DNA of 64,000 nucleotides, taken from NCBI RefSeq assembly GCF_001050155.1, contig NZ_LFVY01000001.1, forward strand, positions 124,001-188,000, given 5' to 3'. The translations under genes were made by a program, and so were the position numbers. Origin of the DNA: Nitratireductor soli. Its GTDB lineage: Bacteria > Pseudomonadota > Alphaproteobacteria > Rhizobiales > Rhizobiaceae. Positions within the stretch are counted from its first letter, which is position 1. The number at the start of each line of letters is the position of its first letter. Shown here piece by piece: positions 1 through 64,000 of the stretch. The notes below the pieces were generated by a model. The model searched no databases and was not told the origin of the DNA. It worked only from the letters and a program-made list of their open reading frames with translations.

Positions 1-1
1 G

Positions 2-187
2 ACCGGGCAGTTTCAAGCGCTTGGTGCGGGCGACCGGGCCGAGGCGCTGGCGCTGCATCTTCTTGTCCGGTCGCAGGGGGTCGCTGTCATGGCTACCGCT
101 TTCCGCGACGATTCTTTCATCCGCAGCGAGGTGGCTGGAATCGAACACTGGCTTACGACCTTGCCGGACATTTCCCCATCCCGCTGA
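2..187 (+). CDS. C-terminal end of a TetR-family regulator (partial)
   Basis: An open frame enters from the left edge and stops at 185-187. The about 61 visible residues end in a helical stretch (LLVRSQGVAVMATAFRDD, then an I-x-x-W-L helix) that resembles the last ligand-domain helices of TetR/AcrR repressors. The DNA-binding part lies outside the window, so the family call rests on the tail only. The stop lies 13 nt before the next gene, which suggests the two are cotranscribed. Confidence 0.45.
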   Translation, partial: TGQFQALGAGDRAEALALHLLVRSQGVAVMATAFRDDSFIRSEVAGIEHWLTTLPDISPSR

Positions 188-200
188 ACAAGGAGCGCCG

Positions 201-494
201 ATGTTCGTCACCTTCCTGAAGTTTGCGGAGAACCGTGCCGCCGCGCCCGAGTTTATGGCGGCGCACAATGAATGGATCGCGCAGGGCTTTGCCGATGGTG
301 TGTTCCTTTGCATCGGCTCGCTCCAGCCTGCCGCCGGGGGCGCCATCCTCGCCCATGGGGAAAACCGCGCCGATCACGATGCACGCATCGCCGCTGACCC
401 TTTCGTTGTGGAGGGGATCGTGACGGCCGGAACCCACGAGATCGAGCCCAAGCGCACCGTTGCCGCGCTGGATTTTCTGAAAACGGCGACATGA
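201..494 (+). CDS. YCII-family protein
   Basis: A 97-residue protein that fits one YCII (YciI-like) domain. It opens MFVTFLKFAENRA and ends with the usual beta strand and helix (EIEPKRTVAALDFL). YciI-like proteins are small alpha/beta-barrel proteins related to muconolactone isomerase; most have no proven activity. The start at 201 follows an AAGGAG ribosome site at 190-195, which argues against the longer in-frame start near position 21. It directly follows the TetR fragment and may be its target gene. No special features otherwise. Confidence 0.8.
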   Translation: MFVTFLKFAENRAAAPEFMAAHNEWIAQGFADGVFLCIGSLQPAAGGAILAHGENRADHDARIAADPFVVEGIVTAGTHEIEPKRTVAALDFLKTAT

Positions 495-798
495 CAGAGC
501 AGACGTGGGGCCCGCCACCTGCCGATGATTGCCGCGCAATTCCGGCGTCCCGGAATGCGCGCCATAGCGCACTCCGATGCCGATGCTTGGCGATCTTATC
601 CGGCCGCTTGCCGCGGCAGCGTAGAAGCGGTCGCTATTCGCCCGATTGTGGACATTTGCACCGACCCTTGGAAACTTCCGCTGCGCGCCCTTTCCCGACA
701 TTGACGCCTGGACGGGGATCTCCGATCCCGGCATGGCTCCATATTGCCAACCCAATGGATCTATGCCTTCATCGGAAAAATCGGGGAGGACCTACAGG
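495..798. other. Gene-free stretch, nothing recognised
   Basis: About 300 bp between the YCII gene and the LysE exporter. No convincing reading frame, tRNA or strong hairpin is seen on either strand. The segment TTGACGCCTGG near 700 could supply a -35 for the exporter, but no clear -10 follows. Confidence 0.4.
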
Positions 799-1425
799 AT
801 GATCGACCAGGCTACGCTGATTACCTATATGGTCATCGTCCTGGGCTTCGTGTTTATCCCCGGACCTGCGACGTTGCTAACGGTCGCCCGTGCCACCACC
901 TCCGGAGCAAGGGTCGGCATCGCGACCGGAGCCGGCATAACGGCGGGCGACATCATCCACACAATCTTCGCGGTTGTGGGAATCTCGGCAATCATCGCCA
1001 CCTCCGCGGTGCTGTTCAGCATCGTCAAATATCTCGGGGCCGCGTATCTTGTTTACCTTGGAATCAAGGCAATCCTCGAGAAAGCACCGTCGTCCCTGGG
1101 CCAAGGCCGAACACCCATCACTGCGCTCCAAGCCTTCCGGCAGGCCATTCTGGCGGAAGTGTTGAATCCCAAAACTGCACTATTCTTCCTGGCGTTTCTT
1201 CCGCAATTCGTTCGGCCGGAAAATGGCTATGTGCTTGCGCAACTCACCATTCTTGGTGTGCTGTTTGCGTTCATCGGGTTCTTCAGCACAATTGTCTTTG
1301 CAGTCAGCGCCGGCGGACTGGGGAACTTTCTGCGCCGCAACCCGGCTGTGCTGAGATGGCAGGGAAAGGTGGTCGGCAGCATCTACTGCGCTCTCGGCAT
1401 TCGATTGGCGCTGCAGGAACGCTGA
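799..1425 (+). CDS. LysE/RhtB-family amino-acid exporter
   Basis: A 208-residue membrane protein with about six hydrophobic segments. It has the N-terminal LysE signature (FIPGPATLLTVARATTSGAR, residues about 16-35) with the conserved proline-rich GPA turn, and a second conserved stretch LNPKTALFFLAFLPQF. Family members export amino acids or related small metabolites from the cytoplasm by proton exchange. The ATG at 799 is preceded by ACAGG; longer in-frame starts upstream would add a non-hydrophobic tail unlike the family. Substrate cannot be predicted. It is followed 76 nt later by an ArsR-type regulator in the same direction. Confidence 0.88.
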   Translation: MIDQATLITYMVIVLGFVFIPGPATLLTVARATTSGARVGIATGAGITAGDIIHTIFAVVGISAIIATSAVLFSIVKYLGAAYLVYLGIKAILEKAPSSLGQGRTPITALQAFRQAILAEVLNPKTALFFLAFLPQFVRPENGYVLAQLTILGVLFAFIGFFSTIVFAVSAGGLGNFLRRNPAVLRWQGKVVGSIYCALGIRLALQER

Positions 1426-1459
1426 CGCCTCGACGACCGGCACGGATCGGACAACATTC

Positions 1460-1479
1460 AATCGATTGCTTGATCGATT
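1460..1479 (+). promoter_or_regulatory. Inverted repeat ahead of the ArsR-rhodanese gene
   Basis: AATCGAT (1460-1466) and its exact complement ATCGATT (1473-1479) flank a 6-nt gap. The repeat ends 22 nt before the ATG at 1502, a usual place for an ArsR-family autoregulatory operator. Its binding by the encoded protein is inferred. Confidence 0.5.
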
Positions 1480-1501
1480 TGATCATGTTACGGTTTCGCC
1501 G

Positions 1502-2167
1502 ATGACGAACTCTGACGCCCGTTTGCAGCTTTTCTCCCAATTGGCCGACATCGCCCGCGTTCTCGGGCATGCGCATCGCCTCACCTTGCTGGAGCATATC
1601 GCGCAAGGCGAACGGCCCGTGGAGCGGCTTGCCGAACTGGCGGGCCTCACCGTCGCCAACACGTCGCAGCATCTCCAGCATTTGCGGCGGGCCGGTTTCG
1701 TAGACACCCGCCGGGATGGCAAACGGGTGCTTTATCGCCTCGGCGCAGGCCCGGTCGAAGACGTGCTGGCGTCCTTGCGCAATTACGCCGAATACACGCG
1801 TGCGGAGGTCCGCGAACTGATCGCCGATCCGGCCAATGCCGGGGGGCGGCACGCTTCGATTTCCCGCGAGGAATTGCTCGACCGCCTCGCCTCGGGCGAC
1901 GTGACGCTCCTCGATGTGCGTTCAGCGGAAGAATTCGCCCTCGGGCATCTGCCCGGGGCGCTGAATATCCCGGCCGGGGAACTGGAGCAACGGCTTGCCG
2001 AACTGCCCCCGGGCCAGGAGGTCGTCGCCTATTGCCGGGGACCATATTGCGTGCTGTCCACCACCGCCGCCGCGCTTCTGGAAGACAAGGGCTTCCATGT
2101 GCGCCGGCTCGCCGCTGGCTTCCCGGACTGGAAAGCCGCTGGGCTTCAGGTCGAAACGCCCGCCTGA
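1502..2167 (+). CDS. ArsR-type regulator fused to a rhodanese domain
   Basis: A 221-residue two-domain protein. Residues about 5-95 are a winged-helix ArsR-type domain (LTVANTSQHLQHLRRAGFV is the recognition region). Residues about 120-215 are a rhodanese domain with LLDVRSAEEFALGHLPGA and an active-site loop AYCRGPYC, where the Cys before RGPYC is the expected persulfide-forming residue. Such fusions are known in proteobacteria and are thought to couple transcription to sulfur-transfer or redox chemistry. ATG 1502 is preferred to the TTG at 1466, which would put the coding start inside the inverted repeat at 1460-1479. The target genes are probably itself and neighbours. Confidence 0.85.
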   Translation: MTNSDARLQLFSQLADIARVLGHAHRLTLLEHIAQGERPVERLAELAGLTVANTSQHLQHLRRAGFVDTRRDGKRVLYRLGAGPVEDVLASLRNYAEYTRAEVRELIADPANAGGRHASISREELLDRLASGDVTLLDVRSAEEFALGHLPGALNIPAGELEQRLAELPPGQEVVAYCRGPYCVLSTTAAALLEDKGFHVRRLAAGFPDWKAAGLQVETPA

Positions 2168-2257
2168 TTCTCTCTTCGCGCGTTCACGTTCTGGCTCTGC
2201 GCACGCGGCTGTCGCCGTGCAGATGGTTTTCATGAATCGGCGATGCGCTGGAAGGAC

Positions 2258-2371
2258 GCCGGCTACAGGATCGGCCCGAAAATCGGCATCGATTTTCGGA
2301 AAGCACGATGTGTAGATTCAAAGAGATAGAGCGCCTTTATGCGTCCGAATGGACGCATGGCGCTCTAACAG
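2258..2371 (+). repeat. Rhizobial intergenic palindromic element, copy 1
   Basis: Two hairpins lie here. The first is a 10-bp stem CCGAAAATCG/CGATTTTCGG (2276-2299) and the second a long stem (2327-2346 with 2351-2367) around the loop GAAT. Positions 2271-2323 match the complement of 36425-36477 in 50 of 53 bases by eye. The architecture resembles RIME-like elements of rhizobia, but the exact family name was not checked. Confidence 0.75.
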
Positions 2372-2445
2372 GCGATTGGGCGCCGCTCGGTAAAACCGTT
2401 CCATGTGGATATCGCCTGGTCTGCGCCGGCTTGACTGCGGTCATA

Positions 2446-2476
2446 TATAATGTCATTCAATTGATTGATAGAATGA
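2446..2476 (+). promoter_or_regulatory. Promoter and operator-like dyad of the MFS gene
   Basis: A perfect -10 hexamer TATAAT (2446-2451) is followed at once by TCATTC (2453-2458) and its complement GAATGA (2471-2476), separated by 12 nt. The dyad would lie over the transcription start of the MFS gene at 2494, a repressor-like position. No good -35 is seen 17 nt upstream; TTGACT at 2431 is too close to pair with this -10. Confidence 0.45.
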
Positions 2477-2493
2477 AATAAGGATATGGCGCA

Positions 2494-3888
2494 ATGACGT
2501 CTTACGAAGCCGCTGGCGGCCGCCTGCGATCCCCGACCCGGCTTGCCTTCCCGGTCCTGGCCATCGTTCAAGCGACGCTGATCTTCACCATCGCCCTGAT
2601 CATGATCCCGCTGCCGAAGATCGCCGGCGAGTTCGCTTTGTCCGATTCCCGCGTCCTCCTGCTGCAGGTCGCCTACGGCCTGCCTTTCAGCGGGTTGCTC
2701 CTGTTTGGCGGCCGGCTTACGGACCGGTACGCCGCCCGGACGATGTTCGTGGTCGGCCTGGTTCTGTTCGGACTGGCGTCGCTGGTTGCGGCGCTGGCCT
2801 CTCGTTACGAGGAACTCCTGGCGATGCGCTTTCTGCAAGGCGTCGCGGGCGCGCTGATCGCTCCCGCCGCGCTCGGCATGGTCCGCTCTCTCTACCCCGA
2901 CATGGCGGCCTTTGGTCGGGCCATGGCGGTCTGGGGCGGCGTCTCGGTGCTTGGCGCAGTGCTCGGCTTCATATCGTCCGGCATGATCACGAGCGTCGTC
3001 GACTGGCGCTGGATGTTCGCTGTTCCGATTGCCGTGTCGCTTGTCGGGCTGGCGGCCGCCGCGACGATGCTGCCGCCGGCGCGTCCGCGTGTCGATGCGA
3101 AGCGGCCAGGCCTCGATCCCCTGGGCGCCCTCTTGGCCACCGCAGGCATCGTCCTTGCGAGCTTCGGGCTGATTGCCAGCCATGAGGCGGGCTGGCGCTC
3201 GCCGGAGGTCTATGGACCGCTGGCTGCCGGAGTGGCGCTGCTCCTCCTGTTCCTGTTCACGGAACGCCGCATCCGCGATCCCCTTCTGCCGCCGGCATTC
3301 CTTCTCGACCGGATGCGGCTCCTGGGGCTTGTCGGCATGATGCTTGCCGCAGCCGGGTCGCTGCTGATCGAATTCATCCTGCTTGTCTATCTTCAGGACG
3401 TGCGCGGCTGGACGCCTTTCCAGACGGCGGTGTCGTTCCTGCCTTTTGCCGTCGCTCTGATCGGCGTGAACTTTCTGGCAGCGACCGTCGTCGCGCGGTT
3501 CGGGGCGCGGGTCACGACAGCTGCGGGTTTTCTCATCGGCGCCGCGGGGTTGGCGTGGCTTGCCCTGCTCGAGCGAAACGCCGACTATCTCGCCGTGCTG
3601 CTGCCGGGGCAGGTCTTGCTGGCCGGCGGCATGTCGCTCATCTTCTCCGGCGCGGCCGTCCTGTCGATGGACAATGTTCCCCCGCAACAGATGGGACTTG
3701 CCGGCGGCGTGATGAACACGGCGATGGAACTCGGCCCGACGATCGGCTTTGCCGCTCTGATGGCGGTGGCGGCCACCCGCGCGGGGACCGTCGAGGGTTA
3801 TGCCTGGGCGCTCGGAACAGCGGCGGCGGCCTACCTTGCAAGCGCCGTTCTGGCCCTCGTCGTGGCACGGCGCGGATCGTCGGCATAG
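2494..3888 (+). CDS. MFS transporter, DHA2-like drug efflux family
   Basis: A 464-residue protein with about 13-14 hydrophobic segments, as in 14-span DHA2 (EmrB/QacA-type) proton antiporters. MFS motif A appears after the second span as GGRLTDRYAART, and motif C-like glycines follow (VLGAVLGFISSGMI). The DWRWMF loop is typical of DHA2 exporters. Located in the inner membrane, it probably expels a toxic small molecule; the substrate is not predictable. A repressor-like dyad sits on its promoter. It is followed by a large palindromic repeat and then by a convergent LysR gene. Confidence 0.87.
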   Translation: MTSYEAAGGRLRSPTRLAFPVLAIVQATLIFTIALIMIPLPKIAGEFALSDSRVLLLQVAYGLPFSGLLLFGGRLTDRYAARTMFVVGLVLFGLASLVAALASRYEELLAMRFLQGVAGALIAPAALGMVRSLYPDMAAFGRAMAVWGGVSVLGAVLGFISSGMITSVVDWRWMFAVPIAVSLVGLAAAATMLPPARPRVDAKRPGLDPLGALLATAGIVLASFGLIASHEAGWRSPEVYGPLAAGVALLLLFLFTERRIRDPLLPPAFLLDRMRLLGLVGMMLAAAGSLLIEFILLVYLQDVRGWTPFQTAVSFLPFAVALIGVNFLAATVVARFGARVTTAAGFLIGAAGLAWLALLERNADYLAVLLPGQVLLAGGMSLIFSGAAVLSMDNVPPQQMGLAGGVMNTAMELGPTIGFAALMAVAATRAGTVEGYAWALGTAAAAYLASAVLALVVARRGSSA

Positions 3889-3926
3889 AGCGGCAACCGC
3901 GCTTGGTTTCATCCGGCACGGTCTGC

Positions 3927-4025
3927 CTACAGCGTCCTTTGCGCGTCTTATCAGACGCGCAAAGGACGCTGTAGCACCTTGAAATGATGCATGTTCGTTG
4001 TCATTCAAATGGATCCATTTGAATG
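3927..4025. repeat. Large hairpin plus perfect 24-bp palindrome
   Basis: A perfect 22-bp inverted repeat (3927-3948 and 3953-3974, loop TATC) is followed by a perfect 24-bp palindrome at 4002-4025 centred on GGATCC. The pair lies between two convergent genes and could stop transcription from both sides. Its flank (TTGAAATGATGCATG) loosely recalls the palindromic elements at 2258 and 36383, so it may be a diverged member of the same class. Confidence 0.7.
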
Positions 4026-4034
4026 CGACATGCA

Positions 4035-4961
4035 TTAGGGCAAGCCTGAGCCCCTGCCGGCCGGTTTCCCGTGCCCGCCGATGAAATCGATGAAGGCCGA
4101 GACCAGGTGGTCGAACACCGCGCCGACCTTGGCCACGGATCTGAGATCCTCGTGCGCGACGATCCAGGTGTCCATCGACGTCACCACAGTGTCGGGGAAA
4201 AGGCGCCGAAGCCCCGGATCCCCGGAGCCGATGGGAACCTGCATGACGGTGATGCCAAGCCCCGCCCGCACCGCCGCAATGCGCGCCGGGTGGCAATCCG
4301 TGCGCAAGGCATAGCGCGCCGGGCGCAGGTCGGGCACGGCGGCATTGCCGAGCCGCAGATCGACGGCCGAGCGATCGGGCCCGAGAATATCGTGTCCGGC
4401 CAGGTCGGCCATCGTCTCAGGCCAGCCGCGGCGTTCCAGATAGTCGATGCTGGCAAAGAAGCCGAGCGGTATGGTTCCGACCTTGCGGGCGATCAGGGCA
4501 TCCTGCCCGGGCGCGAAGGTGCGCACGGCGATGTCGACCTCCTGGGCGAGAAGATCGGCCGGCTTGTTGGTCACGAAGAGTTCGACGGTCAGGCGGGGAT
4601 GCTTCCGCCGCAACGGGACGAGCATCGGCGGAATCACCTCGATCCCCATCGTCTCGGAAACGCTGACGCGGACCGTGCCGGCGATCTCGCCCGGCGCAGC
4701 CGTGGCCGCGCGAACGAAGACATCCGAGGCAAGCGACATGGCGCGCGCCGGCTCGACCAGGGCGCGCGCGCTTTCGGTCGGGGTCAGGCCATTGACCGAG
4801 CGGCTGAACAGCCTCGTGTCGAGCGCCTCCTCGAGCGCGGCGATCCAGCCGCGAATGGTCGGTTGCGACACGCCGAGCCGCCGGGCCGCGCCCGACAGGC
4901 TGCCTTCCTCGATGACGGCCAGGAAGGCGCGCTGATGATCCCAGGAAATGAGGTTGCTCAT
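4035..4961 (-). CDS. LysR-family transcriptional regulator
   Basis: A 308-residue regulator. Residues about 5-65 form the winged helix-turn-helix (WDHQRAFLAVIEEGSLSGAA then LGVSQPTIRGWIAALEEAL), and the rest is the periplasmic-binding-protein-like effector domain. The ATG at 4961 (MSNLISWDHQ) matches the family start; the open frame extends further upstream only because of high GC. It is divergent from the DUF2306 gene, with 55 nt between the starts, so that gene is the likeliest target. The recognition helix has G-W in place of the more common SR/SQ pattern, which is a little unusual. Confidence 0.88.
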   Translation of the reverse strand: MSNLISWDHQRAFLAVIEEGSLSGAARRLGVSQPTIRGWIAALEEALDTRLFSRSVNGLTPTESARALVEPARAMSLASDVFVRAATAAPGEIAGTVRVSVSETMGIEVIPPMLVPLRRKHPRLTVELFVTNKPADLLAQEVDIAVRTFAPGQDALIARKVGTIPLGFFASIDYLERRGWPETMADLAGHDILGPDRSAVDLRLGNAAVPDLRPARYALRTDCHPARIAAVRAGLGITVMQVPIGSGDPGLRRLFPDTVVTSMDTWIVAHEDLRSVAKVGAVFDHLVSAFIDFIGGHGKPAGRGSGLP

Positions 4962-5016
4962 AAAAAGGATACTAGCAGATGGAAGAATTCCGACAATTTC
5001 TTTTGAGGTAAGGGCG

Positions 5017-5736
5017 ATGCAGGATGGTCTGGAACAAAGCCAGCAGCCGGGATTCCAGAGCGAGACCATGACCGCCGCCACCGAACCTTCCGACCAACGA
5101 CCGCCACGCGCGGCAAGCCGCCATCTCGGATGGGGCTTGATTGCAATCGCGGCGATCGCCATCGGCCTTTACGCCGTGCCGCCCTATGCGACCTTCGATC
5201 CGCTCTGGAGCCGAATTCCGCTCAATGCGGCTTTCACCGCGCACATGCTGTGGCTGTCCGTTCACGCCGTTCCGAGCGGGCTTGCCCTGATCATCGGCCC
5301 GTTCCAGTTCATGCCGGCCATACGCACCCGCTGGCCGAAGGCGCATCGCCTCGCCGGGAAGGTCTATCTTTGCTGCGTCGTCCTGGGCAGCATCGCCGCC
5401 ATCGCTTCCACGATCATGACCACGGCGGGCTTTGCCGCCCAGGTCGGTTTCAGTTTGCTCATCATGGGCTGGCTCCTTTCGGCCTGGCACGCCTATCGCG
5501 CCGCCCGCCAGCGCCGTTTCGCCGATCACCGCATCTGGATGATCCGCAACTACGCGCTGACCTTCGCCGCCGTGCTTTTGCGGGTCTTTCTGGTCGCCGG
5601 CATGGGCGTGCGGCAGTTGGTGCCGTCGATCCCGTTCGACCAGCTCTACACCTCCAGCCTGTGGAGCGCGATCTTCGTGTCCGCGCTCGTTGCCGAGTGG
5701 TTCATCGTCACGCGCGCCAGGCCGAAGGCGCGCTGA
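5017..5736 (+). CDS. DUF2306 integral membrane protein
   Basis: A 239-residue protein with about seven hydrophobic segments and the DUF2306 pattern: HMLWLSVHAVPSGLALIIGPFQF, then HRLAGKVYLCCVV, then DHRIWMIRNYALTFAAVLLRV. The conserved His and Arg residues within spans suggest haem or quinone binding, but no activity is established for the family. ATG 5017 follows GAGGTAAGG; the ATG at 5068 is an alternative. It is divergent from the LysR gene, which probably controls it. Confidence 0.8.
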   Translation: MQDGLEQSQQPGFQSETMTAATEPSDQRPPRAASRHLGWGLIAIAAIAIGLYAVPPYATFDPLWSRIPLNAAFTAHMLWLSVHAVPSGLALIIGPFQFMPAIRTRWPKAHRLAGKVYLCCVVLGSIAAIASTIMTTAGFAAQVGFSLLIMGWLLSAWHAYRAARQRRFADHRIWMIRNYALTFAAVLLRVFLVAGMGVRQLVPSIPFDQLYTSSLWSAIFVSALVAEWFIVTRARPKAR

Positions 5737-5807
5737 GCGCCCGGCGCGCCATGCATGCGTTGAAAGACCACGTTCGAGATGAAGATTGTCATTGCAAAGG
5801 ATAAGAC

Positions 5808-6248
5808 ATGCCGTTGAACCGAGATGAACTGATTGCCCGTCTGATCAGGGCTGGCGAACTTGAAGTCTCCGGCGAAGATCAGGCCGAGACCGATACATAT
5901 TTCAACACTGACGCGTTTCGTTTCCACGGCCCCGATGGATTCGAGACGGATTATGCCGGGCTCACCGACTATTTTCGGTCGTTGCGCGCCGCATTCGCCG
6001 ATCGCTCGATCCGGCGCGGCATCATCATCGCGGAAGGCGGTCATCTTGCCTGCCAGACCTGGATCGAGGGGACATTCGTCGACGAATTCACCATGTCTCC
6101 GGCGGGGTCGCTGCCGCCCAACGGGCAGCGCATCGTCATGGACCTGATCAACATCTTCCGCTTTGACGACGATGGGCGGCTGGTGGAGGAGTGGGTGCGA
6201 ACAGACTACAGGAGCTTTCTGCGCCAACTGGGAGCACCGGGGCGCTAG
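5808..6248 (+). CDS. SnoaL-like / NTF2-fold protein
   Basis: A 146-residue single-domain protein of the NTF2-like cone fold. It shows the usual sequence of a helix with RLIRAGELE, a strand with YFNTDAFRFHGPDGFETDYAGLTDYF, and a terminal strand with MDLINIFRFDDDGRLVEEWVRTDY. Members include polyketide cyclases, dehydratases and many unassigned proteins. The start follows AAGGATAAGAC. It faces the flavin monooxygenase gene, which ends 18 nt away, so the two are convergent. Function is not predictable beyond binding a small organic ligand. Confidence 0.75.
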   Translation: MPLNRDELIARLIRAGELEVSGEDQAETDTYFNTDAFRFHGPDGFETDYAGLTDYFRSLRAAFADRSIRRGIIIAEGGHLACQTWIEGTFVDEFTMSPAGSLPPNGQRIVMDLINIFRFDDDGRLVEEWVRTDYRSFLRQLGAPGR

Positions 6249-6266
6249 GGTGTTTCGGTCCTGACC

Positions 6267-7241
6267 CTAAGCGGCGCGGACCAGTTCGACCGTGCGCGCC
6301 AGCCTTTCGAGCTGGATGGCGGGGTCGTACATGGGATGCAGGACCAGTTCGTCGATCCCCTGGTCGAGCATCCTGCGATAGGTTTCGGCGCATTCCTCGG
6401 CGGAACCGAACACGGCGACGCGCTCGGCCATCGAACCGGCGTCGTAGACGGGGTTGTCCTTGAAGCCTTTGGACAGGACCTCCTGCACGCGCCGGTGCGC
6501 CACGTCGCGGTCGGGATCGACGGCGGTGTAGACATTGACCGAGATGGTGAACGACGCGCGATCACGGCCCGTCGCCGCCAGTTCGTCATCGAGGATCGCC
6601 AGTTCCTCGTTGCGCTGCTCATGCGGAATCATCGCCGCGCCGGTCCAGCCATCGGCGATCGCCACGGCGCGGCGCAGCGCCTTCTCGTTGCGCGCGCCGA
6701 TGAGGATCGGCGGTCCGGGGCGCTGGATCGGCTTGGGCTGCGAGCGGATGCCGCTGAAGGCGTAGATCTCGCCCTGATAGCTGGCCTCCTCCTCGCCCCA
6801 GAGCGCGCGCATGACGCCGATGCCCTCGATCAGCCGCGGCACGGGCCGGTCGGTCTGGATGCCGAGCGCGGCCAGGCGCGGGCGGTGATAGGCGTTGCCG
6901 ACGCCGAGCCCGACGGTGAGCCGGCCGCTGGAGAGCTGGTCGATGGTCGCCAGTTCGCGGGCCAGCACCGCGGGGTTGCGATAGCCGGAAAACAGCACCG
7001 AGATGCCGAGCCGCATCCGCTTTGAGACGGCCGCCGCATAGGAGAGCTGGTGCAGCGGATCGAGGGAGAAATTCCGGTCGTTGAGCGTGTCCTGCACCCA
7101 CAGGCCGGCGAAACCGAGCTCGTCGGCCTGCCGGATGAAGGCGGCGAAGTTGGCCGGGTCCGCCCGCAGGCCGACCGAGAATGCCGGCCGCCGCGCCGGC
7201 ATGGCCGATTTCCCGGTCGTTTCAGGTGAAATCTCCGCCAT
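6267..7241 (-). CDS. Luciferase-like (LLM) flavin-dependent oxidoreductase
   Basis: A 324-residue TIM-barrel enzyme of the bacterial luciferase-like family, which uses reduced FMN or F420. Diagnostic stretches are FSVGLRADPANFAAFIRQADELGFAGLWVQD, RMRLGISVLFSGYRNPAVLARELATIDQLSSGRLTVGLGVG and ILIGARNEKALRRAVAIADGW. ATG 7241 follows AAGGAC with a 6-nt gap and is preferred to ATG 7256. It probably performs the oxygen- or flavin-dependent first step of the neighbouring pathway. A shared LysR-type promoter (7419-7458) drives it, leaving a leader of roughly 150 nt. Substrate unknown. Confidence 0.85.
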   Translation of the reverse strand: MAEISPETTGKSAMPARRPAFSVGLRADPANFAAFIRQADELGFAGLWVQDTLNDRNFSLDPLHQLSYAAAVSKRMRLGISVLFSGYRNPAVLARELATIDQLSSGRLTVGLGVGNAYHRPRLAALGIQTDRPVPRLIEGIGVMRALWGEEEASYQGEIYAFSGIRSQPKPIQRPGPPILIGARNEKALRRAVAIADGWTGAAMIPHEQRNEELAILDDELAATGRDRASFTISVNVYTAVDPDRDVAHRRVQEVLSKGFKDNPVYDAGSMAERVAVFGSAEECAETYRRMLDQGIDELVLHPMYDPAIQLERLARTVELVRAA

Positions 7242-7418
7242 CTGGTTGTCCTTCATCGGTCATTTGGCAAGCACGCATGTCCACTCCGCCGCAAGGCGAA
7301 CCGCTTCACCTTTCGAGCCATGCGAACGGAGTGGGAGGATGCGGTTCCGGACGCCGGCTGTCCTGCGGAAAGACAGGAGGGTCGCTGCGCGTCAATTGAC
7401 CGATGGCGACGGCGCACC

Positions 7419-7458
7419 GTCAAGCGAGTTAAGCGAACGGGCGATTGAGCAATGCTCA
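7419..7458 (-). promoter_or_regulatory. LysR-regulon promoter A (toward the LLM gene)
   Basis: Reading the minus strand: dyad TGAGCAATGCTCA (7446-7458), 13 nt, then box TTAACTCGCTTGAC (7419-7432), whose last five bases begin a -35. This dyad-spacer-box layout recurs at four other promoters in the window. Confidence 0.72.
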
Positions 7459-7565
7459 AACAACAGGCGGAAAGAACGGGCGATCTGTTGCCGCGTGCGG
7501 TTTCGGCTGATCGACCGAAACTCAAGCGGCACCCTGGAAGGCGGAGCCGAAGCGGCGGCAGAGGG

Positions 7566-7629
7566 TGAGAAAAAATCAATCGGTTGCCCGGTTTAGTCGT
7601 TTGACCCTCATGCGGTCCGTTTCTACCCT
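7566..7629 (+). promoter_or_regulatory. LysR-regulon promoter B (toward the enoyl-CoA hydratase operon)
   Basis: The dyad here is imperfect, TGAGAAAAAATCA (7566-7578). After 13 nt comes TTTAGTCGTTTGAC (7592-7605), identical to the box at 21838. TTGACC (7601-7606), a 17-bp spacer and TACCCT (7624-7629) make a plausible promoter. Confidence 0.68.
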
Positions 7630-7674
7630 TCGGCCAGGATCGGGAATTGCGACAGCGTTGATAAGGGTTTGAAG

Positions 7675-8451
7675 GTGGGTTCAGTACAGTTCTCGGTGAC
7701 GGGCAATGTCGCGACGGTGACGCTTGACCGTCCTGATGCGATGAATGCGATCGACCCGGAAACAGAGATCGCGCTGCTTGACTGCTGGCGGCGCATCGAC
7801 GGCGACGGCGATATTCGCGCGGCGGTCCTGACCGGCGCGGGCGCAAAGGCCTTTTCGGCCGGCGCCGACCTGAAGAAGACGATGCCGCCCGCCGAAAGTT
7901 ACGCCGCCAAGGCTTTCGGTCCGGGCGACCACAGTTTCGTTTCCGGCCTGGCCACCGACAAGCCGCTGATCTGCGCGATCAACGGCTATGCGCTGGGCGG
8001 CGGCCTGGAGCTGGCGCTGGCCTGCGACATCCGCCTCGCCGCGCCGCATGCGCGGTTCGGCCTGCCGGAAGTGAGGGTGGGCACCATTCCCGGCGCCGGC
8101 GGAACCCAGCGCCTGCCGCGCATGGTGGGCGCCAGCGACGCCATGCTGATGCTCCTGACCGGCGATATGATCGACGCTGCCGAGGCCTTGCGCCTCGGCC
8201 TCATCAGCCGCATCGTGCCCGCCGAAGACCTCGTTGCCGAGGCGCAGGCGCTGGCCCGGCGGATCGCCGACAACGCGCCGCTTTCGGTGCGGGCGATCAA
8301 GCGTCTGGTCAAGGAAGGCGGCGCGCTGCCGCTCGACGAGGCAATGCGCCTGGAGCGCCTGGTCTGGGGGCTGCTGCGCGACACGGATGATCGAATCGAG
8401 GGACGGCGGGCGTTTCAGGAGAAGCGCGCGCCGCATTATGTCGGCCGGTAG
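7675..8451 (+). CDS. Enoyl-CoA hydratase/isomerase (crotonase family)
   Basis: A 258-residue crotonase-fold enzyme acting on CoA thioesters, normally adding water to a 2-enoyl-CoA. The oxyanion region AFSAGADLK, the CoA loop GYALGGGLELALACDIRLA and LPEVRVGTIPGAGGTQRLPR are intact. Both catalytic glutamates of hydratases are present (in GGLEL and LPEV). GTG 7675 is preferred because AAGGG lies 7 nt upstream; TTG at 7669 is too close to that site. It is the first gene of an operon with the two CoA-transferase subunits and an ABC ATPase, behind regulon promoter B. Confidence 0.9.
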   Translation: MGSVQFSVTGNVATVTLDRPDAMNAIDPETEIALLDCWRRIDGDGDIRAAVLTGAGAKAFSAGADLKKTMPPAESYAAKAFGPGDHSFVSGLATDKPLICAINGYALGGGLELALACDIRLAAPHARFGLPEVRVGTIPGAGGTQRLPRMVGASDAMLMLLTGDMIDAAEALRLGLISRIVPAEDLVAEAQALARRIADNAPLSVRAIKRLVKEGGALPLDEAMRLERLVWGLLRDTDDRIEGRRAFQEKRAPHYVGR

Positions 8452-8531
8452 CATGCATTCCATGGAATGGCCGCGCCCCATCCCTGAATGCGTTGCAAAT
8501 GCCGGCCCGGCCGGAGGAGACGTGAAGCGGA

Positions 8532-9242
8532 ATGATCGACAAGCAAGTGAAGGATATCGCCGAAGCGCTGTCGGGCATCGCCAACGGGGCGTCCGTCCTG
8601 GTCGGCGGCTTCGGCGCCGTCGGGCAGCCGAACGCCCTGCTCGACGCCCTGGGAGATTCGGGGCTGACGGATCTCACCGTGATCGCCAACAATGCCGGGT
8701 TCGAGCCGGACATCGGTCTTGGACGGCTGATCGGCAAGGGCTGCGTCAGGAAGATGATCTGCAGCTTCCCGCGCGGCTCGTCGACCTTCGACGCGGCGTA
8801 CAAGGCGGGCCGGATCGAGCTCGAAGTGGTTCCGCAGGGAACGCTGGCCGAGCGCATTCGGGCGGGCGGCGCCGGCGTTCCGGCGTTCTACACGCCGGCC
8901 GCCGTCGGCACGCAGCTGGCCGAGGGCCGCGAGACACGGGTGATCGACGGGCGCGAATATCTGCTCGAATATGCCCTGACCGCCGACATCGCCCTCGTCG
9001 AAGCGTGGCGGGCCGATCGCTGGGGCAATCTCACCTATCGCGGCAGCGGGCGAAACTTCAATCCGATCATGGCCATGGCGGGCCGGCTGACGATCGTCCA
9101 GGCGCAGCACATCGTGCCGCTCGGCGCCATCCGGCCGGACGATGTCGTCACCCAGGGGCTGTTCGTCAATCGCGTCGTGCATGTGCCGGGCGGCGATCCG
9201 CCCGTCTCGCGGGTCGCAACGGCCGAAGGAGGCGCGAAATGA
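8532..9242 (+). CDS. CoA-transferase family I, subunit A
   Basis: A 236-residue alpha subunit of a 3-oxoacid-type CoA-transferase. The N-terminal glycine-rich motif VLVGGFGAVGQPNALLDAL and the later GNLTYRGSGRNFNP stretch are typical of PcaI/ScoA/AtoD relatives. With subunit B it would move CoA from a donor such as succinyl-CoA to an organic acid. The start follows a GGAGG-like site (GGCCGGAGGAGAC). Its last codons overlap the start of subunit B (ATGA at 9239-9242), consistent with coupled translation. The exact acid substrate is not readable from sequence. Confidence 0.9.
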   Translation: MIDKQVKDIAEALSGIANGASVLVGGFGAVGQPNALLDALGDSGLTDLTVIANNAGFEPDIGLGRLIGKGCVRKMICSFPRGSSTFDAAYKAGRIELEVVPQGTLAERIRAGGAGVPAFYTPAAVGTQLAEGRETRVIDGREYLLEYALTADIALVEAWRADRWGNLTYRGSGRNFNPIMAMAGRLTIVQAQHIVPLGAIRPDDVVTQGLFVNRVVHVPGGDPPVSRVATAEGGAK

Positions 9243-9901
9243 CCGCCGGCAACGCCAAGCCCTATCGCAGCCGGAACAAGAACGAAATCGCCCGGCGCGC
9301 GGCGGCCGATATTCCCGAAGGCTGGTACGTCAATCTCGGCATCGGGCTGCCGACGCTCGTCGCCGACCACATACCGCCCGACCGCGAAGTGGTGCTGCAC
9401 TCGGAAAACGGCATTCTCGGCATGGGGCCCGTGCCGACCGCCGAGGAAGTCGACCCGTGGCTGATCAATGCCGGCAAGGAGAATGTGACGCTGGTGGAGG
9501 GCGCATCGCTGTTTCATCATGCCGACAGTTTCGCCATGATCCGCGGCGGCCATCTCGATCTGTGTGTGCTCGGCGCCTATGAGGTGGCGCAGAACGGCGA
9601 TCTCGCCAACTGGACAACCTCGTTCAACGACCGCGTGCCGGCCGTCGGAGGGGCGATGGACCTGTCGGTCGGCGCGCGCAATGTGTGGGTGATGACGTCG
9701 CACACGACGAAGGACGGACAGCCGAAGCTGGTGGAGCGCTGCAACTATCCCTTGACGGCATCGAGCGCGGTGACGCGCATCTACACCGATCTTGCCGTAC
9801 TGGATGTGTCGCCGACAGGCTTTCTGGTCATCGACATGGTCGAGGGACTGACCCGCGAGATGCTGCAGGGCCTCACCGCCGCGCCGCTGCGTTACGCGTG
9901 A
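9239..9901 (+). CDS. CoA-transferase family I, subunit B
   Basis: A 220-residue beta subunit. YVNLGIGLPTLVADHIP near the start and HSENGILGMGP around residue 60 are the family landmarks; the Glu of SENG is the residue that forms the covalent glutamyl-CoA intermediate, so the enzyme should be active. AVGGAMDLSVGA and the C-terminal VIDMVEGLT segment complete the domain. The start ATG overlaps the stop of subunit A by 4 nt. Together they likely activate or recycle CoA in the island's catabolic pathway. An ABC ATPase follows 68 nt downstream. Confidence 0.9.
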   Translation: MTAGNAKPYRSRNKNEIARRAAADIPEGWYVNLGIGLPTLVADHIPPDREVVLHSENGILGMGPVPTAEEVDPWLINAGKENVTLVEGASLFHHADSFAMIRGGHLDLCVLGAYEVAQNGDLANWTTSFNDRVPAVGGAMDLSVGARNVWVMTSHTTKDGQPKLVERCNYPLTASSAVTRIYTDLAVLDVSPTGFLVIDMVEGLTREMLQGLTAAPLRYA

Positions 9902-9969
9902 CAGGACGGTGCGACGGAGCCGGCTCCGATTTCACGCCAGGGCCGGGACAAGAGCGAAGGGGAAGGGGA

Positions 9970-11142
9970 ATGAGTGAAGCTTCGACATCGACGTTGGAGG
10001 TGAGCGGCCTGAGCAAGATCTTCGTCATGAGCGAGGACGGCATCGCCGGCGGCATTCGCGAGGCGAGTTTCTCCCTCAAGCCGGGGACGTTCTTCACCCT
10101 TCTGGGGCCGAGCGGCTGCGGCAAGACGACGACGCTGCGCTGCATCGCCGGCCTGGAGCGGCCCGACAGGGGCACGATCCGCCTGGGCGACCAGGTGCTG
10201 TTCGACGGCGCGAGCGGCGTGACGGTTCCGCTGAACCGGCGCAACATCGGCATGGTCTTCCAGTCCTATGCGATCTGGCCGCATATGACCGTCTTCGAGA
10301 ATGTCGCCTTTCCGCTGCGGGTGTCGAAGGACCGCAAGTACAGCAAGGCCGAAACCACCGGCATGGTCGACGATGCGCTCAGGCGTGTCGGGCTGGACGG
10401 TTTTCAGACGCGCTCGTCGACGCGGCTTTCGGGCGGCCAGCAGCAGCGCGTCGCGCTGGCCCGGGCCATCGTCCGCCAGCCCAAATTGCTGCTTCTCGAC
10501 GAGCCTCTGTCCAATCTTGATGCGACCCTGCGCGATGAGATGCGCACCGAGCTGAAGCGGCTGCAGCAGCAGGTCGGCATCACGACCATCTATGTCACGC
10601 ACGACCAGACCGAGGCGCTGGAAATGTCCGACCTGGTGGCGGTCATCGACAAGGGCAATGTGGTGCAGATGGGGCCGCCGCGCGAAATCTACGGCCGGCC
10701 GAAAAGCGCTTTCGTCGCCGGCTTCGTCGGGGCGACGAATCTGGTGCGCGGCAAGGTCACGCGCCCGCTCAACGGCAAGGGCCTGGGTGCGGTGGTGCTC
10801 GAGGGCGGCGAGGAAATCGCTTGCGCCTTTCAGGAGATGCTGCCCGCCGGAGAGGACATCGCCGTGTCGATCCGCCCCGAATCGATGGATCTCCAGCCGC
10901 TCGGCGCACCGGCGCGCGACGGCTTCAACCGCCTGAAGGGGACCGTCACGCTGAGCGGTTTCCTCGGCAATATGATCCGCTACAATGTGAAGGTCGGCGG
11001 GCGCACGTTCCAGATCAACATGGAGCCGGAAACGGCGTTCGAGATCGGCTCCGACGTGTTTCTCGAATTCCCCGGCAGCGCGGCGCTCGGCGTGCCCTGG
11101 GGGATTTCGGGCAGCCAGAAGGCCGCGGTGGCGCACACATAG
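9970..11142 (+). CDS. ABC transporter ATPase (FbpC/PotA type)
   Basis: A 390-residue importer ATPase. Walker A is GPSGCGKT (residues about 47-54), the Q-loop is FQSYAIWPHMT, the signature is LSGGQQQR, Walker B is LLLLDEPLSNLDA and the switch His is in THDQTEA. Residues from about 250 form the TOBE regulatory domain. The ATG follows AAGGGGA. No permease or binding protein lies beside it; the matching ones are probably 21960-24760, controlled by the same promoter type. Orphan placement at the end of a CoA-metabolism operon is the odd point. Confidence 0.9.
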   Translation: MSEASTSTLEVSGLSKIFVMSEDGIAGGIREASFSLKPGTFFTLLGPSGCGKTTTLRCIAGLERPDRGTIRLGDQVLFDGASGVTVPLNRRNIGMVFQSYAIWPHMTVFENVAFPLRVSKDRKYSKAETTGMVDDALRRVGLDGFQTRSSTRLSGGQQQRVALARAIVRQPKLLLLDEPLSNLDATLRDEMRTELKRLQQQVGITTIYVTHDQTEALEMSDLVAVIDKGNVVQMGPPREIYGRPKSAFVAGFVGATNLVRGKVTRPLNGKGLGAVVLEGGEEIACAFQEMLPAGEDIAVSIRPESMDLQPLGAPARDGFNRLKGTVTLSGFLGNMIRYNVKVGGRTFQINMEPETAFEIGSDVFLEFPGSAALGVPWGISGSQKAAVAHT

Positions 11143-11154
11143 AGGCGGGTTGCA

Positions 11155-11237
11155 GTCAGGTGGAATTACCTGACGCCCGCGTAAATGCAGAAAAACAAAG
11201 AGATAGACCGGTTTTGAGTGGGGGCGCTGACGCCCCC
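11155..11237. terminator. Two hairpins in the convergent gap
   Basis: GTCAGGT/ACCTGAC (11155-11161 and 11168-11174) and a GGGGGCG/CGCCCCC hairpin (11220-11237, loop CTGA) fill the space between the ABC ATPase and the convergent MmgE/PrpD gene. Neither is followed by a clear T-run, so termination here is a guess from position. Confidence 0.35.
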
Positions 11238-11244
11238 AAGCCCA

Positions 11245-12609
11245 TCAAGCATTCAAATCCGCGATGCTGCCCACATTCTGCAGGTGCAGGAGCTGGTCGA
11301 ACAGGCGGCGCGCCTTCGCCTCGTCGAGACGGCCATGCGTGCAGGCGGCGAATTTGGTCCACAGCTCCTCCTCGCTCATGCGCCGGGTCCAGTGTCCGCG
11401 CGCATAGGATACGCTCGGGCTCTCAAGAACGGTTCCATCCTTCAGATGAATGCGGATGCCGCCGCTGTAGCCCAGATTGGGCTGGGTGTCGGCGGGGATC
11501 GTCTTGTCGACCGCCGGCGCGATGACCTTCATCAGCGCCTGCACGTCGGGGCGGCTGTGGAAGGTCTCACTCAGCTCGGCGAATGTCCCCCGGCGGGCGA
11601 TGATCGCGCCGGCCACGGCGAGCGTGATGCTGTGGCTCGGCACGAAGTTGATGGTCGACGGCGATTTCGAGACGACCGCATATTGCGCTTCGCTGATCAG
11701 CACCTCGACCCGCTCCACCGCCTCGGGCGAAACGTCATGTTCCCTGACCAGGTCGAGCGTGCCGTCGATGGCGCGCTGGTTCATGTTGCCGAAGGGATAT
11801 TGCTTGATGTTGATGCCGATCGTCTCGAGGCGCCAGGCGCTGCCGAGATCGGCGATCGGCGTGTCGAGATCGACCGCGCCCTTCGGCGACAACGCGACCA
11901 GCATGCCGCGTCCGGGGCGCTCGAGCCCGTCCTCGGGCGCCGTCATGCCGGCCTTGGCCAACCGCGCCGCCATGACGCCGGCCGCCGCGCCCCGACCGAC
12001 CTGGAACGGCCCGACATCGGTATCGAAGCTGGCGGTGATGCCGCCCGGCATGGCGGCGGCGATGCCGATCGCCCGGAGCGTGGTTTCCGCGTCGTGGCCG
12101 TGCAGGTTGCAGACGGCGATGGAGGCCGCCGTGGCGCCGAAGGCGGCCGTCGCGTGCCATCCCTTGCCGGCGTAGGAATCGGGATCGCGCTCGGCCAGGC
12201 GCGCCCAGGCCTCATAGCCCGCCGCATAGGCGCGCACCACATCGCGCCCCGACGCGCCGAAGGCTTCGGCCTCGGCGAACAGGGCCGGCATGAGGATCGT
12301 GCTGGTGTGGGTTCCGGTGAAGGCGACGTCGTCATAGACGACGCTGGTCGTGGTGACCGAGTTGACGAGCGTCGCATCGACCGCCGATGCACGCTCGTCG
12401 CCAAGGAAGATGCGGGCCTCGCCCGTCTTGCCGCGCGTGCCGACGCTGTCGAGCGTGAGCTTTGAGACGGGCGTGCCGATCCCCGACATCATGACGCCGA
12501 CCGTGTCGGTGATGCCGGTGTTGATCGCCTCGACCGCCAGGCCGGGAATGTCGTCGAACTTCAGTTGCGCGGCGAACGCGGCGAGCGTGCGGGAGATGGG
12601 TGCGGGCAT
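11245..12609 (-). CDS. MmgE/PrpD-family protein
   Basis: A 454-residue protein of the MmgE/PrpD fold, which includes 2-methylcitrate dehydratase, cis-aconitate decarboxylase and iminodisuccinate epimerase. Recognisable parts are NTGITDTVGVMMSGIG near the start, the middle segment GWHATAAFGATAASIAVCNLHG, and a C-terminal YARGHWTRRMSEEELWTKFAA. The GWH-x-T and helical core are conserved in the family. ATG 12609 has GAGAGGA upstream; longer frames lack a ribosome site. It is the last gene of the GST operon and likely handles a small di- or tricarboxylic acid, though this is inferred. Confidence 0.85.
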   Translation of the reverse strand: MPAPISRTLAAFAAQLKFDDIPGLAVEAINTGITDTVGVMMSGIGTPVSKLTLDSVGTRGKTGEARIFLGDERASAVDATLVNSVTTTSVVYDDVAFTGTHTSTILMPALFAEAEAFGASGRDVVRAYAAGYEAWARLAERDPDSYAGKGWHATAAFGATAASIAVCNLHGHDAETTLRAIGIAAAMPGGITASFDTDVGPFQVGRGAAAGVMAARLAKAGMTAPEDGLERPGRGMLVALSPKGAVDLDTPIADLGSAWRLETIGINIKQYPFGNMNQRAIDGTLDLVREHDVSPEAVERVEVLISEAQYAVVSKSPSTINFVPSHSITLAVAGAIIARRGTFAELSETFHSRPDVQALMKVIAPAVDKTIPADTQPNLGYSGGIRIHLKDGTVLESPSVSYARGHWTRRMSEEELWTKFAACTHGRLDEAKARRLFDQLLHLQNVGSIADLNA

Positions 12610-12715
12610 CGGGCTGTTTCCTCTCTCGATAGAATTCCTTGTGTACCTGGCAGGGCCGGGCGAAACCGCCATGACCGGCGCACGGATGCCTCCGCGCCGC
12701 CGGCGTGTCTCCACG

Positions 12716-13096
12716 TCAGGCGAGCCTGAACAGCGGCAGGAGGTCTTCGTCACGTTTGCCGATGGCGATCCGCACCGATCCGCCGATGCGGATCGCCTCC
12801 AGATCGCTGTCGACGATGTTGGTCATCATGGTCGGCCCCTCCGCCAGCGTCACATAGGCGATGGCGTAGGGCTCCTTCGCCTTGCGCATGATGCTGTAGG
12901 AGTAGATCGTGCCGTCGCCGCTTGCCTCGCGCCACTCCGTGTCGGCGCTGGTGCAGAATGGGCAGATGGCGCGCGGATACCAGTGGGCGCGGCCGCAGGC
13001 GCGGCAATGCTTGAGCAGGAAACGTCCCTCGCCGAGGGCGGACCAGAAGGGCTGCGTTTCGGGGTGATGCTCCAGCGCATCGGACAGGATCGACAT
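12716..13096 (-). CDS. DUF35 Zn-ribbon/OB-fold protein, partner of the 13105 thiolase-like protein
   Basis: A 126-residue DUF35 protein. The N-terminal rubredoxin-like zinc ribbon shows CRACG and CPFC pairs (HCRACGRAHWYPRAICPFC), followed by an OB-fold (GTIYSYSIM to AYVTLAEGPTMMTNI). DUF35 proteins act as small subunits of thiolase-fold enzymes, for example the steroid side-chain aldolase complexes of actinobacteria. It lies 8 nt after the thiolase-like gene at 13105, so the two probably form one complex. The start at 13096 (MSILSDAL) has GGAGT upstream. Confidence 0.87.
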   Translation of the reverse strand: MSILSDALEHHPETQPFWSALGEGRFLLKHCRACGRAHWYPRAICPFCTSADTEWREASGDGTIYSYSIMRKAKEPYAIAYVTLAEGPTMMTNIVDSDLEAIRIGGSVRIAIGKRDEDLLPLFRLA

Positions 13097-13104
13097 GACA
13101 ACTC

Positions 13105-14274
13105 CTATTCGCGTTCGAGGATCAGCGTTGCCGAGCCGTGGCGCGTGCCGAGCAGGCCGCCCGTGCCGTGCGCCAGCGCCAGGTCGCAACCGTCGACCTG
13201 TACGGCCGGATGGGCCTCACCGCGCAGCTGGCGCACCGCCTCGATGATCTTGGTCATGCCGCCGCGATGGTTGGGGTGGTTGTTGCACAGGCCGCCGCCA
13301 TCGGTGTTGAAGGGCAATCTGCCGATGCCGGAGATGAGATTGCCGTCGGCGACGAAGCGGCCGCCTTCGCCCTTCTTGCAGAAGCCGAGGTCTTCCAACT
13401 GGACGATCACGGTGATGGTGAAGCTGTCGTAGAGGGAGACATACTTGATGTCGGCCGGGGTCACGCCGGCCTCGCCGAAGGCGAGCGGAGCCGTGGTGGC
13501 GCCGGCCGAATAGGTCAGATCCACATCGCCGCCCGACAGGTGCTTGATCGCCTCGGCGGCGCCGCGCACTTTCACCAGCGGGCGCTTGAGGCTGCGGGCG
13601 ATCTCCGGACGGGTGACGATCACCGCGCCGCCGCCATCGCTGATGACGCAGCAATCGAGCCGGCGCAGCGGATCGGCGATGATAGGCGAGTTGGCCACAT
13701 CCTCGACCGTCACCACATCGCGCAGCACGGCATTCGGATTGTGCTGGGCGTGATGCGAGGCGGCGACCTTGACCCAGGCGAGCTGCTCGGGCGTCGTTCC
13801 GAACTGGTGCATGTGGCGCATGGCGCACATCGCGTAGGCGTTGAGCGTCGTCATGCCGAAGGGCTGTTCCCAGGGGAAATCCGGCTGCATCGGATTGTCG
13901 GTGCGCTGCGGCGCGCCCTTCTGCGCCCCTTCGCTGCGCGGACGGCCGGCCAGCGTCACCAGGGCGATGTCGCATTTGCCGGCGGCGATGGCCTGGGCGG
14001 CGTGGTTGACATGAAGAATATAGGAGGAGCCGCCGATATTGGTCGAATCGGCATGCCGCACCTTCAGGTTCATATAGTCGACGAGCGACAGCGGACCGGT
14101 GCCCGGAGCATCGCCGCCGCAGAAATAGCCGTCGACATCGTCTTTGCCCAGCCCCGCATCCTGCAGCGCGCCGAGCGCCACTTCCGCATGAAGCTGGGCG
14201 AGCGACTTGTCCGGCGCCTTGCGCGTGGGATGTTCGTACGCGCCGACAATGTAGGCTTTACCGCTGATGCTCAT
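13105..14274 (-). CDS. Thiolase-like protein (SCP-x/Ltp2 type) without the usual Cys
   Basis: A 389-residue thiolase-fold protein of the lipid-transfer/SCP-x group. It starts AYIVGAYEHPTRKAPDKS and carries YDSFTITVIVQLEDLGFCKKGEGG and FNTDGGGLCNNHPNHRGG, the usual C-terminal landmarks. At the expected N-terminal nucleophile region the sequence reads NIGGSSYILHVNHAAQAI, with no cysteine. This fits thiolase-fold aldolases that work with a DUF35 partner better than true thiolases. Its start overlaps the GST stop (ATGA 14271-14274), and the DUF35 gene follows directly. Confidence 0.85.
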   Translation of the reverse strand: MSISGKAYIVGAYEHPTRKAPDKSLAQLHAEVALGALQDAGLGKDDVDGYFCGGDAPGTGPLSLVDYMNLKVRHADSTNIGGSSYILHVNHAAQAIAAGKCDIALVTLAGRPRSEGAQKGAPQRTDNPMQPDFPWEQPFGMTTLNAYAMCAMRHMHQFGTTPEQLAWVKVAASHHAQHNPNAVLRDVVTVEDVANSPIIADPLRRLDCCVISDGGGAVIVTRPEIARSLKRPLVKVRGAAEAIKHLSGGDVDLTYSAGATTAPLAFGEAGVTPADIKYVSLYDSFTITVIVQLEDLGFCKKGEGGRFVADGNLISGIGRLPFNTDGGGLCNNHPNHRGGMTKIIEAVRQLRGEAHPAVQVDGCDLALAHGTGGLLGTRHGSATLILERE

Positions 14275-14933
14275 TGTGTCCTTGCTTTCTCCGCTTGTCC
14301 TGTTCCCGCCGCGCCCTGCTCGTCGAAATAGGCGGTCGCCACGACCGAGGAGCGGGCGCCGGCGATTGCGAACCAACGCGCCAGCGCCGGATATCCGTCG
14401 CGCCACGGCCATGCCGCCGAAAGACGAAAATCGACGTAGCAAAGGGCGGCAATTATCGTGATCTGGCTCATATCGAAGGGAGCCTCCGCCATGCGGTCCG
14501 CTTCCGCGTCGAGGCTGGAAAAGATGCACGGCAGTTTCCGCATGATCGCCGCGATGCGCAGATCCGAATGGCCCGGTTGGCAGCGCGCCTGTTCGGCAAG
14601 CAGGTTCATCAGCGTGGCGATCAGGCCGTCGCCGACCGCCAGGCGACGCATCATCGCCAGTTCGGCGGCGATCTCGCGCGGATGCAGCCGCCCTTCGCCC
14701 AGCACCAGATCGAGGTAACGACAGATGACCGCCGAATCGTAGAATACCTCGCCATCGTCGAGGACCAGTGTGGGGATCTGGCCGAGCGGATTGATCTCCA
14801 GAAGCCGTGGATTGGACGCCTTCGCGGTGACGGTCATCATCTCGATGTCCATGTCGCCGATCGTGCCGGTCTCATGCGCGGTGATCAGAACCTTGCGCAC
14901 ATAAGGCGATCTCGACGACCCGTAGAGTTTCAT
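14271..14933 (-). CDS. Glutathione S-transferase family protein
   Basis: A 220-residue GST. Residues 1-80 form the thioredoxin-like domain with YGSSRSPYVRKVLI (Ser near position 9 is the likely glutathione-activating residue) and IPTLVLDDGEVFYDSAVICRYLD, which includes the cis-proline and the E/D-S glutathione contact. The remainder is the helical domain. It is the first gene of the operon GST - thiolase-like - DUF35 - MmgE/PrpD, and overlaps the next gene by 4 nt. In a catabolic operon it could be an isomerase or a thiol-conjugating step; that is inference. Confidence 0.88.
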   Translation of the reverse strand: MKLYGSSRSPYVRKVLITAHETGTIGDMDIEMMTVTAKASNPRLLEINPLGQIPTLVLDDGEVFYDSAVICRYLDLVLGEGRLHPREIAAELAMMRRLAVGDGLIATLMNLLAEQARCQPGHSDLRIAAIMRKLPCIFSSLDAEADRMAEAPFDMSQITIIAALCYVDFRLSAAWPWRDGYPALARWFAIAGARSSVVATAYFDEQGAAGTGQAEKARTQ

Positions 14934-15099
14934 TGCTTGTCGCCACCCAGTTCAAAAAAAGTCAACGATCGAGTGCCTTGCCAGAATACGCCGGTTGACC
15001 GTTATCGGTGCTTTCTTGATCGACGCAGATTCAGGTATCGTCGCCGTGACGGTTGATTGACGCCGGAATTTGCGTCAACATCAACAATAATCGCCTGCC

Positions 15100-15164
15100 T
15101 AGACAATTCGAAATCATGACGATGGTCAATTGACCATTCGGTACGGCACAGTGAGTAATTCTCA
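15100..15164 (-). promoter_or_regulatory. LysR-regulon promoter E (GST operon and LysR gene)
   Basis: Dyad TGAGTAATTCTCA (15152-15164) lies 13 nt from the minus-strand box AATGGTCAATTGAC (15125-15138), whose end starts a -35 (TTGACC); TGTCTA at 15100-15105 is a possible -10. The dyad also lies 10 nt before the LysR start codon at 15174, so binding there could limit the regulator's own synthesis. Confidence 0.68.
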
Positions 15165-15173
15165 AGGGTGACC

Positions 15174-16133
15174 ATGTCAAAACGCCTTCCGCCGCTCAAC
15201 GCCCTGCGCGCCTTCGAGGCCGCCGGGCGCCATGTCAGTTTCACCAAGGCGGCGGAGGAGCTGTTCGTCACACCCGGCGCGATCAGCCGGCAGATCAAGC
15301 TGCTGGAGGACGTGCTCGGGCTGGAATTGTTCGAGCGGACGAGCCGCGAGTTGCGCATTCCCAACGAAACGCGCGAATATGCGATGGCGCTGGGCGACGC
15401 CTTCGACCAGATCAACCGCGCCACGCAGCGTCTCTTGACCGCCCACCGGGCGCGCTCGCTGCGCATCCATTGCCCGATGACCTTCACCTTGCGGTGGCTG
15501 ATGCCGCGCCTGCCGCTGTTTCATCGGCTCTACCCGACCCGCGAGATCCAGCTGACGACGACGCTTCTGCCGATCCCGGCCAATCTGATCTATCTGGGCG
15601 ATGTCGATGTGGTCATCCAGATGGGCAAGGGCGACTGGCCGGACCTGATCGCCCACCGGCTGGCCGGCAGCGCGCTGGTGCCGGTGTGCAGCCGCGACTA
15701 TGCCGCGGCGATGGGCGGCAAGATGACCGTCGACATGCTGGCGGAGGCGACGCTGTTGCGCTCGATGGCGCGGCCGGACGACTGGCGCGACTGGCTGGAC
15801 GCCGCCGGCGGCGAGGCGATCGACGACCAGCGCGGCCTGCATTTCGAGAGTTCGAGCCTCGCCTACCAGGCGGCCATCGAAGGCATCGGCATCGCCATCG
15901 GCCAGGTGTCGCTGATCGCCGAGGATCTGGTCACGGGGCGCCTGGTGACGCCATTCGATTTCGTCCACGACAATGGCAACGCCTATTACCTGACCTATGC
16001 CAAGCAGATGGAGAACGATTCCCGGCTGGTCGAGTTCAGGGACTGGATCCTGGCGCAGGTGGTCGAATTCGACGCCTGGCTGGTCCAGTCGCAGGGCCGG
16101 CTGGACCGCTACACCGTTTCACAGAGGCGTTGA
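15174..16133 (+). CDS. LysR-family regulator of the GcvA type (proposed master of the island)
   Basis: A 319-residue LysR protein. RLPPLNALRAFEAAGRHVSFTKAAEELFVTPGAISRQIKLLEDVLG (residues about 4-49) is the GcvA/AmpR-type helix-turn-helix region, and residues 90-300 form the effector domain. ATG 15174 has AAGGG upstream; GTG 15168 is the alternative. It is divergent from the GST operon, and a T-N11-A dyad sits just upstream of its start. The same dyad occurs at four other promoters of the island, so it is the natural candidate regulator. The gene ends inside the convergent CaiB gene (15-nt overlap). Confidence 0.88.
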   Translation: MSKRLPPLNALRAFEAAGRHVSFTKAAEELFVTPGAISRQIKLLEDVLGLELFERTSRELRIPNETREYAMALGDAFDQINRATQRLLTAHRARSLRIHCPMTFTLRWLMPRLPLFHRLYPTREIQLTTTLLPIPANLIYLGDVDVVIQMGKGDWPDLIAHRLAGSALVPVCSRDYAAAMGGKMTVDMLAEATLLRSMARPDDWRDWLDAAGGEAIDDQRGLHFESSSLAYQAAIEGIGIAIGQVSLIAEDLVTGRLVTPFDFVHDNGNAYYLTYAKQMENDSRLVEFRDWILAQVVEFDAWLVQSQGRLDRYTVSQRR

Positions 16134-17291
16134 GGCGGGTCCGACCTCGATGATGCCGGCCTCTGCCAGCGCCGTGATTTCGCGCTCATCATAGCCGCCC
16201 ACCTCCGCCAGCACGGCTCGCGTGTCCACGCCAATGCTCGGAGCCGGGCGCTCGATGGCCAGCGGCATGTCGTCGATCTGAAATGGGAAGCCCTTGACCA
16301 GGCGTCCGTCCTGGCGCTGCAGGGCATGCGACCAGAACGCGCCTTCACGGTGCAGGATTCCAGCGCCGTCGAGCACCGGCGCCACGGCCAGCCCGATCCT
16401 GCCCAACGCTGCAACGGCCTCTCCGCCGCGCATGCCGGCGATGTGGCTGGAGAGCGCTGCATGCAGCCGGTGCAAGGAGGATTGCGGATCGATGTCGAGC
16501 AGGGCCGAAAGCGCCGCCCGGTCGGTCTCGGCGACGGACACGGCGATCCATGCATCGTCGGCGGCCATGAAACAATCCTGCAGCAAATAGGGCTCCTGCG
16601 CGTTGCCATTGCGGCCGACATTGCCGCCCATCGATGCGGAAATGAAGGCGTCGCCGACCAGAAACGAGGTCAGGTCCCGCTGCGACAGATCGAGATGGAC
16701 GGCCGGACCGCCCTGGTGGTGCACAGAACGCAGCGCCGTGGCGATCATGCCGGCGGCGAAGATGGCGGCCACCTGGTCGGGATAGTTGACGTCGCGCCCG
16801 CTGATCACCGGGCCTTCATCCGCATAGCCGGTGCGCCACGCCAGGCCGCCGATGGCTTCCAATGTCGAGCCATAGGATACGTGGCGCGCATCCGGTCCCG
16901 TTTCGCCCTGGCTGGAAACCGAGGCGAGGACGATCCTGTCGTTGGCGGCGCGGAGCGTGTCGAAGGAAAGGCCGAGCTTGGGCAGCACGCCGCGGCGGAA
17001 ATTCTCCACCACCACGTGGCTGGCGGAGACCAGGCGCAGCATCACCTCGCGGCCGCGCGCCTGCTTCAGGTCGATGCTGATCGCCTGCTTGTTGCGGTTG
17101 GTGGCGCGAAAGAGCGGCGGCAGGTCGTCGGGATCGGGACCTTCCCCGGTCCACTGGCGAAACGGATCGCGGTAGGTGGGCGATTCGATCTTGATCACCT
17201 CGGCGCCGAGATCGGCGAGGATCGCCGATGTCGCCGCGCCGGCGGTGATGATGCCGAGGTCGAGAACGCGATAGCCTGCAAGGGCGCTCAC
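16119..17291 (-). CDS. CaiB/BaiF family III CoA-transferase
   Basis: A 390-residue family III CoA-transferase. Landmarks are LAGYRVLDLGIITAGAATSAILADLGAEVIKIESP at the start, RNKQAISIDLKQARGREVMLRLV, and VVVENFRRGVLPKLG. The segment VNYPDQVAAIFAAGM carries an Asp at the place of the catalytic aspartate of formyl-CoA transferase. Such enzymes transfer CoA between acyl-CoA and a free acid. The start is GTG 17291, overlapping the stop of the preceding gene as GTGA. It is the last gene of its operon and overlaps the LysR tail. Confidence 0.87.
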   Translation of the reverse strand: MSALAGYRVLDLGIITAGAATSAILADLGAEVIKIESPTYRDPFRQWTGEGPDPDDLPPLFRATNRNKQAISIDLKQARGREVMLRLVSASHVVVENFRRGVLPKLGLSFDTLRAANDRIVLASVSSQGETGPDARHVSYGSTLEAIGGLAWRTGYADEGPVISGRDVNYPDQVAAIFAAGMIATALRSVHHQGGPAVHLDLSQRDLTSFLVGDAFISASMGGNVGRNGNAQEPYLLQDCFMAADDAWIAVSVAETDRAALSALLDIDPQSSLHRLHAALSSHIAGMRGGEAVAALGRIGLAVAPVLDGAGILHREGAFWSHALQRQDGRLVKGFPFQIDDMPLAIERPAPSIGVDTRAVLAEVGGYDEREITALAEAGIIEVGPASTPL

Positions 17292-18388
17292 GACAGGCCG
17301 GCCACGGCTCTGGCAGGGGCGTGCCCGGCGGAGGAAGACAGGACCAGGCCGTTCCACAGCACCGGCAGGCGCGGGGCCTGGACCGGCGCCTGCTCACCGG
17401 GCAGGGGGGGCAATGCGGTGAACATGGCGCGGGCGAGATTGTGCGGGTCGTCGATCAGTTCGTCCGGGCTCCAGACGGGGCCGAGCGGCAGCCGGTGGGA
17501 CGCCGCCTGTTCATGGAGCTGCCGCCGCGTGCGCGACAGGAACACCGTTTCGATGATGTCGGCGAGTTCGGCGAGGTTGCCGAGGCGGCCTTGCCGGGTG
17601 GCGAATTTCGCCTGTCGAAGCCGATCGTCGCCGACCATGTCGCACAGATGCGGCCAGTCCGGCTCCTGGTAGACCAGGGCGATCCATCCATCGGCGCAGC
17701 GCAGCACCTGCCATTCCGCCGCCGCACCGGCGCGCCCCGGCGGCACCGGCGCGCCGGCTTCCAGCGGCGCGGATTTCCAGTTCAGCCAGACGACCACGTC
17801 GAGCAGATTGGCGCGGACCGTCATGGTCGGCAGCGCTCGCCGCCTGTCGGCAAGCAGGGCCGCAAGCCCGCAAAACGCCGAGAGGCCGAGCGCATAGGCT
17901 TCCTGGTGCCCGCCGAGCTTCAGGGGCTTGCGATCCGGGTCGCCGACCATGTTCAAAAGCCCACCCAGGGCGGAGATGGTGAATTCCGTTGCCGGAATCT
18001 CGGCATCCGCATGCCTGCCGCCGAACAGCGATAGAACCGCAACATTTGCCGGCAAATCATCTGCCGCGATCAAGCGATGCACATGCCGATCGACGATGGC
18101 GATATCGGCCCGGCGCAGCAGCCGTGAGACGAATTCGCGGTCGCCGGGATTGCCCCACATGGTCGACTTGCCGGCCGACAGGAACCGCTCGACGGCGTCG
18201 TTTTCCGCGCCCCAATAGGGTTGCCGGGCCTGTTGCTGCTCGTCATCGCCGATGATCCTTATGACGCGCGCGCCCAGATCGGCGAGGATGCGCCCGGTCA
18301 TCGCGGTGCTCAGCCGCAGGGCGCTGCCGAGCGGTCCCGCGGCGGCCTCGACGACAACCAACCCCTCATAGGGACGCTCGATCTTCAT
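17288..18388 (-). CDS. Second CaiB/BaiF-like CoA-transferase, diverged
   Basis: A 366-residue protein resembling family III CoA-transferases (YEGLVVVEAAAGPLGSALRLSTAMTGRILADLGARVIRI at the start). The place where an Asp is expected, before the A-x-x-L-x-A helix, reads KLGGHQEAYALGLSAF, with no aspartate in the usual spot. It may be a non-catalytic partner of the adjacent 16119 protein, or act on a different ligand. ATG 18388 overlaps the upstream stop by 4 nt, so translation is coupled. The Asp assignment is by eye and should be confirmed by alignment. Confidence 0.8.
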   Translation of the reverse strand: MKIERPYEGLVVVEAAAGPLGSALRLSTAMTGRILADLGARVIRIIGDDEQQQARQPYWGAENDAVERFLSAGKSTMWGNPGDREFVSRLLRRADIAIVDRHVHRLIAADDLPANVAVLSLFGGRHADAEIPATEFTISALGGLLNMVGDPDRKPLKLGGHQEAYALGLSAFCGLAALLADRRRALPTMTVRANLLDVVVWLNWKSAPLEAGAPVPPGRAGAAAEWQVLRCADGWIALVYQEPDWPHLCDMVGDDRLRQAKFATRQGRLGNLAELADIIETVFLSRTRRQLHEQAASHRLPLGPVWSPDELIDDPHNLARAMFTALPPLPGEQAPVQAPRLPVLWNGLVLSSSAGHAPARAVAGLS

Positions 18389-19116
18389 TTCAGGGTGCGG
18401 TCCCACAGGTTGAACATCTTTGTCCAGGTCGCCTCGGCGGCGGCGGGCTGGTAGGCCCGGCCGGCGGCGAAACAATAGCCGTGGCGGCTGTCGGGATGAA
18501 TCTCGATCTCGTGCTCGACGCCGGAGGCGGCCAGCGCCTCGCGCATGGCGGCGATGGTCTCGGGAGGCGTGGCGGTGTCCGTTTCGGCGATGCCGAAATA
18601 GAGTTCGCCGCGAACCTGCGACAGCAGCCTGTGCGGCGAGCCTTCGTCCTCCGTCACCAGTCCAACGCCATAAAGCGAGGCTGCCGATGCGAAGCGGTCG
18701 CCGAAGTAAGCGGCCAGGGAGATCGCATAGCGTCCGCTCATGCAGAACCCGACGCAGGAAACCTTGTCCGCCTTGGCGGCCATCTCGCCGTCGAGATATG
18801 CCAGAAGCCCGGCCGTGTCCTCGTTGACGCCGCCATTGTCCAGGCTGCGCAGGCAGGCACCGACGACGGCGGACATGCGCTCGTCGCGGCGCGGCAGGTC
18901 GAAGCGGATGGTCCCCAGCCGGTAGTAGAGGTCGGGCAGGGCGCAGTAATAGCCGCGCGCCGCGATGCGCCGCGCCATGTCGCGCAGCTCCTCGCGGATT
19001 CCCGGGGCATCCATGTACAGGATGACGACGGGATAGGGGCCGTCGCCGTCAGGACGCACTGTAAATGTCGGCATGCGGCCATGCTTCGTGACGACCGGCA
19101 CTTCCTTTTCATGCAT
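18385..19116 (-). CDS. Dienelactone hydrolase family protein
   Basis: A 243-residue alpha/beta-hydrolase of the dienelactone hydrolase family. The nucleophile elbow is GFCMSGR, with Cys as in carboxymethylenebutenolidase; the acid is probably the Asp of IAETD and the base the His of DSRHGY. The early YPVVILYMDAPGIREELRDMARRIAARGYYCALPDLYY stretch is typical. It would open a lactone or cleave a related ester in the cytoplasm. Its start overlaps the DUF35 gene by 8 nt and its end overlaps the next CoA-transferase by 4 nt. Confidence 0.88.
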   Translation of the reverse strand: MHEKEVPVVTKHGRMPTFTVRPDGDGPYPVVILYMDAPGIREELRDMARRIAARGYYCALPDLYYRLGTIRFDLPRRDERMSAVVGACLRSLDNGGVNEDTAGLLAYLDGEMAAKADKVSCVGFCMSGRYAISLAAYFGDRFASAASLYGVGLVTEDEGSPHRLLSQVRGELYFGIAETDTATPPETIAAMREALAASGVEHEIEIHPDSRHGYCFAAGRAYQPAAAEATWTKMFNLWDRTLK

Positions 19117-19537
19117 CTTCGCCTCGATTCAATTGCGTGGATTTCTGGTTTTGCAGCGTGAAAGCATGCTGCAGACGGTCGAGATGGCGGCGATAGGTGA
19201 TCGTCACCCGTTCACCGATCCAGCTGCCGTCCGGTTCGTCTCCAACGAGGTTCGATACGACGATAGGCCCTTCCGCCAGCCGCACGGCGATGGCGTTGTA
19301 GGGCTGCGGATGATCGTCGAAATACTGCCGGTGGAAAACGACCCATGACAGGATCGTGCCATTGCCGGACACCTCGGCCCACTCATAGTCCAAGGCGTTG
19401 CATTCGGCGCAGATCGGCCCAGGCGGATAGCGGAAGGTTCCGCATGCGCTGCATCTGGGAAGCGCCATCTTTCTGCGCTCGATGCTCTCCCACATGGGAA
19501 CATCGTAGAGCGTCATGATCCGTTGTGCGTTTGCCAT
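19109..19537 (-). CDS. DUF35 Zn-ribbon/OB-fold protein, partner of the 19541 thiolase-like protein
   Basis: A 142-residue DUF35 protein. The zinc ribbon appears as CSACG and CAEC (PRCSACGTFRYPPGPICAEC), followed by an OB-fold with GTILSWVVFHRQYF and YNAIAVRLAEGPIVVSNLVG. It follows the thiolase-like gene by 3 nt, the same order as at 12716-14274. The duplication of a thiolase-like/DUF35 pair suggests two separate carbon-carbon bond steps or two substrate specificities in the pathway. Confidence 0.86.
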   Translation of the reverse strand: MANAQRIMTLYDVPMWESIERRKMALPRCSACGTFRYPPGPICAECNALDYEWAEVSGNGTILSWVVFHRQYFDDHPQPYNAIAVRLAEGPIVVSNLVGDEPDGSWIGERVTITYRRHLDRLQHAFTLQNQKSTQLNRGEDA

Positions 19538-19540
19538 GGT

Positions 19541-20707
19541 CTAGCGTCCATAGATGATCGAAACCGCCTTGCCGGCGACATCGGAACTGTAGTGAACGTG
19601 GCGGCAGTCCGGAACCTGGCGTTCACCGGCTTCGCCGCGCACCTGCCGCACCGCCTCGATCTGGTGATTCCAGCCCTGCATGTAGCTCTCCGACAAATGG
19701 CCGCCGCCGGTGTTGACCGGCAGGCCCCTGGCAAGCGAGATGCCGTGCTCGCGCATGAATTTGCCGGCTTCACCCGGCTTGCAGTAGCCGTAGCCTTCCA
19801 GCGCCAGGGGTATGTGCAGCGAGAAACTGTCGTAGATCTGCAGGGCGTCCATATCCTGCGGCCCGAGCGAGGCCATGTTGAACACCGCCTCGCCGACCGT
19901 CTTCTGCGCCGGCTGGTAATAGTCGGTCAGGCGCGGCTCCAGGCTGGTCGCCCCGCGATTGAGATCGTGGCGCGCGATGCCGTGGATGGGAACCGGCGCC
20001 CGGCCGATGCGCTCGGCCTTGCCGGCTTCGGCGACGATCAAGGCAACGCCGCCATCGTTGATCAGGCAATAGTCGAAGATGTGCAGCGGCTCGCAGATGA
20101 AGGGCGAGGCGAGATAGTCGTCGATGGTGATCGGCTTGCGCATCAGCGCCGCCGGGTTCCTTGCAGCCGCCATCCTCTGCGCCACCGCCACCTCGCCGAG
20201 CTCGGCTTGGCTCATGCCGCGCTCTTCCATATAGCGCCGCGCCATCAGGGCGTAGAGCGCGCCCTGCGAGGTGAACCCCCAGGGGGCGTGATAGACATAG
20301 GAGAGAAAGGCGCCGCCGCCTTGCGCATCGGCGCCGCCGTAGTTCACCAAGGCCGAGCGCTGGTCGTTGCCATAGACCAGCGCGACCACCTCGGCCTGGC
20401 CGGAGGCGATCGCCATGCACGCTTCCATCACGCCGAGCATGGCGTCGGCCTGCCCGCCCCAGCGGACATCGAGCCCCAGCAACTCGCCGACCCGCTCGTA
20501 GGCGGTCGTCGGTCCGACGATCAAGCCGTCGATCTGGTCGCGGGAAATGCCGGCGTCGGCCAGGGCGCCGACGAATGCCTGGGCGGCGTAGCCATAGGAA
20601 TCGTGCGGCTTCTGAGCGGCTCTGACACGCGCATGATCGCCCGGCCAATCGGTCTGCCCGATGCCGATCACCGAGGCTGCCTTGGCAATCATGCCGACAG
20701 GTTTCAT
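19541..20707 (-). CDS. Second thiolase-like protein (SCP-x/Ltp2 type) without the usual Cys
   Basis: A 388-residue thiolase-fold protein. ASVIGIGQTDWPGD opens the fold; IYDSFSLHIPLALEGYGYCKPGEAGKF and PVNTGGGHLSESYMQG are the C-terminal landmarks. In the region where thiolases have the acyl-accepting Cys, it reads WGGQADAMLGVMEACMAI, with no Cys at the start of the helix. ATG 20707 is preceded by GGAGG. It heads a five-gene operon under regulon promoter C. Like the 13105 protein, it is likely a retro-aldolase-type or related partner of DUF35, not a classical thiolase; this is inference. Confidence 0.85.
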   Translation of the reverse strand: MKPVGMIAKAASVIGIGQTDWPGDHARVRAAQKPHDSYGYAAQAFVGALADAGISRDQIDGLIVGPTTAYERVGELLGLDVRWGGQADAMLGVMEACMAIASGQAEVVALVYGNDQRSALVNYGGADAQGGGAFLSYVYHAPWGFTSQGALYALMARRYMEERGMSQAELGEVAVAQRMAAARNPAALMRKPITIDDYLASPFICEPLHIFDYCLINDGGVALIVAEAGKAERIGRAPVPIHGIARHDLNRGATSLEPRLTDYYQPAQKTVGEAVFNMASLGPQDMDALQIYDSFSLHIPLALEGYGYCKPGEAGKFMREHGISLARGLPVNTGGGHLSESYMQGWNHQIEAVRQVRGEAGERQVPDCRHVHYSSDVAGKAVSIIYGR

Positions 20708-20816
20708 CGATCCTCCATCATGGCCGGTCCGTTGAACGGTGGCCTTTCCGCTGGTCTTGCGAGACGATCCTCGGGAGGCGGCGACGCCCTGCGGGGAACT
20801 CCCGGATTGTCCGGTC

Positions 20817-20880
20817 AGAGTTCTCACTAGGCCGCGGTCAGTCAACCGACTTAACCGTAAGGTCCATTGAGCTAATCTCA
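20817..20880 (-). promoter_or_regulatory. LysR-regulon promoter C (toward the thiolase-DUF35-DLH-CaiB operon)
   Basis: On the minus strand: dyad TGAGCTAATCTCA (20868-20880), 13 nt, box TTAAGTCGGTTGAC (20841-20854), then 17 bp after the TTGACT -35 comes AACTCT (20817-20822) as the -10. The operon start codon is at 20707. Confidence 0.75.
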
Positions 20881-20998
20881 TGCGCAGCGGAGCCGTTGTC
20901 CAGCCACCGGGCCCGGTGGTGGGCGCGAACGGAGGGAGGAGAAGTCAAACGACGATCAGTTTCTCTCTGTTGACAGCGGGCCGGCGACGTCGTGCCCT

Positions 20999-21760
20999 AT
21001 GGGCGGCATCAAGCCGATCGACGGAGGGAAATTGCCGAACGTGGACAGGTTGTGGATCGATGCGAATGGCGCGCGCCTGTGCTGCGACCATCGGCGCGGC
21101 GGGGATCGAACCGTCGTCTTGCTGCACGAGATGGGCGGAAGCCTGGAAAGCTATGACGCCGTCGTCGCGGGTCTTGGCGCGCGATGGAGTGTCTTGCGCT
21201 ATGATCAACGCGGGGCCGGGCGCTCGCAAGCGCCCTCCGGTTCACTCTCCATCGATATGGCCGCTGCCGATCTCGACGGATTGCTCGACGCGCTGTCGAT
21301 CGAGCGACCTGTCGCCCTGGTCGGCACAGCGGTTGGCGCCGGCGTGGCCATCGGCTTCGCCGCACGACATCCCGAAAAAGTCGCAGCGCTCGTCCTCCTG
21401 GCGCCGGCGACTGGCCTGATCGCGGAACACCGCGCCGCGACGATCGAGAAGATCGAGGCGCTGGAGGAGGATCTGAGGCACGGCATCGCGGACAATGCCA
21501 AGTCCGGCCGCCTCGCCACATGGCGCATGCTGGCCGATATGGACCTCGACGCGGATATCGCCGCGCTCGACTGCCCGGTTCTGGTCGCCGCCGGCACAGA
21601 CGATGCCTTCCGCCCGCCGGACCATGTGGCCGATGTGGCGGGCAGGATAGCCGGCGCGCGCTACACCTTGTTGAACACGGGCCATGTGATGGCGATCGAT
21701 ACGCCGGACCTTGTCGTGGCGACCGTGACGGGGTTTCTCGACGAGGTGGGATTCCGATGA
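20999..21760 (+). CDS. Alpha/beta-hydrolase fold protein with Ala at the nucleophile
   Basis: A protein of up to 253 residues resembling 3-oxoadipate enol-lactonase-like hydrolases (VVLLHEMGGSLESYDAVV, LRYDQRGAGRSQAPSG, and a C-terminal GTDDAFRPPDH and NTGHVMAID). The Asp and His of the triad are visible. The nucleophile elbow, normally G-x-S-x-G, reads GTAVG, so the serine is replaced by alanine (codon GCG). It may be inactive or use a different chemistry. The start is uncertain: TTG 21032 follows GGAGGG and may be the real one. No regulon box points toward it. Confidence 0.75.
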   Translation: MGGIKPIDGGKLPNVDRLWIDANGARLCCDHRRGGDRTVVLLHEMGGSLESYDAVVAGLGARWSVLRYDQRGAGRSQAPSGSLSIDMAAADLDGLLDALSIERPVALVGTAVGAGVAIGFAARHPEKVAALVLLAPATGLIAEHRAATIEKIEALEEDLRHGIADNAKSGRLATWRMLADMDLDADIAALDCPVLVAAGTDDAFRPPDHVADVAGRIAGARYTLLNTGHVMAIDTPDLVVATVTGFLDEVGFR

Positions 21761-21811
21761 GTTTTACGCCGCCTGACGCAGCCGGCGGTTCCCGTTTTCC
21801 TGCTGACCGTT

Positions 21812-21876
21812 TGAGGAATCCTCATCGGTTCGGTCTTTTTAGTCGTTTGACGATCGGCGATGATGGTTAGCAACAT
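21812..21876 (+). promoter_or_regulatory. LysR-regulon promoter D (toward the ABC binding protein and permease)
   Basis: Dyad TGAGGAATCCTCA (21812-21824), 13 nt, then TTTAGTCGTTTGAC (21838-21851), identical to the box of promoter B. TTGACG (21847-21852) followed after 18 bp by CAACAT (21871-21876) gives the -35 and -10. Confidence 0.73.
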
Positions 21877-21959
21877 GCGCCGACAACGAGAACCGGTGCT
21901 CAAGCCGGCCTGGTCGGCATGATGGACAGGCCGATTGCAAACTGGAGGAGGACGCTTAA

Positions 21960-23009
21960 GTGCAAACACGACGCAATATCCTGAAACTCGCCGGCGCCGC
22001 TTTGGCGATTTCGGCGGTGGGGGCCTTTGCCCACGCCGAACCCTCGGCGGAACTGATCGAGGCGGCGAAAGCCGAAGGCGAAGTCGTCTGGTACACCGGC
22101 CTGATCGTCAACCAGGTGGTGCGGCCGCTTGCCGACGGGTTCGCCGAAAAATACGGCATCGAGGTGAAGTACGCCACGACGTCGGACGCCGATACGCTTC
22201 TGAAGATCACCAGCCAGGCGCGGGCCGGAAAGATCGAGGCCGATCTGTTCGATACGCCGGGCACCGCCATCGCGCCGATGGAGGCTGCCGGTCTGATCGA
22301 GCCTTTCGTGCCCGATGCGCTGGCCAATTACGACCCGATGTTCAGGCCGGAATCGAAACTCTATGACGGCATCTACACGCTGTTCCTGACCACCACCCAC
22401 AACACCGATCTGGTCTCGGCGGAAGACGCGCCGAAGACCTACGAGGATCTGCTCGACCCGAAATGGAAGGGCCAGATGGTGTGGAGCGACACGCGTGGCG
22501 TTTCGGGGCCGCCCGGCTTCATCGGCAACATCCTGAAGACGATGGGCGAAGAGAAGGGCATGGACTACCTGCGCAAGCTCAGCGCGCAGGATATCATCCG
22601 CGAACCAGGCAACCAACGCGTGACCATCGACAAGGTGATCACCGGCCAGCATCAGATCGGCCTGATGACCTACAACCACCATGCGGTGATCAGCCAGGGC
22701 AAGGGCGCGCCGATCGCCTGGATCAAGATGGAGCCGCTGGTGGCCAATCTCGGCGCCATCGCGCTGGTAAAGGGCGCGCCGCATCCGAACGCCGCCAAGC
22801 TGTTCCTCGAATATCTGTTCTCGGTCGAGGGTGCGACGATCATTCGCGATGCCAACTATCCGCCCGGCAATCCCGACGTGCCGGCAAAGGAGCCGTCGAT
22901 CAGCCCGATCACCGGGAATTTCACCTTCACCCTGCTGCCGCCGGAGGTTGCGTCGCAGGACGCCGAGCCTCTCAAGACGTGGCTGAAAATCTACGATGAA
23001 CTGTTCTGA
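21960..23009 (+). CDS. ABC importer substrate-binding protein, iron(III)-type family, Tat signal
   Basis: A 349-residue periplasmic binding protein of the family-1 AfuA/FbpA group. The N-terminus MQTRRNILKLAG has a twin-arginine motif (TRRNILK), then a hydrophobic run ending AHA, so export by Tat in folded form is likely. In iron-binding relatives two adjacent tyrosines hold the metal; here the corresponding segment reads GLMTYNHHAVIS, with a single Tyr, so an organic ligand is more likely than iron. GTG 21960 follows GGAGGAGG. It overlaps the permease by 3 nt. Confidence 0.87.
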   Translation: MQTRRNILKLAGAALAISAVGAFAHAEPSAELIEAAKAEGEVVWYTGLIVNQVVRPLADGFAEKYGIEVKYATTSDADTLLKITSQARAGKIEADLFDTPGTAIAPMEAAGLIEPFVPDALANYDPMFRPESKLYDGIYTLFLTTTHNTDLVSAEDAPKTYEDLLDPKWKGQMVWSDTRGVSGPPGFIGNILKTMGEEKGMDYLRKLSAQDIIREPGNQRVTIDKVITGQHQIGLMTYNHHAVISQGKGAPIAWIKMEPLVANLGAIALVKGAPHPNAAKLFLEYLFSVEGATIIRDANYPPGNPDVPAKEPSISPITGNFTFTLLPPEVASQDAEPLKTWLKIYDELF

Positions 23010-24760
23010 TGACAATCGTTGCTGATGGGACTCAACAGGACGCGCGGCCTCGGGCATCCGAGACCGCGCATCGCTATCGCGATCCGCTTTGGCTCTTGTC
23101 GCTGGCGATGGTCGTGATCCTTGGCTGTCTCGTCCTGCCGCCATTTTTCACCCTGGTGCGCAACAGCCTTTTCGAACTGACGCCGAACGGCTCGACAGGC
23201 GCATTCACACTCGACAATTTCGCGCGCCTGGCAGAAAGCGGCAAGGTGCTGCAGAGCGCGATGAACTCGTTCATCTTCGCGTCGCTTTCGACGCTGCTGG
23301 CGATCCTGCTCGGCGGTACGCTGGCCTGGATCGTCGAGCGCACCAACGCGCCATTCCGCGATCTGGCCTACCTGATGACCGTGGTTTCGCTGAGCATTCC
23401 CGGCGTCATCTACGTTCCCGCCTGGCTGTTCTTTCTCGGGCCCACCGGACCGATGAACGATGTCTACCGGACACTCGGCGGCAGCGGTGTGCTGTTCAAC
23501 GTCAACTCGATGGCGGGCATGGTGCTGATCGAGGGGTTCGGCTGGATTCCGCTGACCTTCCTGCTGTTCGCCGCGAGCTTCCGCTCGGCCAATGCCGAGC
23601 TCGAGGAGGCCGCCATCATGAGCGGCGCCAGTGTGCTCGACATGATGCGGCGCATCTCCATTCCGCTGGCGGCGCCGGCGGGGCTCGCTGCCGCCCTGTT
23701 CGTCTTCATCCGCTCCCTGCAAGCCTTCGAGATTCCCAAGCTGGTGGGAACGGGAGCCGGCCTCAGCCTTCTGACAACCGACATCTATGACAGCATCCGC
23801 ACCGTCCCGCCGCAGATCGGCCATGCCAGCGCCTTCTCGGTGGCGCTGACGGGGCTGGTTGCGGGCCTGATGTTTCTCTACAGCCGCCTGGCCTTGAACG
23901 CGTCGCGCTTTGCCACCGTCACCGGCAAGGGATACAAGCCCCGACCGCTGGTGCTCGGCTGGGCACGCTGGGTCTGCGGCGGGGTCGTCATTCTCAACGT
24001 GCTGATCGTCCTGGTGCTGCCGCTGCTGACGCTTCTGTGGATCGCCGTGACGCCGTTCGTCCGGCCGGTGCGCCTTGCCGCCTTCTCCTCGCTGACCGGC
24101 GAGAATTTCGCCCTCGTCCTTTCCGACGACCGCTATCTCGAACTGATCACCAACACACTGACCGTTTCGGCTTCGGCCGCCACGGTGACGATGCTGTTGA
24201 TGGTGGTCTGCGGCTGGCTCGTCGCCCGGCGGCGGGTCTACCACGCGGTGCTCGACCAGATGACGGCCCTGCCGATGCTCATCCCGTCGATCGTGCTCAG
24301 CGTCGCCATGATGGATCTGGCGCTTCGCTCGCCGATCCCGCTCTATTCGACCCTGACGATCATCGTCATCGCCTTCGTCGTCCACTACATCCCGTTCGGC
24401 ATGCGCTACACGTTCACCGGCGCCCTGCAATTGCACAAGGAACTGGAGGAATCGGCGGGCGTTTGCGGCGCCTCACCCATGGTGATGCTCAGGCGCGTCG
24501 TGATCCCGCTCCTTCTGCCGTCGATCATTGCCGGCTGGTTGTTCATCTTCCTCAATGCGTCGCGCGATCTTTCGACGGCGATCATCCTGTCGGGACCGGA
24601 CACGAAGACGATCGCCGTGGCGATCTTCGATCAGGCGATCAACGGTCAGTTCAGCGAGGTCGCCGCGCTCGGCCTGTTGTGGTCGATGATGATGAGCGTC
24701 GTGGCGATGGCCTTCTACTTCCTCGTGCAGCGCCGTTCTGGTGGTTCCATCTCGTTCTGA
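23009..24760 (+). CDS. ABC importer permease, two fused membrane domains (FbpB type)
   Basis: A 583-residue permease with about twelve hydrophobic spans in two halves. Each half carries an EAA-type loop facing the ATPase (ELEEAAIMSGASVLDMMRRISIPL and ELEESAGVCGASPMVMLRRVVIPLLLPS). This fused arrangement is usual for iron(III)- and organic-acid-type importers. Start ATG overlaps the upstream stop (TGATG). No ATPase gene follows; the ATPase at 9970, under the same promoter type, is the most likely partner. Confidence 0.9.
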   Translation: MTIVADGTQQDARPRASETAHRYRDPLWLLSLAMVVILGCLVLPPFFTLVRNSLFELTPNGSTGAFTLDNFARLAESGKVLQSAMNSFIFASLSTLLAILLGGTLAWIVERTNAPFRDLAYLMTVVSLSIPGVIYVPAWLFFLGPTGPMNDVYRTLGGSGVLFNVNSMAGMVLIEGFGWIPLTFLLFAASFRSANAELEEAAIMSGASVLDMMRRISIPLAAPAGLAAALFVFIRSLQAFEIPKLVGTGAGLSLLTTDIYDSIRTVPPQIGHASAFSVALTGLVAGLMFLYSRLALNASRFATVTGKGYKPRPLVLGWARWVCGGVVILNVLIVLVLPLLTLLWIAVTPFVRPVRLAAFSSLTGENFALVLSDDRYLELITNTLTVSASAATVTMLLMVVCGWLVARRRVYHAVLDQMTALPMLIPSIVLSVAMMDLALRSPIPLYSTLTIIVIAFVVHYIPFGMRYTFTGALQLHKELEESAGVCGASPMVMLRRVVIPLLLPSIIAGWLFIFLNASRDLSTAIILSGPDTKTIAVAIFDQAINGQFSEVAALGLLWSMMMSVVAMAFYFLVQRRSGGSISF

Positions 24761-24892
24761 GACGGGGCTTGCCGCCTGCGTCCGTCCGGGCTCCGCTGCG
24801 AACATCACGTGGCAGTTCCCAGGTGGCATCGCGCCCGGCGCTGGCCTATACCGGCCGGGCGGTCGGGTAGCGATTCGCATCCTCGCTCCCTG

Positions 24893-24921
24893 TTGACAGG
24901 CTTTTACAAAACTGGGCCAAT
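24893..24921 (+). promoter_or_regulatory. Sigma-70-type promoter of the macroglobulin gene
   Basis: A perfect TTGACA (24893-24898), a 17-bp spacer and GCCAAT (24916-24921), or CAATAT two bases later, lie about 40 nt before the start codon at 24960. Confidence 0.5.
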
Positions 24922-24959
24922 ATCCAGGGGACGATATCGGCAGCGCCTGGAGGAATGCT

Positions 24960-27900
24960 ATGCGTGCGGCACGCGGACTCTCCCTTTCCCTCACCATTCT
25001 GTTTGGCTTGATGACCTTCGCCGCCGCGCAGGACGCGCGGCGCATCGTGACGAGCGAGAATGGCGACTATTTCGGCTTCGACCTGCGCACGGAACAGGAC
25101 GTTTCGCTGGACCAGTGCAAGGCGGCGTGTCTCGGCGACGCCCAATGCCGCGCCTTCACCTACAACACGCGCGCCGAATGGTGCTTCCTCAAATCGGATT
25201 TCAACCAGCTCAACAGTTTCGACGGGGCGGTGGCCGGCAAGGTGGTGACGGGCGGGGCAGCGCCGGACATCGGCGCGCCGCCTGAGCTGCGCTTCGTGCC
25301 GGAGCATGTGGCGCAGGAGGCCCGGCAATATCGCGACGAGGTTCTGCGCGGCGCCAATGCCGGCGAGGCCGGTTATGTTTCCCTGGTGTCGAGCGCTGGA
25401 CAGGCGCTCGCCAATGGCGATGCGCGCGGCGCCATGCGCGGCTACCGGGCGGCGATCGCCGTCGAGCCGGAGAACGCCAGCCTGTGGAGCGGCCTGGCGC
25501 GGGCCGCCACGGCGACGCAGCCGGCCGGCAATGAATCCATCTACACGCTGCAGCGCGCCGGCACCGGAGCCGGCGTCACGGCCTATACCCTGTCGCGCAC
25601 GACGGGAGACCGCGCCGAGGCGCTGGCCGCGCTGGCCGGGGCGCTCGAGCGGCGCAGCCTGTTCCGCCCGGCGATCAGCGCCTATGAGGCGAGCCTGGCG
25701 CTGCAGCCGTCGCCGCAGGTGCAGGCGCTTTATGCCGACCTGAAACGGCGCAAGGGATTTCGCGTTCTCGATCATACGGTCGATTCCGACAGCGCCAGCC
25801 CACGCGTCTGCGTGCAGTTCTCCGAGGAACTGGTGAAGAGCGGCATCGATTATGCGCAATACATGACGGTCGAGAACCAGCGCTCCGTCGCCATCGACCA
25901 GAGCGACAAGGAATTGTGCGTCGCCGGGCTGAAGCACGGCGGGCAATACCGCATCGTCATCCGCCAGGGCCTGCCGTCGGCCATCGGCGAGGTGATCGCC
26001 GAGCCGGCGCCGCTGGAGATCTACATTCGCGACCGCGCGCCCTCATTGCGCTTCACGGGCGACAATTTCGTCCTGCCGTCGAGCGCCCGACGCGGCATTC
26101 CCTTCGTCTCGGTCAATGCGCCAAGCGCCAAGCTGGCGCTCTACCGGGTCGGCGACCGGGCGCTGACGCGGCTTCTGACGGAATCGAAATTCCTGCGCCA
26201 GCTCGACGGCTACGAGGTCGATCAGGTGGCCGACGATATGGGCGAACCGGTCTGGGAAGGCACGGTGGAGATCGCCTCCGATCTCAACAAGGACGTGGTG
26301 ACCAGCATTCCCATCGACGAGGCGGTGCCGGAGCGCAAGCCCGGTGTCTACATGCTGACCGCCGTGCCCGAAGGCGACACCAGCCAGAATTGGGACAGCC
26401 GCGCCACGCAATGGTTCCTCGTTTCCGACATCGGGCTTTCCACATTCACCGGCAATGACGGGCTGTCCGTCTTCGCCCGTTCGCTGGCGTCCGCCGAGCC
26501 GACGGCCGGCCTGAAACTGAAGCTTTTGGCGCGCAACAATGAGGTGCTGGGCGAGGCCGTGACGGACGCTGCCGGCCGCGCGCTGTTTTCGCCCGGCCTG
26601 TCGCGCGGCGGCGCCGGTCTCGCGCCCGCCGCCATCATCGCCGAGAACGGCGAGGACGATTTCGTCTTCCTCGACATGACGCGCGCCGGCTTCGACCTGT
26701 CGGACCGCGGCGTGGCGGGCCGTCCGTCGCCCGGCCCGCTCGACGCCTTTGCCTGGACCGAGCGCGGCATCTACCGGGCCGGCGAAACCGTTCATGCTGC
26801 AGCGCTCCTGCGCGATCCGTCCGCCGATGCGGTGGACGATCTGCCGCTGACCTTCATCTTCCGCCGCCCCGACGGGGTGGAAGACCGGCGCGTCGTCTCG
26901 CAAGGCGCGGATCTTGGCGGCCACGGCGTCGATCTCGCCCTGTCCGACAACGCCATGCGCGGCACCTGGTCCCTCGGCATCCACACGGATCCGAAGCAGG
27001 CGGCGCTTGCCGAGAAGACGTTCCTGGTCGAAGATTTCGTGCCCGACCGGACGGAGTTCGACCTGACGAGCACTGAGGCGGAAATTCCGGTCGGCGGCTC
27101 GACGCAGGTGACGCTCGACGGGCGCTACCTCTATGGCGCGCCGGCGGCGGGGATGACGCTCGAAGGGCAGCTGACCGTCGACACGACGCGCGAATGGGAT
27201 GCCTTCCCCGGCTATGTCTTCGGCCTCGAGGACGAGGAAGACGTGGAGGCGAGCCGCACCGCGCTGACCGATCTTCCCGAGACGGACGCGGATGGTCAGG
27301 CGGTTTTCGCGGTCTCCATCGACAACGCGCCGTCCACCACGCAGTTGCTGACCGCCGAGGTCAGCGTGCAGATGCGCGAGGCGGGCGGCCGTGCCGTCGA
27401 GCGGGTGCTCGACATCGCCATCGCGCCGCAAACCGACATGATCGGCGTCAAGCCGGAGTTTTCGGGCGGGCAGGTGCCGGAAGGCGGGACGGCGAATTTC
27501 CGCGTCATCGCCGTCGATCCGGATGGCCAGCGCATCGCCATGCCGGGCGTGAAATGGTCGCTGCTCAAGGTCGAGCGGCGCTATCAATGGTACCGCAACG
27601 AGGGGTCCTGGAACTACGAGCCGATCACCTCCACGAGCCTGGTCCAGGAAGGCACAGTTGCCGCCTCGGCGGACAGCGAACCGCAGGTCGGTGTCTCGGT
27701 CGGCTGGGGCCGCTACCGGCTCGAGGTGGAAAGTCCCGAGGCTGACGGGCCGATCTCCAGCGTCGAATTCACCTCCGGCTGGTATGTCGAGGCAAGCTCG
27801 ACCGAGACGCCGGACGGGCTGGAAGTGGCGCTCGACCGCGACGGCTATGCGGTGGGCGATACGGCGAAACTGCAGATCTCGCCGCGCTTCGCCGGCGAGG

Positions 27901-30425
27901 TGTTGGTGACGGTGGGGGCCGAAAGCCTGCTCAAGACCTTTACGGCCAGCGTGCCGGAAGGCGGAACGACGATCGACATCCCGGTCACCGAGGAGTTGGG
28001 CGCCGGCGCCTATGTGACGGCAACGCTGTTCCGGCCCGGGGATGCTGCGGAAAACCGCCTGCCGATGCGCGCCATCGGCGTGCGCTGGCTGAAGGTCGAT
28101 CCCGGCGCGCGCAAGCTCGCCGTCGATCTTGCCACCGTCGAGAAGGTGCGGCCCAACGAGACCCTGACCGTTCCCGTTTCCGTCGGCGGGCTGGCCGCCG
28201 GCGAGGAAGCCTATGTGACGGTCGCGGCTGTCGATGTCGGCATCCTCAACCTGACCCGTTATGAAGCGCCGGAACCGGATGGCTGGTATTTCGGCCAGCG
28301 CATGCTGGGGCTGGAAATGCGCGATATCTACGGGCGGCTGATCGACGGTTCGCTGGGTGCCGCCGGGCGGCTGCGCACGGGCGGTGACGGCGGCGGCATG
28401 GCCTCGACCGGCAGCCCGCCGACCGAAAAGCTGATCGCCTTCTTCTCCGGCATCGTGCGGCTCGACGCCGAGGGCAAGGCGGAGATCTCCTTCGACATTC
28501 CGGCGTTCAACGGCACGGCGCGGGTGATGGCCGTCGCCTGGTCGAAGAGCGGCGTCGGCAGCGCCGCAAAGGACGTCATCATCCGCGATCCCGTGGTGCT
28601 GACCACCAGCCTGCCGCGCTTCCTGGCGCCCGGCGACGAGGCGCGCCTGCTGCTCGAGGTGGCCAATACCGACGGCCCTGCCGGCGACTACGCCCTGACC
28701 GTCTCCACCGACGGCGCGGTCAGCGCCGATTTGCGCTCCGTTCCATCGAGCCTGACGCTCGCCGCCGGCGGCAAGACAAGCCTGTCGCTGCCCATTTCGG
28801 CGCAGGATGCGGGAGGCGCCGGCATCACGGTCGCGCTTGCCCATCCCTCCGGACTGACGGTGGAAAAGACGGTGGGATTGCCGGTGCGGCCCGGCGTGAT
28901 GCCGGTCGCCAGCCGGCGTGTGGTGGCGCTCGCCGCCAATGGCGGCAGCGTGACGCTGGACGGCGAACTCCTGGCCGACAGTTTTGCCGACAGCGCTTCG
29001 GTGTCGATCAATGTGTCGCGTGCCGAGGCGTTCGACATTCCGGCCCTCCTGATGTCGCTCGACCGCTATCCCTATGGCTGCGCCGAGCAGACCACGAGCC
29101 GCGCGCTGCCGCTGCTTTATGTCAGCGAATTGTCGAAGGCGGCGGGACTAGAAGACGACCCGGCGGTGAAGGGCCGCATCGAGGACGCCATCACGCGGGT
29201 GCTGTCCTACCAGTCCTCGTCCGGCAGCTTCGGCCTGTGGGGACCGGGATCCGGCGATCTGTGGCTCGACGCCTATGTCACGGATTTCCTGACCAGGGCG
29301 CGCGAGCAGGGCTTCGCCGTCGCCGACCAGGCGATGACGCAGGCGCTGCAGAATCTGCAGAACTCGCTCGCCTACGACACCGACGTCCAGTCGCGCGGCG
29401 GCGAGATCGCCTATGCGCTGTATGTGATGGCGCGCAACCGCAAGGCCTCGGCCGGCGATCTGCGCTACTATCTCGACACGCGGCTCGGCGAGTTCGAGAC
29501 GCCCCTGTCGCGCGCCCAACTGGCGGCCGGCCTGGCGCTCTACGGCGATGCGCAGCGCGCCGAGACCGGGTTCAGCTCGGCCTTCCGCCTGGCGCAGGCA
29601 TCGAGCAGCGGCTATTCGGGGCGCTCGGACTATGGTTCACGCCTGCGTGACGGCGCAGCGATGCTGGCGCTTGCCGCCGAAAGCCGGCCCGAGCCGGCGC
29701 TGGTGCCGCAGATGGTCGGCCTGGTCTCCGACATGCGCGGCACAACGCGTTACATGAGCACGCAGGACGAGGCGTGGATGCTGCTGGCCGCCCGCGCGCT
29801 CAGCCGGTCGAGCGACGACATCAGGCTGACCGTCGACGGCGCGGCCCATTCCGGCGCCTTCGCCCGGCGGCTTTCGGGTCCTGAGATTTCGGCCACGCCG
29901 CTCAGCGTCGCCAATGCCGGATCGGAGCCGGTCAACGCGGTGATCACCACGGTGGCGGCGCCGCAGCAGCCGCTGCCGGCCGGCGGCGAAGGCTTCACCA
30001 TCGAGCGCAGCTACTACCAGCTCGACGGCACGGAGGTGAACGTTTCCGAGGCGCAGCAGAACGAGCGCTACGTGGTGGTTCTGAACGTTACGGAAACCAA
30101 TGCGTGGCCGTCGCGGGTTCTCGTTTCCGATCTCCTGCCTGGAGGTTTCGAGATCGACAATCCGCGGCTGGTCGGCAGCGCCGATCTCACCAATTTCGAG
30201 TGGCTGGGCGAGACCAGCGCCGTCCACACGGAGTTCCGCGACGACCGCTTCATCGCCGCCTTCGACCGCGGCGGCGGCAGCGACCGCGATTTCCGCCTTG
30301 CCTATGTGGTGCGGGCGGTGACGCCGGGCGTCTACACGCACCCGGCGGCGAGCGTCGAGGACATGTACCGGCCGCAGCTCTCGGCACGCACGGCGACCGG
30401 TTTCATGGAGATCATGGGGCAGTAG
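24960..30425 (+). CDS. Bacterial alpha-2-macroglobulin with N-terminal PAN domain
   Basis: A 1821-residue exported protein. Residues 1-23 are a signal peptide (ending FAAAQ). Residues about 30-90 form a PAN/apple-like domain with Cys-rich QCKAACLGDAQCRAFTYN. The long MG-domain body follows. The thioester motif CAEQ is at Cys1374-Gln1377, within YGCAEQTTSRALPLLY, as in thioester-containing macroglobulins that trap proteases. There is no lipobox Cys after the signal, unlike E. coli YfhM. It is followed by PBP1C, the usual partner. The two probably defend the periplasm and repair peptidoglycan together. ATG 24960 has GGAGG upstream. Confidence 0.92.
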   Translation: MRAARGLSLSLTILFGLMTFAAAQDARRIVTSENGDYFGFDLRTEQDVSLDQCKAACLGDAQCRAFTYNTRAEWCFLKSDFNQLNSFDGAVAGKVVTGGAAPDIGAPPELRFVPEHVAQEARQYRDEVLRGANAGEAGYVSLVSSAGQALANGDARGAMRGYRAAIAVEPENASLWSGLARAATATQPAGNESIYTLQRAGTGAGVTAYTLSRTTGDRAEALAALAGALERRSLFRPAISAYEASLALQPSPQVQALYADLKRRKGFRVLDHTVDSDSASPRVCVQFSEELVKSGIDYAQYMTVENQRSVAIDQSDKELCVAGLKHGGQYRIVIRQGLPSAIGEVIAEPAPLEIYIRDRAPSLRFTGDNFVLPSSARRGIPFVSVNAPSAKLALYRVGDRALTRLLTESKFLRQLDGYEVDQVADDMGEPVWEGTVEIASDLNKDVVTSIPIDEAVPERKPGVYMLTAVPEGDTSQNWDSRATQWFLVSDIGLSTFTGNDGLSVFARSLASAEPTAGLKLKLLARNNEVLGEAVTDAAGRALFSPGLSRGGAGLAPAAIIAENGEDDFVFLDMTRAGFDLSDRGVAGRPSPGPLDAFAWTERGIYRAGETVHAAALLRDPSADAVDDLPLTFIFRRPDGVEDRRVVSQGADLGGHGVDLALSDNAMRGTWSLGIHTDPKQAALAEKTFLVEDFVPDRTEFDLTSTEAEIPVGGSTQVTLDGRYLYGAPAAGMTLEGQLTVDTTREWDAFPGYVFGLEDEEDVEASRTALTDLPETDADGQAVFAVSIDNAPSTTQLLTAEVSVQMREAGGRAVERVLDIAIAPQTDMIGVKPEFSGGQVPEGGTANFRVIAVDPDGQRIAMPGVKWSLLKVERRYQWYRNEGSWNYEPITSTSLVQEGTVAASADSEPQVGVSVGWGRYRLEVESPEADGPISSVEFTSGWYVEASSTETPDGLEVALDRDGYAVGDTAKLQISPRFAGEVLVTVGAESLLKTFTASVPEGGTTIDIPVTEELGAGAYVTATLFRPGDAAENRLPMRAIGVRWLKVDPGARKLAVDLATVEKVRPNETLTVPVSVGGLAAGEEAYVTVAAVDVGILNLTRYEAPEPDGWYFGQRMLGLEMRDIYGRLIDGSLGAAGRLRTGGDGGGMASTGSPPTEKLIAFFSGIVRLDAEGKAEISFDIPAFNGTARVMAVAWSKSGVGSAAKDVIIRDPVVLTTSLPRFLAPGDEARLLLEVANTDGPAGDYALTVSTDGAVSADLRSVPSSLTLAAGGKTSLSLPISAQDAGGAGITVALAHPSGLTVEKTVGLPVRPGVMPVASRRVVALAANGGSVTLDGELLADSFADSASVSINVSRAEAFDIPALLMSLDRYPYGCAEQTTSRALPLLYVSELSKAAGLEDDPAVKGRIEDAITRVLSYQSSSGSFGLWGPGSGDLWLDAYVTDFLTRAREQGFAVADQAMTQALQNLQNSLAYDTDVQSRGGEIAYALYVMARNRKASAGDLRYYLDTRLGEFETPLSRAQLAAGLALYGDAQRAETGFSSAFRLAQASSSGYSGRSDYGSRLRDGAAMLALAAESRPEPALVPQMVGLVSDMRGTTRYMSTQDEAWMLLAARALSRSSDDIRLTVDGAAHSGAFARRLSGPEISATPLSVANAGSEPVNAVITTVAAPQQPLPAGGEGFTIERSYYQLDGTEVNVSEAQQNERYVVVLNVTETNAWPSRVLVSDLLPGGFEIDNPRLVGSADLTNFEWLGETSAVHTEFRDDRFIAAFDRGGGSDRDFRLAYVVRAVTPGVYTHPAASVEDMYRPQLSARTATGFMEIMGQ

Positions 30426-30455
30426 GAGATATGTCGTTGTCGGCGTCCTTCGATA

Positions 30456-30609
30456 CCCCCCTCTGGCCTGCCGGCCATCTCCCCCTCAAGGGGGGAGATG
30501 GGATGGCTGCCCGGGTTTCGCAAATCGTCGATGTTGCAGAATGCGCGGCGAGGATGACGTTGCCAATCTCCCCCCTTGAGGGGGAGATGGCCGGCAGGCC
30601 AGAGGGGGT
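30456..30609. repeat. Long inverted repeat between the macroglobulin and PBP1C genes
   Basis: Arms at about 30456-30499 and 30566-30609 are nearly exact inverted copies, about 44 nt each, separated by 66 nt. Each arm holds a smaller hairpin (CCCCCTCAAGGGGGG type). Repeats with this GGCCTGCCGGCCATCTCC core are, from memory, common in intergenic regions of Mesorhizobium-like genomes. In RNA it would fold into a long stem between the two cistrons. Confidence 0.8.
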
Positions 30610-30645
30610 TGGACAGGCTCTTCCTCCAGATCAGGTTTCACGCCC

Positions 30646-32727
30646 ATGCGCCTGATCCTGCGCCGGCTGGCAATCACCTTCGCTGTCGTGGCGGCAGGCG
30701 CTATGGCCGGCGCCGTCGCGCTCGACCGTCTCGACAAGGCCTATCCGCCACCTTTGGGCGAAATCGCGCTGTCGCCGGAGGTGGTCGACCGCGACGGGGC
30801 CATGCTGCGCGCCTATGCGGCGGTCGATGGCCGCTGGCGGCTGCCTGCCGACATCGACAGGCTCGATCCGCAGTTCCTCGCCATGCTCGTCGCCTATGAG
30901 GACAAACGCTTCTGGTCGCATTCGGGCGTCGATGTGCGGGCGCTCGGCCGGGCGGCGCTGCAGCTTGTCCTGAACGGCCGCATCGTCTCCGGGGCTTCGA
31001 CGCTTTCCATGCAGCTCGCCCGCCTGGTCGAGCCGCGCGCAGAGCGCAGTTTTGCCGCGAAATTCCGGCAGATGGCCCGCGCCCTGCAGATCGAACGGCG
31101 GCTCACAAAGCGGGAGATTCTCGAACGCTATCTGACGCTGGCGCCCTATGGGGGCAATCTCGAAGGCGTGCGCGCGGCGAGCCTCGCCTGGTTCGGCAAG
31201 GAGCCGCACAAGCTCGGCCTCGCCGAGGCGGCGCTGCTTGTCGCGCTGCCGCAATCGCCCGAGGCGCGGCGACCGGACCGGCACCCGCGAACGGCGCAGG
31301 CGGCGCGCGACCGGGTGCTTGCCCGCGTGGCCGCCGCCGGGGTGATCGCCGCCGGCGAAGTGGAGCGTGCCTCGCATGAAAATGTCGCGGCGCGCCGCTT
31401 GCCGATGCCGGCCTATGCGGCGCATCTGGCCGATGCGGTGCGGCGCGATGCGCCGGGCGAACGCCGGCACCAGCTCCTCATCAGCCGCAGCGCGCAGGCC
31501 AGTCTGGAAGGTGTCGCCGCGGAAGCCGCGCGCCGCCTTGGGTCCCGTGTCTCGGTGGCGATGATCCTCGCCGATGCCCAGACGGGCGACGTGTTGGCGC
31601 GCGTCGGTTCCGCCGGCTATTTCAACGCGGCGCGGGCCGGCTGGATCGATATGAGCGTCGCGCAGCGTTCGCCGGGCTCGACGCTGAAACCCTTCATCTA
31701 CGGCCTTGCGTTCGAGGAAGGGTTGGTGATGCAGGAAACGATGATCGAGGATCGGCCGGGAAATTTCTCCGGCTATCGGCCGCGCAATTTCGACCTCGAC
31801 TACCAGGGCGACGTGACGGTGCGGTCGGCCTTGCAGATGTCGCTCAACGTGCCGGCGATCCGCCTGCTGGACGCGGTCGGCCCGGTGCGTCTCGTGGCGC
31901 GCATGCGGCGCGCCGGGGTGGCGCCGACCCTGCCGCCGGGCGAGACGCCCGGTCTCGCCATCGGCCTTGGCGGCGCGGGGATGACGCTGGAGGGCCTGGT
32001 GCGGCTTTATGGCGGGCTTGCCAATCGCGGCCGGGCGCGGCCGTTACGCATGCTGGCCGGCAGCGACATCGCGCCGAACCCGGCATCGGTGCTGACGCCG
32101 CAGGCCGCCTGGCAGGTCGCCGACATATTGTCGGGCGTCGTGCCGCCGCAGGGTGCGCCACGGTTGGGCATCGCCTACAAGACCGGCACGTCCTACGGAT
32201 ATCGCGACGCGTGGGCGGTGGGCTATGACGGTCGCCATGTGCTGGGCGTTTGGGCCGGGCGGCCGGATGGCGGTTCCGTGCCGGGCCTGACCGGCTATCT
32301 TGCGGCCGCGCCGATCCTGTTCGAGGCCTTCTCGCGTTCAGGCCTGGGCATCACACCCTTGCCGCGCGCGCCGGCCGGCGCTGTGCGGCTCGCAGGCTCC
32401 GAACTGCCGTTCTCGCTTCGCCGTTTCGCCGGATCGGATGGCGTCCGGGTGGCCGGCGCGCCAAGCGAGCCGGCGCCGGAAATCGTCTTCCCGCCGCAGG
32501 GCGCGCGGATCGATGTCGGTTTCGCCCGGGATGGCCGGACGATGCCGCTGGCGCTGAAGATCAATGGCGGTCGGGCGCCCTTCCGCTGGCTTGCCAATGG
32601 CGCGCCGCTGCCAGCCGCCTCGCGCCGCCGCACCGCGTCGTGGATGCCGGATGGCGGCGGCGCCTCGACGCTGACCGTCATCGACGCGGCCGGCCGCACG
32701 GCAAGCGTGCGGGTGTTCCTGGAATAG
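30646..32727 (+). CDS. pbpC: Penicillin-binding protein 1C
   Basis: A 693-residue bifunctional peptidoglycan synthase. An N-terminal membrane anchor (residues 5-25) is followed by a GT51 transglycosylase domain: AMLVAYEDKRFWSHSGVD holds the catalytic Glu, and GASTLSMQLAR is next. The transpeptidase has SPGSTLKPF (SxxK), SLN and YKTGTS. A C-terminal BiPBP-like domain (residues about 610-690) is present. It acts in the inner membrane and periplasm. Linkage to the macroglobulin gene matches the known pbpC-yfhM pair. The ATG at 30646 opens MRLILRRLAITF. Confidence 0.93.
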   Translation: MRLILRRLAITFAVVAAGAMAGAVALDRLDKAYPPPLGEIALSPEVVDRDGAMLRAYAAVDGRWRLPADIDRLDPQFLAMLVAYEDKRFWSHSGVDVRALGRAALQLVLNGRIVSGASTLSMQLARLVEPRAERSFAAKFRQMARALQIERRLTKREILERYLTLAPYGGNLEGVRAASLAWFGKEPHKLGLAEAALLVALPQSPEARRPDRHPRTAQAARDRVLARVAAAGVIAAGEVERASHENVAARRLPMPAYAAHLADAVRRDAPGERRHQLLISRSAQASLEGVAAEAARRLGSRVSVAMILADAQTGDVLARVGSAGYFNAARAGWIDMSVAQRSPGSTLKPFIYGLAFEEGLVMQETMIEDRPGNFSGYRPRNFDLDYQGDVTVRSALQMSLNVPAIRLLDAVGPVRLVARMRRAGVAPTLPPGETPGLAIGLGGAGMTLEGLVRLYGGLANRGRARPLRMLAGSDIAPNPASVLTPQAAWQVADILSGVVPPQGAPRLGIAYKTGTSYGYRDAWAVGYDGRHVLGVWAGRPDGGSVPGLTGYLAAAPILFEAFSRSGLGITPLPRAPAGAVRLAGSELPFSLRRFAGSDGVRVAGAPSEPAPEIVFPPQGARIDVGFARDGRTMPLALKINGGRAPFRWLANGAPLPAASRRRTASWMPDGGGASTLTVIDAAGRTASVRVFLE

Positions 32728-32745
32728 GCCGGCGGGGATCGGCCG

Positions 32746-33669
32746 TCAGGCGGCAGCCTTCAGCGCCTCGAGCACTTTTTCCCGCATGGGCATCGGCGTT
32801 ACCGCGCCGTAGCCGCAGGTGGAGAGCGCGGCTGCCGCATTGGCATAGCGGGCGGCCTCGAACGGGTCGCCATGGCGGTGCAGTTCGGCCAGGAAATTGC
32901 CGTCGAACGTGTCGCCGGCGCCGGTCGCGTCGACGGCATCGACGACGATGCCCGGCACCCGTCGGCGTTCGCTGCCGGTCGCCACGAGGCAACCTGCCTT
33001 GCCCAGCGTCAGCGCGACGATGCCCGCGCCGAGGCCCAGATAATGGTCGGCGATGGCGTCGGGATCGCCGATGCCGACCAATTGCTCGGCGTCTTCGAGA
33101 CCGGGCAGGGCGATGTCCGCCTTGCGCATGGCGGCGTCCGTCAGCGCGCGGGCGCGCTCGAGCGGCCAGAGCTTCAGGCGCAGATTGGTGTCGAAGGAAA
33201 CCTTCGTGCCGGCCGCGCGGGCGATGTCGATGGCGGCCAGCGCCGCATCGCAGGCCTCGGGGCTGATGGCCATCGAGATGCCGGAGAGGTGCAGGATGTC
33301 GGCCTGTTCGATATAGGCGCGCGGCAGGTCGTCCGGCCGCACGCGGCTGGCCGCCGATCCCTTGCGCAGATAGGAAAAGACATGGCCGCTTTCGCCGTGG
33401 CTGACGAAATAGACACCCGTATGCGCGTCGTCCCTGCGAATGATCCGGGATGCATCGACTCCGTTCTCAGCCCATAGGCGCATGAAGCTGTCGCCGAATT
33501 CATCGGCCCCCAGCGCCGAGAAGAAACCGACCGAGGCGCCGGCGCGCGCGGCGGCGATGGCCGTGTTGGAGGTGTCGCCGCCATGGCCGAAAAGATAGCG
33601 CCCGGTGTCGTCGGTCTGGTTGAACTCGACCATCGGTTCGCCCATGCAGATGATCTTCGGATCGGTCAT
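32746..33669 (-). CDS. PfkB-family sugar kinase, 2-keto-3-deoxygluconate kinase type
   Basis: A 307-residue ribokinase-like kinase. MGEPMVEFNQT and GGDTSNTAIAAARAG match KdgK-type substrate-binding segments, and VDATGAGDTFDGNFLAEL contains the catalytic Asp and anion hole of the PfkB signature. It would phosphorylate 2-keto-3-deoxygluconate or a related sugar with ATP in the cytoplasm. It is convergent with pbpC, 18 nt apart. No kdgA or transporter lies next to it, so the substrate is inferred. Confidence 0.83.
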   Translation of the reverse strand: MTDPKIICMGEPMVEFNQTDDTGRYLFGHGGDTSNTAIAAARAGASVGFFSALGADEFGDSFMRLWAENGVDASRIIRRDDAHTGVYFVSHGESGHVFSYLRKGSAASRVRPDDLPRAYIEQADILHLSGISMAISPEACDAALAAIDIARAAGTKVSFDTNLRLKLWPLERARALTDAAMRKADIALPGLEDAEQLVGIGDPDAIADHYLGLGAGIVALTLGKAGCLVATGSERRRVPGIVVDAVDATGAGDTFDGNFLAELHRHGDPFEAARYANAAAALSTCGYGAVTPMPMREKVLEALKAAA

Positions 33670-33780
33670 GGCTGTGCTTTTCTCCCTCGCTCGGTCGCCT
33701 GCTGCGCGACCCTGTTTAAGCGATCCGGAGCCAATGGTGAACGTCTGTTTTGAGAAGTTCGTCCGGCCGTGGACGGCCGG

Positions 33781-35172
33781 TCAGCGGGCGCCCTTGCCGA
33801 ACAGGACCGTGCTGATGGTCGAGAGCACGATGAGGATGTCCAGATCCACGGACAGATGCTTGATGTAGTAGAGGTCATAGGAGAGCTTGTCGATCTCCTC
33901 CTTGGTCGTCTCCGCATAGCCGGAATTGACCTGGGCCCAGCCGGTGATGCCGGGAAGAACGAGCGAGCGGTGAATGAATTTCGGCTCGGCGGCTACGCTG
34001 GTTTGCGCCACATACTCGGCCACTGGGCGCGGGCCGATGAGGCTCATATCGCCACGCCAGATATTGAGCAATTGCGGCAGTTCATCGAGGCGCAGGCGGC
34101 GCAGGATCCCGCAGCCCTTGATGATGCGGGCGTCGTTGGTCCGCGTGGCGCCGCCATGGCGGCCCCGATACATGGTGCGGAACTTCAGCATGTTGAAGGG
34201 TCGTCCACCGTAGCCGCGCCGGACCTGGACGAAGATGGCCGGTCCGCCGTCGAGCGTGCGGATGTAGAGCCAGATGAGGATGCCCAGGGGCACCGCCAGC
34301 GGCGCTGTGATCAGGACGGCGAAGAGATCGAGGGCGCGCTTGGCCTTCGAATAGTAGATCTGGCTGGGGCTGTAGGCGAGGTGCGAGACGTCGAAGGCGT
34401 CGACATCGACGCGCCCCTGCCGCAGTTCCAGAAAACTGATCCAGGGCGTGACTTCGGCGCCGATCATGTGCGCGCGCGTCAGGAAGACTGCCCATTCGGG
34501 ATGGTGATGGGTCTCGGCGTCGATGAGAATACGATCGAACCCGCCAATTTCGGCGTTCTGGTCGCGGATGATCGCCACGTCGCCTCCCAGCAGCGAACTC
34601 ACCCTTTGCGCATCGGGGAAGAAGAGCAGCGCAACGCGGTCCTCCAGAGAGCGCCGCAGTTTCAGATTGGCGGCGATCATGGCGATCGTCACCAGCGGAT
34701 AGGCGCTGAGCAGGCCCGTATAGCTGACCGGGACGCGGGTGGCCGACAGCATCGCCACGGCGGCGTTGAAGAACACCAGCGTGACGAAGACGGCGATGGT
34801 GAAGGGATATTGCTGCCGGCGCAGTCCGAGAAGCGCGATGGCGATCAGGAACGGCAGCATAAAGAGCACCGCGCAGACGATGGCCAGATTGTCCCAATCC
34901 TGCCGATGCGCATTGAGAATGAACGCCGCATACACCAGGCATTGAAGGACGCCGGCAACGAGGATTTCCGGCAGCATCGGCTTGAGATAGCTCAGCCAGC
35001 GGTAGCGGCGCACCGAAGCGCCGCGATCGACGATGCTGCTCAAATCCGGCGTCGGTTCGCTTCTCGTCTGCTGCTGCGCATTCTTGACGCCGCTCTTGCG
35101 CGGCCTGGGCCCGCTTTCGCGCTCATTCTTTGTGTTCTTGGAAGCGTGCTTCAATGCAAAAGGCCGTCCCAC
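33781..35172 (-). CDS. Polyprenyl-phosphate sugar phosphotransferase (exopolysaccharide initiation)
   Basis: A protein of up to 463 residues with four to five N-terminal membrane spans (residues about 65-170) and a C-terminal bacterial sugar transferase domain: KRALDLFAVLITAPLAVPLGILI, FNMLKFRTMY, RLRLDELPQLLNIWRGDMSLIGPRP and LVLPGITGWAQVNSGY. It moves a sugar-1-phosphate onto undecaprenyl phosphate, starting an exopolysaccharide or capsule unit (WcaJ/ExoY-like). The GTG start at 35172 lacks a clear ribosome site, so the true start may be further inside the frame. No other polysaccharide genes lie nearby. Confidence 0.87.
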   Translation of the reverse strand: MGRPFALKHASKNTKNERESGPRPRKSGVKNAQQQTRSEPTPDLSSIVDRGASVRRYRWLSYLKPMLPEILVAGVLQCLVYAAFILNAHRQDWDNLAIVCAVLFMLPFLIAIALLGLRRQQYPFTIAVFVTLVFFNAAVAMLSATRVPVSYTGLLSAYPLVTIAMIAANLKLRRSLEDRVALLFFPDAQRVSSLLGGDVAIIRDQNAEIGGFDRILIDAETHHHPEWAVFLTRAHMIGAEVTPWISFLELRQGRVDVDAFDVSHLAYSPSQIYYSKAKRALDLFAVLITAPLAVPLGILIWLYIRTLDGGPAIFVQVRRGYGGRPFNMLKFRTMYRGRHGGATRTNDARIIKGCGILRRLRLDELPQLLNIWRGDMSLIGPRPVAEYVAQTSVAAEPKFIHRSLVLPGITGWAQVNSGYAETTKEEIDKLSYDLYYIKHLSVDLDILIVLSTISTVLFGKGAR

Positions 35173-35201
35173 AACTGGAAGCCGTTCACGGCCTCATCTG
35201 A

Positions 35202-35226
35202 GGTTGCATCCCCTTGTTATGCAACC
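35202..35226. promoter_or_regulatory. Dyad in the gap between sugar transferase and EamA genes
   Basis: GGTTGCAT (35202-35209) and its exact complement ATGCAACC (35219-35226) flank a 9-nt gap. It lies 30 nt upstream of the transferase start on the minus strand and could be an operator for either divergent gene. The binding protein is unknown. The rest of this 290-bp gap shows nothing recognisable. Confidence 0.4.
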
Positions 35227-35462
35227 ATCGGTAACGTTCTGTATAGCCTCGCCCACGTCACGGCAACTACCCAATTCGGCAGAACTAGACAAGCATTGAT
35301 TGCGGTGCGGCGTCGCTGTGCTTAACGATCGAATTGGGCTCTTGGAAATGATCTCCCGCGTTCATGCAACACCAGCGCTATCAATTTGTGACGCCTGGCA
35401 TTTACGATTCATGCGCCAGGCCCTACCAAGCGGGCTGCCTATCCTGTTCTGCTCGGACACAC

Positions 35463-36374
35463 ATGTATCGCAAAGCCTATTTCCTTCTCTGCCTCACGAC
35501 CCTGTTCTGGGGCGGCAACGCCGTCGCGAGCCGGCTTGCGGTGGGGCATATCTCGCCGATGCTGCTGACGACGCTGCGCTGGGTGATCGGCGCTTCGCTG
35601 CTGCTTGTCTTCGCCCGGAAGCATCTCAAGCGGGATTGGCCGGCGATGCGCCGCCAATTGCCGCTGCTGATCGCGCTCGGCGCATTGGGCTTCACCGGCT
35701 TCAACGCCGTCTTCTACAGTTCGGCGCAATACACGTCGGCGATCAACCTGGCCATCGAGCAGGGGGCGATCCCGATGGTGATCTTCCTGGCCAATTTCAT
35801 CCTGTTCCGCATGCGCGTGACGCTGCTGCAGATGGTTGGTTTCATGCTGTCGCTGGTGGGGGTGGCGCTGGTCGCCAGCCATGGCGATTTTTCCCGGCTC
35901 CTGGAGCTGGACGTGAATTTCGGCGATGCCCTGATGCTGGTCGCGGTGGTGCTTTATGCCGGTTACTCGGTCGGGCTGAAGGTCAAGCCCGACGTTCACT
36001 GGCTGAGCCTGATGTTCATCCTGTCGCTGTTCGCGCTGGTCGCCTCCCTGCCGCTGCTTGCCTGGGAGGTGGCGACCGACCGGATGATCGCACCCGACCT
36101 GCAAGGTGCGATGGTGCTGATCTACGCAGCACTGTTCCCATCGATTCTCGCTCAGACGCTGTTCATTCGCGGCAATGAGCTGATCGGCGGCAACCGCGCC
36201 GGGCTGTTCATCAATCTGGTGCCGATCTTCGGCACATTGCTGTCGATCGTCATTCTCGGCGAGGATTTCTTCCTCTACCATGCCCTGGCGTTGATGCTGG
36301 TGCTGGGCGGCATCTGGCTTGCCGAACAGAGCGGCCGCAGGATGGCTGTGCGGCAGGCGGATGCCGGGGCCTGA
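35463..36374 (+). CDS. EamA/DMT-family transporter
   Basis: A 303-residue inner-membrane protein with ten predicted spans in two EamA repeats (FLLCLTTLFWGGNAVASRLAVG opens the first; FGDALMLVAVVLYAGYSVGLKV opens the second). Family members export small metabolites, amino acids or nucleotides. ATG 35463 (MYRKAYFL) is the likely start; the frame runs upstream without family similarity. It is divergent from the sugar transferase. A rhizobial palindromic element lies right after its stop. Confidence 0.88.
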   Translation: MYRKAYFLLCLTTLFWGGNAVASRLAVGHISPMLLTTLRWVIGASLLLVFARKHLKRDWPAMRRQLPLLIALGALGFTGFNAVFYSSAQYTSAINLAIEQGAIPMVIFLANFILFRMRVTLLQMVGFMLSLVGVALVASHGDFSRLLELDVNFGDALMLVAVVLYAGYSVGLKVKPDVHWLSLMFILSLFALVASLPLLAWEVATDRMIAPDLQGAMVLIYAALFPSILAQTLFIRGNELIGGNRAGLFINLVPIFGTLLSIVILGEDFFLYHALALMLVLGGIWLAEQSGRRMAVRQADAGA

Positions 36375-36382
36375 AGCATCGC

Positions 36383-36480
36383 GCAACCAGGCGTGAAATC
36401 ACCTGGTTGCGAAACGCTCCGGCACTTTGAATCTATGCATCGTGCTTTCCGAAAATCGATTCCGATTTTCGGGCCGATGC
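36383..36480 (-). repeat. Rhizobial intergenic palindromic element, copy 2
   Basis: Positions 36425-36477 are the complement of 2271-2323 with 50 of 53 bases identical by eye, including the stem CCGAAAATCG/CGATTTTCGG (36449-36472). The outer hairpin GCAACCAGG/CCTGGTTGC (36383-36410) differs in sequence from copy 1 but keeps its place. It lies between two convergent genes. Confidence 0.78.
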
Positions 36481-36499
36481 AATAAATTGTGCCAACGGC

Positions 36500-38098
36500 T
36501 CAGGCCGTGATGTCAAAGCTCAGCGGCTTGGCCGACAGGATCGTCTCGCTGGCGTGCAACTCCTTCAGCACATTGGGCGGGAAGGGTGCATCGAGGTAAA
36601 GCAGGGCGATGGCATCGCCGCCCGGCCGGTTGCGGCCGAGCTGGAAGTTGGCGATGTTGACCTCGTGCTTGGCGCAGATGCCGCCCAGCAGGCCGATGAT
36701 GCCCGGCACGTCGTAATTGGTCGTGTAGAGCATGTGCTCGCCGACTTCCGCATCCAGATTGATGCCCTTGATCTGGATGAAGCGCGGCTTGCCGTCGGAA
36801 AAGCACGTGCCGGCGATGGTCCGCGTCTTGGCCGAGGTCTTCACCGTCAGCTTGATGTAGCCGTCGAAGACGCCGGTCTTGTCGCGCTTGATCTCCGAAA
36901 GGATCATGCCGCGCTCCTTGGCCATGATCGGCGCCGACACCATGTTGACGTCGGAGACCTGCGGGCGGATCAGGCCGGCAAGCGCGGCGCTGATGAGCGC
37001 CCGCCGGTTCATGTCGGCGGTGGCGCCGTCGAACAGGATTTCCACCTCCTCGATCGCCTCTTCCGTCACCTGGCCGACAAAGGCGCCCAGCACCTCGGCG
37101 AGCTTGATGAAGGGTTTCAGGCGCGGCGCTTCCTCCGCCGTGATCGACGGCATGTTGATGGCGTTGGTGACGGCACCCTTGACCAGATAGTCGGCCATCT
37201 GCTCGGCCACCTGCAGGGCGACGTTTTCCTGCGCCTCGGAGGTCGACGCGCCCAGATGCGGGGTGCAGACGACGTTCGGCATGTTGAACAGCGGGTTCTC
37301 CGTCGCCGGCTCGGTCTCGAACACGTCGATGCCGGCGCCCGCCACCTTGCCCGACTTCAGCCCTTCCACCAGGTCCGCCTCGACGATCAGGCCGCCGCGG
37401 GCGCAGTTGACGATGCGCACGCCGGTCTTCATCCGCGCGATGGCATCCTTGTTGATGATGCCGCGGGTCTTGTCGGTCAGCGGCGTGTGCAGGGTGATGA
37501 AGTCGGCGCGGGTGAACAATTCGTCCAGCTCCACCTTCTCGACGCCCAGCTCCGAAGCGCGCTCGGCCGACAGGAACGGGTCGAAGGCGACGACATGCAT
37601 CTTCAGGCCGATGGCGCGCATGGCGACGACCGAGCCGATGTTGCCGCAGCCGATGACGCCGAGCGTCTTGCCGGTGATCTCGACGCCCATGAAGCGGTTC
37701 TTCTCCCACTTGCCGGCGTGGGTCGAGGCGTTGGCCTCGGGCAGTTGCCGGGCGACGGCGAACAGCATGGCGATGGCGTGCTCGGCGGTGGTGATCGAAT
37801 TGCCGAAGGGCGTGTTCATGACGATGATGCCGCGCCGCGAGGCGGCGGGAATATCGACATTGTCGACGCCGATGCCGGCGCGGCCGATCACCTTCAGATT
37901 GCTGGCGGCGGCGATCAGCTTTTCCGTCACCTTGGTGGCGGAGCGGATGGCCAGGCCGTCATACTGGTCGATGACGGACAGGAGCTTTTCCTTGTCCTTG
38001 CCGAGATCGGGCAGGTAGTCGACCTCGACGCCGCGTTCCCTGAAGATTTCGACGGCGGTGGGCGACAGTTTGTCGGATACGAGTACGCGCGGAGCCAT
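36500..38098 (-). CDS. serA: D-3-phosphoglycerate dehydrogenase
   Basis: A 532-residue long-form SerA, first step of serine synthesis (3-phosphoglycerate to 3-phosphohydroxypyruvate, NAD-linked). Residues about 1-310 hold the substrate and Rossmann domains: GVIGCGNIGSVVA binds NAD, NCARGGLI holds the catalytic Arg, and TPHLGAST the His. Residues about 315-450 are the intervening domain and 455-532 an ACT domain (YDVPGIIGLLGGICAKHEVNIANFQLGR). Start at 38098 (MAPRVLVSDKLS) fits the family, though the frame extends upstream. It follows serC by 68 nt. Confidence 0.95.
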   Translation of the reverse strand: MAPRVLVSDKLSPTAVEIFRERGVEVDYLPDLGKDKEKLLSVIDQYDGLAIRSATKVTEKLIAAASNLKVIGRAGIGVDNVDIPAASRRGIIVMNTPFGNSITTAEHAIAMLFAVARQLPEANASTHAGKWEKNRFMGVEITGKTLGVIGCGNIGSVVAMRAIGLKMHVVAFDPFLSAERASELGVEKVELDELFTRADFITLHTPLTDKTRGIINKDAIARMKTGVRIVNCARGGLIVEADLVEGLKSGKVAGAGIDVFETEPATENPLFNMPNVVCTPHLGASTSEAQENVALQVAEQMADYLVKGAVTNAINMPSITAEEAPRLKPFIKLAEVLGAFVGQVTEEAIEEVEILFDGATADMNRRALISAALAGLIRPQVSDVNMVSAPIMAKERGMILSEIKRDKTGVFDGYIKLTVKTSAKTRTIAGTCFSDGKPRFIQIKGINLDAEVGEHMLYTTNYDVPGIIGLLGGICAKHEVNIANFQLGRNRPGGDAIALLYLDAPFPPNVLKELHASETILSAKPLSFDITA

Positions 38099-38166
38099 GA
38101 TGGCCTCCTTTGATCGGAATGGGAAGGATGGCGGCTCCGGCAAGCGGAGCCGCGAGATCGCGAAGC

Positions 38167-39342
<1,176 letters not shown>

Positions 39343-39439
39343 GATGTTCCTATCCTCTCAGATAGCACGCCCCTCGGTGGGGAGGGGTGGCCCACGGACG
39401 GCGTTACGCCTTCTGCGCGGCGACGTCAAGACCGGCGTG

Positions 39440-39510
39440 GCGAGGCGGCTGGCGGTTTTCGCGGTGACGCGGCGTCCCCATGGTTCCCACGCGGCGTTTG
39501 AGGCTCTATA
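39440..39510 (-). ncRNA. serC-type leader RNA with promoter
   Basis: On the minus strand, TATAGA (complement of 39505-39510) is a fair -10. The transcript then opens near AAACGCCGCGTGGGAACC and includes GACGCCGCGTC and GCGAAAACCGCCAGCCGCC, which can fold into two adjacent hairpins. This matches the published serC RNA motif of Rhizobiales as recalled. It lies about 100 nt before the serC start. No covariance search was run. Confidence 0.62.
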
Positions 39511-39578
39511 GAGGCAATCGTTTTCACAATCATCCGGACGGGGGCACCCGCCGGGGCGCGCGCCGGAAGGAAATTTTC

Positions 39579-40877
<1,299 letters not shown>

Positions 40878-40948
40878 TTTCGCAGGCTGAATTGCATGCG
40901 TATCCGTGGGGCGGCTGCGCTTCAAAAAAAGTAGAACAGGTTTAAGGC

Positions 40949-42490
40949 ATGGCGGATTTTTCTGCGGTTCTGAAAAAAACGATCGACGCGCTGGCGGACA
41001 ACTCCCCGGCGGCGCGCGAGAAGATTTATCAGAAGGCACGGACGACGATCGAAGCCAAGCTGGCGGCAATCACGCCGCCGCCGCCGGCGGCGGTCGTCGA
41101 GCGCCAGCGCAAGCTCCTTGACGATGCGATCGCCTCCGTCGAAGCCGGCTATGCCGAACCGGAGCCCATCGACACGGTCGATGAGGACGAGCTGGAGCAT
41201 GTCTTCGCCGAACTCGATGTCGACCCGATCCGGCCGGCCGTGCCGGTTCCGCCGCCGCCTGCCGCAAGCTCCTACGAGCCGGCCGCAGCCGCAGCGCCCG
41301 TGGCGCCGTCACTCGCGCCGCCTGCGCCCGAGGAGCCGGCAATCGAGGAAAAGGGCGATGCCCCGGCGCCCGCCTCCCCGGCGCCCGCCGACGATGACGG
41401 CGTGCCGGAGGACGAGGCATTCAGCGGGCGCGAGGCGCGGGTGAACGCACCGCTGGCCGGCTCTTCCCGGCCACGGCGCAAGGGATCGTCGGGTCTTGCA
41501 GCGGGCATTGTTCTGCTCGTCCTGGCAGCGGTTGCCGCCGGGGCCTGGCTCTATCGCGACGACCTTTCCCGCCTGGCCAATTTCGAGAACGCGCCGCAGA
41601 CTGAGACGGATTCGGCGGCGGCGACCCCCGAGACCGACCGGCAGGCGAACACGAGCACCGATGGGGCGCCGGCGCAGAACGCGTCCAGCGATGATGGTGA
41701 CGCCGAGCAGCCGCCGGCGACGCAGCGGCCGTCCAAATTCACCCAGCGGCTCACCCCCGACGGACAGGAAATCGACGAAGGACCGGCAGGCGGCTCGCCT
41801 GGCCTGGGCGAGGGAACATCCGTCGCGCAGGCGACGGCGCCCGGCTCCGGCGAAGCTTCTCCGGGCGCGACGACACCGCCGGCCAACGCCGGCTCCTCGA
41901 ACGGCACGAATGCCAGCGCCCAGCAGCAGTCCTTGCCGGTTGGGCAGAAGGCGATCTTCTATGAAGAGCGCACCAACGTCTCGCAGGGGTCGGCCGATCC
42001 GGGCGCCGTGGTCTGGTCGGTGGTGCAGGAATCGCCGGGCAACGACCTGCCGCCCGAGCCGGCAATTCGCGCCGAGGCGACCATCCCGGCCAAGAACCTG
42101 CAGCTGAAAATGACCATCCGCCGCAACGCGGATGAATCGCTGCCGGCCAGCCATATCGCCGAGATCATCTTCCTGACACCGGACGATTTCGATGGCGGGG
42201 GTGTCGATAATGTGCTGCGCGTGTCGATGAAGCGTTCGGAACAGGATACGGGCAGTCCGCTGCTTGGCATCCCGGCCAAGATCGCCGACGGCTTCTTCCT
42301 GGTGGCGCTCAGCGACAGCAAGGCGGATATCGAAACCAACACGCTGCTGCTCCGGCGCCAGAGCTGGATCGACATTCCCGTGGTCTACAAATCGGGCCGG
42401 CGCGCCCTGATCACCATCGAGCGGGGCATTCCCGGCGACAAGATCTTCACCGACGTGCTGAACGCCTGGCAGAACAGCTCGAGCGGCTGA
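40949..42490 (+). CDS. Hypothetical single-span membrane protein, conserved in rhizobia
   Basis: A 513-residue protein of unknown function. The N-terminal 80 residues form a helical region (MADFSAVLKKTIDALADNSPAAREKIYQKARTT). Residues about 85-165 are Pro/Ala-rich and acidic. One hydrophobic span, GLAAGIVLLVLAAVAAGAWLY, sits near residue 180. After another low-complexity linker, residues about 325-510 form a folded domain (KAIFYEERTNVSQGSADPGAVVWSVVQE and on). Topology suggests a cytoplasmic N-domain and a periplasmic C-domain. From memory, similar proteins follow purA in other Hyphomicrobiales. Confidence 0.75.
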   Translation: MADFSAVLKKTIDALADNSPAAREKIYQKARTTIEAKLAAITPPPPAAVVERQRKLLDDAIASVEAGYAEPEPIDTVDEDELEHVFAELDVDPIRPAVPVPPPPAASSYEPAAAAAPVAPSLAPPAPEEPAIEEKGDAPAPASPAPADDDGVPEDEAFSGREARVNAPLAGSSRPRRKGSSGLAAGIVLLVLAAVAAGAWLYRDDLSRLANFENAPQTETDSAAATPETDRQANTSTDGAPAQNASSDDGDAEQPPATQRPSKFTQRLTPDGQEIDEGPAGGSPGLGEGTSVAQATAPGSGEASPGATTPPANAGSSNGTNASAQQQSLPVGQKAIFYEERTNVSQGSADPGAVVWSVVQESPGNDLPPEPAIRAEATIPAKNLQLKMTIRRNADESLPASHIAEIIFLTPDDFDGGGVDNVLRVSMKRSEQDTGSPLLGIPAKIADGFFLVALSDSKADIETNTLLLRRQSWIDIPVVYKSGRRALITIERGIPGDKIFTDVLNAWQNSSSG

Positions 42491-42541
42491 AACGTCGGGA
42501 CGGTTCGGCCTGCGGTAAAAGATTCCAGACCATGATCCAGC

Positions 42542-42576
42542 AAAAACCCGCCGGAGAGGCTCTCCGGCGGGTTTTT
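42542..42576. terminator. Bidirectional intrinsic terminator
   Basis: A perfect 16-bp stem (42542-42557 and 42561-42576, loop GGC) has five A on one side and five T on the other. It can end transcription of the 40949 gene and of rpoH, which face each other. Confidence 0.93.
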
Positions 42577-42619
42577 CGATTTCTGCATTGGCCAGCCTGA
42601 TCGATATCAGGTCGATGCG

Positions 42620-43543
42620 TCAGGCGCCGGCGTGGCGATGCGCTTCGGCAGCCTGGGCGCGGGCGGCGATCGCCTGCTCGCGGGCCGAGTTCTGCACGGC
42701 CTCCTGGACCTTCTCGAAGGCGCGCACCTCGATCTGCCGCACACGCTCGCGGCTGATGTCGAACTCGCTCGACAATTCCTCCAGCGTCAACGGGTCTTCC
42801 GACAGGCGGCGCGCCTGGAAGATGCGCTTCTCGCGGTCGTTGAGCACGGTCATGGCGTCGCCCAACATGCGGCGGCGGGTCTCCAGTTCGTCCTGCTCGA
42901 CCAGAACGTCTTCCTGGCTCTCGCTCTGGTCGACCAGCCAATCCTGCCACTCGCCGGATTCGCCCTCGGTGGCGCGGATCGGCGCGTTCAAGGAAGCGTC
43001 GCCGGAAAGGCGGCGGTTCATCGAGACGACCTCTTCCTCGCTGACATTCAGCCGGGTGGCGATCTCCGCCACCTGTTCCGGCTTCAGGTCGCCGTCATCG
43101 AGCGCCTGGATCTTGCTCTTGACCTTGCGCAGGTTGAAGAACAGCCGCTTCTGGTTGGCCGTGGTGCCCATCTTGACGAGGCTCCACGAACGCAGAATGT
43201 ATTCCTGGATCGACGCCTTGATCCACCACATGGCGTAGGTGGCGAGGCGGAAACCGCGCTCGGGCTCGAACTTCTTGACGGCCTGCATCAGGCCGACATT
43301 GCCTTCGGAGATCACTTCGCCGATCGGCAGGCCATAGCCGCGATAGCCCATGGCGATCTTCGCCACGAGGCGCAGATGGCTGGTGACGAGCCGGTGGGCA
43401 GCCTGCGTGTCGTCATGCTCGGAATAGCGCTTGGCGAGCATGTATTCTTCCTCGGGCTGCAGCATCGGGAAGCGGCGGATTTCCTCCAGATAGCGGGTCA
43501 GACCGCCTTCGCCAGAGGCGACGCTGGGTAATGTTTGGGCCAT
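42620..43543 (-). CDS. rpoH: RNA polymerase sigma-32-type factor RpoH
   Basis: A 307-residue heat-shock sigma factor. Region 2 includes SEGNVGLMQAVKKFEPERGFRLATYAMWWIKASIQEYI; the RpoH box is QKRLFFNLRK; region 4 is LTLEELSSEFDISRERVRQIEVRAFEKVQEAV. The box separates it from RpoD and RpoS types. ATG 43543 (MAQTLPSV) has GGAGGG upstream. Hyphomicrobiales often carry two rpoH genes, so this may be rpoH1 or rpoH2. A possible promoter lies at 43655-43682. Confidence 0.94.
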   Translation of the reverse strand: MAQTLPSVASGEGGLTRYLEEIRRFPMLQPEEEYMLAKRYSEHDDTQAAHRLVTSHLRLVAKIAMGYRGYGLPIGEVISEGNVGLMQAVKKFEPERGFRLATYAMWWIKASIQEYILRSWSLVKMGTTANQKRLFFNLRKVKSKIQALDDGDLKPEQVAEIATRLNVSEEEVVSMNRRLSGDASLNAPIRATEGESGEWQDWLVDQSESQEDVLVEQDELETRRRMLGDAMTVLNDREKRIFQARRLSEDPLTLEELSSEFDISRERVRQIEVRAFEKVQEAVQNSAREQAIAARAQAAEAHRHAGA

Positions 43544-43654
43544 GAAGCACCCTCCTTTGCCGGATATGCCCTCATGCGGGGACGCCTTGAAAAACGGCGT
43601 TTGCATGGATGAGAAACAGCGCGGCCGAGTTTTTGACGCACCGCACCATATCCC

Positions 43655-43682
43655 ATATAGGAACTTTTTCCGACGGTTAAAG
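43655..43682 (-). promoter_or_regulatory. Possible rpoH promoter
   Basis: Minus strand: CTTTAA (complement of 43677-43682), 16 bp, then CTATAT (complement of 43655-43660). This resembles the alphaproteobacterial heat-shock promoter pattern (CTTG and CTATAT). It would leave a leader of about 105 nt before rpoH, room for RNA structure. Confidence 0.35.
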
Positions 43683-43741
43683 CTTCAGCCTGGAGTCAAC
43701 AATGTGTCACCAGGCTGTGAACGATATTACTGTACCGATCA

Positions 43742-44827
43742 TTATAAAATATCAAGAGCCTCTGTCAATGCCGTCATGTCGGCGGGCGGCGGCGCCTCGA
43801 AACGCATCAGTTCGTCGCTCACCGGATGGCGAAATGCCAGCAGGCGGGCATGCAGAGCCTGGCGGCCAAAAGCGGCGACTGTGGGGCGCACCGTCTCGGG
43901 AAGCCGGTTGACCTTGGTGCGGAAGGCGCGGCCGTAATCCAGGTCGCCGATCAGCGGGTGGCCGATATGCGCCATGTGGACGCGGATCTGGTGCGTGCGC
44001 CCCGTTTCGAGCCGGCACTCGACCAGCGCCGCCAGCGCGCCGCCCTTGCCGTCGGAGCCATAGCGTTTGCGGACCTGGTAGTGGGTGACGGCATGCCGGG
44101 CATCGGCTCGGCCCTCCGGCACGACGGCGCGCAGGGTGCGGCTGCGCGGATCGCGGCCGAGCGGCGCGTCGATGGTGCCCGCCCAGCGGTCGGGCGCGTC
44201 CCAGACCAGCGCCACATAGGCGCGCTCCAGGTCGCCGCTGCGGCCGTGGTCGGCAAAGGCATCCGACAGGGCGCGGTGCGCCAGGTCGGTCTTGGCGACG
44301 ACCATGACGCCGCTCGTGTCGCGGTCGAGGCGGTGGACGATGCCCGGCCGGCGCACGCCGCCAATGCCGGCCAGCGTTTCACCGCAATGATACAACAGCG
44401 CGTTGACAAGCGTTCCCGACCAGTTGCCCGGCGCCGGGTGGACCACCAGGCCGGCCGGCTTGTTGACGACGACCAGCGCGGCGTCTTCATAGAGTATGTC
44501 GAGCGGCAGGTCTTCGGGCAGCGGCTCGGCGGGCTGGGCTTCCGGCACGATCAGCGCATAGCGCTCGCCGGCCGTGACGCGCTGCTTCGGCTCGGTGACG
44601 GCCGTGTCGCCGGTGGTGACGGCGCCGGCGCGGATGAGCGCCTGCACCCGGCTGCGCGAGACCGCTTCGCCCAACTGTTCGGAAAGCCACAAGTCAAGGC
44701 GCGTGCCCTGGCCGTCCGCCGCAACGGTCAGCTCTTTCGTTGCGCCCATCTCTTCCGGCAGGTCCGGGTCTTCCAATCGATCCAGGTCTTCCAATCGATC
44801 GATGTCTTCGCTATCAGGGTCGCCCAT
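43742..44827 (-). CDS. rluD: RluA/RluD-family pseudouridine synthase
   Basis: A 361-residue rRNA pseudouridine synthase. Residues about 30-85 form an S4 RNA-binding domain (TRLDLWLSEQLGEAVSRSRVQALIRAGAV). The catalytic core has VNKPAGLVVHPAPGNWSGTLVNALLYH and PGIVHRLDRDTSGVMVVAK, with the catalytic Asp in RLDRDTSG, then ETGRTHQIRVHM. It is most like RluD, which modifies helix 69 of 23S rRNA. ATG 44827 (MGDPDSED) is preferred; ATG 44857 would overlap the divergent gene's start. The N-terminal tail is acidic with a small LEDLDRLED repeat. Confidence 0.9.
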   Translation of the reverse strand: MGDPDSEDIDRLEDLDRLEDPDLPEEMGATKELTVAADGQGTRLDLWLSEQLGEAVSRSRVQALIRAGAVTTGDTAVTEPKQRVTAGERYALIVPEAQPAEPLPEDLPLDILYEDAALVVVNKPAGLVVHPAPGNWSGTLVNALLYHCGETLAGIGGVRRPGIVHRLDRDTSGVMVVAKTDLAHRALSDAFADHGRSGDLERAYVALVWDAPDRWAGTIDAPLGRDPRSRTLRAVVPEGRADARHAVTHYQVRKRYGSDGKGGALAALVECRLETGRTHQIRVHMAHIGHPLIGDLDYGRAFRTKVNRLPETVRPTVAAFGRQALHARLLAFRHPVSDELMRFEAPPPADMTALTEALDIL

Positions 44828-44855
44828 CGGGGATGCTTTCAAAAAACGGTGAATC

Positions 44856-45227
44856 ATGGCCAGGCCAGTGCAGCAGGAAAACGATCAACAGGACGCGCTG
44901 GATCCCGCTGCCGAGAAGGTGCGCCGCAAGCTTGTCCGCTTCATGGGCATCAACCTGGCCATATTGTTCGCCGCGGTTATGGCTGTGGTGTTGGCCTTTG
45001 TCTACAAATCCGTGCAACCGACGGAGACGGCCGAGGAGACGATGCTCCTGCCGGGCGAGGTGCTGGATGGCGCGATCACGCTGCCGGCAGGCGCGCGGAT
45101 CGTCTCGCAGGCGCTCGACGGCATGCGCGTTTCGCTGCAGCTGCGCCTGGCCGACGGGGCCGAGGAATTGCGTGTCTACGATCTGCGCAGCGGTCAATTG
45201 CAGGCGCGCGTCACGCTCGGGCAGTGA
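44856..45227 (+). CDS. Small membrane protein next to rluD (DUF6476-like)
   Basis: A 123-residue protein. A basic N-terminus is followed by one membrane span (FMGINLAILFAAVMAVVLAFVY, residues about 29-50) and a 70-residue exported or periplasmic beta-rich domain (GAITLPAGARIVSQALDGMRVSLQLRLADGAEELRVYDL). Proteins like this sit beside rluD in many alphaproteobacteria; the family has no known function. It starts 28 nt from the rluD start on the other strand and is followed 2 nt later by a VOC-family gene. Confidence 0.78.
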   Translation: MARPVQQENDQQDALDPAAEKVRRKLVRFMGINLAILFAAVMAVVLAFVYKSVQPTETAEETMLLPGEVLDGAITLPAGARIVSQALDGMRVSLQLRLADGAEELRVYDLRSGQLQARVTLGQ

Positions 45228-45229
45228 CC

Positions 45230-45637
45230 ATGGCAATGCAGCGCATTGCCCTGACCACGCTCGTCGTCGCCGACTATGATGAGGCGCTGGCGTGGTATCG
45301 CGACCGGCTCGGCTTCCACGTCGTCGAGGATACGGCGCTCGGCGACGACAAGCGCTGGCTGGTGATGGCGCCGCCTGGCGGAAGGAACAGCGGCGGGCTG
45401 CTTCTCGCCCGCGCCGCCGGTCCGGCGCAGGCGGCCAGCATCGGCAACCAGGCCGGCGGGCGGGTCTTCCTGTTCCTGCACACGGATGATTTCCAGCGCG
45501 ATTATCACGCCATGCGGGCCGCCGGCGTTTCCTTCCTGGAAGAGCCGCGCCATGAGGATTACGGCATCGTGGCGGTGTTCACGGACCTGTACGGAAACCG
45601 CTGGGATCTTCTGCAGCCCGCGCGGGGCTTTGGCTGA
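45230..45637 (+). CDS. VOC (glyoxalase/bleomycin-resistance) family protein
   Basis: A 135-residue VOC-fold protein: LTTLVVADYDEALAWYRDRLGFHVVEDTAL is the first beta-alpha-beta-beta-beta module, and VFLFLHTDDFQRDYHAMRAAGVSFLEEPRHEDYGIVAVFTDLYGNRWDLLQP the second. His and Glu metal ligands are plausible (HEDYGIVAVF, then the last strand), but not certain. Members include glyoxalases, dioxygenases and resistance proteins. It is probably cotranscribed with the upstream small membrane protein (2-nt gap). ATG 45236 is an alternative start. Confidence 0.85.
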   Translation: MAMQRIALTTLVVADYDEALAWYRDRLGFHVVEDTALGDDKRWLVMAPPGGRNSGGLLLARAAGPAQAASIGNQAGGRVFLFLHTDDFQRDYHAMRAAGVSFLEEPRHEDYGIVAVFTDLYGNRWDLLQPARGFG

Positions 45638-45689
45638 AACGAGCTGTTGCAATTGCCCGCGAAGCCGATTATATCGCGGCTCTTGATGC

Positions 45690-45765
45690 GCTCCCATCGT
45701 CTAGCGGTCTAGGACGCCGCCCTCTCACGGCGGAAACAGGGGTTCGATTCCCCTTGGGAGTGCCA
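45690..45765 (+). tRNA. tRNA-Glu (anticodon CTC)
   Basis: A 76-nt cloverleaf. Acceptor GCTCCCA pairs with TGGGAGT; the D arm is CGTCTAGCGGTCTAGG; the anticodon stem CCGCC/GGCGG holds a loop with CTC; the T arm has GGGGTTCGATTCCCC. The 3' end GCCA is encoded. It stands alone, without other RNA genes nearby. Confidence 0.96.
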
Positions 45766-45900
45766 TTCATCTTCCCGGCTTCAGCATCAGCCATATCAGC
45801 CATTGTTGCGCCTTGGCGGGAAGATGCGTCTTGGTTAGCCAATCGTTAAGTCTTGATCCGCACACTGCGCGCGCGGCCCATTATCGCGGGAAGGCTGGCG

Positions 45901-48840
45901 GTGCGCCCTTCGACAGACGACCATATCGAGACCGTACCGGGCGCTTGCTTTGGGCGGGATCTCTCCAAAGACGCGTTGGCCGGACTGGTTCGATCCGCCG
46001 CCGACTGGCTATGGGAGAGCGACGAAAGCCACAGGCTGAGCTGGGTGTCGGAGGGTTTCGAGCAGCAAACGGGCCTTGATCGGAACCGGTTGATCGGCCA
46101 ATCGCGCGTCGTTCCGACGAAAACCGGACCGCATGGAGCGGCGGATGTTGCCGCGTATGAACGCCTGCTGGCGGAACGCCGGCCATTCCAGCATTTCATT
46201 CACGAAATCACCGAGGCGGACGCGGCGTGCCGCTTCGTTTCCATCTCCGGCACCCCCCGTTTCGATGATGAAGGGTTGTTCGTCGGCTATCGCGGCCTTG
46301 GCAGCAACGTCACGCCGCTGATGCGGGTGCTCGAACGCCCCATGGCTGCGGCGCTGGAAAAGGCAAAACTCGTCGAAGCGATGATCGACGCGTTGCCGAA
46401 CCCGGTTTTTGCCAAGGATCCCGCGCTGCGCTTCGTGCTGGTCAACCAGGCGTTTGCCAGGATGCTGGGTGTCGAGGCGGAGGATCTGCTGGGCAGATCG
46501 GCGGCGGAGTTCGTCGCGGCACCGACCGCCGTCAGGCTGGAGGCAAGCGACCGGCAGGTGCTGGAGACAGGCATCGACGACGAGATCGAGGAGGATTGCG
46601 TTCGTCCGGGCGTCGGCCGCTACCGCGTCGTGCGCAAACATCGTGTCGAGGCTGGTGGCGGCAGGAAATATGTCGTCGGCACGATCTTCGACATCACCGA
46701 GATGAGGCAACGCGAGAACGACGCGGAGGCGGCGCGAAAGCGCCTCACCGAAGTGCTCGAATCCTTGCCGGCCGGCGTGGTCATCTACGATCGTGACGAC
46801 CGCTACGTGCTCGCCAATCGCAAGATGCAGGCGTCGCTTCCTGACCTGGTGCATACCATGAAGCCCGGCTGCTCGCTGCGCGAGACCATCGAGGCGGCGC
46901 ATGAGGCCGGTTATTTCCGCGAAAGCGGTTTTCCGGAGATCGACGCGCTCTACGATCGCGATCGGCAGGCCTGGGCCGATGCCTATCTGCAGACCTACCG
47001 GATCAAGCAGCGCGTGTTCGAGCGGTGCAATCCGGACGGGCGCTGGTTCAAGGCCATCGATACGCGTACCGAGGAAGGCACGTTCATCGGCGTGCGGGTC
47101 GACATCTCCGAGTTGAAGGAGCGCGAGCAGGAGTTGCGCGCGGCGCGCGAAACCGCCGTCCTCGCCGACCGGGCGAAATCGGAATTCCTGGCCAATATGA
47201 GCCATGAGATCCGCACGCCGATGAACGGCGTGCTGGGCATGGCCGAACTCCTGACCAAGACGGAGCTGGCGCCGAAGCAGAAGACCTTCGCCGACATCAT
47301 CCTGAAATCGGGCAACGCGCTGCTGACGATCATCAACGACATCCTCGATTTCTCGAAGATCGACGCGGGGCATATCGTGCTCGACGCCGAGCCGTTCCAT
47401 CTCGCCGAAGCGATCGAGGACGTGGCAACCTTGATGTCGTCACGCGCCAAGGAGAAGGACCTGGAGCTGATTGTCCGGGTGGACCCCGGTATCACCGGGG
47501 CGGTGATCGGCGATGCCGGCCGTATCCGCCAGATCCTGACCAATCTCGTGGGCAACGCCGTCAAGTTCACCGAAAGGGGCCACGTCCTCGTCAATGTCAG
47601 CGGCGAGGAGGCCGATGACGGCGTGCAGACGCTGCAGTTCAGCGTCACCGATACGGGCATCGGCATTCCCAAGCACAAGCTCGGCCATGTGTTCGACAAG
47701 TTCAGCCAGGTGGACGCCTCCTCGACGCGGCGCCACGAAGGCACCGGGCTGGGGCTCGCCATCACCTCCCGGCTGGTCGACCTGATGGGCGGCCGCATCG
47801 GCGTCGAAAGTGTCGAGGGCAGTGGCTCGACCTTCTGGTTCACCGCGGCTCTTCCTGCCGCGGAGGCGGTCGAGCGCCAGCCGCTCGCCCCGCGCGACGT
47901 CTCGGGCGCCCGTGTGCTGGTCGTCGACGACAATGCCGTCAACCGGATGATCCTCAACGAGCAGATGGCGCATTGGGGGTTCGATGCCTGCGCGGCGCGC
48001 GATGTTCCGGAGGGGCTGAAGGTGCTGCAGGCGGCGGCGGATCTCAACGCGCCCGTCGATTGCCTGGTGGTCGATTACCAGATGCCGATCATGAACGGCA
48101 TGGACATGGTGCAGGCGATGCAGCTGCAGCCGGCGCTGGCCGGCATTCCGGTGGTGCTTCTGACGTCGGTCGACCAGTCCCTGGCAAGCCTCGGGCCAAA
48201 ATCCCCGGCGATCGCCGCGCAACTGATCAAGCCGACCCGCTCCGCGGCGCTGCTCGAGGCGATCGTTACAGCCGTTCAAGGACGTCGCGGCGGCATCACG
48301 ACGGAAACGGAGGCGGAAGCAGAGGACGCGACGCTGCTGGCCGCCCCGGCTGCCGCTGCGGAGCAGGAACCGGCCGCAGCCAGGGATGGCATGGACGGCG
48401 GCGGCAATCCCCTGACGGCACACGGCATTGATGTCCTCGTCGCCGAGGACAACGAGGTCAATCAGCTCGTCTTCCGGCAGATACTGGCCGAATCCGGGCT
48501 TCGGTTCGAGATCGTTGAAAACGGCAAGCTCGCTGTCGCCGCGCACAGGCGGGTCAAGCCGCGATTGATCCTGATGGACGTGTCGATGCCGGAGATGAAC
48601 GGCCTTGAGGCAACGGCCGAGATTCGCCGCGCGGAGGAGGGGCAACAGCGCCGCGTGCCGATCATCGGCGTTACGGCGCATGCGCTGAAAGGGGATCGCG
48701 AGCGTTGCATCGAGGCGGGGATGGACGACTATGTCTCGAAGCCCATCAGCCCCCGGCTCTTGCTCGACAAGATCAACCCATGGATAAAACCAGGGGGTGT
48801 AGAGGCGCCGAAATCCAACCGGGTCGAATCGTTTAACTAG
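45901..48840 (+). CDS. Hybrid sensor histidine kinase with PAS domains and two receiver domains
   Basis: A 979-residue kinase with no obvious membrane span. PAS-like domains occupy about residues 20-140, 145-270 and 285-410. HisKA has the phospho-acceptor His435 in NMSHEIRTPMNG, followed by an HATPase (NLVGNAVKFTERG, DTGIGIPKHKLGHVF, GTGLGLAI). Receiver 1 has Asp725 (VVDYQMP) and receiver 2 Asp893 (LMDVSMPEMNG). No Hpt domain is seen, so the phosphate probably goes to a separate protein. GTG 45901 has GGAAGG upstream; TTG 45853 is the longer choice. Signal unknown; probably cytoplasmic. Confidence 0.9.
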   Translation: MRPSTDDHIETVPGACFGRDLSKDALAGLVRSAADWLWESDESHRLSWVSEGFEQQTGLDRNRLIGQSRVVPTKTGPHGAADVAAYERLLAERRPFQHFIHEITEADAACRFVSISGTPRFDDEGLFVGYRGLGSNVTPLMRVLERPMAAALEKAKLVEAMIDALPNPVFAKDPALRFVLVNQAFARMLGVEAEDLLGRSAAEFVAAPTAVRLEASDRQVLETGIDDEIEEDCVRPGVGRYRVVRKHRVEAGGGRKYVVGTIFDITEMRQRENDAEAARKRLTEVLESLPAGVVIYDRDDRYVLANRKMQASLPDLVHTMKPGCSLRETIEAAHEAGYFRESGFPEIDALYDRDRQAWADAYLQTYRIKQRVFERCNPDGRWFKAIDTRTEEGTFIGVRVDISELKEREQELRAARETAVLADRAKSEFLANMSHEIRTPMNGVLGMAELLTKTELAPKQKTFADIILKSGNALLTIINDILDFSKIDAGHIVLDAEPFHLAEAIEDVATLMSSRAKEKDLELIVRVDPGITGAVIGDAGRIRQILTNLVGNAVKFTERGHVLVNVSGEEADDGVQTLQFSVTDTGIGIPKHKLGHVFDKFSQVDASSTRRHEGTGLGLAITSRLVDLMGGRIGVESVEGSGSTFWFTAALPAAEAVERQPLAPRDVSGARVLVVDDNAVNRMILNEQMAHWGFDACAARDVPEGLKVLQAAADLNAPVDCLVVDYQMPIMNGMDMVQAMQLQPALAGIPVVLLTSVDQSLASLGPKSPAIAAQLIKPTRSAALLEAIVTAVQGRRGGITTETEAEAEDATLLAAPAAAAEQEPAAARDGMDGGGNPLTAHGIDVLVAEDNEVNQLVFRQILAESGLRFEIVENGKLAVAAHRRVKPRLILMDVSMPEMNGLEATAEIRRAEEGQQRRVPIIGVTAHALKGDRERCIEAGMDDYVSKPISPRLLLDKINPWIKPGGVEAPKSNRVESFN

Positions 48841-48885
48841 CTGTATTTAAATGATTTTTTTAAAACTTTCAGATTCCGTTCCACA

Positions 48886-48911
48886 ATACATGGTGCGATC
48901 GCACCATGTAT
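48886..48911. repeat. Perfect 26-bp palindrome
   Basis: The sequence is its own complement over 26 bp, centred on GCGATCGC, with flanks ATACATGGT and ACCATGTAT. It lies 46 nt after the kinase stop and is followed by an AT-rich stretch (ATATATATTTCTTATT). It could be a terminator of the kinase gene or a protein-binding site; the absence of a clean T-run leaves this open. Confidence 0.75.
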
Positions 48912-49212
48912 GACATATATATTTCTTATTAGAGTTGTACATTGATGATCTGTTATTCGGCCTCATCAAGATTTCCGGACGGGCGGAGATTCACTGGCCA
49001 TGGGGGGTCCAAACGAGCCCCAACAGGACCTATTCCGGGTTTACGCCCAGCCGGTGCAATTTTATCATCTCTGATGATGTTCCCCCGTCCGGCTTTTTTG
49101 GCCGACGTTCGTCGAGTGCACATCCGGATCATAGGTCGTTTTCTCGAACCGATTGTCTGCTCGGCACCGCCCCGAATTGGAATGTGACAGGCTGAACGGC
49201 TTCTTAACCGGA

Positions 49213-49241
49213 GCGACATGAAACCGTCACGGAACTGTTAC
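49213..49241 (+). promoter_or_regulatory. PHO box (PhoB site), three half-sites
   Basis: Three 7-mers spaced by 4 nt: GCGACAT (49213-49219), CCGTCAC (49224-49230) and CTGTTAC (49235-49241). The 11-bp period is the PhoB half-site spacing. It lies about 70 nt before pstS, the expected place. Confidence 0.78.
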
Positions 49242-49313
49242 AGAGAGTTGTTATGCCGCTCCCCGACGCCTGACTTGGCGTTCAATCGAATTCCGAACAG
49301 GGAGCCATCTCCA

Positions 49314-50342
49314 ATGAACAAACTCGTTCTCACCGCTTCGGCGGCATCGATCGCCCTCGCCGGTACGGTCAGCTTGGCCGTCGCCCGCGACCAGATCCAG
49401 ATCGCCGGGTCGTCCACCGTTCTTCCCTATGCCGCGATCGTCGCCGAGGCCTTTGGCGAAAACACCGAGTATCCGACGCCGGTGGTCGAATCCGGCGGGT
49501 CGGGCGCGGGCCGCAAGAAGCTTTGCGAAGGCGTTGGCGAGAACACGATCGACATCGCCAACTCGTCCTCGCGCATCAAACAGTCGGATATCGATCTGTG
49601 CGCACAGAACGGCGTCAAGGAAATCCAGGAAGTCCGCATCGGTTATGACGGCATTGTTTTCGCGTCGGACATCAATGGCCCAGAATACGCCTTCACGCCG
49701 GCCGACTGGCACAACGCGCTTGCCGCCAAAGTGCTGAAGGACGGCGCGTTGGTCGCCAACCCCTACAAAAAGTGGAGCGAGATTCGCGCCGACCTGCCGG
49801 ACCAGAACATTCTGGCCTTCATCCCAGGCACGAAGCACGGAACGCGCGAAGTGTTCGATGAGAAGGTGATCATCGACGGCTGCGAGGAAAACGGCACCGC
49901 CGAAGCTCTCAAGGCAGCCGGCCTCGAAGAGAAGGAATGCATGGCGCTCCGCACCGACGGCGTATCGATCGATATCGACGGCGACTATACCGAGACGCTG
50001 GCCCGTGTCGACGCCAACAAGAACGGCATCGGCGTTTTCGGCCTGTCGTTCTACCAGAACAACACCGACAAGCTGCGCGTCGGCACCATGGGCGGCATCG
50101 TTCCGTCCGTCGAGACGATCGCATCCGGCGAGTATCCGGTTTCCCGCCCGCTCTTCTTCTATGTGAAGAACGCGCATCTGGACGTGATTCCAGGCATGCA
50201 GGAGTATATCGAGTTCTTCGTCTCCGATGAGATCGCCGGTCCCGACGGTCCGCTGGCTGCCTATGGCCTCGTCTCCGACCCGGAGCTCGCCAAGACCCAG
50301 GAGATGATCAAGAATCGTGTCCCGATGGGCGCGCTGAACTGA
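49314..50342 (+). CDS. pstS: Phosphate ABC importer binding protein
   Basis: A 342-residue periplasmic phosphate-binding protein. A signal peptide (residues 1-24, ending AVA) precedes IQIAGSSTVLPYAAIVAEAFGE, and ESGGSGAGRKKLCEG is the phosphate-binding loop region. DIANSSSRIKQSDIDLCAQNGVKEIQEVRIGYDGIV follows. It captures phosphate for PstCAB. ATG 49314 is 72 nt downstream of the PHO box; the frame extends upstream, but the start here gives the signal peptide. A hairpin follows the stop. Confidence 0.93.
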   Translation: MNKLVLTASAASIALAGTVSLAVARDQIQIAGSSTVLPYAAIVAEAFGENTEYPTPVVESGGSGAGRKKLCEGVGENTIDIANSSSRIKQSDIDLCAQNGVKEIQEVRIGYDGIVFASDINGPEYAFTPADWHNALAAKVLKDGALVANPYKKWSEIRADLPDQNILAFIPGTKHGTREVFDEKVIIDGCEENGTAEALKAAGLEEKECMALRTDGVSIDIDGDYTETLARVDANKNGIGVFGLSFYQNNTDKLRVGTMGGIVPSVETIASGEYPVSRPLFFYVKNAHLDVIPGMQEYIEFFVSDEIAGPDGPLAAYGLVSDPELAKTQEMIKNRVPMGALN

Positions 50343-50357
50343 TCTTCGCATGAGGTG

Positions 50358-50387
50358 GAGGCGGTGCCGACGGGCACCGCCTCATTT
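50358..50387 (+). terminator. Hairpin between pstS and pstC
   Basis: An 11-bp stem (GAGGCGGTGCC, 50358-50368, with GGCACCGCCTC, 50373-50383; loop GACG) followed by ATTTTCC. It would lower expression of pstCAB relative to pstS or protect the pstS message, a common arrangement for binding-protein operons. Confidence 0.75.
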
Positions 50388-50410
50388 TCCATCAGGGCGG
50401 ACGCAGGCAT

Positions 50411-51871
50411 ATGACCCCAGGCATACTCACAATCATCGTGCTGGTGCTCACCATGGCCGGCTACATCCTCGGCCGGCGCCGCGCGTTGGCTGTGGCCAAG
50501 CGGGATGGTGTGCGCCTTCACTCTCTGCCCGGCCATTACGGCCAGGCCGTCGCGCTGTTTACAGCCGTTCCGGCCTTGTTGCTGATGGGGGCGTGGCTGT
50601 TTCTGCAACCGCTCCTCATCGAAAACCAGATCAGTTCGCAGATACCCGACAGCGTGATCCCCGAGGGCGGTGCGCGGAGCCTTGTTATGGCCGATGTCCG
50701 CCGCATTGCCGGCGGTCTGGACCGTCTCGTCGAAGCGGGCAGCTTCGGTGAGGACGATCTGTCGTCGATGCGCGCGGACTTCACCAGTGTACGCGGCCGC
50801 CTCGCAGAAGTTGGCGTCGCGCTCGGCTCGGACGTCGCGCCGGCTGTGTTCGATGCCGCTGAGTCCTATCGCGGCATCGCCAATACGAGTTCGCTCTTGA
50901 GAAACGCCGCTGTCCTGGCCACGGCCCTGGGCTTCGGCTTCCTGGCATTGCGCCGGATCCGGCCGACGCTGCGCGCCCGCAATGTCAGCGAAACGTTCAT
51001 TCGCTCCCTGTTGATCGGGTCATCGCTGGTCGCGATCCTGACCACGTTCGGAATCGTCGCTTCGCTGCTGTTTGAAACGATCCACTTCTTTCGGCTCTAT
51101 CCGGCCAGGGATTTCTTCTTTTCGACGGTGTGGAATCCCCAGTTTCGCGGCGGTTCCGACCTTGGCATTCTTCCTCTGCTGTGGGGCACGTTCTACGTTT
51201 CCCTCGTTGCCTTGCTGCTGGCCGTGCCAATCGGCCTGATGATCGCGGTCTATCTGGCCGAATATTCAGGCAAGGCGCTGCGCAGCTTCGCCAAACCCGC
51301 CATCGAGATCCTCGCCGGCATTCCGACCATCGTGTACGGTCTCTTCGCCCTCATAACCGTCGGGCCTTTCCTGCGGGACTGGATTGCGCAGCCTCTCGGA
51401 TTGGGGAGCTCGTCATCATCCGTCCTGACCGCTGGGCTCGTCATGGGAATCATGCTGATTCCATTCGTCTCTTCGTTGTCCGACGACGTCATCAATGCGG
51501 TGCCGCAAGCGATGCGCGACGGCTCCTACGGTCTCGGCGCCACGCAGTCGGAGACCATCATGAGGGTGATCATGCCGGCCGCCCTTCCGGGGATCGTCGG
51601 CGCGATCCTGCTCGCCGCAAGCCGCGCCATCGGCGAGACCATGATCGTCGTCATGGGGGCAGGGGCGGCCGCTCGCCTCGGGCTCAATCCCCTGGAAGCC
51701 ATGACCACGGTGACGGTCAAGATCGTCAGTCAGTTGACCGGCGATACCGAGTTCGCAAGTCCCGAGACGCTGGTCGCGTTCGCGCTCGGCCTGACGCTTT
51801 TCGTCTTCACGCTCGGCCTCAATATCCTTGCGCTCTATATCGTGCGCAAATACCGGGAGCAGTATGAATGA
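50411..51871 (+). CDS. pstC: Phosphate ABC importer permease PstC
   Basis: A 486-residue permease with a long N-terminal extension (two spans plus about 100 periplasmic residues) as in rhizobial PstC. The core has LLWGTFYVSLVALLLAVPIGLMIAVYLAEY, then the EAA-type loop AVPQAMRDGSYGLGATQSETIMRVIMPAALPGIVGAILLAASRAIGETMIV. It forms the channel with PstA. Its stop overlaps the pstA start (ATGA at 51868-51871). Confidence 0.92.
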   Translation: MTPGILTIIVLVLTMAGYILGRRRALAVAKRDGVRLHSLPGHYGQAVALFTAVPALLLMGAWLFLQPLLIENQISSQIPDSVIPEGGARSLVMADVRRIAGGLDRLVEAGSFGEDDLSSMRADFTSVRGRLAEVGVALGSDVAPAVFDAAESYRGIANTSSLLRNAAVLATALGFGFLALRRIRPTLRARNVSETFIRSLLIGSSLVAILTTFGIVASLLFETIHFFRLYPARDFFFSTVWNPQFRGGSDLGILPLLWGTFYVSLVALLLAVPIGLMIAVYLAEYSGKALRSFAKPAIEILAGIPTIVYGLFALITVGPFLRDWIAQPLGLGSSSSSVLTAGLVMGIMLIPFVSSLSDDVINAVPQAMRDGSYGLGATQSETIMRVIMPAALPGIVGAILLAASRAIGETMIVVMGAGAAARLGLNPLEAMTTVTVKIVSQLTGDTEFASPETLVAFALGLTLFVFTLGLNILALYIVRKYREQYE

Positions 51872-53220
51872 CCGACCTGACAGCAATGCCTGCCGTCGGT
51901 GGCTCGCAAAGCCGTTCGCTCTTCCTGCGCGGCGAGCGAACGCGGCGGCGCCATATGGCGGAGAGCCGCTTCCGCGCAATCGGCCTGGCGGCGGTCATCT
52001 TCGGCATCCTGGTGCTGGTCGGTCTGCTCGGGTCGATTCTCGCCAACGGCGTCTCGTCCTTCCGACAGACCTATATCGCGCTCGATGTCTATCTCGATCC
52101 CGCAAAGCTGGACAAGGCAGGCGATCGCGACCCGGAGGCGCTGCGCAAGCTCACGACCTTCACATACCAGCCGCTGATCAAGACCGCGGTGGAGGGGCTG
52201 ATCGAAGAGAAGGGCATCAGTGTCGACGGTCTCGGCGGCAAGGATGTGGAAGGGATCATATCGAAGGAGGCGCCGGCCGAGCTGAGGCACTTTGTGCTCG
52301 CCCATCCCTCCAGAATCGGGGAGACGGTCAAGTTCGAGCTTCTCGCCGACGGGCGCATCGACGGGTACTACAAGGGCCGGGTCACGATGGAGACGGCGAA
52401 GCTCGACCGCAACGTCTCGCCCGAACAACTGATGCTGGCCGATGAACTGAAGGCGGCGGGCGTGCTGACGACCCGGTTCAACTGGTCCTTCTTCACGGCG
52501 CCGGACGCATCCGACACGCGGCCGGAGGCGGCGGGCCTCGGCGTTGCCATCCTCGGCTCGATCTACATGATGCTGATCGTTCTGGTCTTGTCGCTGCCGA
52601 TCGGTGTCGCCGCCTCGATTTATCTGGAGGAATTCGCGCCGCAGAACAGGCTGACCGACATCATTGAGGTCAACATCGCGAATCTCGCGGCTGTTCCGTC
52701 GATCGTGTTCGGCATTCTCGGGCTGGCGGTGTTCATCAATTATGTGGGACTGCCGCAATCCGCGCCAATCGTTGGCGGACTTGTCCTCACGCTGATGACA
52801 CTGCCGACAATCATCATTGCGACCCGAGCGGCCTTGAAAGCCGTGCCGCCCTCCATTCGTGAGGCGGCGCTGGGTGTGGGAGCCTCGAAGATGCAATCCA
52901 CCTTCCATCATGTTCTGCCGCTTGCAGCACCGGGCATTCTGACCGGCGCGATCATCGGCCTTGCCCAGGCGCTCGGCGAGACCGCCCCGCTGCTGCTCAT
53001 CGGCATGGTGGCCTTTGTGCGCGAGTTTCCCGCGGCGCCACCGGGAGGTTTCTTCGATCCGGCGTCGGCCCTGCCGGTTCAGGTGTACAATTGGACGCAG
53101 CGCGGCGACCCGGCCTTCATCGAGCGGGCATCCGGCGCGATCATTGTGCTGCTGGTCTTTCTTATCATAATGAATCTGGGCGCCATCTTCCTGCGTCGCC
53201 GCTTCGAGCGCCGCTGGTAA
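51868..53220 (+). CDS. pstA: Phosphate ABC importer permease PstA
   Basis: A 450-residue permease, longer than enterobacterial PstA because of an about 180-residue N-terminal region that carries one span and a periplasmic domain, as seen in Hyphomicrobiales. The core has GLGVAILGSIYMMLIVLVLSLPIGVAASIYLEEFAP and the loop AVPPSIREAALGVGASKMQSTFHHVLPLAAPGILTGAIIGLAQALGETAPLLLIG. It overlaps pstC by 4 nt and precedes pstB by 14 nt. Confidence 0.92.
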   Translation: MTDLTAMPAVGGSQSRSLFLRGERTRRRHMAESRFRAIGLAAVIFGILVLVGLLGSILANGVSSFRQTYIALDVYLDPAKLDKAGDRDPEALRKLTTFTYQPLIKTAVEGLIEEKGISVDGLGGKDVEGIISKEAPAELRHFVLAHPSRIGETVKFELLADGRIDGYYKGRVTMETAKLDRNVSPEQLMLADELKAAGVLTTRFNWSFFTAPDASDTRPEAAGLGVAILGSIYMMLIVLVLSLPIGVAASIYLEEFAPQNRLTDIIEVNIANLAAVPSIVFGILGLAVFINYVGLPQSAPIVGGLVLTLMTLPTIIIATRAALKAVPPSIREAALGVGASKMQSTFHHVLPLAAPGILTGAIIGLAQALGETAPLLLIGMVAFVREFPAAPPGGFFDPASALPVQVYNWTQRGDPAFIERASGAIIVLLVFLIIMNLGAIFLRRRFERRW

Positions 53221-53234
53221 GGGAGTAGAGGGAC

Positions 53235-54050
53235 ATGAACATGCTTACAGACGCTGCCGTGGAAGAGACGCTGCAATCGGGGTCGAAGCCGGCCGCCAGC
53301 AAGATGGCGGGTAAGGACGTGACCGTTCACTATGGCGAGAAGCAGGCCCTGTTCGGCGTCAATCTGGAAGTGCCGGAAAGGCAGGTGATGGCGCTGATCG
53401 GCCCATCGGGCTGCGGCAAATCCACCTTCCTGCGGTGCCTGAACCGGATGAACGACACGATCGACATCTGCCGTGTCGGAGGCTCGATCTTGCTCGATGG
53501 AGAGGACATCTACGATCCGCGGATCGACGTGGTGGAGCTGCGCGCGCGGGTCGGCATGGTGTTCCAGAAGCCCAACCCGTTCCCCAAGTCGATCTACGAG
53601 AACGTCGCCTACGGCCCGCGCATCCACGGGCTGGCGTCGAAGAAGTCGGAGTTCGACGAGGTGGTCGAGACCAGCCTGCAGAAGGCCGGCCTGTTCAACG
53701 AGGTGAAGGATCGCCTGCAGGAGCCGGGGACCGGGCTTTCGGGCGGCCAGCAACAGCGCTTATGCATCGCCCGCGCCATCGCCGTTTCGCCGGAAGTCAT
53801 CCTGATGGACGAGCCGTGCTCGGCACTTGACCCCATCGCCACGGCGAAGGTCGAGGAACTGATCGACGAATTGCGCGAGAACTACACCATCGTCATCGTC
53901 ACCCATTCGATGCAGCAGGCGGCGCGCGTCTCGCAGCGCACGGCGATGTTCCATCTGGGCAATCTCGTCGAGGAGGGACCGACCGACAAGATGTTCACCA
54001 ATCCCGACGACAAGCGCACGCAGGACTACATCACCGGGCGCTTCGGCTGA
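53235..54050 (+). CDS. pstB: Phosphate ABC importer ATPase PstB
   Basis: A 271-residue ATPase. Walker [10 protein letters not shown], the PstB-typical [13 protein letters not shown]-loop [23 protein letters not shown], signature [16 protein letters not shown], Walker [14 protein letters not shown] and switch His in [11 protein letters not shown]. The Cys before SALDP is characteristic of PstB. It powers phosphate uptake and takes part in PhoU-mediated signalling. The start follows a GGGAGTAGAGGGAC leader. Confidence 0.95.
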
Positions 54051-54081
54051 CCTGCGGCCGCCACCAACGAGGAACACTATC

Positions 54082-54795
54082 ATGGGCGAGCATACCGTCA
54101 GCTCCTTCGACGAGGAACTCGAGCATATCGACCGGCTGATCCGCGACATGGGCGACCTGTCGGGCGCGATGACGCGGGCGTCGACCAATGCGCTGCTCGA
54201 ATCCGACAATGCGCTGGCGCAGCGCGTCATCTCCGACGACGCGATCATGGACGCCAAGCAGCGCGAACTGGATGAGCGCGCCATCACGCTGATCGCCAAG
54301 CGTCAGCCAATGGCGCAGGACCTGCGCAGCGTCGTCGGCGCCATCCGCATGGCCTCCGACCTGGAGCGGATCGGCGACCTGGCCAAGAACATCGCCAAGC
54401 GCGTCGGTGCCGTCGGCCAGCAGGGCGCGACGCCGCGCTCACTCGCCCATTCGATCGACGCGATGGCCGGCCTGGTGCTGCATCAGGTGAACGCGGTGGT
54501 CGAGCAGTATGTGCAGCGCAACGCCGATGCGCTGATCCGTCTGCGCGACGACGACGAGAAGGTCGATATCCAGTACACCTCGGTGTTCCGCGAGTTGCTG
54601 ACCTACATGATGGAAGACCCGCGCAACATCACCTCCTGCACGCATCTCCTGTTCTGCGCCAAGAATCTGGAGCGAATCGGCGATCATGTGACCAACATCG
54701 CCGAAAATGCCTATTATGTGATGACCGGTTCGCAGCTTCCGGTGCAGCGTCCGAAGCTCGATGAAACGCAGATGACGGTCGACGCCGAATCGTGA
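54082..54795 (+). CDS. phoU: Phosphate signalling protein PhoU
   Basis: A 237-residue all-helical protein made of two PhoU three-helix repeats. EELEHIDRLIRDMGDLSGAMTRASTNALL opens the first and YVQRNADALIRLRDDDEKVDIQYTSVFRELLTYMMEDPRNITSCTHLLFCAKNLERIGDHVTNIAENAYY is in the second; the two metal-cluster-type motifs (ASDLERIGDLAKNIA and ERIGDHVTNIAE) are present. It links the transporter to the sensor kinase and limits phosphate uptake. It lies 31 nt after pstB. Confidence 0.94.
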   Translation: MGEHTVSSFDEELEHIDRLIRDMGDLSGAMTRASTNALLESDNALAQRVISDDAIMDAKQRELDERAITLIAKRQPMAQDLRSVVGAIRMASDLERIGDLAKNIAKRVGAVGQQGATPRSLAHSIDAMAGLVLHQVNAVVEQYVQRNADALIRLRDDDEKVDIQYTSVFRELLTYMMEDPRNITSCTHLLFCAKNLERIGDHVTNIAENAYYVMTGSQLPVQRPKLDETQMTVDAES

Positions 54796-54829
54796 GCGAC
54801 CGCATGAATGCCGTAGGAGAATTGCTGCC

Positions 54830-55519
54830 ATGATTGCTCCCAAGGTCATGGTCGTTGAAGACGACGAGCCGCTGTGCGTCCTGCTGAAATACAATCTGGA
54901 GGCCGAAGGCTATCAGGTGGAGATGATCTCGCGCGGCGACGAGGCCGAGGTCAGGCTGCAGGAGAATGTTCCCGACCTTCTGGTGCTTGACTGGATGGTA
55001 CCGGCAGTGTCCGGCATCGAACTGTGCCGGCGGCTGCGGATGCGGCCGGAAACCGAGCGCCTGCCGATCATCATGCTGACGGCGCGCGGCGAGGAAAGCG
55101 ACCGGGTGCGCGGCCTGTCGACCGGTGCCGACGACTATCTGGTGAAGCCGTTCTCGACGCCGGAATTCGTCGCCCGCGTGCGGGCGCTGCTTCGGCGGGC
55201 CAAGCCGGAAGTGCTGTCCACCGTATTGTCGGTGGGCGACATCGTGCTCGATCGTGAATCGCATCGCGTCTATCGGCGCAAGAATGAAATCCGCCTCGGG
55301 CCGACCGAGTTTCGCCTTCTGGAGTTCATGATGCAGCATCCCGGTCGCGTCTTCTCGCGCAGCCAGCTGCTCGACAATGTCTGGGGCGAGACGATCTACA
55401 TCGACGAACGCACCGTCGACGTTCATGTCGGGCGCCTGCGCAAGGCGGTCAATCAGGGCCGCATGCCCGATGTGATCCGCACAATCCGCGGCGCCGGATA
55501 CGCCATTCGCGAGATCTGA
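54830..55519 (+). CDS. phoB: Phosphate regulon response regulator PhoB
   Basis: A 229-residue OmpR-type regulator. The receiver has acidic VEDDEPL, the phosphorylated Asp in LLVLDWMVPAVSG, Thr in IMLTARGEES and Lys in DDYLVKPFSTPE. The DNA-binding domain (LGPTEFRLLEFMMQHPGRVFSRSQLLDNVWG, then VDVHVGRLRKAV) ends the protein. It is last in the pst operon, with no phoR in this window; its kinase must be elsewhere. It should bind the PHO box at 49213. Confidence 0.94.
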   Translation: MIAPKVMVVEDDEPLCVLLKYNLEAEGYQVEMISRGDEAEVRLQENVPDLLVLDWMVPAVSGIELCRRLRMRPETERLPIIMLTARGEESDRVRGLSTGADDYLVKPFSTPEFVARVRALLRRAKPEVLSTVLSVGDIVLDRESHRVYRRKNEIRLGPTEFRLLEFMMQHPGRVFSRSQLLDNVWGETIYIDERTVDVHVGRLRKAVNQGRMPDVIRTIRGAGYAIREI

Positions 55520-55541
55520 CGGCATCAGCCGGCAGTCAATG

Positions 55542-55568
55542 AAAAGCCCCGGTCGGGCCGGGGCTTTT
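55542..55568 (+). terminator. Terminator after phoB
   Basis: An 11-bp stem AAAAGCCCCGG/CCGGGGCTTTT (55542-55552 and 55558-55568, loop TCGGG) ends in a T-run. It closes the pst-phoU-phoB operon and may also serve the convergent small gene at 55595. Confidence 0.92.
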
Positions 55569-55594
55569 GCATCGTCGGCAGGTGCCGGCGGCGC

Positions 55595-55927
55595 TCACTT
55601 GATGATGGTGCGCGTTTGACGGTTGCGCTCGGCCTGCAGGGCAACCGCATAACCCGTAACGGGTTCGATCGCGGCAACCAGCCTGCCGTCGCGCGTCACA
55701 TCCCATTCGAGCGTCGCATCTTCATACTCAAGCGCCGGATCCGTTTCCACACAGGCGGCGATAACCCGGGGTGCATTGCCGTCCATTTCGCGCAGCATCA
55801 TCGGCTTGTCGGCTTCACATTCCTCGAGCGTTTCGTAGATCACCGGCGCAGGCGTGGGCAGTTCACGGCATTCAGCGAGGCTGTCGGAGCACCCGACCAT
55901 CAGAAGAAGGGCAGCGATGTGTTCCAT
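55595..55927 (-). CDS. Small exported protein of unknown function, EcfG-controlled
   Basis: A 110-residue protein. The N-terminus MEHIAALLLMVGCSDSLAE is a short hydrophobic signal; LLMVGC resembles a lipobox, so it may be a lipoprotein, though the signal is short. The mature part has four Cys counting that one and an acidic beta-like region (EYEDATLEWDVTRDGRLVAAIEPVTGYAVA). No family was recognised. It has AAAGGAG before the ATG, and a clear general-stress promoter 34 nt upstream (55961-55985), so it is probably induced by stress. Confidence 0.72.
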   Translation of the reverse strand: MEHIAALLLMVGCSDSLAECRELPTPAPVIYETLEECEADKPMMLREMDGNAPRVIAACVETDPALEYEDATLEWDVTRDGRLVAAIEPVTGYAVALQAERNRQTRTIIK

Positions 55928-55960
55928 GGCTTTCTCCTTTCATCGTCTCTCGTTTCGGGG

Positions 55961-55985
55961 AACGGGATCTTTGATGGCCGGTTCC
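55961..55985 (-). promoter_or_regulatory. EcfG promoter of the 55595 gene
   Basis: Minus strand GGAAC (complement of 55981-55985), 16 nt, CGTT (complement of 55961-55964). The start codon follows after 33 nt. Confidence 0.78.
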
Positions 55986-56016
55986 CGGATTGCCGTTTCG
56001 GTGACCGCTTCCGGTA

Positions 56017-56184
56017 TCAGCGGCTGCGGCGCATAAGCCCCATGATGAGGGAGATCGCCAGAAGGGCGAGGAAGATATAGAACAACACCTGCGCAATGCC
56101 CGCGGAAGCGCCGGCAATGCCGCCAAAGCCAAGCGCGCCTGCAACCAGCGCGACAACGAGGAAGATAAGAGCCCAGTATAGCAT
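56017..56184 (-). CDS. DUF1328 / YtjA-family small membrane protein
   Basis: A 55-residue membrane protein with two spans: [50 protein letters not shown], ending in MRRSR. This is the DUF1328 (UPF0391) pattern; the family is often stress-induced and its function is unknown. An EcfG promoter lies 33 nt upstream (56218-56242), and ATG 56184 is the only start that keeps the family length. Confidence 0.88.
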
Positions 56185-56217
56185 TGTGTTACTCCAGCTT
56201 GAAATCTGTCTGGAATA

Positions 56218-56242
56218 AACGCGATGCCGGCCGGTTGGTTCC
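56218..56242 (-). promoter_or_regulatory. EcfG promoter of the DUF1328 gene
   Basis: Minus strand GGAAC (complement of 56238-56242), 16 nt, CGTT (complement of 56218-56221). Confidence 0.8.
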
Positions 56243-56287
56243 GGTATGGAGCCGGCGCAGGTGACGGTGTCGAGCCGGGAAACAAAC

Positions 56288-56336
56288 AAGCCGCCCAGGG
56301 GCGGCTTGCCAGGGGCGGCTTGCCAGGGGCGGCTTG
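56288..56336. repeat. Tandem 14-bp repeat with hairpin
   Basis: The unit AGGGGCGGCTTGCC occurs twice in full (56297-56310, 56311-56324) and once as 12 bases (56325-56336). The first unit also pairs with CAAGCCGCC (56288-56296) to form a 9-bp hairpin. It lies just after phyR (convergent side) and may act as its terminator or as slippage-prone DNA. Confidence 0.85.
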
Positions 56337-56368
56337 ATTGAGCGATTGCCGGCGATGCATCGCCAAGG

Positions 56369-57163
56369 TCAGGCGGCGGCGCGGGCCTGATGGTCGAAGA
56401 ACAATGCCTGACTGATCAGCGCCTTGACCATTTCCGGGCTGAACGGCTTGGTGACCAGGAAGGTCGGCTCGGGCCGTTCGCCGGTCAGGAGCCTTTCGGG
56501 GAAGGCGGTGATGAAGATCACGGGAACCGGCGACATGGCCAGGATCTCGTTGACCGCGTCGAGACCCGAACTGCCGTCGGCGAGCTGGATGTCGGCCAGG
56601 ACCATGCGTGGCCTGGTTGTCGAAAACAGTTCGACCGCCTCCTTGTGGGTGCGGGCGTTGCCGACCACACGATGGCCGAGGCTCTCGACCATTTCCTCGA
56701 TGTCCATGGCGATCAGCGGCTCATCCTCTATGATGAGGATGTCGGTCGCCACCTGGCGGGATATCTCCTCGCTCGCCTCGCGCAGCATGGTGTTGAGCGC
56801 GTCCACCCCCGTTTCCAGGATCTCGGCTGCTTCATCGACCTGAAACCCTTCCACCGCAACGAGGAGGAAGGCCTGGCGCGGGCGTGGCGCGAGCGCCGAC
56901 AGATTGCTGAGAGCATGCTGCTCCCAGGCGGAGGCGGGAACTTTTTCAGGCACGCGGACATCGAGCGTTTCGAACAGGGCGGTGAACAGCCGGAACAGGG
57001 AGATCCGGTCGGTTGAGGCTTTCGGAAAGATGCTGGTATCGGCGATCAACGCTTCCAGCATCGCTGCCACCAGGGCGTCGCCGCTGGTCTGAGAGCCCGA
57101 CACGGCCCTGGAAAAGCGCCGCAAATAAGGAAGGTGCGGGGCGATACGCGCTGACAAATTCAT
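56369..57163 (-). CDS. phyR: General stress response regulator PhyR
   Basis: A 264-residue anti-anti-sigma response regulator. Residues about 1-130 are an ECF-sigma-like domain ([20 protein letters not shown], then [43 protein letters not shown]). Residues 140-255 form the receiver: [16 protein letters not shown], the phosphorylated Asp in [11 protein letters not shown], and Lys in LVTKPFSPE. When phosphorylated it binds NepR and frees EcfG. It is divergent from nepR-ecfG, with opposed EcfG promoters between them. Confidence 0.95.
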
Positions 57164-57211
57164 GGATTTCCTGTCTCCCTCGGTGACATGCAGGACAAGT
57201 AATGGTTTTCA

Positions 57212-57236
57212 AACGCACCGGACGGCAAAATGTTCC
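57212..57236 (-). promoter_or_regulatory. EcfG promoter of phyR
   Basis: Minus strand GGAAC (complement of 57232-57236), 16 nt, CGTT (complement of 57212-57215), about 48 nt before the phyR start: positive feedback. Confidence 0.85.
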
Positions 57237-57245
57237 AGACGTGTT

Positions 57246-57270
57246 GGAACGATTTGTCGCCATTCGCGTT
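57246..57270 (+). promoter_or_regulatory. EcfG promoter of nepR-ecfG
   Basis: GGAAC (57246-57250), 16 nt, CGTT (57267-57270), 86 nt before the nepR start. With the phyR promoter it makes a divergent autoregulated pair. Confidence 0.85.
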
Positions 57271-57356
57271 GGGCATCGGAGTCTTGAGTGTCGGCGGCTG
57301 ATTTTTTCATCGCGGCTACCAAGGGGATTTTGGGTGACTATGGAAAAAGATCAGGC

Positions 57357-57563
57357 ATGAGCTACGAAAAACCAACGAGCCGGCGGGTGGCGGGCAGGCG
57401 TGGCAGCGGGACCGATCCCCTCGGCGCCAATTCGGAAATTGGCCGCAAGCTCCGGCAATATTACGACGATTTGGTGAAGGAGGAGATTCCGGACCGGTTC
57501 AGCGATCTGTTGAGCCAGCTGGAAATGCAGGAACAGGCAGAGTCGGCCGAGAAAGAGGATTGA
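57357..57563 (+). CDS. nepR: Anti-sigma factor NepR
   Basis: A 68-residue anti-sigma protein. The central segment NSEIGRKLRQYYDDLVKEEIPDRFSDLLSQLE is the NepR core, with the conserved G-x-x-L-R-x-x-Y-x-x-L pattern followed by the P-D/E-R-F-x-x-L-L helix. The N- and C-tails are disordered and charged. It holds EcfG inactive until PhyR is phosphorylated. It ends 5 nt before ecfG. Confidence 0.92.
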   Translation: MSYEKPTSRRVAGRRGSGTDPLGANSEIGRKLRQYYDDLVKEEIPDRFSDLLSQLEMQEQAESAEKED

Positions 57564-57568
57564 TCGGC

Positions 57569-58120
57569 ATGAGTGTTTACGACGGGTTCCGCGACGATCT
57601 CCTTGCGACCGTTCCCAGTCTGCGGGCGTTCGCCGTATCGTTGTCGAAAAATGCCGACAGGGCGGACGACCTGGTGCAGGAAACGCTCGTCAAAGCCTGG
57701 GACAAGCAGAAGAGCTTCCAGCCCGGGACCAATCTCAAGGCCTGGCTTTTCACCATCCTGCGCAACGAATTCTACTCGCAGATGCGCAAGCGCAAGCGTG
57801 AGGTGGAAGACAGCGACGGGGCGATCACCGGCCGGCTTTCCGTGCATCCGGCGCAGCAGGGGGCCATCGATCTGAAGGACTTCCGCAAGGCGCTCGAATT
57901 GCTGCCGGAGGACCAGCGCGAGGCGATCGTGCTGATCGGCGCGTCGGGTTTCTCCTACGAAGAGGCGGCCGAAATCTGCGGTTGCGCCATCGGTACCATC
58001 AAGAGCCGCGTGAGCCGCGCCCGCAGTCGCCTGCAGGATATTCTGGGCATCACCGGTGAGAACGATTTCGGCCCGGATGCGATCTCTGCACAGATTACCA
58101 GTGGCGCCTTCTCAGGCTGA
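57569..58120 (+). CDS. ecfG: ECF sigma factor EcfG (general stress)
   Basis: A 183-residue ECF sigma factor. Region 2 holds SLSKNADRADDLVQETLVKAWDKQKSFQPGTNLKAWLFTILRNEFYS and region 4 has LELLPEDQREAIVLIGASGFSYEEAAEICGCAIGTIKSRVSRARSRL. This is the EcfG/RpoE2 (ECF15) type. ATG 57569 is preceded by AGAGG. It should read the six GGAAC-N16-CGTT promoters seen around it. NepR is its direct upstream neighbour. Confidence 0.94.
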   Translation: MSVYDGFRDDLLATVPSLRAFAVSLSKNADRADDLVQETLVKAWDKQKSFQPGTNLKAWLFTILRNEFYSQMRKRKREVEDSDGAITGRLSVHPAQQGAIDLKDFRKALELLPEDQREAIVLIGASGFSYEEAAEICGCAIGTIKSRVSRARSRLQDILGITGENDFGPDAISAQITSGAFSG

Positions 58121-58158
58121 GCGGCCCAAGCGGCAGGCGCGACGCCGCGGCCTGGCCG

Positions 58159-58548
58159 TCAGACCCGGTCGGAGACGCTGTTCGACCATACGTCGGCCAG
58201 CGCGTCGATCAGGTCGCTTTCCCGGTAGGGTTTTTCGATGACGCGGACGCCGGCGAATGGCTCGAACACCTGATGGCCGGCCGCGTAGCCGGTGGCGAAG
58301 ATGAACGGGATCCGGCGCTCCTGCAGGAGGCGGGCGAAATCATCCGTCCACTGGTCGGAAAGCTTTATGTCGAGGATCGCGGTGGAGATGTTGCCGGTAT
58401 CGAGAACCTCCGGCACCAGCGCCTCGAAGGACGCGATGGTCACCACGTCGGCGGCGCCGTGTTCGCGGCACAATTGTTCGATGTTCATGGCGATCATGGC
58501 TTCGTCTTCGACGAGAAGGACGCGCGCACCGTGCAATGGCTTTTTCAA
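58159..58548 (-). CDS. Single-domain response regulator
   Basis: A 129-residue stand-alone receiver: ARVLLVEDEAMIAMNIEQLC holds the acidic pair, TAILDIKLSD the phosphorylated Asp, IPFIFATGYAAG the Thr position (here T), and RVIEKPYRESDL the Lys. No output domain. Small FATGY-type receivers near phyR can modulate the general stress kinases by competing for phosphate. It is convergent with ecfG, 38 nt apart. No EcfG promoter is visible upstream. Confidence 0.9.
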   Translation of the reverse strand: MKKPLHGARVLLVEDEAMIAMNIEQLCREHGAADVVTIASFEALVPEVLDTGNISTAILDIKLSDQWTDDFARLLQERRIPFIFATGYAAGHQVFEPFAGVRVIEKPYRESDLIDALADVWSNSVSDRV

Positions 58549-58737
58549 TCAGGCGTCCTCTCGAAGCCGGCGAATATGAAGTTCTGCATTCCCATTGCCG
58601 GCGAAAATTGTCATTAAAAAAAGACATGTGATCGGCTTTTTGCGAAGCGATTGTGTCAAGGCGGTTTTCTATCGCTGGAAAGGCTGGGTGGCGGGTTGGG
58701 AAACAACAGCAAGGCGATTGCAAGGAGCCTGCCGTGC

Positions 58738-59083
58738 AGCCAGCAAAGCGGCCTGACCGGCAAGCGCGTCCTGGCCATCGCCCAGCAGCATGTGGCCGAT
58801 ACGCTCGGCATCTCGGTGGTTCACACCAGTGGTGCGATCCTGACAGATGGTACCCATCTGTCAGGAAAAATCGCCCCACCAGATCAATAGCTTGTGAACT
58901 GACTTATCGAAACGGATGGGTACCATCCGTTTCGGTCAGACCACGAGCAAGACCATCGCCAAGCTGATGAAGCGGAACCTCATCGCCTGGCAGGATGGTG
59001 GCTGCTGGATCGTCAATCCGGAGGCATTGGCCGAATTGGCGGGTTGGACCGCCGGCTCATCGGTGAAGCGGCCGTTTCCATGA
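58738..59083 (+). pseudogene. Crp/Fnr-family regulator remnant, interrupted
   Basis: Two pieces read as one Crp/Fnr C-terminal helix-turn-helix if a 115-bp insert is removed. The first (to 58827) gives SGLTGKRVLAIAQQHVADTL then GISVVHT; the second (from 58943) gives TSKTIAKLMKRNLIAWQDGG, then CWIVNPEALAELAG and a stop at 59081-59083. The insert shifts the frame and adds a stop at 58888-58890. The cNMP-binding N-terminal half is missing. The tail overlaps the end of the convergent AI-2E gene. The family call is by eye. Confidence 0.65.
58828..58942. mobile_element. 115-bp palindromic insert in the Crp/Fnr remnant
   Basis: Two perfect 12-bp hairpins lie here: 58839-58865 (loop TAC) and 58908-58934 (loop GTA). 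They share a core GATGGTACCCATC in inverted orientation. The first hairpin has outer arms GTGGTGCGAT/ATCGCCCCAC (58829-58838, 58870-58879). ACC occurs on both sides (58825-58827, 58940-58942), a possible 3-bp target duplication. No coding capacity: a small palindromic element that moved passively, mechanism unknown. Confidence 0.65.
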
Positions 59084-60206
59084 AAGCCGGCTGCGGCGGG
59101 CGCGCCGGTTGGCGTCGTGGCCTGGCCGTCATCGGCGTCTCTATGCCGGGCAGTATGTTGCCGGCTATCGCATAGACGACCAGCAGCGCCGGGATGGCGA
59201 TGAACCCGCCGATCGGCCCCCACATCCACAGCCAGAAGGCGATCGCCAGGAAGACGATGAAGGGGTTGAGCGTCATGCGCCGGCCGATCACCGTCGGCGT
59301 GACGAATTGCGCTTCGATGGCATTCAGCGCCAGATAGGCAAGCGGCGGCATGAAGCTGGCGGTCAGCGTGTCGAACGTGGCCAGACCGACGCCGAACAGC
59401 ACCACCGCCATCACCGCCGGACCGATGTAGATGATGAAATTGAGCAATGCCGCCATGGCGCCCCACAGCGCCGGCGACGGCACGCCCACCAGCCACAGCG
59501 CGATGCCGACGGCGACGCCGAGGCCGGCGTTGATGATGGCGATCGACAGGAGATAGTCGGACACGGCGTATTCGACGTCGCGGAAGATATGCGCCACGCG
59601 CCAGCGCAGCCGCCGGTCGAAACACAGTTTGAGGATCGCCATGCGGGTCTGGTGGCGCGTCGCGACGAAAAAATACAGGCTGGCGAAAAACAGCAGGAGC
59701 TGGGCCAGCAGCGTCGGCGCCAGCACCGCCACGTCGGCCATGGTCGAGCCGCCTTCCACCGAAACGGTCACTTTCGACCCGCCGGTCGCCGAGCGGATCT
59801 GCTCCTGCAACTCCTTCACCGTGTTGAGCGGCTGGCGCAGGCTGGAAAGCTGCAGTTGCAGCTCGCTCCAGATCTGCGGCACCTTGCCGGCCCAGGAAGC
59901 AAGCGGCGCTGCAATGGCGACGAGAAACGTGCCGACCAGAACGATGAAGACCAGCACCACCGCAATGGCGGCAAGCGAAGACGGCACGTTTCGCGCTTCG
60001 AGGCGGCTGGCGATCGGTCCGAGCATCAGGCCGATGATGATGGCAAGGCTGATCGGCGCCAGCAGAAAGCGGGCGTAGTGGAGCATGACGAGAAAGGCGA
60101 GAAGTCCGACAAAGATGGTGGCGGCCTGGGCGCCGTAGGCGAATGCCGCCCGCAAATCCATGAGGTGCGCCGCGTGACCGGCGCGCACGTGTCGTGACTG
60201 ATCCAT
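59013..60206 (-). CDS. AI-2E family transporter
   Basis: A 397-residue membrane protein with about seven to eight spans and the AI-2E/PerM pattern (ARFLLAPISLAIIIGLMLGPIASRLEAR near the start; PALWGAMAALLNFIIYIGPAVMAVVLFGVGL and FVTPTVIGRRMTLNPFIVFLAIAFWLWMWGPIGGFIAIPALLV in the C-terminal half). The family includes autoinducer-2 exporters and ion antiporters; the substrate here is unknown. A Pro/Arg-rich 45-residue tail follows the last span and overlaps the Crp remnant on the other strand, so the natural stop may have been lost. Confidence 0.87.
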   Translation of the reverse strand: MDQSRHVRAGHAAHLMDLRAAFAYGAQAATIFVGLLAFLVMLHYARFLLAPISLAIIIGLMLGPIASRLEARNVPSSLAAIAVVLVFIVLVGTFLVAIAAPLASWAGKVPQIWSELQLQLSSLRQPLNTVKELQEQIRSATGGSKVTVSVEGGSTMADVAVLAPTLLAQLLLFFASLYFFVATRHQTRMAILKLCFDRRLRWRVAHIFRDVEYAVSDYLLSIAIINAGLGVAVGIALWLVGVPSPALWGAMAALLNFIIYIGPAVMAVVLFGVGLATFDTLTASFMPPLAYLALNAIEAQFVTPTVIGRRMTLNPFIVFLAIAFWLWMWGPIGGFIAIPALLVVYAIAGNILPGIETPMTARPRRQPARPPQPAFMETAASPMSRRSNPPIRPMPPD

Positions 60207-60275
60207 TCAACAATTCCGATGAGGTTCACTCATAAAGCGTTTGGCGCGGCTTTGGTTCCCGTCAGGCCTGGGGCG

Positions 60276-60300
60276 GGAACTTCCCCGAGGGTCTCGCGTT
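60276..60300 (+). promoter_or_regulatory. EcfG promoter of the DUF883 gene
   Basis: GGAAC (60276-60280), 16 nt, CGTT (60297-60300). The short leader that results favours the start codon at 60333. Confidence 0.8.
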
Positions 60301-60332
60301 GCTATGGGAATGCAACAATGGAGAGCGCCAAC

Positions 60333-60671
60333 ATGGCAACCACGGCAACGAAGGCAACAAGAACCCAGAAATCGGACGAGGTTTCCGCCAGCGATCTGGA
60401 GAACGACATGCGGCAGCTGCGCGCCGACATGGCGCAGCTGATAACCCATCTGAAGGACATGGGCGGGCAGTCCGGTTCCGCCGCGCGCAAGGCTGCCGGC
60501 GAAGGGATCGACCAGCTGCGCGAGCAGGGCGAGGCTGCGTTGCAGAACGTCAAGGGCAGCGCCCAGGACATGGAGCGCCAGTTGGCACAGACCATCCGCG
60601 AACGGCCGATCACGTCGCTCGCCGTAGCCGTCGGCGCGGGTTTCCTGCTCGCCCTGGCGACCCGGCGATAG
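60333..60671 (+). CDS. DUF883 (ElaB/YqjD/YgaM-like) membrane-anchored protein
   Basis: A 112-residue protein. An amphipathic, coiled-coil-prone region (ASDLENDMRQLRADMAQLITHLKDMG, then AARKAAGEGIDQLREQGEAALQNVKGSAQDMERQL) is followed by one C-terminal span (ITSLAVAVGAGFLLALATRR). This is the DUF883 layout; the E. coli members are ribosome-binding, stationary-phase membrane proteins. ATG 60333 has GGAGAG at a good distance; ATG 60318 would sit too close to the EcfG transcription start. The next gene follows after 9 nt. Confidence 0.87.
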   Translation: MATTATKATRTQKSDEVSASDLENDMRQLRADMAQLITHLKDMGGQSGSAARKAAGEGIDQLREQGEAALQNVKGSAQDMERQLAQTIRERPITSLAVAVGAGFLLALATRR

Positions 60672-60680
60672 GCGTCGGCG

Positions 60681-61124
60681 ATGCTGGCAAGACTGCTTGC
60701 CTCTTTCGCCGCCGGTGAAATGTCCGGCGCGGTCAAACGGCTGCGCATCGTCACCGGTTTTTACGCGCTGGCCGCGCTTCTGGCGCTGTTCGGCGCGTCG
60801 TTCCTGCTGCTCGCCGCCTTTGTCTCGGCGGCGGCGCGCTGGGGCGTGACGGATGCCGCGCTCGGCTTCGGCATCGGCTTTCTGGTGCTCGCCGGCCTTG
60901 TGGTCGCCGGGCTCAAGATCTGGAGTGGCGTACAAGTGCGCCGCGCGCGCCGCAGACGGGTTTCCGATGCGGGCGTCCTGGCCGGCACTGCTGCCTTGAC
61001 GCTGCTGCCGTCATTGCTTGCCCGCTCGGGTGGGCTGGGCGCGCTGATCCTGCCAGTCGTGGCGGTGGCCGGTTATGCGATCCTGCGTGAGAACAGCGGC
61101 TCCAGCGAGAAGGACGATTCCTAG
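60681..61124 (+). CDS. Phage_holin_3_6-like (YqjE-type) membrane protein
   Basis: A 147-residue protein with two central spans (FYALAALLALFGASFLLLAAFVSAA and LGFGIGFLVLAGLVVAGLKIW) and a third weaker C-terminal span (LGALILPVVAVAGYAILR). Genes of this type often follow DUF883 genes, as yqjE follows yqjD in E. coli. They are small stress-related inner-membrane proteins of unknown function, named holin-like only by similarity. It is in the same operon as the DUF883 gene and under the same EcfG promoter. Confidence 0.75.
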   Translation: MLARLLASFAAGEMSGAVKRLRIVTGFYALAALLALFGASFLLLAAFVSAAARWGVTDAALGFGIGFLVLAGLVVAGLKIWSGVQVRRARRRRVSDAGVLAGTAALTLLPSLLARSGGLGALILPVVAVAGYAILRENSGSSEKDDS

Positions 61125-61251
61125 ACCAGATTATCGTTTCATGGAAAAAGGCCAGCTTCTCTCACTCTTCGTTCCACGCGGTTTGCGGTCGCTGGACGAT
61201 TCCGTCCGACTGCGAGGCGCGAGGCACCTCCGATAACTTTCCGTTACGAAG

Positions 61252-61276
61252 GGAACTCCGGCTCCGGCGCTGCATT
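61252..61276 (+). promoter_or_regulatory. Variant EcfG-like promoter of the 61309 gene
   Basis: GGAAC (61252-61256), 16 nt, CATT (61273-61276). The second element differs by one base from CGTT, so use by EcfG is less sure than at the other six sites. Confidence 0.4.
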
Positions 61277-61308
61277 TTCGAAGCAGGTTCGAACAAAGGA
61301 GCTTTCAC

Positions 61309-61494
61309 ATGCCGCAAAGGACGACCCCTGAAAAAGCAAGGCAGGGCAGGCGTGGGTTTCCGGTTCTGCTGGTGCTCGTGTTCGGCCTTCTCCTGGCGGC
61401 GGTCGTCTGGTGGGGGGTCGAGGTCTACGGCCTGATGCTGGATCAGCAGCAGGCGATTGAAACGCCGGCGTCGCGCGATCAGCCTTCCGGCTGA
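61309..61494 (+). CDS. Small single-span membrane protein
   Basis: A 61-residue protein: a basic N-terminus (MPQRTTPEKARQGRRG), one span (FPVLLVLVFGLLLAAVVWWGVEVYGLML) and a short tail. AAAGGAG lies 9 nt before the ATG, which supports it as a real gene. No family was recognised. A variant EcfG promoter precedes it, and Dps follows 84 nt later, so it may belong to the stress regulon. Confidence 0.65.
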   Translation: MPQRTTPEKARQGRRGFPVLLVLVFGLLLAAVVWWGVEVYGLMLDQQQAIETPASRDQPSG

Positions 61495-61578
61495 TGCCAG
61501 CGCGGCAACTGGCCCGCGACCAACCCGCATCCCGTTTCTGCATTCTAGTCCGCACCACCAAATCTCGAGGAGAAATCA

Positions 61579-62088
61579 ATGAGCAACGCTGCTGAAGTTC
61601 TCAAGCCGAAGACCCATACCGACACCATGAACATCGGTCTGTCGGATGCCGACCGCAAGGAGATCGCCGCCGGGCTATCGGAGGTTCTGGTTGGCACCTA
61701 CCGGCTGCTGATCAAGACGCACATCTATCACTGGAACGTGGTGGGGCCCCTGTTCCACTCGATCCACGTGCTGACAGAAGAACAGTACAACGCGCTGTTC
61801 GAGGCGACGGACATCATTGCCGAGCGGGTGCGCGCGTTGGGGCACCATGCGCCCATCCTCTCCGGCAAGGGCCTCGACACGTCGATCGAGCTGAAGGCGT
61901 CCGGTCGCTCGGCGCTGGAAATGGTCCAGGACCTGGTCGAGGACCACGAGGAGGCGGTGCGCAAGATGCGCGATGTCGGCACGAAGGCCGACGAGAAGGG
62001 CGACCTGGTCACCGCCGACATGCTGACCGCGCGCCTGACCTTCCACGAAAAGGCCCTGTGGATGCTGCGCGCCATCATTGCCGACTGA
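61579..62088 (+). CDS. dps: Dps-family ferritin-like DNA-protection protein
   Basis: A 169-residue Dps. The ferroxidase-site helices are clear: IKTHIYHWNVVGPLFHSIHVLTEEQYNALFEATDIIAERVRALG holds the His and the Asp/Glu iron ligands shared between subunits. It stores iron, consumes peroxide and coats DNA under stress. The basic N-terminal tail is modest (MSNAAEVLKPKTHTD). A GAGGAGA ribosome site precedes ATG 61579. No perfect EcfG box is seen just upstream; it may be read from the 61309 promoter. Confidence 0.92.
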   Translation: MSNAAEVLKPKTHTDTMNIGLSDADRKEIAAGLSEVLVGTYRLLIKTHIYHWNVVGPLFHSIHVLTEEQYNALFEATDIIAERVRALGHHAPILSGKGLDTSIELKASGRSALEMVQDLVEDHEEAVRKMRDVGTKADEKGDLVTADMLTARLTFHEKALWMLRAIIAD

Positions 62089-62130
62089 GCGCGGCTACCT
62101 GCTCAGGCGGTCGTCCTGCATCGTGAATTG

Positions 62131-62163
62131 CCCCCGAAAGTCGTGTCCGGCTTTCGGGGTTTT
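62131..62163 (+). terminator. Terminator after dps
   Basis: A 9-bp stem CCCCGAAAG/CTTTCGGGG (62132-62140 and 62151-62159) with a 10-nt loop, followed by TTTT. It closes dps; the convergent kinase gene ends at 62176. Confidence 0.85.
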
Positions 62164-62175
62164 CTGTTGTCGGCT

Positions 62176-63081
62176 TCAGGAAACGACAGGGACCAGAACC
62201 GCCAGGGCGCCGGGATGCAGTGCGATCCGCGTGGTCTGTTCCAGCGGGCACAGTTCCCCGTCGATGGCGCATTTGAAACGGCGGCGCTGGCTGGGGACTG
62301 TCAACGCCACCTCCGTGGCTTCGTGGATCTCCACCTGGTCGTTCTGCCGCCAGCGGCCAATGCCCATGTTGAGGAAAAGCCAGAGAAGGTCGCGCCGGCG
62401 ACGGACGCGGGTAACGTAGATGCCGAGCTGGCCGCCATCGGGCCGCTCGGCAAAAGGCAGGCGCTGGCCCTCGGCATAGAGATTGTTGGTCACCGCCAGG
62501 CTGGAAGTGGTGGCGAGGATCTTTGCATCGCCCATGTCGAGGGAAACCTTCAGCGAGGCCGGCCTGGCAAGGGTGACGAAGGCAGTGCGGACCGATGCCA
62601 TCATCTTGCCGATCCGCGAACGGAACGACATGCGCTCGCGCAGCCTGATCAGTTGCGGATGCATGCCGATGGAAAACTGGTGGACGAAAAAGCGGTCGTT
62701 GGCGCGGGCGATGTCGACCCGGCGTATTTCGCCGCTCGCCAGCGCCGTCAAGGCCTCCTCCAGATCGAGGGGGATCTCCAGGCTGCGGGCAAACAGGTTC
62801 ATCGTGCCGGCAGGCAACACGGCGAGGGCCTTGTCCGTATGCGCCACCAGGCTCGCCGCCAGCGAGACCGTTCCGTCGCCACCGCCGGCGAGCAGCACAT
62901 CGGCGCGTTCATCCGCCGCCGCTTCGCGCATGCAAGGAACCAGATCCTCTCCCTCGGCGAGCCTGGTCTCGATCGTATGGCCGGCGGCCGTGAAAATCTG
63001 CTCCATCCGCGCGGCGAGCGCCTGCGTGTCGAGATCGCGTAGTGTTCCGCCGCCGCGGTTCAGTACGGCCAGGACATGCAT
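62176..63081 (-). CDS. Diacylglycerol/sphingosine kinase-family (YegS-like) lipid kinase
   Basis: A 301-residue lipid kinase. VLAVLNRGGGTLRDLD opens the nucleotide domain, and the ATP-binding signature is VLLAGGGDGTVSLAASLV, followed by LAVLPAGTMNLFARSLEIPLD. The C-terminal domain includes GQRLPFAERPDGGQLGIYVTRV. Members phosphorylate diacylglycerol, phosphatidylglycerol or related lipids at the membrane. ATG 63081 follows AAAGGGAAG; a GTG at 63096 is the alternative. The precise lipid is unknown. Confidence 0.87.
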   Translation of the reverse strand: MHVLAVLNRGGGTLRDLDTQALAARMEQIFTAAGHTIETRLAEGEDLVPCMREAAADERADVLLAGGGDGTVSLAASLVAHTDKALAVLPAGTMNLFARSLEIPLDLEEALTALASGEIRRVDIARANDRFFVHQFSIGMHPQLIRLRERMSFRSRIGKMMASVRTAFVTLARPASLKVSLDMGDAKILATTSSLAVTNNLYAEGQRLPFAERPDGGQLGIYVTRVRRRRDLLWLFLNMGIGRWRQNDQVEIHEATEVALTVPSQRRRFKCAIDGELCPLEQTTRIALHPGALAVLVPVVS

Positions 63082-63179
63082 GGACTTCCCTTTCACCGAT
63101 CGCCTCAGCTTCGCTCAAGAAGGGCCGGAGGGGAAAAAGGTTCCCTGTGCCGGGGAAGCACCGTCGTGTGGAAAATGGC

Positions 63180-63204
63180 GGAACCAGATGCGCCAAGATG
63201 CGTT
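63180..63204 (+). promoter_or_regulatory. EcfG promoter of the PRC-barrel gene
   Basis: GGAAC (63180-63184), 16 nt, CGTT (63201-63204), about 90 nt before the start at 63298. Confidence 0.78.
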
Positions 63205-63297
63205 CTACTGATGCAAACGGCCGCGCCCCGATCCCAACCTTGCAAGATCGACTCGGTGCGCGGCCTGTACAGAAACACTGCACATGGAGAGCATATC

Positions 63298-64000
63298 ATG
63301 ATCCGCAACCTTTTGGCGACCACCGCGATCGCAACGCTCGTGGCCACCGGTGCGGTCGCGCAGACAAGCACTGCGCCGACGGCCGCTCCCACCGAAGCAC
63401 CTGTTGAAATGGTCGTCCGAGCCGAAGGCCATCTGGCAACCGACCTAATCGGCAAAGCCGTCTATAACGGCACCGGCGCGGAGGCCGAGAACATCGGCAA
63501 AGTCAACGATCTGGTCCTCGACGACGCCGGCGACGTCAAGGCAATCGTCGTGGGCGTCGGCGGCTTCCTCGGCATTGGCCAGAAGGAAGTCGCCCTCGAA
63601 TACGATCTGGTCGAATGGGCTGAGATGGACGGCGACCGTTGGCTCGTGGTCGAGACGACGGCAGACGCTCTGAAGGCACAGGAAGACTTCGATCGTTCGG
63701 CCTATCGCCCGATGCCGGCTGACGCCGACGTCACGGAAACCAAGCCGGCGACCAGGGACGACCTGGCCAATGCTCCGGTCGCTACCGAGGAAGGCGGCGA
63801 GAGCGCCGTTGTTGCCCCGGAAGGTGATGGCACGAGCGGTTCCACCGGCGGCATGGCCGCCGCCCCGGCTCCCGACGCGACTGCTCCGGCGACCGACGAA
63901 CAGGCTGCCGAGGCCGAAACTCCCGCTCCGGCGGATGCGGAAACGGCCGAGGCGCCGGCTCCCGATGGTTCGATGGCGACCGACGACACCCAGACGTCAG
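63298..64000 (+). CDS. Exported PRC-barrel protein (partial, runs off the end)
   Basis: At least 234 residues. A signal peptide (MIRNLLATTAIATLVATGAVAQ) precedes a PRC-barrel domain (DLIGKAVYNGTGAEAENIGKVNDLVLDDAGDVKAIVVGVGGFLGIGQKEVALEYDLVEW). After residue about 150 comes a long acidic Ala/Pro/Thr/Glu-rich tail, still open at 64000. Exported PRC-barrel proteins are common in Hyphomicrobiales stress regulons, but their role is unknown. It has an EcfG promoter. The full length and any second domain lie outside the window. Confidence 0.87.
   Translation, partial: MIRNLLATTAIATLVATGAVAQTSTAPTAAPTEAPVEMVVRAEGHLATDLIGKAVYNGTGAEAENIGKVNDLVLDDAGDVKAIVVGVGGFLGIGQKEVALEYDLVEWAEMDGDRWLVVETTADALKAQEDFDRSAYRPMPADADVTETKPATRDDLANAPVATEEGGESAVVAPEGDGTSGSTGGMAAAPAPDATAPATDEQAAEAETPAPADAETAEAPAPDGSMATDDTQTS

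Follow-up and report, generated by a model that had tools for sequence, protein, structure and literature searches.

Six promoters of one degradation-gene cluster share a two-part DNA switch. It consists of 40-bp elements in which a dyad, TGAG-N5-CTCA or a variant of it, is followed by 13 nt and a box that ends in the -35 sequence. These elements are very probably the operators of a GcvA-subfamily LysR protein predicted from the gene at 15174-16133 of the window, as we call the whole 64-kb stretch of DNA that was analysed.

Probable operator sites and the genes they precede

Operator 1 (7419..7458, minus strand; dyad TGAG-N5-CTCA, N13, box) precedes a gene for a luciferase-like monooxygenase (LLM; 6267..7256, minus), whose product passes the cut-off of the F420-dependent LLM family TIGR03619 (170.4 vs 166.9). 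Operator 2 (7566..7605, plus), with the dyad TGAG-N5-ATCA and a conserved -10 sequence TACCCT/TACCGT at a spacing of 17 bp, lies upstream of genes for an enoyl-CoA hydratase (7669..8451, plus) and for 3-oxoacid CoA-transferase subunit A (TIGR02429) and a second CoA_trans-domain protein (8532..9901, plus). The gene of an ABC importer ATPase is annotated at 9685..11142 (plus; PotA/PhnT-like, below the equivalog cut-offs), and alignment with a relative suggests that its true start is probably near 9970. Operator 3 (15125..15164, minus) is situated between a minus-strand gene group that begins with a GST-like gene and the divergent lysR gene on the plus strand. We infer that the former group, which also encodes an MmgE/PrpD protein, a small BbsA-like (OB-type) protein and a thiolase (11245..14933, minus), is transcribed as a unit from operator 3. 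The box of this operator is a 14-bp palindrome, TGGTCAATTGACCA in the window genome, with a 12-bp core, GGTCAATTGACC, common to all three genomes compared below, and in 3/3 genomes its dyad lies upstream of lysR at a distance of 9 bp from the start codon.

Operator 4 (20841..20880, minus) is found upstream of genes for a thiolase-like protein, a ChsH2-type OB-fold protein, a dienelactone-hydrolase-like protein and two class III CoA-transferases (16119..20881, minus), which would likewise form one group. As the long ORF 19541-20881 overlaps operator 4, the true start of the thiolase gene must be downstream. Operator 5 (20935..20974, plus), whose dyad is degenerate with respect to the T-N11-A pattern of LysR recognition sites and whose box region reads TTTCTCTCTGTTGAC, is upstream of a PcaD-like alpha/beta hydrolase gene (20999..21760, plus; below the cut-off of its best NCBIfam match, 3-oxoadipate enol-lactonase). 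Operator 6 (21812..21851, plus) precedes the genes for the solute-binding protein and permease of an ABC importer (21960..24760, plus; PhnS/PhnU2-like, below cut-off).

An earlier note on this DNA had listed five of these sites. Every one of the five 40-mers was recovered on re-reading at its position and strand with the sequence claimed, and a T-N11-A dyad is present in each; operator 5 is a sixth site, absent from that note, with counterparts in both relatives. The constant gap of 13 nt was borne out in a strict dyad-box search, in which four sites had exactly 13 nt between the two parts. The proposed dyad centre near -65 also holds as a predicted position, calculated from the conserved -10 region and its spacing of 17 bp.

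Specificity of the composite motif

When up to three mismatches were allowed, the composite pattern matched four of the five sites and nothing else in the 64 kb; the site at the lysR gene fell outside the pattern owing to its deviating box. No match was obtained in 100 dinucleotide shuffles of the window. Searched alone, the dyad (≤1 mismatch) occurred 22 times and the box (≤2 mismatches) 8 times, the lysR-gene box not included, and same-strand pairs with the dyad first and any gap of 0-60 nt numbered four, each with a gap of 13. A slightly looser pattern run against the 5.1-Mb genome with three mismatches returned six sites, four in the island without any mismatch and two on contig 44 (2 and 3 mismatches), and the reversed control pattern returned none. 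This genome-wide search, which the earlier note had proposed, revealed no multitude of copies at unrelated places. The transporter/hydrolase pair on contig 44 may be a further member of the regulon.

When 1.84 Mb of DNA from other loci was scanned with a motif matrix, 7, 6, 4 and 2 matches scored above 18, 20, 22 and 25, respectively, and the reversed matrix gave 6, 4, 3 and 1. Since the best score of the reversed matrix was 25.6, scores below about 26 mean little alone. The sites at loci L014 and L019 (21.4 and 22.7) therefore count only by their position relative to the lysR start, and the site upstream of a hydrolase gene in genome G156 (25.4) is by itself at background level. The DNA surrounding another candidate site, G380:C1:24589 (locus L138), is AT-rich.

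Conservation and co-occurrence with the lysR gene

The island is kept in two relatives, with 76-82% DNA identity over the aligned parts, and all six sites are present in both. In a comparison of the six orthologous sites across these three genomes, the fraction of invariant columns was 0.90 in the dyad and 0.93 in the box, against 0.46 in the N13 spacer and 0.30 in the 40 bp downstream, with an additional peak of invariance where a -10 box would fall at 17-bp spacing. Conservation of the motif in relatives that keep the island, another check suggested in the earlier note, was thus observed, the sites being retained while the spacers drift. In one relative the switch is also present upstream of extra importer genes.

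Among 394 genomes of the family, the motif (≤1 mismatch) was detected in five and was absent from 389; the reversed control motif was found in none. An orthologue of the LysR protein (E≤1e-75) is encoded in three of the 394, namely those with 4, 5 and 8 sites. Each of the two remaining motif-positive genomes has a single site, next to the divergent start of a different LysR gene that is 97% identical between them. The set contains six more genomes from the genus of the window, and all of them lack both the motif and the LysR orthologue. Scanning the genes of the conserved block revealed no regulator besides the LysR protein of 15174-16133, and the relatives' loci contain nothing closely matching the window's other LysR protein (4035-5162). 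In a plasmid collection, the LysR protein matched 5 records, all at under 44% identity, and the LLM matched none at E≤1e-60.

The regulator and the geometry of GcvA-like promoters

The product of 15174..16133 (plus), which is proposed to bind all six sites, contains the LysR helix-turn-helix and substrate-binding domains (PF00126 and PF03466) and passes the cut-off of the GcvA subfamily (NCBIfam NF008352/PRK11139; 306 bits vs 288). The GcvA half-site ATTAG/CTAAT does not occur at the window sites, where TGAG-N5-CTCA has one symmetric change per half, and no gcv genes were found among the island genes scanned.

The distance between dyad and box was analysed at 167 loci of other GcvA-like regulators, a pair being scored only when both of its parts, dyad and TCGTTTG box, were found. 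In 26 of the 27 pairs it was 31-32 nt (31 in the window), while random re-pairing yielded this distance for 1.5 pairs on average and 6 at most (2000 re-pairings); the 27 pairs are a minority of the 167 loci and many are related to one another in sequence (13 clusters). The box itself (≤1 mismatch) was located on the divergent strand 28-52 bp from the lysR start in 25/38 homologues from Rhizobiaceae and in 0/38 on the other strand. The same position test gave 19/52 vs 1/52 on loci new to the first set and a null result in a phylum-wide set (2/24 vs 1/24). In the portion concerned of PMC5506194, among the matches listed for TCGTTTG together with LysR, the string is a primer.

An arginine code, according to which an arginine in the recognition helix would specify TGAG instead of TTAG, was rejected. 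It had appeared in the first set (5/9 vs 5/106, p = 1.8e-4), and, once fixed as a prediction, it failed on new loci (3/13 vs 5/42, p = 0.28; 3/13 vs 5/39, p = 0.31, after removal of four loci that the first set had contained). A glycine-based alternative was noticed post hoc.

Proposed mechanism and alternative explanations

We infer LysR binding, the tetramer, the direction of regulation, the inducer and the operon structure. In a LysR tetramer, one dimer would hold the dyad centred near -65 as the recognition site, and the other would contact the box (about -45 to -32) as an activation site beside RNA polymerase. With an inducer bound, probably the pathway substrate or an intermediate, LysR would make the otherwise weak promoters fire jointly, and import would be turned on along with the F420-type monooxygenase and the CoA-dependent steps of degradation. 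The palindromic box at the lysR gene gives TTGACC in either direction; together with the dyad lying 9 bp from the lysR start, this suggests that operator 3 would also repress lysR. That the island LysR protein binds the sites is a well-supported prediction, given the co-occurrence in 394 genomes, the site 9 bp from the lysR start and the GcvA-like geometry. Two features of the box count against the model: it does not resemble a repeated dyad, and it is centred at about -38, which does not fit the -43 of IR2 of E. coli GcvA.

It is improbable, although the least improbable of the alternatives, that two proteins are involved, LysR on the dyad only and a regulator from outside the island on the box. 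The box core, GTC-N4-GAC, forms a short inverted repeat of its own, and a minus-strand GTCGTTTGAC exists inside operator 5 at 20944-20953 (G000:C1:144944-144953), where the composite search gives no minus-strand site. Two independent proteins are nevertheless hard to reconcile with the 31-32 nt that separate dyad and box in 26/27 pairs at GcvA-like promoters, and no second regulator is encoded among the scanned genes of the conserved block. We consider it very unlikely that the sites arose by recent copying of a single promoter cassette, so that shared ancestry and not function would account for their likeness: a near-identical box does recur at several promoters of one cluster, but spacers and flanks vary among sites and drift among genomes while the motif columns are fixed, and the sites face both directions upstream of different genes. 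The counts refute the idea, to which the -35-like TTGAC at the box end could point, that the element is a housekeeping feature of the organism's promoters in general, with only six matches in 5.1 Mb at three mismatches and 389/394 family genomes without a match at ≤1 mismatch.

Proposed link to F420 biosynthesis

In the two relatives, the counterpart of operator 1 precedes F420-biosynthesis genes plus the LLM gene, and the LLM homologues downstream of these genes are 72-73% identical to the window protein. In the window genome, cofD is on a separate contig (contig 53), away from the LLM gene, and no operator site scoring above 14 was found at this F420 locus; operator control of F420 genes is therefore proposed for the relatives only.

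If a single GcvA-subfamily LysR protein co-induces the importer, the CoA-dependent pathway and, in the two relatives, the F420 operon, and does so on a general GcvA-like operator code in which a TCGTTTG box lies 31-32 nt from a T[G/T]A-n7-T[C/A]A dyad at the divergent promoter of the regulator itself, a joint proposal on which we are evenly divided, then the cofactor would be made in these relatives when its catabolic enzyme is required, and the code could be used to predict regulons of many unstudied GcvA-like members. The 31-32 nt geometry offers a simple rule to look for the targets of such regulators. For the island, a sequence pattern has grown into a full regulon prediction that can be tested and that names the regulator, six window promoters and the exact operator sequences.

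Comparison with known systems

F420 biosynthesis (fbi) operons are described, in the portions of the papers considered, for soil-dwelling aerobes, S. meliloti strains among them (PMC8407117, PMC8498797). The relatives resemble these in having rhizobial F420-biosynthesis genes, and LLM-family genes appear in the same S. meliloti gene list (in the part considered of PMC8407117); they differ in that the operator at the head of their F420 genes is one that a catabolic island has too. The word LysR does not occur in the main text of PMC8498797, and where it occurs in PMC8407117, twice, it concerns a regulatory region in strain SM11. In the open PMC literature, the titles and abstract beginnings among the matches listed name neither this regulon nor LysR-controlled F420 synthesis, which does not prove that they are unpublished.

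The published GcvA sites are, in the section considered of PMC5002191, ATTAG-n5-CTAAT repeats centred at -65 and -43. The window system resembles the E. coli gcvA-gcvB operator in its n5 inverted repeat near -65 and a second element closer to the -35 (same section of PMC5002191). The two also share the NCBIfam subfamily of the regulator and a divergent regulator gene. They differ in the half-site (TGAG in the window, TTAG for GcvA), in the second element (TTNAGTCGNTTGAC in the window, a second ATTAG-n5-CTAAT for GcvA) and in the targets, which in the window are several gene groups of a catabolic island in one cluster. Regulators of the BenM/CatM/CbnR class combine a T-N11-A dyad near -65, an activation site at -35, a divergent regulator gene and catabolic targets. 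The window system shares all four of these features, and its activation box, which overlaps the -35, seems unusually well conserved by comparison; unlike that class, its regulator passes the GcvA-subfamily cut-off.

Composite sites in the window and genome

The earlier note had described five 40-bp sites, each made up of a dyad TGAG-N5-CTCA (TGAG-N5-ATCA in one copy), a 13-nt spacer and a 14-bp box ending in the -35, and all five read as described, at 7419-7458 (minus strand; operator 1), 7566-7605 (plus), 15125-15164 (minus), 20841-20880 (minus) and 21812-21851 (plus). A consensus pattern allowing up to three mismatches matched four of them in the window and gave no match in 100 shuffles; the fifth, at the LysR gene (15125-15164), lies outside that pattern. 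When each part was searched for on its own, the window had 22 matches to the dyad (≤1 mismatch) and 8 to the box (≤2 mismatches), and these formed four same-strand, dyad-first pairs within a gap of 0-60 nt. Every gap was exactly 13 nt, in agreement with the constant spacing claimed before. When the whole genome (5.1 Mb) was searched with a slightly looser pattern, the four sites were recovered without mismatches together with two sites on another contig, contig 44 (2 and 3 mismatches), and the reversed control gave none. The half pattern TCA-N13-TTNANTNGTTTGAC (≤2 mismatches) had 10 matches in the genome, against 5 in all for the reversed control; six of the 10, four in the island and two on contig 44, had at most one mismatch and the other four had two.

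Conservation in two relatives

Two relatives keep the island, G156 and Mesorhizobium loti LU (G380), whose orthologues of the LysR protein encoded at 15174-16133 are 91% and 87% identical, respectively; aligned island segments are 76-82% identical to the window at the DNA level. The five sites are present at matching places in both genomes, and so is a sixth, at window 20935-20974, while the relatives have a seventh at the left of the island. The regulon is larger than originally stated. For the six orthologous sites, 90% of the dyad columns and 93% of the box columns were identical across the three genomes; N5 reached 67%, N13 46% and the downstream 40 bp 30%. Conservation peaked again at the predicted -10, at 17-bp spacing. 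As a separate observation, a second perfect GTCAATTGAC palindrome lies at 7391-7400, 18 bp downstream of the operator 1 box, and no counterpart was found at the matching place in either relative.

At the LysR gene, the dyad is located 9 bp from the start codon and the box has the palindromic core GGTCAATTGACC, both in three of three genomes. This palindrome can be read as TTGACC on either strand, and the dyad would coincide with a weak -10 of lysR; from this, lysR would be repressed by its own protein.

Genes of the island

According to Pfam and NCBIfam, the island encodes an LLM monooxygenase (above the TIGR03619 cut-off), enoyl-CoA hydratase, 3-oxoacid CoA-transferase A, a second CoA_trans protein, an ABC ATPase, MmgE/PrpD, a small BbsA-like protein, thiolase, GST, LysR, two class III CoA-transferases, a dienelactone-hydrolase-like protein, an OB-fold protein, a thiolase-like protein, a PcaD-like hydrolase, a solute-binding protein and a permease. 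The LysR at 15174 is the only regulator among the scanned genes of the block kept in the relatives. For the other LysR of the window (4035-5162), five loci of relatives contained nothing similar at E≤1e-5; under a loose limit its best match was weak (26%, E 2e-5) and was the orthologue of the 15174 LysR. Outside the island, 24960-30425, directly after it, encodes a bacterial alpha-2-macroglobulin of 1821 aa that carries a PAN domain at its N terminus, and 1466-2167, adjoining a LysE-type translocator gene, encodes a fusion of an ArsR-type HTH and a rhodanese domain.

F420-biosynthesis genes lie with LLM genes in both relatives (G380, locus L142, 1804-9655; G156, loci L037 and L166). Downstream of the left minus-strand site, G380 has genes for two radical-SAM proteins (one CofH-type), CofD, a CofE/CofC fusion, an LLM enzyme, an Fno-type (F420-NADP-oxidoreductase-type) protein and then a porin, whose gene is preceded by a weaker site (score 34.5). 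At this place in G156, the first two genes likewise encode radical-SAM and CofH-type proteins, followed by two unscanned ORFs and an LLM protein 72% identical to that of the window, where the corresponding site precedes the LLM gene. A cofD gene is present on contig 53 of the window's own genome, with no detectable site there. The link to F420 is direct in the relatives and indirect in the window's genome. Genes reported as associated with nodule competitiveness in S. meliloti strains include F420-biosynthesis, LLM and CoA-transferase genes (PMC8407117); plasmid searches revealed no related island.

Specificity and outlying sites

At ≤1 mismatch, the motif occurred in 5 of 394 family genomes (reversed control 0). 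A LysR orthologue at E≤1e-75 was found in three of the 394, those with 4, 5 and 8 sites. The other two genomes with the motif, G054 and G377, belong to one genus and have one site each. The G054 site adjoins a divergently oriented gene whose product has the HTH and substrate domains of LysR proteins, and a gene 97% identical to it stands at the corresponding place beside the G377 site. Loci L140 (7035-7074), L141 (7372-7411) and L089 include a second type of LysR regulator, whose nearly identical operator, TGAG-n5-CTCA ... TTTAATCGATTGCC, precedes an MFS gene, and a similar sequence that adjoins a Variovorax LysR gene.

Four sites of G380 lie outside the island: before genes for a solute-binding protein and then an S58-type peptidase (L136), before those for a solute-binding protein and permease (L137), before an alpha/beta hydrolase gene (L139), and at an AT-rich SnoaL-like locus (L138), which may be a chance match. 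The solute-binding proteins of L136, L137 and L169 are paralogous to that of the window (47-72% identity), and two of these three loci have operators in G380.

The contig 44 sites are weaker (scores 33.9 and 28.1, against a reversed-matrix best of 25.6); one precedes an MFS gene and the other overlaps or just precedes an alpha/beta hydrolase ORF. These two proteins are 59% and 70% identical to the MFS/hydrolase pair adjoining the island in G156, where the site of the hydrolase scores no higher than background (25.4). With moderate confidence we take the contig 44 genes to be a part of the regulon that has been displaced; another regulator may control them instead.

Regulator class and relation to known operators

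The 15174 LysR scores above the NCBIfam GcvA cut-off. In 25 of 38 Rhizobiaceae GcvA-like loci, the divergent strand has TCGTTTG (≤1 mismatch) beginning 28-52 bp away from the lysR start; the other strand gave 0 of 38, and shifted windows gave 0, 2 and 1. New loci gave 19/52 versus 1/52 on the other strand (19/55 versus 1/55 before loci of the first set were removed); their order set gave 17/28 versus 0, and their phylum set was null (2/24 versus 1). Among 167 GcvA-like loci (173 minus 6 duplicates), dyads T[GT]A-n7-T[CA]A in the first 60 nt were paired with TCGTTTG in the first 75 nt at distances of 13-50. The distance was 31 or 32 nt in 26 of 27 pairs, from 13 sequence clusters; in 2000 random re-pairings the number of such pairs averaged 1.5 and never exceeded 6. 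This geometry, obtained without use of the island, connects the dyad and the box with a single class of regulator; the island distance is 31. An arginine code proposed for the TGAG half-site failed when tested.

The sites very probably constitute a real, conserved and specific LysR regulon, and the earlier proposal that the 15174 protein binds them is well supported. The mechanism is of an already known kind; what is unusual is that F420 biosynthesis is included in the relatives, and the 31-32 nt rule. GcvA operators have been described as ATTAG-n5-CTAAT, with centres at -65 and -43 (PMC5002191), from which the dyad of the island departs by a single symmetric base change in each half-site.
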